From IMG/VR virus record IMGVR_UViG_3300046003_004005, positions 1 through 21,863 of that record: DNA of 21,863 nt. The stretch is one strand, 5' to 3'. This stretch comes from a virus. The translations under genes and the position numbers were made by a program. The notes below the pieces were generated by a model that was given only the letters and a program-made list of their open reading frames with translations, made no database searches and was not told the origin of the DNA. Positions within the stretch are counted from its first letter, which is position 1, and each line of letters begins with the position of its first letter. Below, piece after piece: positions 1-21,863 of this stretch.

Positions 1-443
1 GAATATCTATAAGTTATATGCTGAAGAGTAGAGGTAGTAGCTGTTCTTGGGATTGTTCTACTATAATTTCCTTGAGTTAAACTAAAACCAAAGTCCGAAC
101 TAGCAGTAGTAATTCTTGATCCTAAATTTTTTCCTGTTAAATTTTGTGAAAATAAAGAACCGGTTGTTACTGCTAAAGCAGTTAAACTAATAGTGAAACT
201 ACCTGTTGGATCTAATATAGGTAAAGAACCGGATCTTTGAACGTATTGTGATCCTGTAAAATTTAAAATACCATTTACTAAAGAAGGTATGGCTGTTGAA
301 CCCGTGACAATAGTAGTAGTCGGATCGTAAGCTAAAGAAACTGCTCTATTAGAGCCTGAGGTGTATGTTTTTGGATTTCCAAAGTCTAATGCATAAACTA
401 ATCCGTTTGTTATTATTGGTTTGTTCCCGTTGATATACGCCAT
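1..443 (-). CDS. LamG-like tail fibre or adhesin protein, partial (3' end outside window)
   Basis: The reading frame is open from an ATG at 443 to the window edge, giving 147 residues without a stop. The N-terminus has a GLVYALDFGNPKTY segment, followed by NGILNFTGSQYV and PTGSFTISLTA. These resemble the strands that open LamG or concanavalin A-like lectin domains in phage fibres and bacterial surface proteins. Such domains bind glycans, so a role in host-surface recognition is inferred. It is the last visible gene of the fibre cluster and shares the TGS/SGS-rich style of its neighbours. The 50-base gap before it holds a TATTTATT motif 29 bases upstream of the ATG. No strong Shine-Dalgarno is present. 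The family call rests on a partial protein and on pattern recognition only. Confidence 0.7.
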   Translation of the reverse strand, partial: MAYINGNKPIITNGLVYALDFGNPKTYTSGSNRAVSLAYDPTTTIVTGSTAIPSLVNGILNFTGSQYVQRSGSLPILDPTGSFTISLTALAVTTGSLFSQNLTGKNLGSRITTASSDFGFSLTQGNYSRTIPRTATTSTLQHITYRY

Positions 444-472
444 ACTGTCTTAATAATAGTTGATAACCTATT

Positions 473-480
473 AATAAATA
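473..480 (-). promoter_or_regulatory. TATTTATT, variant of the gene-start octamer
   Basis: It lies 29 bases upstream of the LamG-like gene start (443), in the only gap longer than 10 bases between this gene and its upstream neighbour. It has one mismatch to TATTTATA. Confidence 0.4.
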
Positions 481-493
481 TTGAAAGAAATGA

Positions 494-1660
494 TTAAGCT
501 AGAGAGCCTGATCTCCATCTTCCGTTTAACCAAACATACATTAAAGCAGTACTTCCAACATATGCAAATTGGATTTGGCCATCAGAACCGGTTATTGTGG
601 GTGCTGTTGAAGATGTAACACCAATGATAACTGAAGATCCTGATACTTTTAAAGCATTAGAACCAAAAGTTCCCATTGTAATTGAATCATCTGATCTTAC
701 ATCTAGGATTGGAAATCCTGAAATATCATTTACTGACATTAAAGAACCTGAAAATGAATCAATTACAGAAAATAATTGACCCTGTGCTCCTTCAACATCA
801 AATAAAGCATCTGTTGGTGATGCAGAACCTGATCTAAAAATAATTAATGAACCTGTGTTTATGTTTATATTTCCAGAATTTACAATTAAAGATCCAGAAA
901 CAGTTGCTGTAGAACCTGAAACTATTAATGGTGGGTTCGAATACTGACCAAGTCTAATAGTGTTGTCAGAGAACGCTTCCATAACCGGAACGCCGGAAAT
1001 GGTGTTGACTGAGAAAAGACTACCGGACAACCCGTCTACCACTGAGAATAACTGCCCTGAGGGTCCGTACACATCAAACATATTACCATCTGTAGTAGTA
1101 CCTTGAACGGTAAGTACGTTAGTAGTACCTCCAATATTCATTGAAGAAACAGATGATGTAGTATTTACTGATACTCTACCGGTTGAACCAGTAACAAGTA
1201 AGTAAGGTGTTCCTGCAGAACCGATTGTTAATAATGATGCATCTCCAACGGCTGGAATAGTTAATGAACCAGTAATCACGGTTGAACCAGTGATTCTAGT
1301 ATTACCTACAACATCCAAAACCGCAGTAGGAGTGCCGGTCATAATACCGACTCTTGAATTTCCTACAAATAAGTTATTGGTTCCGTAAGGACCTGCTACA
1401 AAAGAAAAATCTGAGAATGCTTCTAAGACTGGTAAACCAGAAATTGTGTTTACAGAAAATAAAGAACCGGATAATCCGTCAGTTACAGTAAATAATTGCC
1501 CTGATGTTCCTAATATGTTTAATAAAGTACCACCGGCGGTTGAGCCTTGTACTGTTGTTACATCGCTTGATCCTGAGGTGTATTGAGATCCTGTTACTGA
1601 CAGTGATCCTGATACTCCTTCGGAATTATATACTCGTAAAAAGCCGTTCCTTAAATCCAT
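494..1660 (-). CDS. Repeat-containing tail fibre protein
   Basis: This 388-residue protein contains three copies of a roughly 48-residue module at about residues 46-93, 193-240 and 286-333. The module core reads GQLFSVxDxxSGSLFSVN followed by ISGxPxxE and SD. Stretches rich in TGS and SGS, probably beta-structured, separate the copies. The C-terminus (about 353-388) has a GQIQFAYVGS segment followed by YVWLNGRWRS, a common ending for marine phage fibres. It lacks a signal peptide and membrane segments, as expected for a virion protein. The ATG at 1660 lies 7 bases after a TATTTATA motif in a 19-base gap behind the previous fibre gene. The role as a virion fibre is inferred from repeats and neighbours; the receptor is unknown. 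Confidence 0.75.
   Translation of the reverse strand: MDLRNGFLRVYNSEGVSGSLSVTGSQYTSGSSDVTTVQGSTAGGTLLNILGTSGQLFTVTDGLSGSLFSVNTISGLPVLEAFSDFSFVAGPYGTNNLFVGNSRVGIMTGTPTAVLDVVGNTRITGSTVITGSLTIPAVGDASLLTIGSAGTPYLLVTGSTGRVSVNTTSSVSSMNIGGTTNVLTVQGTTTDGNMFDVYGPSGQLFSVVDGLSGSLFSVNTISGVPVMEAFSDNTIRLGQYSNPPLIVSGSTATVSGSLIVNSGNININTGSLIIFRSGSASPTDALFDVEGAQGQLFSVIDSFSGSLMSVNDISGFPILDVRSDDSITMGTFGSNALKVSGSSVIIGVTSSTAPTITGSDGQIQFAYVGSTALMYVWLNGRWRSGSLA
662..1525 (-). repeat. Three-copy 48-residue fibre module
   Basis: Copies lie at 1382-1525, 941-1084 and 662-805 within one fibre gene. They share the GQLFSV...SGSLFSVN...ISGxP pattern. The first two are nearly identical in protein but differ at many third codon positions. 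Confidence 0.8.
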
Positions 1661-1667
1661 GGTTTGT

Positions 1668-1675
1668 TATAAATA
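1668..1675 (-). promoter_or_regulatory. TATTTATA gene-start octamer
   Basis: It is an exact copy, 7 bases before the ATG at 1660, in the 19-base gap between two fibre genes. Confidence 0.5.
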
Positions 1676-1679
1676 TTCA

Positions 1680-2930
1680 TTAAACTGTTTGTGTAGTTAT
1701 GGTAGCAAACCATCTATAAGGTTCTGTAGTTGATCCTGTAACAGAAAGAAAAAATACACTTGCACTAACTCCAACGTTTATATCTGATCCTGTTGTATCT
1801 GCATTTATGTATCTAAAAGGCGTACCTACTAAAGTAGCATTTCCACCAACTCTTTTTATTGTTGTTTTTATTTCGCCGGTAATTGTATCTCTAGATCCAG
1901 TACCGTAACCCGTTACCATCGCGTTAAACATAATTGATTGCGAAGTCGCAATAGATGCTGTATAAAGGGAGGCTGTTGGTAAGATCGCGGTTAAAGTTGA
2001 TCCTGACGCCTGAAATGTTGTATAGGTTATTCCGAAATTAGAGTATGTTGTAGGACCTACAATATTTAAGGATCCTGATATTGATGTTGATCCTGTAATA
2101 GAATGTGTATCTGTAGATAGGTTACCAAGCTTGGTTCCGGTATCAAATACTTGAAATTCAATTGCAGAACCTGTAAATACTATAAAAGATCCTGAGAGTA
2201 TTGTTGGTCCGGTTGCGGTTAAAGACCCAGAAAGAGTGGTTGAACCTGTTACTAATAAAGACCCATTTATTGTTTGAGGTCCTGTAACTGCTAGTGATCC
2301 GGATAAGGTAGTTGAACCGGTAACAATTAAGTTACCGTTTGCTATGATTGGTCCTATTGTTGAAATAGAACCTGTAATTCCTAAAGAACCGGTTATTGTA
2401 TGTGTATCGGTACTTACGTTTCCTATTTTAACTCCAAGATTAGTTACTTGTAGTTCAATTGCTGATCCGGATATTACTGTAAGTGAGCCTGTTATTACTG
2501 TATTACCGTTGTTTGTAAGAAGTCCGGTTGCGGTTAAAGAGCCGGATAAGACAGTTGATCCAGTAACTGTTAAATTGCCATTTAGTGTTTGAGGACCTAC
2601 AACTGCTAAAGAACCTGTTAAAGCAGTAGACCCTGTAATTGTTGCAGTACCTATTACAGCTAATGAGCTTGAAAGTATAGTTGATCCAGTTACTGTTAAA
2701 TTACCGTTTGATATTTGCGGACCTACAATTGTTAAAGATCCTGTTACTGTACTAGAACCACTAATGACTGAAGTACCGATTACTGTTAATGAACTAGAAA
2801 GTAAAGTTGAACCGGTAACCTGTAAAGTATTAGTTCCAAAGGTTGCAACCCTTGTATTACTTACTAATACTCCTACTGACCCGCTATCAAGTTGGTTTAC
2901 GCCATATGGATTTGTTCCGGTATACTTCAT
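1680..2930 (-). CDS. Tail fibre protein with TGS/SGS repeats and a C-terminal fibre domain
   Basis: This is a 416-residue protein. Residues 37-290 are an array of short beta-type repeats of the form VTGSTxLSGSLxVxGPQ, as in the shafts of trimeric fibres. Inside the array a longer segment occurs twice: SGSAIELQVTNLGVKIGN near 154-171 and TGSAIEFQVFDTGTKLGN near 253-270, each followed by STDTH. The last roughly 110 residues look globular, with SIMFNAMVTGYGTGS, then ATLVGTP, and an ending of YRWFATITTQTV. This matches a C-terminal domain I recognise from cyanophage and other marine phage fibres. The ATG at 2930 is only 6 bases after the preceding gene, too close for the TATTTATA motif, which is absent. 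It is probably co-translated with that gene. Confidence 0.75.
   Translation of the reverse strand: MKYTGTNPYGVNQLDSGSVGVLVSNTRVATFGTNTLQVTGSTLLSSSLTVIGTSVISGSSTVTGSLTIVGPQISNGNLTVTGSTILSSSLAVIGTATITGSTALTGSLAVVGPQTLNGNLTVTGSTVLSGSLTATGLLTNNGNTVITGSLTVISGSAIELQVTNLGVKIGNVSTDTHTITGSLGITGSISTIGPIIANGNLIVTGSTTLSGSLAVTGPQTINGSLLVTGSTTLSGSLTATGPTILSGSFIVFTGSAIEFQVFDTGTKLGNLSTDTHSITGSTSISGSLNIVGPTTYSNFGITYTTFQASGSTLTAILPTASLYTASIATSQSIMFNAMVTGYGTGSRDTITGEIKTTIKRVGGNATLVGTPFRYINADTTGSDINVGVSASVFFLSVTGSTTEPYRWFATITTQTV
2061..2822 (-). repeat. TGS/SGS beta-repeat shaft
   Basis: A degenerate array of VTGSTxLSGSL units, each about 20 residues, spans residues 37-290 of the encoded fibre. It includes one longer segment that occurs twice (near 2120-2175 and 2415-2475). 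Confidence 0.7.
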
Positions 2931-2936
2931 ATTTTA

Positions 2937-3269
2937 TTAACTAATTTCAAGAACAGAAATAATAATATCAGCTGAACTTGCTACGTTTGATTTTAGTGCT
3001 AAATAGTCTGTTGCTTTCAAAACTACTTTTTGATCTCCCCCTACTAATACAACATTAGAACCAGGAGGTACTAAAGATCCAGTACAAATGTAAGCACTCT
3101 TACCTCCGGTAGTATCATTAAGTCTTACATCAACGTTTATGTTTTGATTTACTCTGTTTGCAACAGAAACTCCAATAACAGTAGTTACCGTAGCTGCGGG
3201 TGCAGTGTAGATAATTGTCTCGGTAATCCCGATTGAGGCTGAGATGCTATTTTTAAAAGTATTTGCCAT
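2937..3269 (-). CDS. Small virion structural protein, fibre-cluster type
   Basis: This 110-residue protein starts MANTFKNSISASIGITETII. It has an APAATVTTVIGVSVANR strand region, a VPPGSNVVLVGGDQKVVL segment (about 67-84) and ends in IISVLEIS. I recognise this layout from small uncharacterised structural proteins beside tail-fibre genes in T4-like marine phages. It looks like a single compact beta-sandwich, possibly a collar or adaptor between fibres; that role is inference. The gap before the ATG is 15 bases and is almost filled by a TATTTATA motif (7-base spacer). The next gene follows after 6 bases. The product is well supported as real by length, start and spacing, but its biochemical role is unknown. 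Confidence 0.7.
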   Translation of the reverse strand: MANTFKNSISASIGITETIIYTAPAATVTTVIGVSVANRVNQNINVDVRLNDTTGGKSAYICTGSLVPPGSNVVLVGGDQKVVLKATDYLALKSNVASSADIIISVLEIS

Positions 3270-3276
3270 GATTTAT

Positions 3277-3284
3277 TATAAATA
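3277..3284 (-). promoter_or_regulatory. TATTTATA gene-start octamer
   Basis: It is an exact copy, 7 bases before the ATG at 3269. It begins directly after the stop codon of the previous gene (3285-3287), so it fills half of the 15-base gap. Confidence 0.5.
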
Positions 3285-4835
3285 TTACCCTAATGCAATT
3301 GCCATCGCAATAGCGTTATCTACTACGTTAATTCCGTTTGAAATGATTGGACCTTGTACGTTTAAGCTTCCGGTCTGATAAGTGCTTCCGGTTTGAAAGA
3401 AACTACCAGTTAATACTAGATTGCTTAAAGTTGCAACTCCGGTTAAAGAGCCAGAGAAGGAACCTGTGGCATTCAAGCTACTAAGAGTTGCAATACCAAC
3501 TAAAGAACCTGATAAAGAACCTGTAGCGTTTAAGCTAGTAAAGGTTGCAGTACCTAAATATGATCCTGTAAAAGATCCACTAAAAGATCCTGATGCTCCT
3601 TGAGTTACAAGAAGTGATCCTGATATTTGTGTTATTGAACCACTGTTGTAAATAGTACTAGGTTGAATATGGTCTGATCCTTGCCCAACTGCAACAAAAT
3701 TTGAAGTCATGCCGGTTTCATTTCCTAGTCCTGAAGTATTTCTAGGTCCAGAAATAAGCATACCACCGTCGTAAGTTGATCCGGAAGGATTACTGTAGAT
3801 CCATTTATTATTTACTGAATCCCATAATAAAGATCCTGTTGATGAATTACCGAACGAACCAGAATCTACTACTAATATTCCACCAAATCTTACTGCTGGT
3901 GCATCGGTGTTTAGTGTAATTGTACTAGCTCCTACTATTATCTGAGAGGAAGTAACAGATGTAAAAGAAGCACTTCCTATTACTCTTAAGTTCTGTGTTA
4001 TTAAAAGAGAACCGGTGATGGTTGTGTCTCTTATTGAAGCTGTTGTATTAAGAAAAAATCCTGAAGCAGTTGTTACTGAAAGTAATTCTACTCCTGCTTG
4101 TGTCACTGAAAATTTACCGTTAGCAGTAGATGCAGTAGTGTTAGTTGCTGCAATAGAAGCAAGTCCGGTAATAGAAGTTGAAGGTATATTTGTTAATCCT
4201 GACCCGTTTCCTTGGAATGAACCAGAGAATGATCCTGAGTATCCGTTTGTAATAAAGCTGCTTAGTGTCTTTCCTACATACTGATATGCAGAAATTGTAA
4301 CAGTCTGTCCGGTAGTTGGTGGTGAAGCTAGAAATTCTAATACACCGTTCTTATAATCAAATTGATAATTAGCAGGGTTTTGTTTAGTTCCTGCTACAAA
4401 TACTGCAACGTTATAACCTGGAGGAGCATCCTCAGTATCTGAGTTAGCTAAAGCAGGTGTTGAGTATTTAGATGATATAAAATTATTTTGTTGCCCTACC
4501 TGTAATAACTGCGGTGTTACTGCAGCTCCGGGGTAAGGATCAATAAAGAAATAAGCGTCTGTGAAGCTTCCAGATACTACGTTAGACGGTGTTAAAGTTT
4601 GTCTATAGTAGTATTTTAGTATCTGCTCACCTCCAACACTGTAAGTAAGGCCTGTTTGACTTGATCCGGAAAACGGTAAACTTGAAGTAGGTATTAAATT
4701 CTGCTGAGTATAAACTTCACCAGCGTTAATATCTAAAACGCTAGTAAATGCCTCCTGGCTATCAGTTAAAGATGCTACTGTATATGATCTACTTTGTAAA
4801 AGTCGATTGGATTTTATTATTTTGTCAATTGCCAT
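3285..4835 (-). CDS. Tail fibre protein with N-terminal globular domain and GS repeats
   Basis: This is a 516-residue protein. The first roughly 190 residues look globular and lack repeats, with GGEQILKYYYRQTLTP, DAYFFIDPYPGA and NGVLEFLASPPTTGQTV segments. This type of head domain is found in marine T4-like phage fibres and probably attaches to the virion. After it come a GSFSGSFQGNGSGLTNIP module and a long beta-repeat shaft. Near the C-terminus (residues 428-484) a 19-residue unit is repeated three times with core GxATxxSLNATGSxSGS. The final 32 residues end in NAIAMAIALG. The GSFSGSF/GLTN module is shared with the 1007-residue fibre next door, suggesting duplication and exchange. The start lies 9 bases after the upstream gene, with no TATTTATA motif, so coupled translation is likely. 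Confidence 0.78.
   Translation of the reverse strand: MAIDKIIKSNRLLQSRSYTVASLTDSQEAFTSVLDINAGEVYTQQNLIPTSSLPFSGSSQTGLTYSVGGEQILKYYYRQTLTPSNVVSGSFTDAYFFIDPYPGAAVTPQLLQVGQQNNFISSKYSTPALANSDTEDAPPGYNVAVFVAGTKQNPANYQFDYKNGVLEFLASPPTTGQTVTISAYQYVGKTLSSFITNGYSGSFSGSFQGNGSGLTNIPSTSITGLASIAATNTTASTANGKFSVTQAGVELLSVTTASGFFLNTTASIRDTTITGSLLITQNLRVIGSASFTSVTSSQIIVGASTITLNTDAPAVRFGGILVVDSGSFGNSSTGSLLWDSVNNKWIYSNPSGSTYDGGMLISGPRNTSGLGNETGMTSNFVAVGQGSDHIQPSTIYNSGSITQISGSLLVTQGASGSFSGSFTGSYLGTATFTSLNATGSLSGSLVGIATLSSLNATGSFSGSLTGVATLSNLVLTGSFFQTGSTYQTGSLNVQGPIISNGINVVDNAIAMAIALG
3384..3554 (-). repeat. Three tandem 57-base units in a fibre gene
   Basis: A 19-residue unit with core GxATxxSLNATGSxSGS is repeated three times with a 57-base period near the 3' end of the 516-residue fibre gene. 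Confidence 0.75.
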
Positions 4836-4844
4836 TTCTATCTA

Positions 4845-7800
4845 TTATGTATATGATACAGTGATACTTGATACTGGGGCTTGGTCGCCTGTATATCTTA
4901 TAAGTATTATAAAATCCTGTAAGGTGCCATCTAAAATCATACCGTCAGCACCCCTTAAAGGAACCGTGTAAGTAGTTGTTGCAAGATTACCTCCCGTATT
5001 TCCATACAATGCTATATTGTTTGTAAATGGATTTTTAAAATTATCATTTGCCATACTACCACTAATTAAGTTAGAGGTTAATTCAGAAGGATCGTAAATT
5101 CTTGGAGTACTGTATCCGTTAGCCGGACCTGATGATTTAAACATAAGTGCAACCGCAACTCCTGAGGTAGTAGACTGCCAGTTTACTAATGTCTTTCCTA
5201 CGTTTACTATAACAGAAGAAGCTGCAGTTCCTGAGCTACGCTGGAATGCTCTTGCATAATACTTATAGGTTTTTGTATTATCAGGATCTGTTAACCAATA
5301 TCCATAAGTTCCTCCTGGTCTTACTAAATAACCAGGTTTAACCTGCAAATCTAATGCTCCTAAGTTATAAACTCCGTAAGCAGTTGACCAAGCATCTGCT
5401 GCTGCATAAGAACCTGATAAGAATTTATTTGTGATTTGCACTCTATAACTTTCCCCTGTAAATGCTTCAGAACCGCCTGTTAAAGTTCCTCCGTCATACC
5501 CTTGTGCTTGTCCATAATAACCTAATGATCCGGAAGTTAAGGGCTGTGAGAAAGTACTTGCAGAATGATAAGGGATTGTGAGGGTATTCAAGGCAGACCC
5601 CTCAGTTCCATCTTTATCTGTACCGTAAGTTGCTATAGTGAATGTGGTTGGGGATAACCCTGTTTGTGCAATATTATTACCTGTGCCGATACTTAAGCTA
5701 ACACTTCCGGTTAACCTAATAATATCAGTTAGGAAAGGAATGGTTGCTGTATTTCTTGCAGTAACTCCTGTAGAATCATAAACAGTATTTGCTGTATTAA
5801 TTAAACCTGTAGTAATGCTAGATATATAAGCACCTGCTGCTGGGTTTGCAATACTGATATTACCCGCTACTGCCTGTCTTGCTAAGGTAGCACTTGTTCC
5901 AAATAATGGATTAAATAATCCAGTTACAGAAGAAGATACTGTCCAAGTAGCTACATTTAAATAAGGTGCTCCTGATAGTGATCTTGATGCTGCTGTAAGT
6001 GTATTATACCCTGAATAACCTATTCCCTTTGTGTTAGTGCCAACGTTTGTTGAAATATTACTTAAAGGTGCATAAAATATTCTATCTACTACTGTTTTTA
6101 ATGTTGAGTATGGTGAACTACCTGATGAGATTGCTACTGAAGCTGATAGATGGTACCACCCTGATGAGCTTACACTGGTGAAAGTCCTACCTCCGTTGTA
6201 TAATCCATTAGAGAATACTGTGCTAAATTTACCATCTTGGTAAGCAGCAGGAATTACTGCAGGATTTGCAGTATTAATCTTAGCTAATGTTATACCGTTG
6301 GTAGTACTAAAAGTACTGTTAGCGATAAGAGTTTGTGATTGTGAAGTTGCGATTGAAGTCTCGCTGTTATTATCTGAGTAAAACCAGTTAATGGTTCCAG
6401 ATACGTTCACCTGTGTCGGTCCACCGCTTGTCAGAAGACCTAAACCAAATAATTGTGCATCCGCAGAAGAGGATACAATTGTCGATCCTCCTGCTACACT
6501 GCTGTAACTAATGGTGTAACCTGAATTATTGTATAATGTTTTTCCAGGAAATAATGTAGATCCTGTTTGTGTAAAGCTTTTGCTAAGTAAATATAAAATA
6601 TCTGCATTAGATGATGATTGTGGTACGTAACCTGCAGTCACTGTTCCTGTTCCGTTACCGGAGTAAGTCTGAGTAATTGAAGCAAATGTTTTAGTATTTG
6701 GAGAAGCATCTGGTGCTGAAGCACTTAATAGACCTGCTATAAATCTTAGAATTTCTGAAGCGTCTGTTTGTGTGGTGAAGTTATTAAAATAAGATCCGTT
6801 CAATCCAGACTGCCATGCATTTGATGTCGGTGTTCCAACGTTAATATTATATGCGTTAATAGACTGGCTTACAAAAAGTGATCCAGAGCCTATTGTTATT
6901 CTAGATCCAGAAACAGTAAAGTAGTTATTACTCCCTGATGATACTGTAAATAAATTACCTGCTGGTGCTACTGATGCTGTTACTGATCCTGTCGAAACTC
7001 TTGATAAATTTAATCCTACAATTCCAGAAGCAGGTACGTTTGTTAAACCAGCTCCATCTCCTTGAAATGATCCAGAGAAGGAACCTGATCCTATACCTAC
7101 AAAAGATCCTGAGCTTATGCCTGTAAATGATCCTGTTAAAGATCCAGTTGTAAAAGATTGACCGGTCTGTATACCGTTACTATTACCTTGAAATGATCCA
7201 GAAAATGAACCTGATCCTATTCCTGTTAAAGATCCTGTTAAAGATCCAGTTGTAAAAGATTGACCTGTAGTTATACCTTGAAATGATCCAGAAAATGAAC
7301 CACTAACCCCTGCTGTTACTTTTAAAGATCCTGTAATTTCTGTGTTTGTATTTACCCGGAATCCAGAAGCTGCTGATATAGAAGCTGTAGCAGTTGTGCT
7401 AGCAATCTGTGATAAATTTAATCCTGTAATTCCGGATGCAGGGATATTAAATAGATTAGCTCCTGAGCCTGAAAAAGCACCAATAAAAGAACCGCTTGTT
7501 CCTGTGTTTGTTACTTTAAATAAATCTATAGATGCACTAGAGACAGTAAATACTGTATTACCTGTTGAAACAGATGCTGTAACTCCTGTGGTTGCAATTC
7601 TATCTGTAGCTAAAGTAGCTGCAGTTAAGATTGGTGCACCATTTAAAAGAGCAGTTCCTGAGAGTAGAGTAGAACCTGTTACTGATAAAGTACCTATTAT
7701 GTTTACACTTCCTGAAAATACTGAAGAGCCTGTACTGTTTACTCCAGTATTACCAGAAATAGTACCTGTATCTCCTTTAGGTCCTACAGGACCTCTTACA

Positions 7801-7868
7801 CCTGCTGGTCCTGGTGCAGTTACAACCACTACGTTTGTATTAGTATTTGTAGTTACTACATTATTCAT
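4845..7868 (-). CDS. Large tail fibre or virion structural protein with collagen-like N-terminus
   Basis: At 1007 residues this is the largest protein in the window. Residues about 19-34 form a short collagen-like Gly-X-Y run (GPAGVRGPVGPKGDTG), as in trimeric phage fibres. Residues about 120-340 hold repeated modules, including GSFIGAF/GSGANLFNIP, GSFSGSF and GDGAGLTNVPASGI, plus a repeated TGQSFTTGSLTGS unit. From about 340 to the end lies a roughly 670-residue region with few repeats. It includes DASEILRFIAGLLSASAPDA and TFASITQTYSG, a type I recall from uncharacterised marine T4-like phage structural proteins. The start overlaps the upstream gene as ATGA, implying translational coupling. 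A fibre or baseplate-attached role is inferred; any enzymatic activity in the C-terminal part is unknown. Confidence 0.77.
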   Translation of the reverse strand: MNNVVTTNTNTNVVVVTAPGPAGVRGPVGPKGDTGTISGNTGVNSTGSSVFSGSVNIIGTLSVTGSTLLSGTALLNGAPILTAATLATDRIATTGVTASVSTGNTVFTVSSASIDLFKVTNTGTSGSFIGAFSGSGANLFNIPASGITGLNLSQIASTTATASISAASGFRVNTNTEITGSLKVTAGVSGSFSGSFQGITTGQSFTTGSLTGSLTGIGSGSFSGSFQGNSNGIQTGQSFTTGSLTGSFTGISSGSFVGIGSGSFSGSFQGDGAGLTNVPASGIVGLNLSRVSTGSVTASVAPAGNLFTVSSGSNNYFTVSGSRITIGSGSLFVSQSINAYNINVGTPTSNAWQSGLNGSYFNNFTTQTDASEILRFIAGLLSASAPDASPNTKTFASITQTYSGNGTGTVTAGYVPQSSSNADILYLLSKSFTQTGSTLFPGKTLYNNSGYTISYSSVAGGSTIVSSSADAQLFGLGLLTSGGPTQVNVSGTINWFYSDNNSETSIATSQSQTLIANSTFSTTNGITLAKINTANPAVIPAAYQDGKFSTVFSNGLYNGGRTFTSVSSSGWYHLSASVAISSGSSPYSTLKTVVDRIFYAPLSNISTNVGTNTKGIGYSGYNTLTAASRSLSGAPYLNVATWTVSSSVTGLFNPLFGTSATLARQAVAGNISIANPAAGAYISSITTGLINTANTVYDSTGVTARNTATIPFLTDIIRLTGSVSLSIGTGNNIAQTGLSPTTFTIATYGTDKDGTEGSALNTLTIPYHSASTFSQPLTSGSLGYYGQAQGYDGGTLTGGSEAFTGESYRVQITNKFLSGSYAAADAWSTAYGVYNLGALDLQVKPGYLVRPGGTYGYWLTDPDNTKTYKYYARAFQRSSGTAASSVIVNVGKTLVNWQSTTSGVAVALMFKSSGPANGYSTPRIYDPSELTSNLISGSMANDNFKNPFTNNIALYGNTGGNLATTTYTVPLRGADGMILDGTLQDFIILIRYTGDQAPVSSITVSYT
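7055..7301 (-). repeat. Direct repeats in the 1007-residue fibre gene
   Basis: A perfect 35-base repeat lies at 7129-7163 and 7231-7265, 102 bases (34 codons) apart. A 28-base perfect repeat lies at 7184-7211 and 7274-7301. A less exact copy of the latter begins near 7058. They encode TGQSFTTGSLTGS and GSFSGSFQG units. Confidence 0.85.
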
Positions 7869-8260
7869 CTTGTTACTTCTTTAGATAGTTTAACTGGTCC
7901 TTGTAGTAAACGTGTTACTGTCGGGCAATCTGTACCGTTCGGTACATATATTTCTAAGTCATAAACCGCTTCATCGAAGGTTAGTGCGGAGGAGGTACAT
8001 GCTGAGATGTATACTCCGATAGATCCTGATGATGGTGGTGTATAAGGAGAAGAACCAGACATATTTAGTCCGGTTCCATCTGGTTGTAAAGAACTGCTAA
8101 GTGTTAAATAGATAGTAGTAGAAGCTAGGGAAGGTCTAATTTGCATTCTTGCTCCATAGCCGCTTAGATCCACAGGAGTTCCGGCAGAATCTTGGTATTG
8201 AAACTCAAAATCAATAGTGGTTCCTTGTTCTAATAATAAAGGGTATCTTCCAGCTGACAT
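7865..8260 (-). CDS. BppU-N-like beta-sandwich baseplate or fibre-adaptor protein
   Basis: This 131-residue protein has FEFQYQDSAGTPVDLSGYGA followed by RMQIR near residues 18-43, then YLTLSSS and an ending with YDLEIYVP and VTRLLQGPVKLSKEVTR. The pattern of a 'DSSG-PVDLTGY-A-MQIR' strand pair is seen in small beta-sandwich proteins and N-terminal domains (BppU-N type) that join receptor-binding parts to the phage baseplate. The similarity is by eye only. It sits directly upstream of the 1007-residue fibre and overlaps its start by ATGA, which supports a joint role. A TATTTATA motif precedes the ATG with a 9-base spacer, and the gap to the previous gene is 58 bases. It could instead be a chaperone-like accessory, but a structural adaptor is more likely. 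Confidence 0.6.
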   Translation of the reverse strand: MSAGRYPLLLEQGTTIDFEFQYQDSAGTPVDLSGYGARMQIRPSLASTTIYLTLSSSLQPDGTGLNMSGSSPYTPPSSGSIGVYISACTSSALTFDEAVYDLEIYVPNGTDCPTVTRLLQGPVKLSKEVTR

Positions 8261-8269
8261 CTGTTTTGT

Positions 8270-8277
8270 TATAAATA
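8270..8277 (-). promoter_or_regulatory. TATTTATA gene-start octamer
   Basis: It is an exact copy, 9 bases before the ATG at 8260 of the BppU-like adaptor gene. Confidence 0.5.
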
Positions 8278-8318
8278 TGAATAGATAACAAAAAGAAGGT
8301 ACTAGGGGGAGTTAAGGT

Positions 8319-8570
8319 TTACTGTTCGGGTATGAATTCACCTTTCTCAAGGTCAATTTGACCATTACCGTACTTATCAGAAAGTTCTTTTCCGAAAGTA
8401 ACTTCTTCTTGCTTTAAGTCTGTGAAATACTTAATGATTTCCTCTCTTCTTGCTTCAATTTGAAGCTTTGTAATCTCTAAGTTACCTAATTCTCTTGCAA
8501 CTGCAGCATTCTTTTGCTGGATGTCTTGAAGTTTTTCTACTTCCTCAACTGTTAATTTTGTGTTTTCCAT
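8319..8570 (-). CDS. Small coiled-coil protein of unknown function
   Basis: This 83-residue, strongly charged protein is predicted by eye to be mostly helical. Residues 5-65 show heptad-like spacing of Leu, Ile and Val (LTVEEVEKLQDIQQK, then ELGNLEITKLQIEARREEII), suggesting a coiled coil. The C-terminus KYGNGQIDLEKGEFIPEQ looks like a short beta tail. Similar small coiled-coil proteins of unknown role occur near structural genes in T4-like marine phages. It has no signal peptide or membrane segment. A TATTTATA motif lies 14 bases before the ATG, within a 35-base gap. It could be a virion protein, a fibre chaperone or an internal protein; the sequence does not decide. Confidence 0.6.
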   Translation of the reverse strand: MENTKLTVEEVEKLQDIQQKNAAVARELGNLEITKLQIEARREEIIKYFTDLKQEEVTFGKELSDKYGNGQIDLEKGEFIPEQ

Positions 8571-8584
8571 ATAACGTTATTTAG

Positions 8585-8592
8585 TATAAATA
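8585..8592 (-). promoter_or_regulatory. TATTTATA gene-start octamer
   Basis: It is an exact copy, 14 bases before the ATG at 8570 of the small coiled-coil gene. Confidence 0.5.
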
Positions 8593-8605
8593 TATGTAAA
8601 TTTTA

Positions 8606-10069
8606 CTAAGTTATATTGATTAGAATACCGTCGATGAAATTTAAAGTATTTGGCGGTGGGTTACTTGCAATAGTTACTGGGCCTGTAAACCCTGCTGGTT
8701 TTAAATTTGTTCCTACACCTGCAGAACCAGAGGGCATCTCTAAGTAGTATCCGTTAGCTGCACCACCTTGTTCAAATATTCTAAGTCTATTCTGGTATAC
8801 ATCTATAGTTACACCGTTTGGAATAGTTGTATTTGTAGCAGGTGCATTAAGGAATATTTCTCCTCCTTCATCACCTGATTGATACATTGATTTTAGATTA
8901 ATTTGAGCAGTTACATTACCTGCTGCTGTAATCTCAGAAGTTGATGTAATTGAACCTGTTACTATTTGGTTATCTTTAAATGTATTAGATCCTGTTGTTG
9001 CAAAAGAACTTGTTCTAGAGTTAAGTACATAGAGTGGTGCTAATGATGCTGTTAAAGCGTATGAACTACTAATAGAATTTGATGCCCAGCTTGATGTTCC
9101 AAATAAAGAACCCGTAAATGATCCTGTAAATGATCCTGTGTGAGATCCAATAAATGAACCAGAAAATGAACCTGTATTACTTAAAAATTGATCTACTCTA
9201 TTTGCTGTTAATATTAACGAGGGTGTTCTTGGATGAGTTGGTGAGGTACCCGCAGCAATTGTCTCTAATGTAATTACGTTAGCTTGTTCAACATGCCAAC
9301 ATAACTGAATGTAATCATTTGTTGATAGACTTAAATAATAATTCCAACCCGCTACAACTTGTCCATTAGACCCAGCTTTAAACGGCGGTACTCCTGCTAC
9401 TCCTGATGAATCTACTATATCTGTTCCATTTTTTCTAACCCAAATTACTACATCTTGGATACTATTATCTGAGTTTGAAAATTGAGCTGAGAATTGTACG
9501 TTATAAACACCGGCATTTGTAAATTTTATTCTGGATGTGTCTCCAGCTGATGCACTTACAAATACTCCATTTGAAATATCTGTAGTGCTTAATGACATTG
9601 AGTATATTTGAGTAGCACTTGCTGCTAAAACAGACCCTGTATCGTAAAACGATCCATAGGACCCTGTCGCTGTATTAAATCCACCTGATCCACCAGTAGA
9701 TGTAATTATGACTTGCCCTAATCCATTAGTTGGTGATAAACTAATATTTGCTCCTGCAAGTAACTGAGTGACTCCTCCGTTTGCTGCATATGATGAACTT
9801 AGGGCATAAGAAGCAGATACTGGGTTATTTGCATTCACAGTAACTATTCCTGTTCCACCAACAGGAGAAATAGTAATATTAGTACCTGCTATGATTTGAG
9901 TAACTCCACCACCTGCACCTGATCCGATATTAACAATAGTCTGTGTATTCCCCTGCTGTTTTTTGATATAAGCCTTACCGTCGAATGTATTTACGGCAAG
10001 ATCCCCTAAAGCAAGCTGGGTTATACTAGGTACGGATCCTGAAACGGATATGGTTCTTATTGATGGCAT
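8606..10069 (-). CDS. Tail fibre protein with C1q/TNF-like jelly-roll domain
   Basis: This is a 487-residue protein. The N-terminus includes LALGDLAVNTFDGKAYIKK, a fibre-attachment signature I recognise from marine phages. A 27-residue unit follows twice, GGVTQIIAGTNITISP at 54-69 and GGVTQLLAGANISLSP at 98-113. Residues about 137-290 resemble a C1q/TNF-like jelly roll, with IKFTNAGVYNVQFSAQFSN, VVIWVRKNGTDI and YIQLCWHVEQAN strands; such domains form trimers and can bind receptors. A GSFSGSF...GTSSWASN...SSYALTAS shaft region follows, then a C-terminal domain. Its ATG overlaps the phoH stop by one base (TAATG), so it is probably co-expressed with phoH, although function separates them. It opens the fibre cluster. 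Confidence 0.75.
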   Translation of the reverse strand: MPSIRTISVSGSVPSITQLALGDLAVNTFDGKAYIKKQQGNTQTIVNIGSGAGGGVTQIIAGTNITISPVGGTGIVTVNANNPVSASYALSSSYAANGGVTQLLAGANISLSPTNGLGQVIITSTGGSGGFNTATGSYGSFYDTGSVLAASATQIYSMSLSTTDISNGVFVSASAGDTSRIKFTNAGVYNVQFSAQFSNSDNSIQDVVIWVRKNGTDIVDSSGVAGVPPFKAGSNGQVVAGWNYYLSLSTNDYIQLCWHVEQANVITLETIAAGTSPTHPRTPSLILTANRVDQFLSNTGSFSGSFIGSHTGSFTGSFTGSLFGTSSWASNSISSSYALTASLAPLYVLNSRTSSFATTGSNTFKDNQIVTGSITSTSEITAAGNVTAQINLKSMYQSGDEGGEIFLNAPATNTTIPNGVTIDVYQNRLRIFEQGGAANGYYLEMPSGSAGVGTNLKPAGFTGPVTIASNPPPNTLNFIDGILINIT

Positions 10070-10758
10070 TACTCTCTATAGTCTGAAAATACTTTTAAGA
10101 CTGGTTCTACAATCTTATGACGGTGGTTTTGTTCTAAAGTTATGACTTTAATTCCAGAAACTTGTGGTTCTAACTTCAAAAAGAAATCAAAGCCGGAGTC
10201 TTTTTTGCTTCTTAAATCACATTGTGACATATCACCACAGAATAGCATCTTAGAATTTACACCTAGACGCCCTATCATTAGTTCAGTTTGTCTCATGGTG
10301 GCATTCTGGGCCTCATCAATTAAAACAAAGCAGTTAGTAAATGTATTACCTCTTAGGAATCCAAAGGGAGAAACCACGACAGACCCTTCTGCTACTAGTT
10401 TCTCGGTCTTATCCTTGCCTATAAGTTCATGCATTATGTTATAAATAGGTGCTGTGAGGTATGCAAGTTTATCATCTACTCCTCCTGGAAGGTGTCCGAT
10501 ATCCTCTCCTGCAGTTACATAAGGTCTTGCTATGATTAGTTTCTCAATATCTTTATTGAAAAGTAAATCAAGACCTGCCTGGACTGCCAGTAAGGTTTTA
10601 CCTGATCCTGCTCTTCCTTTAATTGCTATAATATCATGGTGTAGGATGTGAGCTTTAGCAAATTTCTGCTCTTCGTTTAAGGTGATTCCAAAATTAATTG
10701 GGTTCTTAGGTCTTCTTTTTTCTTTGAAAACCTCATCAGTGTGGCTGTTACTGCTCAT
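10069..10758 (-). CDS. phoH: PhoH-like P-loop ATPase
   Basis: This 229-residue PhoH-family protein has Walker A GRAGSGKT at residues 48-55, Walker B VLIDEAQ at 145-151 and a GDMSQCD motif at 175-181. It also has the typical IIARPYVTAGEDIGHLPG stretch and a C-terminal LEQNHRHKIVEPVLKVF region. PhoH proteins are cytoplasmic ATPases related to superfamily 1 helicases, and they are common in marine phages. Their role in infection is unsettled: phosphate stress and RNA metabolism have both been proposed. Here phoH lies between a homing endonuclease gene and the fibre cluster, and its stop overlaps the first fibre start. The coding-strand motif CTATTTATC lies 17 bases upstream of the ATG in a 55-base gap. 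The family call is firm. Confidence 0.95.
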   Translation of the reverse strand: MSSNSHTDEVFKEKRRPKNPINFGITLNEEQKFAKAHILHHDIIAIKGRAGSGKTLLAVQAGLDLLFNKDIEKLIIARPYVTAGEDIGHLPGGVDDKLAYLTAPIYNIMHELIGKDKTEKLVAEGSVVVSPFGFLRGNTFTNCFVLIDEAQNATMRQTELMIGRLGVNSKMLFCGDMSQCDLRSKKDSGFDFFLKLEPQVSGIKVITLEQNHRHKIVEPVLKVFSDYRE

Positions 10759-10775
10759 ATAATAACTCTCTTACT

Positions 10776-10783
10776 GATAAATA
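10776..10783 (-). promoter_or_regulatory. TATTTATC, variant of the gene-start octamer
   Basis: It lies 17 bases before the phoH ATG at 10758. It is a one-base variant of TATTTATA, followed by a purine-rich AAGAGAG that could be a weak ribosome binding site. Confidence 0.45.
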
Positions 10784-10813
10784 GGTTTAAAAAAAAGAAG
10801 CCCGACTTTCACC

Positions 10814-11389
10814 TCAGTGTTTCTGAAATCTTCCGGTGGCTGGATCTTTAAATTTCTGGTAGTTTCTATTTTTAAGAGCCTGGCATCTGGCTTGGTATTT
10901 TTCTGTTCCTTCCTGTTCACCGTAACGTTCAATATACCATGGGAGAGTGAATCGGCCTTTGGCTTTTTCTTTCATTTTGTTTTTTGATTCTTCTGTATGT
11001 ATTGATCCGAACATCCCGTTACCCTCCCCAAGCCTTAACTCCCTTACTTTCTGTATAAATTCAAAATACTCTGGGGTGTCTTTTCTCCCTGCCCAATTGT
11101 CCCCACCTGCCCCTGTTTCTAATGTTGAATTATACCCTGCTCTTACCGAGTTGTAAGTAACAATATGCTCTAATTCTTTCGCAATAATCTCTTGTAAGGT
11201 ATCAGCTTCATCAATAACTCCTATCTCAAAGTTTTCCCAACCATACTTCCTTATAGCGTCATGTAATGCATATCCTTTACCTGATTTTACTGAAGCTCTA
11301 TGTTCAGTCAAGCGGCGATTAAAATCATCTGTTCTGCCAATGTAAACTTTTCCGTTAATTTTGTTTTCAAATTTATAAACGTATTGCAT
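10814..11389 (-). CDS. GIY-YIG homing endonuclease with NUMOD3-type DNA-binding motif
   Basis: This is a 191-residue protein counted from the ATG at 11389. An upstream in-frame ATG at 11437 is rejected, because that extension would run through the gp23 terminator. The N-terminal catalytic domain has VYKF (4-7), VYIG (15-18), NRRLTEH (24-30) with the conserved Arg, and KELEHI (71-76) with the likely metal-binding Glu, then GYN at 85-87. A NUMOD3-like motif (GEGNGMFG ... HTEESKNKMKEKAKGR) spans about 121-136, followed by a FTLPWYIERYGEQEGTEKY segment often repeated in phage homing nucleases. These are DNA-cutting enzymes that spread their own gene into unoccupied alleles. Here it stands alone, directly behind gp23. 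A TATTTATA motif lies 5 bases before the ATG. Confidence 0.9.
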   Translation of the reverse strand: MQYVYKFENKINGKVYIGRTDDFNRRLTEHRASVKSGKGYALHDAIRKYGWENFEIGVIDEADTLQEIIAKELEHIVTYNSVRAGYNSTLETGAGGDNWAGRKDTPEYFEFIQKVRELRLGEGNGMFGSIHTEESKNKMKEKAKGRFTLPWYIERYGEQEGTEKYQARCQALKNRNYQKFKDPATGRFQKH

Positions 11390-11394
11390 ATACT

Positions 11395-11402
11395 TATAAA
11401 TA
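11395..11402 (-). promoter_or_regulatory. TATTTATA gene-start octamer
   Basis: It is an exact copy, 5 bases before the ATG at 11389 of the homing endonuclease, downstream of the gp23 terminator. It supports that ATG as the true start. Confidence 0.5.
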
Positions 11403-11435
11403 TCGGTAGAAGTCGGTAAAAGTGTAACTTGTAAC

Positions 11436-11461
11436 AAAAAAAGCCTGGATTTCTCCAGGCT
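11436..11461 (-). terminator. Rho-independent terminator after the gp23 gene
   Basis: On the minus strand a perfect 7-base stem AGCCTGG/CCAGGCT closes a 6-base loop and runs directly into a T-rich tract (plus-strand A run 11436-11442). It lies 26 bases past the gp23 stop. It ends the gp22-gp23 transcription unit and separates it from the homing endonuclease. Confidence 0.88.
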
Positions 11462-11487
11462 CTTTAAGATTATTTTAATGGTTAATC

Positions 11488-13188
11488 TTACAAAGTGTTC
11501 AAGCCACTTACGTAGATTTTTCCATAAAATTCCGGTCTGACCATCTTCTTCGCGTAACGAGTCAAAAGACCTTTACGTGGTACGAAGGTTTCAGGATCAT
11601 ACACCAAAGGAGTCATGATCAATGGAATGTAAGGAGCAAATACTGCACCAGTTTCCAAGAATTGGCTACCTTTGAAGCCCATCAAGATGGTATTCTCTTT
11701 CATGTATGGGTTTTTGTAAACAGTGTATCTGTTGTTGATTTGACCCATTTTCTGTACACCGAATGCATAAGATGCAGCAGTTACATCACCGTTAGAAGTT
11801 GAAGCAAATCCTGGGATACTTTCCAAAATAGTAGCAACTGTAGGAGAAACTACGCAGAAGTTCGCACCACCACGTAAAGTTCTTTGGTGAATAATGTTAC
11901 TCAATTTTTGCATTTTAGTTCCTAAAGTTTGGAACCATTGTCCTTGAGAGTTGTAGAAACCTAAGTTTGAATCAAATCCAGTACCAGCAGCGTTGATAGC
12001 GTTGTTGTTAATAGCAGACCAATATTCAGTTCCTGCAGCAGCAGAAGAAATCAACATATCCAAGATTTCCATATCAATTTCCAAAGAAATATACTCAGAC
12101 ATTACAGCTGTCAATTCAGCTTCAGCATCCAATGAATGGTATGCATTCAAGTCTTGAGCAAATTCTGGAGTCCATTGAGATTTCAATTTCTTAGTCTTAG
12201 CTACGATAGCTTCAGATCTCATTTGAACGTTGATTTGTGGGATAACAATCTCAGAAGCAGACTCGGCATTAGGAACTGCATAAGAAGCACCAGCTTCGAA
12301 ATCTCCTCTTGCATTGTCAGCGGTTGCTTTGTTGTAATACAAGGTATAAGAACCTGTAGAAGCTAAAGTTGCACCTGAACCAGTGAAGTAGAAGGAAATA
12401 GTACCAGCACCGCTGTTCAAGGTAGTGAATTCTTGTAATAGAGTTCCTACAGTTACTGCAGAACCAACACCAGTTTCAGTTGTAGCTGAACCAGATACTA
12501 ATACAAAACCTCTAACTGCCAATGGGTCAAAGTTAGAAAGAGAAGAAGTCAATACTGTAGCTTTCAAGATACGACCAGCAACTAAAGAAGCTGAGAATTC
12601 AGAGCTAAAGTTTAAATCAGACCAAGCAGTTGCAGCAATGATTGATCCAGTTAAGGTTGCAGCAGGAGCAGCAGAAGAACCAGAAATAAGACCGAAAGCA
12701 GAAGCTGAGAAATTGTTAGTAGAGAAAGTGAAACGACCAGCTCCATATAAAGCACCTGTTGAAGTGTTACCGAAGTTAGCAGAAGTATCACCATACATTG
12801 AAGTACCTGAAGTAAAAGGGTTTTTGTTAGTTCCGTATTGGAAATCCAAGAAGAATACAAGACCTGAAGGTAAGTTCATTGGTTGAACTGAAACGAATTC
12901 TTTCGCAGCAATTTGACCAAATACTTTACGCACTAAAGGTAAAGCGATACCAGCCCACTGTTCACCTGTACCTGCGGTAAAAGATGCACCAGTTCCTGTT
13001 TGAGATTGCTCGATAACCAACTGTTTAGCTTGGTTTTCAAGAATCATAGACATATTATTTTTTTCAGTTTCGTTACTGATTCCTCCTAAAAGGCCAGTAG
13101 CGCCCCATTTTTTTGCCAATCGAGCAGCGTCCGATTGCAAAGACTGCCAGGGGTTAGCAGATTCTAGTAAGTTTTGTACGTTTGACAT
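11488..13188 (-). CDS. 23: Major capsid protein (T4 gp23-like)
   Basis: This is a 566-residue member of the T4 gp23 family, which forms the hexamers of the phage head. Landmarks shared with T4 gp23 are FVSVQPMNLPSGLVFFLDF near 98-116, an AKTKKLKSQWTPEFAQDL block followed by HSLDAEAEL, and the C-terminal MTPLVYDPETFVPRKGLLTR with YGKIYVSG. Between residues about 120 and 320 there is a Ser/Gly/Thr-rich stretch that differs most from T4. The prohead protease should remove an N-terminal segment. Sites fitting the (I/L)xE rule lie after E9 and E51, with E60 a weaker fit, but the actual site cannot be read from sequence. The gene follows gp22 after 21 bases without a TATTTATA motif, so the two are probably cotranscribed. 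Confidence 0.96.
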   Translation of the reverse strand: MSNVQNLLESANPWQSLQSDAARLAKKWGATGLLGGISNETEKNNMSMILENQAKQLVIEQSQTGTGASFTAGTGEQWAGIALPLVRKVFGQIAAKEFVSVQPMNLPSGLVFFLDFQYGTNKNPFTSGTSMYGDTSANFGNTSTGALYGAGRFTFSTNNFSASAFGLISGSSAAPAATLTGSIIAATAWSDLNFSSEFSASLVAGRILKATVLTSSLSNFDPLAVRGFVLVSGSATTETGVGSAVTVGTLLQEFTTLNSGAGTISFYFTGSGATLASTGSYTLYYNKATADNARGDFEAGASYAVPNAESASEIVIPQINVQMRSEAIVAKTKKLKSQWTPEFAQDLNAYHSLDAEAELTAVMSEYISLEIDMEILDMLISSAAAGTEYWSAINNNAINAAGTGFDSNLGFYNSQGQWFQTLGTKMQKLSNIIHQRTLRGGANFCVVSPTVATILESIPGFASTSNGDVTAASYAFGVQKMGQINNRYTVYKNPYMKENTILMGFKGSQFLETGAVFAPYIPLIMTPLVYDPETFVPRKGLLTRYAKKMVRPEFYGKIYVSGLNTL

Positions 13189-13209
13189 TTTTTCTAATGT
13201 GTTTTTGTT

Positions 13210-14517
13210 TTATTTTAAGCCTGCAAGTTTTTGGAACCTTTCAACCATTGCATTAGTTTCCACCACAGGCTGTTTGCTTGGTGTACCGCTAATTGTTTTA
13301 GATGCAAATGATTTGTTTTCTCTCACCAACTCTCTCTTGTCTGTTTTGTTCAAACCTGAAGTTAGAGTTTCGTAAACTAACTTAGTTTCTTTAACTGATT
13401 CAGCATTATCGAATGCAGTAAGTACTTGTACTTTTTGTGCTTCTGATAAGTTCTTAGCTTTAAAAATTTTGTTAGTGTAAAGTAATTTAGAATTAAGAAG
13501 GTTAATTTCATGTAATTCTGATCTTAGTGTTTTAACTGTCTCTAAAGCTTCTTCAAGTTCACCTGAGTTTTCTTGTTTAGCTTTTTCAGCAGCTTTTTTA
13601 AGCATTTCTTTTTTCTCAGCAGCAGAAGCTTTCATGAATCCAGCAGCACCAGCAACACCTAAAGCAGATAGTACTATACCTACATACTTAAGCATTTCTG
13701 CACCTTGCATACCGAAAGAAGTTACATCTTCTTTTAGACCTCCTTCTTTCATTGTACCTTTTGCTTTTTGAGCTAAAGCAGCTAATTTTGCTAATTCAGC
13801 ATCACTAGCATCTTCTAATGCATTTACTACTTCAGCGTTTCCATCAGCAGCTTCTGCCATACCTGCCTTAGCTTTTAATTTACCTAAGTAAGATTTGATA
13901 GCACCTGCAGTGAATCCACCAGCAGCAGTAGCGGCAGCAACAGCAGCACCTAAGATTCCCTGTGCAGTGTGTGCATTATCAGTTAATCCCATGTCGATGA
14001 CCATCTGGATTGCTTCGCTCACAGCGGTTTCGTTTAGTTTGTTTTCCATCATTGGTTCTTCTAGTGGAGCTTCTTCTGTGTCCATGTCCATATCCATTTC
14101 TGGAGTTTCTTCTGAGCTTGGTCCAGCTTCTAGCTCACCAGCTTCAATCATCTCGTCAACCACACTTGCAATAAATGCTTCTAAGTCTTCGGCAGTCATG
14201 TTATCGAAGTCGATCTCTTCTTCCTCTTCTGTTTCCTCTTCTCCATTAGGCATTTCCTCAGTTTCTTCTTCTGATTCATCTTCTAATTCTCTAAGTAATT
14301 CTTCAAGGTCAATTTCTTCCATAGAATCAGCATCTTCGTGTTTTGCTTCCTCCATGTAAGGATCTTCTTCTTCCATTTCTGTTAATTTCTTTTCTAACAT
14401 TGATTTTAAGTGAGGAGTAAATGCTTCCTCTAATGCAGCTTTAGCATTAGTGATAGCTACTTCCTTTACAGCTTTTGCATCAGCAATCGCTTCTTTTAAC
14501 AATTCTCTGTTTGTCAT
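13210..14517 (-). CDS. 22: Prohead core scaffolding protein (T4 gp22-like), with extra hydrophobic domain
   Basis: This 435-residue protein is considerably longer than T4 gp22 (about 270). Residues 45-160 are extremely acidic, with runs of Glu and Asp, as in gp22 cores. The C-terminal part (about 315-435) is helical, with LRSELHEINLLNSKLLYTNK and an end of VERFQKLAGLK, the recognisable gp22 signature. Between them lies an Ala/Gly-rich region with two hydrophobic stretches, about 187-206 (GILGAAVAAATAAGGFTAG) and 275-296 (MLKYVGIVLSALGVAGAAG). The scaffold directs capsid assembly and is degraded by gp21. Position between gp21 and gp23 matches T4. The ATG is preceded by TTAGGAAAAA, a weak Shine-Dalgarno. 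The assignment is firm; the insert's role is unknown. Confidence 0.87.
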   Translation of the reverse strand: MTNRELLKEAIADAKAVKEVAITNAKAALEEAFTPHLKSMLEKKLTEMEEEDPYMEEAKHEDADSMEEIDLEELLRELEDESEEETEEMPNGEEETEEEEEIDFDNMTAEDLEAFIASVVDEMIEAGELEAGPSSEETPEMDMDMDTEEAPLEEPMMENKLNETAVSEAIQMVIDMGLTDNAHTAQGILGAAVAAATAAGGFTAGAIKSYLGKLKAKAGMAEAADGNAEVVNALEDASDAELAKLAALAQKAKGTMKEGGLKEDVTSFGMQGAEMLKYVGIVLSALGVAGAAGFMKASAAEKKEMLKKAAEKAKQENSGELEEALETVKTLRSELHEINLLNSKLLYTNKIFKAKNLSEAQKVQVLTAFDNAESVKETKLVYETLTSGLNKTDKRELVRENKSFASKTISGTPSKQPVVETNAMVERFQKLAGLK

Positions 14518-14592
14518 TTTTTCCTAATAATAATTTTTTTTTGGAAGTACGCTTATTTAAAATAGCGTAATAAGTGTTGTGTAAAAATTGGG

Positions 14593-14614
14593 GTACCGTA
14601 TTCAGAACCGGTAC
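14593..14614. other. Hairpin in the gp21-gp22 gap
   Basis: GTACCG (14593-14598) and CGGTAC (14609-14614) form a perfect 6-base stem around a 10-base loop. No T tract follows on the minus strand, so it is not a classical terminator. It would lie in the leader of the gp22-gp23 transcript if the motif at 14622-14629 is a promoter. A second weak inverted repeat, ACGCT/AGCGT, lies a few dozen bases further on. Confidence 0.4.
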
Positions 14615-14621
14615 ATATAAT

Positions 14622-14629
14622 CATAAATA
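14622..14629 (-). promoter_or_regulatory. TATTTATG, variant of the gene-start octamer
   Basis: It lies just after the gp21 terminator and 104 bases before the gp22 ATG. It is a one-base variant of TATTTATA. If active as a promoter, it would serve the gp22-gp23 unit with the longest leader in the window. Confidence 0.42.
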
Positions 14630-14642
14630 GAGCTATTTTCTT

Positions 14643-14676
14643 AAAAAAAAGAAACCCTCTGGTTTTAATAGAGGGT
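14643..14676 (-). terminator. Rho-independent terminator after the gp21 gene
   Basis: On the minus strand ACCCTCT (14676-14670) pairs with AGAGGGT (14660-14654) around a 9-base loop, followed by a T-rich run (plus-strand A tract 14643-14653). It lies 28 bases past the gp21 stop and separates the portal-protease genes from the scaffold-capsid unit. Confidence 0.87.
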
Positions 14677-14704
14677 CAATCAAAGGATTCTATCCTATAA
14701 GGGG

Positions 14705-15307
14705 TTAAAATATTGGACAATTGCCATGAGCACATAAAATTTCTCTTATGATTTCATTAGCTTTACTGTAGTTATTTATATTGTTTAATAAACCTTCGTG
14801 CAATGGTGCCATCCAGGAACCTGGGTTTGATGGGGTAGATACAAAGTCCCAGCATAATAATTCAAAATCATTCTGCACTTCTAGAGTTTCTCCCATTTGT
14901 TTCACTGAACCCATTCCTCTTGATGATACACCAACGGTAATACCGGAGTTAATTAATGCCTGTAGAATATTTCCAGAAGGAGTAGGTAGTACTTCAATTT
15001 TACCCATAATATGATCACCGTTCCACCAAATGTCTTTGATGTTGTGACAAACATTCTTAAGGTTAATAACAGATGATTCTGGATGATCTAATTCACCAAC
15101 TGCTCTGTTATTCTTTACTGAATCCATATACTTATTGATCTCCCTGTCCCAGATTTTTCTGCTATAATATCTTCCATTGCCGTTCTTTACTTCAGCAGTA
15201 GCTAAGATACCCTCTACTAAAGGTAGTCCACTAGCACCTTTTCCTTCAGATAAACTTAAAGGTTTTGGTGTGAATGAGATAGTTTCAATAAGTAGGTTTT
15301 TAGTCAT
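14705..15307 (-). CDS. 21: Prohead core protease (T4 gp21-like)
   Basis: This is a 200-residue serine protease counted from the ATG at 15307. A longer in-frame start at 15355 would overlap the upstream gene by 46 bases and is less likely. It is related to T4 gp21 and the herpesvirus assemblin fold. Catalytic candidates are His75 in GELDHPE (71-77) and Ser128 or Ser129 in GVSSRGMG (126-133); a later Asp or Glu near 147-154 may complete the site. The N-terminus has EGKGASGLPLVEGILATAEV and NGRYYSR, typical of the family. After head assembly it cleaves scaffold, core and capsid proteins, then itself. The gene follows the preceding one with a 2-base gap, implying coupling, and is followed by a terminator. 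Confidence 0.93.
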   Translation of the reverse strand: MTKNLLIETISFTPKPLSLSEGKGASGLPLVEGILATAEVKNGNGRYYSRKIWDREINKYMDSVKNNRAVGELDHPESSVINLKNVCHNIKDIWWNGDHIMGKIEVLPTPSGNILQALINSGITVGVSSRGMGSVKQMGETLEVQNDFELLCWDFVSTPSNPGSWMAPLHEGLLNNINNYSKANEIIREILCAHGNCPIF

Positions 15308-15309
15308 TA

Positions 15310-16302
15310 TTAATACCCTCTTTGTTTCAATACACTCTTCATTGCTTCTTGCCAAACAGGAGCTGTACCCACAGCTTCATCAATGATCTCTTCACCGCCT
15401 GCTGCTTTTGGTCTTACAGTATCGCCAGAAATTCTTTTTGCTGCTTTAGCTTTTTGAGCTTCATACATTTTTTTTCTTTTTTCTAAAAGAGCAATATCTT
15501 TTTTGATTTCACTAATTGCTTTTTTATCAACTACATCCTTCATATCGTCACTTTCGGTCATAGTTAATCTATTTTTTAATTCTTCGATTTTCTCTTGAAT
15601 TTTACTAGCCTTATATTCGTATGCAGCAACTTCACCTAGTTTTTCAATTTCTTTTAGGTGCTTTTCAATTGCTCTCTTTTTAGCTTCTGAAAGTGTTTCT
15701 TTATTTGTCATGTTGTCTTTTGCTTCGTTTAATTTAACAGGTTCCATTCCTGAAGATTTATACTTACCTGTCACTTCTTTAGTTTTACCTAAACCAGGAG
15801 CATCCTCAGTATATCCGATGCCTTTAATGCCAAATGCTCCATCTTTAATGTAGTATAATGGATCTTTTTCAAGGTTCTTAAATACGATCTTCTTAAGTTC
15901 GTCTTCTGTTTTATCTGCATTTTTAGGATCTTTCATCTCAACATAATACCCTGATAAGAGTTCATTGGTAGAGATGTTATTATTATTCTTTTTATCTTCG
16001 TAATCGTATCCAGTGGTTTCTTTCTCTACTACCGACTTATCCGTATCTTTTAAAGCAGCTTTAACTGCTTCTGTATTTTCACTAAAGATTTTGAACCAGT
16101 TTGGTTCTCCTTCTTTTTGAATTAATACTCCGGTCATGCTTTCTGATATAATTCCTCTTTCAGTAAGGTTGTGTATTGATTGATCAAATGTAAGTGCGCC
16201 TGTCACTACATTAGGGAATAGGGTTCTAGCTTCCTTTATAAAAAGTTCTCTGTTACCTTTACCTTCTTTAATTAAATTATATTTGTCTTGTAGGCTTTTC
16301 AT
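15310..16302 (-). CDS. Charged, helical protein of unknown function, likely prohead core or virion
   Basis: This is a 330-residue protein with many Lys and Glu. The N-terminus (1-60) includes GKGNRELFIKEARTLFPN and LTERGIISES, a pattern I recall from uncharacterised proteins beside gp21 in marine T4-like phages. Residues about 200-285 form a probable long coiled coil (AIEKHLKEIEKLGEVAAYEY, then IQEKIEELKNRL and ISEIKKDIALLEKRKKMY). The C-terminus ends AMKSVLKQRGY. Several (I/L)xE triplets that gp21 could cleave are present, such as LNE and LSE near residues 190-210, but such triplets are common by chance. Its position in the gp20-gp21 interval, where T4 keeps core genes 67 and 68, suggests a prohead core component. 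A TATTTATA motif lies 4 bases before the ATG. Confidence 0.65.
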   Translation of the reverse strand: MKSLQDKYNLIKEGKGNRELFIKEARTLFPNVVTGALTFDQSIHNLTERGIISESMTGVLIQKEGEPNWFKIFSENTEAVKAALKDTDKSVVEKETTGYDYEDKKNNNNISTNELLSGYYVEMKDPKNADKTEDELKKIVFKNLEKDPLYYIKDGAFGIKGIGYTEDAPGLGKTKEVTGKYKSSGMEPVKLNEAKDNMTNKETLSEAKKRAIEKHLKEIEKLGEVAAYEYKASKIQEKIEELKNRLTMTESDDMKDVVDKKAISEIKKDIALLEKRKKMYEAQKAKAAKRISGDTVRPKAAGGEEIIDEAVGTAPVWQEAMKSVLKQRGY

Positions 16303-16306
16303 ATGT

Positions 16307-16314
16307 TATAAATA
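16307..16314 (-). promoter_or_regulatory. TATTTATA gene-start octamer
   Basis: It is an exact copy, only 4 bases before the ATG at 16302, in a 20-base gap between the 73-residue and 330-residue protein genes. Confidence 0.5.
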
Positions 16315-16322
16315 GGGGTTGT

Positions 16323-16544
16323 TTATTTCCAAAGATCTTTATACACCATGCCTTTTGCTGCCTTACGGGTCTTAGCTTTATCTACAAGCTTCCATCCCAT
16401 CTTTAGGTAGTAGTTTCGGGAAGTACCTTTTGCATTTTTGTTTGGATTAAAAGCATAAGGAGTGTTATAAGCACCTGCTGCACCGGAGGTTGATTCCTCT
16501 TCTAGCAATTCTCTAAGTTGGTGCTTAAATTGATTCCGGGTCAT
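16323..16544 (-). CDS. Small basic protein of unknown function
   Basis: This 73-residue protein begins with a short helix (QFKHQLRELLEEE). A Gly/Ala/Asn-rich middle (GAAGAYNTPYAFNPNKNAKG) and a basic C-terminal part (YYLKMGWKLVDKAKTRKAAK) follow. Its length is close to that of T4 gp67 (80 residues), and it lies in the equivalent interval. However, gp67 is acidic while this C-terminus is basic, so homology is not claimed. The start is 2 bases past the preceding gene, which implies translational coupling; GGT and ATGACC surround the start. It is real judging from spacing and from resemblance to short conserved proteins in marine T4-like phages. The function is unknown, possibly a head component. 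Confidence 0.6.
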   Translation of the reverse strand: MTRNQFKHQLRELLEEESTSGAAGAYNTPYAFNPNKNAKGTSRNYYLKMGWKLVDKAKTRKAAKGMVYKDLWK

Positions 16545-16546
16545 GG

Positions 16547-17380
16547 TTATAGTTCATTTACCAATTCATAATACTGTAGTAAATCAATGATAGAGTCATT
16601 AGATACTTTCTCAGTTTTAGTTATTGGTTTAATATATTTTAAGACTTCTACAAGTTTGATTTGCATTACTTTGTCTGATGTCCTTTTAATTTTTGTTTTT
16701 AAAGTATCTCGTACTTCTGTAATTTTTGTATTATAATACTCTTTTAATTTGTCTGTATTATCAATCGAATTTATAACCTCTCTCAGGACTTCCTTCTGCT
16801 GGGTGCTTAAGTGATCGTACTTATCGTTAAATTTATCTAAAAGTAATCTATAGGTTAAGACTCTTAAGTCTTTACTATACCCTCTATATTCTTCTAGTAA
16901 CGTATCAACTGGTGCTATAACTGGTAACTTAGTTAAATGCTCAAGGATTGTAATTTTATTACTGATTGTTATTTCTGGTGTTACTTTTTCTGATGTTTGA
17001 TTTTCAATCAAGTTATTTAATGCTGCAAAAATCTTATAATTAGTTACTTGAACTCTGAAGAATTTTTCAACACTGTAATTATCGCGAATTTCTTTTACTA
17101 GATTGTACTTTTGCTTTCTGATTTCAGATCTTTTTAACTTAGAAGAGGTTTCAACTAGTGTGTTAATTACCATCTCAGCTTTAGATTCTGTAAGGTTCTT
17201 ATAGGCAGTTAATTGCTCATATAATTTATACTCTTTTCCTAGTTCTGTGTTAACAAAGTACTTTTTAAGAATATTGATAGCAACAGAATTTTTACCTTCT
17301 AACGTATCAGAGGTGATCTGTCTTACTAGAAGTTCAAAAAGAAGTCCTGTATTTCTAAATTTCGAGTGCTTGATTTGCAT
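16547..17380 (-). CDS. Conserved phage protein of unknown function in the gp20-gp21 interval
   Basis: This is a 277-residue, helix-rich protein. It opens MQIKHSKFRNTGLLFELLVR, followed by QITSDTLEG, a signature I recognise from uncharacterised proteins between the portal and protease genes of T4-like marine phages. The ATG at 17380 is preferred over the in-frame TTG at 17383. No enzymatic motif, signal peptide or membrane segment was seen. A run of hydrophobic heptads at about 190-240 could form a coiled coil. Its place fits a head-assembly role, perhaps replacing T4 core gene 68, but nothing in the sequence proves that. A TATTTATA motif lies 15 bases before the ATG, in a 34-base gap after the portal gene. 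Confidence 0.68.
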   Translation of the reverse strand: MQIKHSKFRNTGLLFELLVRQITSDTLEGKNSVAINILKKYFVNTELGKEYKLYEQLTAYKNLTESKAEMVINTLVETSSKLKRSEIRKQKYNLVKEIRDNYSVEKFFRVQVTNYKIFAALNNLIENQTSEKVTPEITISNKITILEHLTKLPVIAPVDTLLEEYRGYSKDLRVLTYRLLLDKFNDKYDHLSTQQKEVLREVINSIDNTDKLKEYYNTKITEVRDTLKTKIKRTSDKVMQIKLVEVLKYIKPITKTEKVSNDSIIDLLQYYELVNEL

Positions 17381-17395
17381 CAATGTATAATTTTT

Positions 17396-17403
17396 TATAA
17401 ATA
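17396..17403 (-). promoter_or_regulatory. TATTTATA gene-start octamer
   Basis: It is an exact copy, 15 bases before the ATG at 17380 of the 277-residue protein gene. Confidence 0.5.
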
Positions 17404-17414
17404 TGTGTTAAATG

Positions 17415-19304
17415 TTATTCCCTAATTTGATTTTCGTCTAGTAAACTGTTTGCTTTTCTTTCTGATTCAAAGATCATCTTTTTCTTAGAAGGAATTTCCT
17501 CTAATACTTTTGTATATTTTGAGAATTGTCTCTTAGTTGCTTCCATTGCATACGGTGAAGTTTTATCTCTACCGTATCCTTCTTGATCATCTACTTTGTT
17601 AGCTTGTCTACCTAGTCTATCCATTCCTAAAGGATCTTCAGTACCGTTAATGAACGAGGCTTTCTCTTGAGGACGGCCCATTTCTGGTTCATCTTCGTTG
17701 TATCCATCAGGTACGCTACCTGGTCTTGTGTAGACTCTTCCTTTTCCATATGCTGTTGCGATATCGTGAGGAGTTCCATAAGTCTCTCCAGATTCTAAAG
17801 GATCGTTTCCTTCGTTTTCAATTTGAGATAATCTAAATTTACGTTTAGCATCTTCTCTGATGAGGTCTCTCATTTCCTCGTATTGGTCTTGACTTAAGTG
17901 GAAGATATTATCATAAATCCAGTCAGTGGAAATCAATTGTGAATCTACCATTTGAGCTGCAAGATCCATTTTCTCCTTCAATAACGCTACTCTTTCCTGA
18001 TCATAGATGATTGAAGGAGTGGTTAATGATAATTCAAAGTTAGTTAATTCCTCGTCTCTGTATCCCTGGATGTATAAATGCACAAATGCTATTTTATATA
18101 ACTCAGAAACCATGATTCTTTGTATTTTTTCTACAGTTCTACCAAAGCGAATATCTTCTGCAGCTAATGTAGCCTTACCTTGTAGTTTTTCATCGTACCC
18201 AAGAAATGCTTTAGGTACTCTTAATGCTGCAAATAACTTGTCTCTTAAGTAATTTACGTCTGTTATACCATCATACTGTAGTCCACCCAAGGTTTCAATC
18301 TTAGTTGAAGTATCATTTCCCCTCATAGGGATATAAAAATCCTCCATAAGGTTCTGCATGTTATATTTTAAGTTATATTCACCTGTTTGTTGATCTATGT
18401 AAGGAGTTCTCTTCATTTTAGAGATTGCTTTTTGCATAAATCCTTCAACTTCATTAGGTGGAATACCTCCAACGTTCATATAAAAAATTCTCTTCTCAGG
18501 AGCTCTTACAATTCTATGAACTAACATTGCATCTTCCATTAAAGTATACTGCTTAAATAATTTTCTAGCAGGTTCTATATAAGAACGACCATAGGGTAGG
18601 AAGTTTACATCTGTTAATAAACGGAAATGTGCTACTTCGTAGTTGTCGAAGTAAATAGATTTGGCATCGTGCTGATTAGGAGTTTTAAAGTATCCATAAG
18701 TATCAGCGGCCAACCCGTCAGGGTCATAACGGAATCTAACAGCAGTTGGATTTTCTGTATCATAGTGTTCTTGTCTTTCTATATTAAATGCAGCGAATGG
18801 AATTACGTTATAAACACCGTATTTCTCTGAAGCTTCTAGTTTCAAAAAGAAATCACCGTATTTACACATATTTCTAATCCACCAACTCAAATTAAATTCG
18901 ATATTTAATACATCATAGTATAGATTATATAGTATCTTCTGTATATTCTCGTCGTTTGACCTGATGTGAAGTACTTCTCCCATATCATTCTTAAGAGTTG
19001 ATTCTTCTGATAAGATATCTAGGGCTGAAGCAATGATTGCATCGGTGTCCATAGCGTCATATTCAGAATATAACTGGGTTCTTAAGGTTTGATAGTTAAA
19101 AGAAGATTGATAACCGTATAAGGAAGTAGGTGAAGTTGTGTAAATTCTATTATATCTTGCTACTAAAGAGTTATTCTCTAGTTCTCCAGACATTTGAATT
19201 TGATTTGTATCGGCAACTTTTAGTTGATCACCTCCAACATTCCTTATTATTACGTCTGTTGAGAATAATCTACGTAGTCTCGAAAATACACTAGTGTCTG
19301 CCAT
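17415..19304 (-). CDS. 20: Portal vertex protein (T4 gp20-like)
   Basis: This is a 629-residue gp20-family portal protein. It forms the dodecameric ring at one head vertex that nucleates assembly, docks the terminase and later joins the tail. Landmarks are YDAMDTDAIIASALDILSE (82-100), WWIRNMCKYGDFFLKL (141-156), the MEDAMLVHRIVRAPEKRIF block (256-274) that T4 gp20 shares as RAPERRIFYIDVG, EDFYIPMRG (321-329) and LFAALRVPKAFLGY (357-370). Compared with T4 gp20 (524 residues) it is about 100 longer, mainly through a polar, Gly/Pro-rich tail from about residue 500 with few hydrophobic residues. It follows gp17 after 28 bases. The TATTTATA motif is 19 bases before the ATG. Confidence 0.96.
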   Translation of the reverse strand: MADTSVFSRLRRLFSTDVIIRNVGGDQLKVADTNQIQMSGELENNSLVARYNRIYTTSPTSLYGYQSSFNYQTLRTQLYSEYDAMDTDAIIASALDILSEESTLKNDMGEVLHIRSNDENIQKILYNLYYDVLNIEFNLSWWIRNMCKYGDFFLKLEASEKYGVYNVIPFAAFNIERQEHYDTENPTAVRFRYDPDGLAADTYGYFKTPNQHDAKSIYFDNYEVAHFRLLTDVNFLPYGRSYIEPARKLFKQYTLMEDAMLVHRIVRAPEKRIFYMNVGGIPPNEVEGFMQKAISKMKRTPYIDQQTGEYNLKYNMQNLMEDFYIPMRGNDTSTKIETLGGLQYDGITDVNYLRDKLFAALRVPKAFLGYDEKLQGKATLAAEDIRFGRTVEKIQRIMVSELYKIAFVHLYIQGYRDEELTNFELSLTTPSIIYDQERVALLKEKMDLAAQMVDSQLISTDWIYDNIFHLSQDQYEEMRDLIREDAKRKFRLSQIENEGNDPLESGETYGTPHDIATAYGKGRVYTRPGSVPDGYNEDEPEMGRPQEKASFINGTEDPLGMDRLGRQANKVDDQEGYGRDKTSPYAMEATKRQFSKYTKVLEEIPSKKKMIFESERKANSLLDENQIRE

Positions 19305-19323
19305 TGTTAGTAATCAATATAAG

Positions 19324-19331
19324 TATAAATA
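19324..19331 (-). promoter_or_regulatory. TATTTATA gene-start octamer
   Basis: It is an exact copy, 19 bases before the portal gene ATG at 19304. It begins 1 base after the gp17 stop codon. Confidence 0.5.
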
Positions 19332-19332
19332 G

Positions 19333-20907
19333 TTAATAAATCCAGCTTATATCTTCTTTTCCTCCTTTTCCATTATCTATCTCATAAGGATTTTTAACGT
19401 TTGATGGAAGATAAGCAGCTTGATAAGTTGGTTTTGATGTTGTAATGTTGTTTAGGATATTGCGAGTCAGGTCCATTCCCTGTTGTCTAAATTTCAAAGC
19501 AGTGTCTCTGATGTACATTCCTATACCGAAAGACATTACTAAGTCATCATTATAGCCATGTTGTGCTTCTGCTCTACCATTCTTCCATATAAACACTTTC
19601 ATCTCTTCAAGTAATCGTTTTGATTGAATGGTTACTGCTTTTTCATTAACATATTCTTGGAATTTACCTACTATAATAGGTCTTGTTCTTTGGTTTGTTG
19701 AAAATCCAGCTACTAGACTTGAGTTTGGATCGTATTGATCGAAGTATGTTTCTGCGGTTATATTACCATTTCTTGGTGAATAGTACAAATTAGCATATCC
19801 TCTATCGATGACAGTCTGAATGGTTGACCATCCTATAGATGCATTCTCTATTACTAGCAAAGCGTCGTTATATTCACTTGCAATTCCTACAAGTAGATGT
19901 CCAAATTCCTTAGTTCCGAGCTGTCCTTTGTATTCCCCTACCTGTACATTGTTCTCGATATCCAGAATATGGAAGGCTGAGTGATCTTTTCCATCACCCC
20001 TTGCTACGTCTGCTACTACCATATAGGATCTTGAATAGTCAACCGGTTCCCAGATCCATAAATTCTGATCTGCACCGCGTCTTTCCATAGGTTCCCTAAT
20101 GTAGGTCTGTTGGTAGAACTCTAAATACTCTCCGTAAAAGACTGTATCTCCAGAAGTAGAAAAATCAGTATCACATTCCTGTGCTGCAAGTCTTGGATCT
20201 CCTAAAAGTTCGTCTTGTCTATCTCTCCAGACTTGATCTCTTTCCGGATGTACAAACCAAGGTAGTTTAATTGGTAAGAAATCATTCTCTCTAGCCTCAG
20301 CTCTTACCCAGGTTTGATGAAACCAGTTACCAGTTCCGTTTGGAGTTGATAGAACAATTGCACCACCCCCGGTTGCTAATGTTTGCTGTGCTGCTCCCCA
20401 CGTCTCTGCAATGTTATCAATGAATGCAGCCTCGTCAACCAACAGTAATGATACAGCTTCTGAACGAGCAGAGTCTGAATTTGATGATTTAGCTTGTATT
20501 TTTGACCCATTTGTTAGTCTTAGAGACAATTTATTATGTTCTACCGACGGTACTGTTAACCAAGAAGGTAGATTTTCGTACATAAACTGTACTTTTGTTA
20601 CTAGATTTCGTGCAGTTGCTTGGGTTGTTGCAAGAGTTAGTATGTTTTTATCTTTGTGAAAAAGCATTAACCATAGTGCGTATCCTGCTCCTAAGGTGGA
20701 AATACCTAACTGTCTTGACTTTAAAATGATGGAATAAGGGTTATCTTGGAAATGTTTTAGTACTTTTTCCTGGAAAGGGTATAAATGGAATAGGATTCTG
20801 CCTCTTTGTGGGTGCTGAATGTAGCAGTATTTCTTCATAAAATGTATCGGATCAACGACACACTTTACATACTCCTGCCTTATTATTGCTTTTAAATCTT
20901 GACTCAT
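19333..20907 (-). CDS. 17: Terminase large subunit (T4 gp17-like)
   Basis: This is a 524-residue DNA packaging motor with ATPase and nuclease domains. The Walker A variant SRQLGIST is at 64-71, Walker B with the catalytic acid is LLLVDEAAF (154-162, D158/E159), and the coupling motif is STPNGTGN (187-194). The RNase H-like nuclease has MVVADVARGDGKDHSAF with Asp300, LLVIENASIGW with Glu354, and YNDDLVMSF with Asp454/Asp455. All key residues are present, so it should be active. It packages DNA into the prohead by docking on the portal, whose gene follows directly. In T4 the sheath and tube genes 18 and 19 lie between them. The start is 2 bases past the preceding gene stop, suggesting coupling, with no TATTTATA motif. 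Confidence 0.97.
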   Translation of the reverse strand: MSQDLKAIIRQEYVKCVVDPIHFMKKYCYIQHPQRGRILFHLYPFQEKVLKHFQDNPYSIILKSRQLGISTLGAGYALWLMLFHKDKNILTLATTQATARNLVTKVQFMYENLPSWLTVPSVEHNKLSLRLTNGSKIQAKSSNSDSARSEAVSLLLVDEAAFIDNIAETWGAAQQTLATGGGAIVLSTPNGTGNWFHQTWVRAEARENDFLPIKLPWFVHPERDQVWRDRQDELLGDPRLAAQECDTDFSTSGDTVFYGEYLEFYQQTYIREPMERRGADQNLWIWEPVDYSRSYMVVADVARGDGKDHSAFHILDIENNVQVGEYKGQLGTKEFGHLLVGIASEYNDALLVIENASIGWSTIQTVIDRGYANLYYSPRNGNITAETYFDQYDPNSSLVAGFSTNQRTRPIIVGKFQEYVNEKAVTIQSKRLLEEMKVFIWKNGRAEAQHGYNDDLVMSFGIGMYIRDTALKFRQQGMDLTRNILNNITTSKPTYQAAYLPSNVKNPYEIDNGKGGKEDISWIY

Positions 20908-20909
20908 AA

Positions 20910-21308
20910 TTAATACAAAATGCCTGCTAAAAGGATAATACTAGAAACTCCATATGCAATATATTTCTGTATTTTCTGAGATAGGTATGCTTTTTTGTAT
21001 TCTTTAATAATTGAGTCTTTATTGGTTATAATACCCTTATAGTTATTTTCATTTTTAACATAAGTTAATATAGTACTATCTTTATAATTTATAATAGTAT
21101 CTTTATGTAGGATAACCTGCTGTAAAACTGTTATTGAATCTCTAGCAAAACCTAGCTGCTTTCCGCAGTACGTTCTTTCTTCTTTAATGATTAATGCTTT
21201 CCTTAGTGTAGTACAAGGTACACAGCAAGTATCAATCGAAGCTTGTTGTGAATAGAGCGGTGACGTCATTATTAGACATAGCACCAATACGCTTAATATC
21301 TTCTTCAT
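20910..21308 (-). CDS. Exported protein with C-terminal membrane segment, possible spanin partner
   Basis: This is a 132-residue protein. Residues 1-20 are a signal peptide (MKKILSVLVLCLIMTSPLYS, then QQ) with a likely signal peptidase I cut near YS-QQ; Gln after the cut is common in Bacteroidetes. A Cys-rich segment (DTCCVPC, then C48) and a helical region with repeated DS/TI patterns follow. A C-terminal hydrophobic segment spans about 116-132 (YIAYGVSSIILLAGILY). There is no proper lipobox, so it is not an obvious outer-membrane lipoprotein. Its start lies inside the upstream gene, with a 77-base out-of-frame overlap, an arrangement typical of phage Rz/Rz1 spanins. This makes a lysis role plausible but unproven. 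It immediately precedes gp17. Confidence 0.6.
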   Translation of the reverse strand: MKKILSVLVLCLIMTSPLYSQQASIDTCCVPCTTLRKALIIKEERTYCGKQLGFARDSITVLQQVILHKDTIINYKDSTILTYVKNENNYKGIITNKDSIIKEYKKAYLSQKIQKYIAYGVSSIILLAGILY

Positions 21309-21579
21309 GTTGTTTGTGTTCTTTAGCAGCTAAAGCTGCAGTGTTTCCTAATTTTGCTGTTAATACTTTAATTTTGTTTTGCTGAATAGTGTTCAGGGAA
21401 TCGAATTTTGCAATCTCCTTATTGTTAATAAGAATAGCATTGTTTAGCGAATCGATTGTTCTTTGGTATCCTTCAACGTTTGGTAATTCTGTTATATCCT
21501 TAACATGTAAGGAATATACTACAGCACCACCTAGAATAACCAACAAAACTACGATTACATTCTTTATGTTGTCTTTCAT
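21232..21579 (-). CDS. Membrane-anchored coiled-coil protein, Rz/i-spanin-like
   Basis: This is a 115-residue protein with one N-terminal membrane segment (about 8-24, VIVVLLVILGGAVVYSL). A periplasm-facing coiled coil follows at about 36-95 (YQRTIDSLNNAILINNKEIA, then FDSLNTIQQNKIKVLTAKLG), ending with RIGAMSNNDVTALFTTSFD. This topology is that of inner-membrane spanins (Rz), which help disrupt the outer membrane during lysis of Gram-negative hosts. Its 3' end overlaps the next gene in another frame by 77 bases, like nested Rz/Rz1 pairs. Its start overlaps the upstream gene as ATGA. No holin or endolysin is visible in the window, so the assignment rests on topology and gene overlap alone. 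It could be another membrane protein. Confidence 0.58.
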   Translation of the reverse strand: MKDNIKNVIVVLLVILGGAVVYSLHVKDITELPNVEGYQRTIDSLNNAILINNKEIAKFDSLNTIQQNKIKVLTAKLGNTAALAAKEHKQHEEDIKRIGAMSNNDVTALFTTSFD

Positions 21580-21848
21580 GATTTATGTATCTTTAATAAT
21601 AAAACTCCTTCACCTTTTACAACCCGGTGCCAGTCGTGTCTTAATATAAATATAGATGTGTTTGGTTCTAAATCAAAAGGAAGTCCGTCATCAAATTGAA
21701 AACCCCATCCTTTGCCGCATTCTAGAACTTCTACCATCCGGTCTTCATTATCTCTATGCCACATTAAGTGTATCGGATCTATATTGGATCCAAATTCTCT
21801 TATGGTATATTCATCAGTAATTTCTAAATCTTTGTATGGTTTCTCCAT
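21576..21848 (-). CDS. Small cupin-like protein
   Basis: This is a 90-residue protein. Its middle and end read IDPIHLMWHRDNEDRMVEVL (24-41), GKGWGFQFDDGLPFDL (45-60) and IFILRHDWHRVVKG (66-79), resembling a small single-domain cupin. Candidate metal ligands are His31, Glu40 and His74. Similar short proteins with an MWHRD start and an HR-x-I-x-G end occur in marine T4-like phages, where their role is unknown. It overlaps the spanin-like gene by ATGA, suggesting joint expression. The upstream region lies outside the window. The gene has no signal peptide and is presumably cytoplasmic. Enzymatic activity is not implied by the fold. Confidence 0.62.
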   Translation of the reverse strand: MEKPYKDLEITDEYTIREFGSNIDPIHLMWHRDNEDRMVEVLECGKGWGFQFDDGLPFDLEPNTSIFILRHDWHRVVKGEGVLLLKIHKS

Positions 21849-21863
21849 GTTACAACTTCGTTT

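Follow-up and report, generated by a model that had tools for sequence, protein, structure and literature searches.

The late promoter of phage T4 is the octamer TATAAATA, which occupies positions -13 to -6 and is read by gp55 with gp33 and gp45. Drifted forms of this consensus have been described in the cyanophages S-PM2 and Syn9, where the late promoter is NATAAATA, and in Aeh1, which has a/gC at -13/-12 (PMC2984593, PMC2988020). The 2015 description of the Far-T4 phages could detect none of the T4 core genes that regulate transcription and concluded that transcription might differ from that of T4 (PMC4360716). We analysed a window of 21,863 nucleotides, the whole of one stretch of viral DNA, whose best isolate matches are the phages immuto, Mel-JY01 and RM378; a near-identity DNA search of the window in phage records returned no match. 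The window has PhoH near a long gp23 (566 aa), and it agrees with the Far-T4 description in g23, g20, g17 and phoH and in being related to RM378 (PMC4360716). These isolate matches and this gene content make it probable that the window belongs to a Far-T4-like lineage, mainly infecting Bacteroidota.

We propose, at a probability of about four in five, that the octamer TATTTATA found ahead of its genes is a -10-like late-promoter element of Far-T4-like phages, read by a diverged phage sigma factor of gp55 type. The proposal is drawn from the sequences, which display the enrichment, the orientation, the association with late genes, the lack of a -35 element, the spacing and the similarity of a candidate protein to sigma region 2; promoter activity and start sites we infer. 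A phage sigma, a diverged region-2 protein of gp55 type encoded elsewhere in the genome, would bring the host RNA polymerase to the octamer with no need of a -35 element, and RNA would start about 5 nt downstream of the octamer. A literature search, with subscription papers outside its reach, found no prior report of the octamer or of Far-T4 late promoters.

Octamer copies in the window

The minus strand is the coding strand of all genes in the window and bears the octamers as well, so that every position in this paragraph and the next but one refers to it. Our recount agreed exactly with the first-pass annotation: the intergenic gaps hold eight exact copies of TATTTATA and three one-base variants, uniformly oriented relative to the genes. 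Exact copies lie 7 nt before the ATG of the genes 494-1660 (octamer at 1668..1675) and 2937-3269 (3277..3284), 9 nt before that of gene 7865-8260 (8270..8277), 14 nt before that of gene 8319-8570 (8585..8592), 15 nt before the ATG at 17380 of gene 16547-17380 (17396..17403) and 19 nt before that of the portal (gp20) gene 17415-19304 (19324..19331). The copy at 11395..11402 is found downstream of an intrinsic terminator and 5 nt before the ATG (11389) of a GIY-YIG homing endonuclease gene. The copy at 16307..16314 is only 4 nt from the ATG of gene 15310-16302, for which a leaderless mRNA is predicted; many orthologues of this gene retain a spacing of 4-5 nt. Two of the variants are TATTTATT at 473..480, 29 nt upstream of a gene start at 443, and TATTTATC at 10776..10783, 17 nt before the ATG of the PhoH-like gene 10069-10758. 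It had also been claimed that all gaps of at least 15 nt carry the octamer or a variant, with the 21-nt gp22-gp23 gap as the sole exception, and that none occurs in gaps of 9 nt or less or at gene overlaps; both statements hold.

Over the whole window and both strands there are 11 exact copies where 2.8 are expected, a number which none of 100 shuffles reached, and 8 of the 13 upstream gaps contain an exact octamer against 0.15 expected under a dinucleotide model. Copies with one mismatch show no excess over the whole window (68 for 65 expected), which means that the one-base variants count only because of their location in gaps. Three more exact copies are inside genes, at 10440 (sense, in phoH), 14773 (antisense, in gp21) and 21645 (sense). 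The one in phoH was considered as a real element, several relatives having an in-frame ATG after it, and was rejected as a coding coincidence (codons P-I-Y-N).

The third variant, TATTTATG at 14622..14629, is the predicted late promoter of a gp22-gp23 operon. It is followed by two hairpins in the gp22 leader, TACCG...CGGTA at 14594..14613, which covaries in relatives, and TACGCT...AGCGTA at 14548..14569, then by a predicted scaffold gene of gp22 type (13210..14517, assigned by its position between gp21 and gp23, with no family match) and by the co-directional major capsid gene gp23 (11488..13188), which has no octamer of its own. The position of TATTTATG is conserved in relatives, with a terminator on one side of it and the 5' hairpins on the other. 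That an exact octamer is missing at the major capsid gene, with a variant preceding gp22 instead, is a point against reading the octamer as a late promoter.

Enrichment, gene class and spacing in relatives

The first-pass annotation had held that an equal density of the octamer inside genes would speak against a signal at gene starts. In 159 related viral contigs, the density of TATTTATA per 10 kb is 114 within the 40 nt that precede genes and 0.73 in coding sequence read in the sense direction, a difference of about 150-fold, and the observation survives this check. Motif discovery at start regions, which it had also suggested, recovers the octamer with no prior: in an unbiased ranking of 8-mers, TATTTATA is the top upstream 8-mer of the window and is strongly enriched in five near-complete relatives; coding-strand TATAAATA is far rarer upstream of genes. 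A profile of 247 diverse sites consists of the octamer core with a conserved flanking A, a T-rich stretch immediately upstream and an AT-rich segment downstream, and has no signal for a -35 element (KL at most 0.17 bits at every position from -45 to -10).

In Flavobacterium phage immuto the octamer is found at 17 of 34 virion-gene gaps versus 8 of 77 others (p=1e-5), late genes being defined here by their class as virion genes; four metagenomic relatives show the same trend, with p from 9e-6 to 0.02. The octamer is also found at some genes outside the virion class (the 8 of immuto). In Mel-JY01, with gene classes assigned by blastp, the bias is not significant, and the portal, tail tube and neighbouring genes do carry the octamer. 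Genes of the early region have TAnnTTTAG in place of the octamer (19/31 vs 4/80, p=6e-10). The octamer is placed at operon heads, and a terminator lies directly upstream in 16 of 58 octamer gaps, compared with 38 of 335 others (p=0.003). The association with virion genes, the position at operon heads, the upstream terminators and the missing -35 element all support the earlier idea of a promoter-like -10 element of the T4 late kind.

The terminators also bear on the suggestion that the octamer is an RNA-processing site, at which long late transcripts would be cut just upstream of genes. Such cutting would likewise yield short leaders and a location restricted to gaps; it fits poorly with the many octamers directly after terminators, where little upstream RNA would be present, with an AT-rich element flanked as T4 late promoters are, and with the co-occurrence of the octamer and a phage sigma candidate. 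We regard it as extremely unlikely.

Distances from the octamer to the ATG fall mainly at 13-19 nt, and there is a second, sharp peak at 4 nt. Counted by gene family, 16 are at 4 nt versus 5-6 at each of 3, 5, 6 and 7 nt; a broader test (3-5 vs 6-9 nt) gives p=0.02 at the level of gene families, with start codons that are predicted. Since the sigmaA box of Flavobacterium is at -12 to -5 (PMC9723704), a spacing of 4 nt would be exactly leaderless. The peak fits leaderless mRNAs and favours the near-leaderless mRNAs suggested at first: an octamer ending 4 nt before the ATG would give a leaderless mRNA, and a spacing of 13-19 nt would give A-rich leaders of 9-15 nt, as would suit a host that makes no use of Shine-Dalgarno sites.

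The same distances could be thought to reveal an A/U-rich signal for translation initiation acting on the mRNA. Bacteroidota do not use Shine-Dalgarno sites (PMC6847099), octamers are near start codons, and octamer genes of the Bacteroidota-type relatives hardly ever have GGAG/GAGG. However, the octamer is in the gap at 398 of 641 junctions with gaps of 15-99 nt and at 0 of 650 with an overlap or a gap of 0-7 nt, and genes at these tight junctions also need translation. Moreover, the early genes of the same phages mostly lack it and have another motif, there are two spacing peaks and not one, and the octamer often follows a terminator and at gp22 is about 100 nt upstream, ahead of two hairpins. 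Finally, Microcystis phage Mel-JY01, with a cyanobacterial host, retains TATTTATA, in most cases 27-42 nt ahead of the gene, and 6 of 13 have GGAG/GAGG as Shine-Dalgarno-like sites in between. An octamer placed so as to accommodate such sites speaks against a translation signal, which is now very improbable. The host-dependent spacing suggests that late promoters adapt to the use or non-use of Shine-Dalgarno sites by the host.

The antisense late promoters once considered would be inverted T4 late elements driving antisense late transcription, and the plus strand does read TATAAATA, the exact T4 consensus. Nevertheless, at hundreds of sites the octamer is spaced and oriented with respect to the sense gene downstream of it, an antisense promoter would gain nothing from a constant distance to a sense ATG, and the coding-strand TATAAATA of T4 itself is mostly 24-28 nt upstream. 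We give this reading almost no credence.

A candidate sigma factor

Reading by a phage sigma calls attention to an unannotated protein of about 240 aa with sigma region 2, which all large relatives tested encode, as do the isolates Mel-JY01 and immuto, in the latter as gene 152. It was found in all five metagenomic relatives over 150 kb and as a weak match in RM378; its gene is absent from the window, which is a fragment. Scans with many members were decisive, 37 of 47 matching PF04542 Sigma70_r2 (best 2.7e-5) and 35 of 47 the gp55 family phrog_234 (best 1.6e-4), matches that are weak and yet consistent. PHROG and Pfam scans with single members were marginal, the first member staying below the Pfam gathering score (21.2 vs 24 bits). 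A family profile is required, single-sequence phmmer of T4 gp55 against immuto ORFs giving nothing significant. The search for a gp55 homologue proposed in the first-pass annotation has in this way produced a strong candidate, also as the reader of the octamer; the pairing of the two we infer.

The candidate is collinear with gp55 in alignment, with a weak profile-profile score (hhalign E 0.014-0.02, low probability). PDB sequence searches with its profile gave no match, and AF2 models reached a pTM of 0.42-0.48: a first Foldseek search returned noise, with a few sigma factors among the top matches, and with the second model most top matches were sigma factors, each at E of at least 0.1, no single one significant. 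In a scan of viral contigs, no relatives of the Mel-JY01 candidate were found. Y97 of gp55 stacks on A-12 (PMC7892883). Of the residues in the base-reading pocket, Y97 and F86 coincide in one weak alignment with an invariant Tyr and Phe of the candidate, and H95 and T99 are substituted, at the point where bases -9/-10 are changed. In relatives, a protein of about 112 aa is encoded after the sigma gene.

The sliding clamp gp45 (phrog_223) was not detected in 8 genomes; these phages may use a diverged clamp or that of the host. Matches to the clamp loader gp44 are strong in G002, G003 and Mel-JY01 and not convincing in immuto, G001, G007, G008 and RM378. That Far-T4 phages of Bacteroidota combine late transcription of gp55 type without a phage sliding clamp with distinct, exactly leaderless late mRNAs, whose +1 would be the A of AUG, is a tentative idea which we are inclined to doubt.

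A host factor could also read the octamer, be it sigmaA or an alternative sigma with a phage activator. Indeed, TATTTATA agrees with the sigmaA box TAnnTTTG in TA, T5 and T7, and its presumed start lies at the same distance as that of sigmaA (PMC9723704). Yet these phages have genuine sigmaA-like promoters ahead of early genes, GTTGC about 20 nt upstream of TAnnTTTAGG, and the octamer is without such a -33 element; furthermore, the sigma region 2 protein is conserved across the group and the same octamer occurs in the phage of a cyanobacterium, a host of another phylum. Reading by a host sigma is rather unlikely.

If the reading by a diverged gp55-type sigma is true, the octamer would be the late switch for the particle-building genes of widespread and little-studied T4-like viruses of Flavobacterium-type bacteria. 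The late sigma was missing from the 2015 Far-T4 description (PMC4360716), and we propose a strong candidate and a matching late promoter for this large group of aquatic phages. The octamer would also enable late genes to be recognised in thousands of unannotated contigs.

Comparison with known promoters

Like the T4 late promoter, the octamer is an AT-only, -10-like element of 8 bp without -35 conservation, ahead of virion genes, in a context that is T-rich upstream and AT-rich downstream (PMC2988020), and its candidate reader has sigma region 2 and comes from the same phage superfamily. On the coding strand one does not find the T4 consensus TATAAATA, TATTTATA being in its place: the central AA is TT, TAT(AA)ATA versus TAT(TT)ATA, and 6 of 8 bases, including A-12 and A-8, are preserved in register. 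As TATAAATA is almost its own reverse complement, no inversion is needed, and the element first described as inverted has the same orientation as that of T4. It differs from T4 in its distance to the ATG (13-19 or 4 nt), in that gp45 was not detected in relatives, and in host promoter rules, which are those of Bacteroidota. The drift in cyanophages and Aeh1 is at the 5' end of the octamer, whereas here two central bases are changed.

With the Bacteroidota sigmaA promoter (a -33 TTG-type element and a -7 TAnnTTTG at -12 to -5) the octamer shares an initial TA, the T of positions 5 and 7, short leaders and the lack of Shine-Dalgarno sites; positions 6 and 8 are unlike, and the -33 element is missing. 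The Rhodothermus phage RM378, a far more distant phage in which the sigma candidate has a weak homologue, has the motif TTATTTAAA, its top upstream 8-mers being TTATTTAA and TATTTAAA, repeatedly 6 nt (after TATTTAA) from the ATG; position 7 is A instead of T. Taken together, TATAAATA in T4 and cyanophages, TATTTATA here and TATTTAAA in RM378 make a natural series in which a change of specificity of sigma region 2 could be studied.

Distribution of the octamer

The window, a 21.9 kb IMG/VR virus record, carries about 20 genes (PhoH-like, gp23, gp21, portal and terminase genes among them), all co-directional on the minus strand, and its gaps hold eight exact copies of TATTTATA and three one-base variants on the coding strand, exactly as listed in the first-pass annotation, which also rightly named the 21-nt gp22-gp23 gap as the sole gap of 15 nt or more lacking the octamer or a variant. 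Exact copies number 11 in the whole window against 2.8 expected by chance, and 8 in the upstream gaps against 0.15. One exact copy lies within phoH (10440-10447, minus strand), where it probably reflects a coding constraint; several relatives retain it (L009, L011, L012 and L013), and an ATG in the same frame follows there after 5 nt.

With the capsid and terminase proteins of the window as queries (up to 600 viral contigs each among the matches listed), we kept 159 loci and checked, as had been proposed, the density of the octamer inside genes: sense coding sequence has 0.73 copies per 10 kb, far fewer than the 114 per 10 kb counted over the 40 nt that precede each gene. The motif discovery that had likewise been suggested, a ranking of all 8-mers in upstream gaps with no prior motif, recovers TATTTATA unprompted in the window, in phage immuto and in four metagenomic relatives (G001, G002, G007 and G008). 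Immuto, a Flavobacterium phage, is the nearest isolate (gp23 identity 55%), followed by the Microcystis phage Mel-JY01 and then by the more distant Rhodothermus phage RM378; judged by protein similarity, the window and its relatives correspond to the phages published as Far-T4 (PMC4360716, PMC7198788).

The octamer is present in 398 of 641 gaps of 15-99 nt and is absent from the gap at all 650 junctions where genes overlap or stand 0-7 nt apart, and a terminator lies directly upstream in 16/58 octamer gaps versus 38/335 other gaps (p=0.003). The gp22-gp23 gap is an apparent exception only, resolved by a heptamer ahead of gp22: in most relatives compared, one finds successively a terminator, TATTTAT with a variable eighth base, about 10 nt, two hairpins and gp22 (the heptamer is absent there in L016 and L018). 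Hence gp23 would be expressed from a predicted promoter upstream of gp22. The two-hairpin leader (14548-14613, minus strand, in the window) is conserved in relatives (L011, L012, L090, L095, L101, L164, L170, L288 and L313). Each of the six pairs of hairpin 1 shows compensatory change; hairpin 2 (TACGCT/AGCGTA) is nearly invariant, with one compensatory change. The leader in the window has no Rfam match.

Predicted promoter classes

With early and late labels resting on gene content, the octamer of immuto heads 17/34 virion-gene gaps versus 8/77 others (p=1e-5); this bias is also seen in four metagenomic relatives and falls short of significance in Mel-JY01. The 8-mer ranking gives a second upstream motif, TAnnTTTAGG, which GTTGC precedes by about 20 nt and which is similar to the host sigmaA promoter; in immuto, TAnnTTTAG heads 19/31 small early-region genes versus 4/80 others (p=6e-10). 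At 60-76 kb of the immuto record (L169) and 83-97 kb of G001 lie clusters of small, probably early genes, every one of them preceded by GTTGC...TAnnTTTAGGTATcaataatt; this element resembles a sigmaA promoter and is followed by a long conserved stretch. A third upstream motif, TTCGTATATTA, commonest in G002 (L303-L310) and also found in G001 and immuto, is possibly a middle promoter class.

A candidate sigma factor

The search for a gp55 homologue, also advised in the first-pass annotation, yielded a strong sigma candidate in the genomes of relatives: the family of immuto gene 152 (annotated 'hypothetical protein'), reached through a weak gp55 match in immuto. This family, whose invariant core is NIIHTFKF...F...GAKA.SYF.TI.KR, spans at least 600 viral contigs and is present in immuto and in 5/5 metagenomic relatives over 150 kb tested, among them G001 (E 5e-79), with a capsid 78% identical to that of the window; it also occurs in Mel-JY01 (E 5e-50) and, as a weak match, in RM378 (E 1e-4). 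Of the 47 members scanned singly, 37 have a match to Sigma70 region 2 and 35 to the gp55 family, and at most 4 to any other one Pfam family. The profile-profile alignment with gp55 is collinear and weak (E 0.014-0.02), and the best Foldseek matches of a second predicted model are mostly bacterial sigma factors, none significant alone. In gp55, Y97 stacks on A-12 (PMC7892883); in the weak alignment it faces an invariant Tyr of the family, and other residues stand in place of H95 and T99, which lie near -9 and -8. From co-occurrence and by analogy, we infer that the gene 152 protein would read the octamer.

In G003, about 60 aa are inserted in frame into region 2 of the candidate, directly before the AKAYSYF segment (L271 1495-2370, minus strand), and an in-frame stop interrupts the sigma-homologue stretch at L378 3001-3717. 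RM378 has two sigma-like genes (L266 1222-2016 and L174 43330-43929), an annotated sigma factor and the weak gp55-like match given above. Directly 3' of the sigma gene lies a conserved protein of about 112 aa (L270 2270-2605, L176 2202-2540, immuto gene 153), its gene headed by the octamer in G001 and immuto; it may be an analogue of gp33.

The gp45 clamp was not detected in 8/8 genomes scanned, and a gp44-like loader is clear in G002, G003 and Mel-JY01 only. Since a diverged clamp or the host clamp may be in use, late transcription of the octamer phages is only possibly clamp-independent.

Spacing and comparison with T4

Counted as gene families (dereplicated sites, predicted starts), octamer-to-ATG distances of 3, 4, 5, 6, 7, 8 and 9 nt occur in 5, 16, 6, 5, 5, 4 and 5 families, and each distance from 10 to 17 nt in 11-18; the wider comparison of 3-5 with 6-9 nt gives p=0.02. 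The sigmaA boxes of Flavobacterium are found at -12 to -5 (PMC9723704); by analogy, the spike at 4 nt would be expected for leaderless mRNA if transcription starts, as predicted, 5 nt beyond the octamer. In Mel-JY01, TATTTATA lies mostly 27-42 nt before the ATG and GGAG/GAGG precedes the start in 6/13 octamer genes, versus at most 1/28 per genome in Bacteroidota-type genomes. This means that the octamer is retained while its distance tracks the translation system, as expected of a promoter. In T4, coding-strand TATAAATA is mostly 24-28 nt before the ATG.

The profile of 247 diverse octamer sites has no -35 element; it is T-rich at -9 to -3, with an A directly before and an A directly after the octamer and AAA at +11 to +13. 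T4 late promoters consist of a single 8-bp element, with no -35 and an AT-rich segment downstream (PMC2988020), and the octamer sites are like them in having one 8-bp element, no -35 and a comparable downstream segment. The octamer had been described as an inverted T4 element. The inversion is unneeded: read in the same register, TATTTATA and TATAAATA differ at the two central bases alone. On this sequence evidence, the octamer is a genuine feature of the whole group and very probably a variant of the T4 late promoter kind, with predicted activity and start sites.
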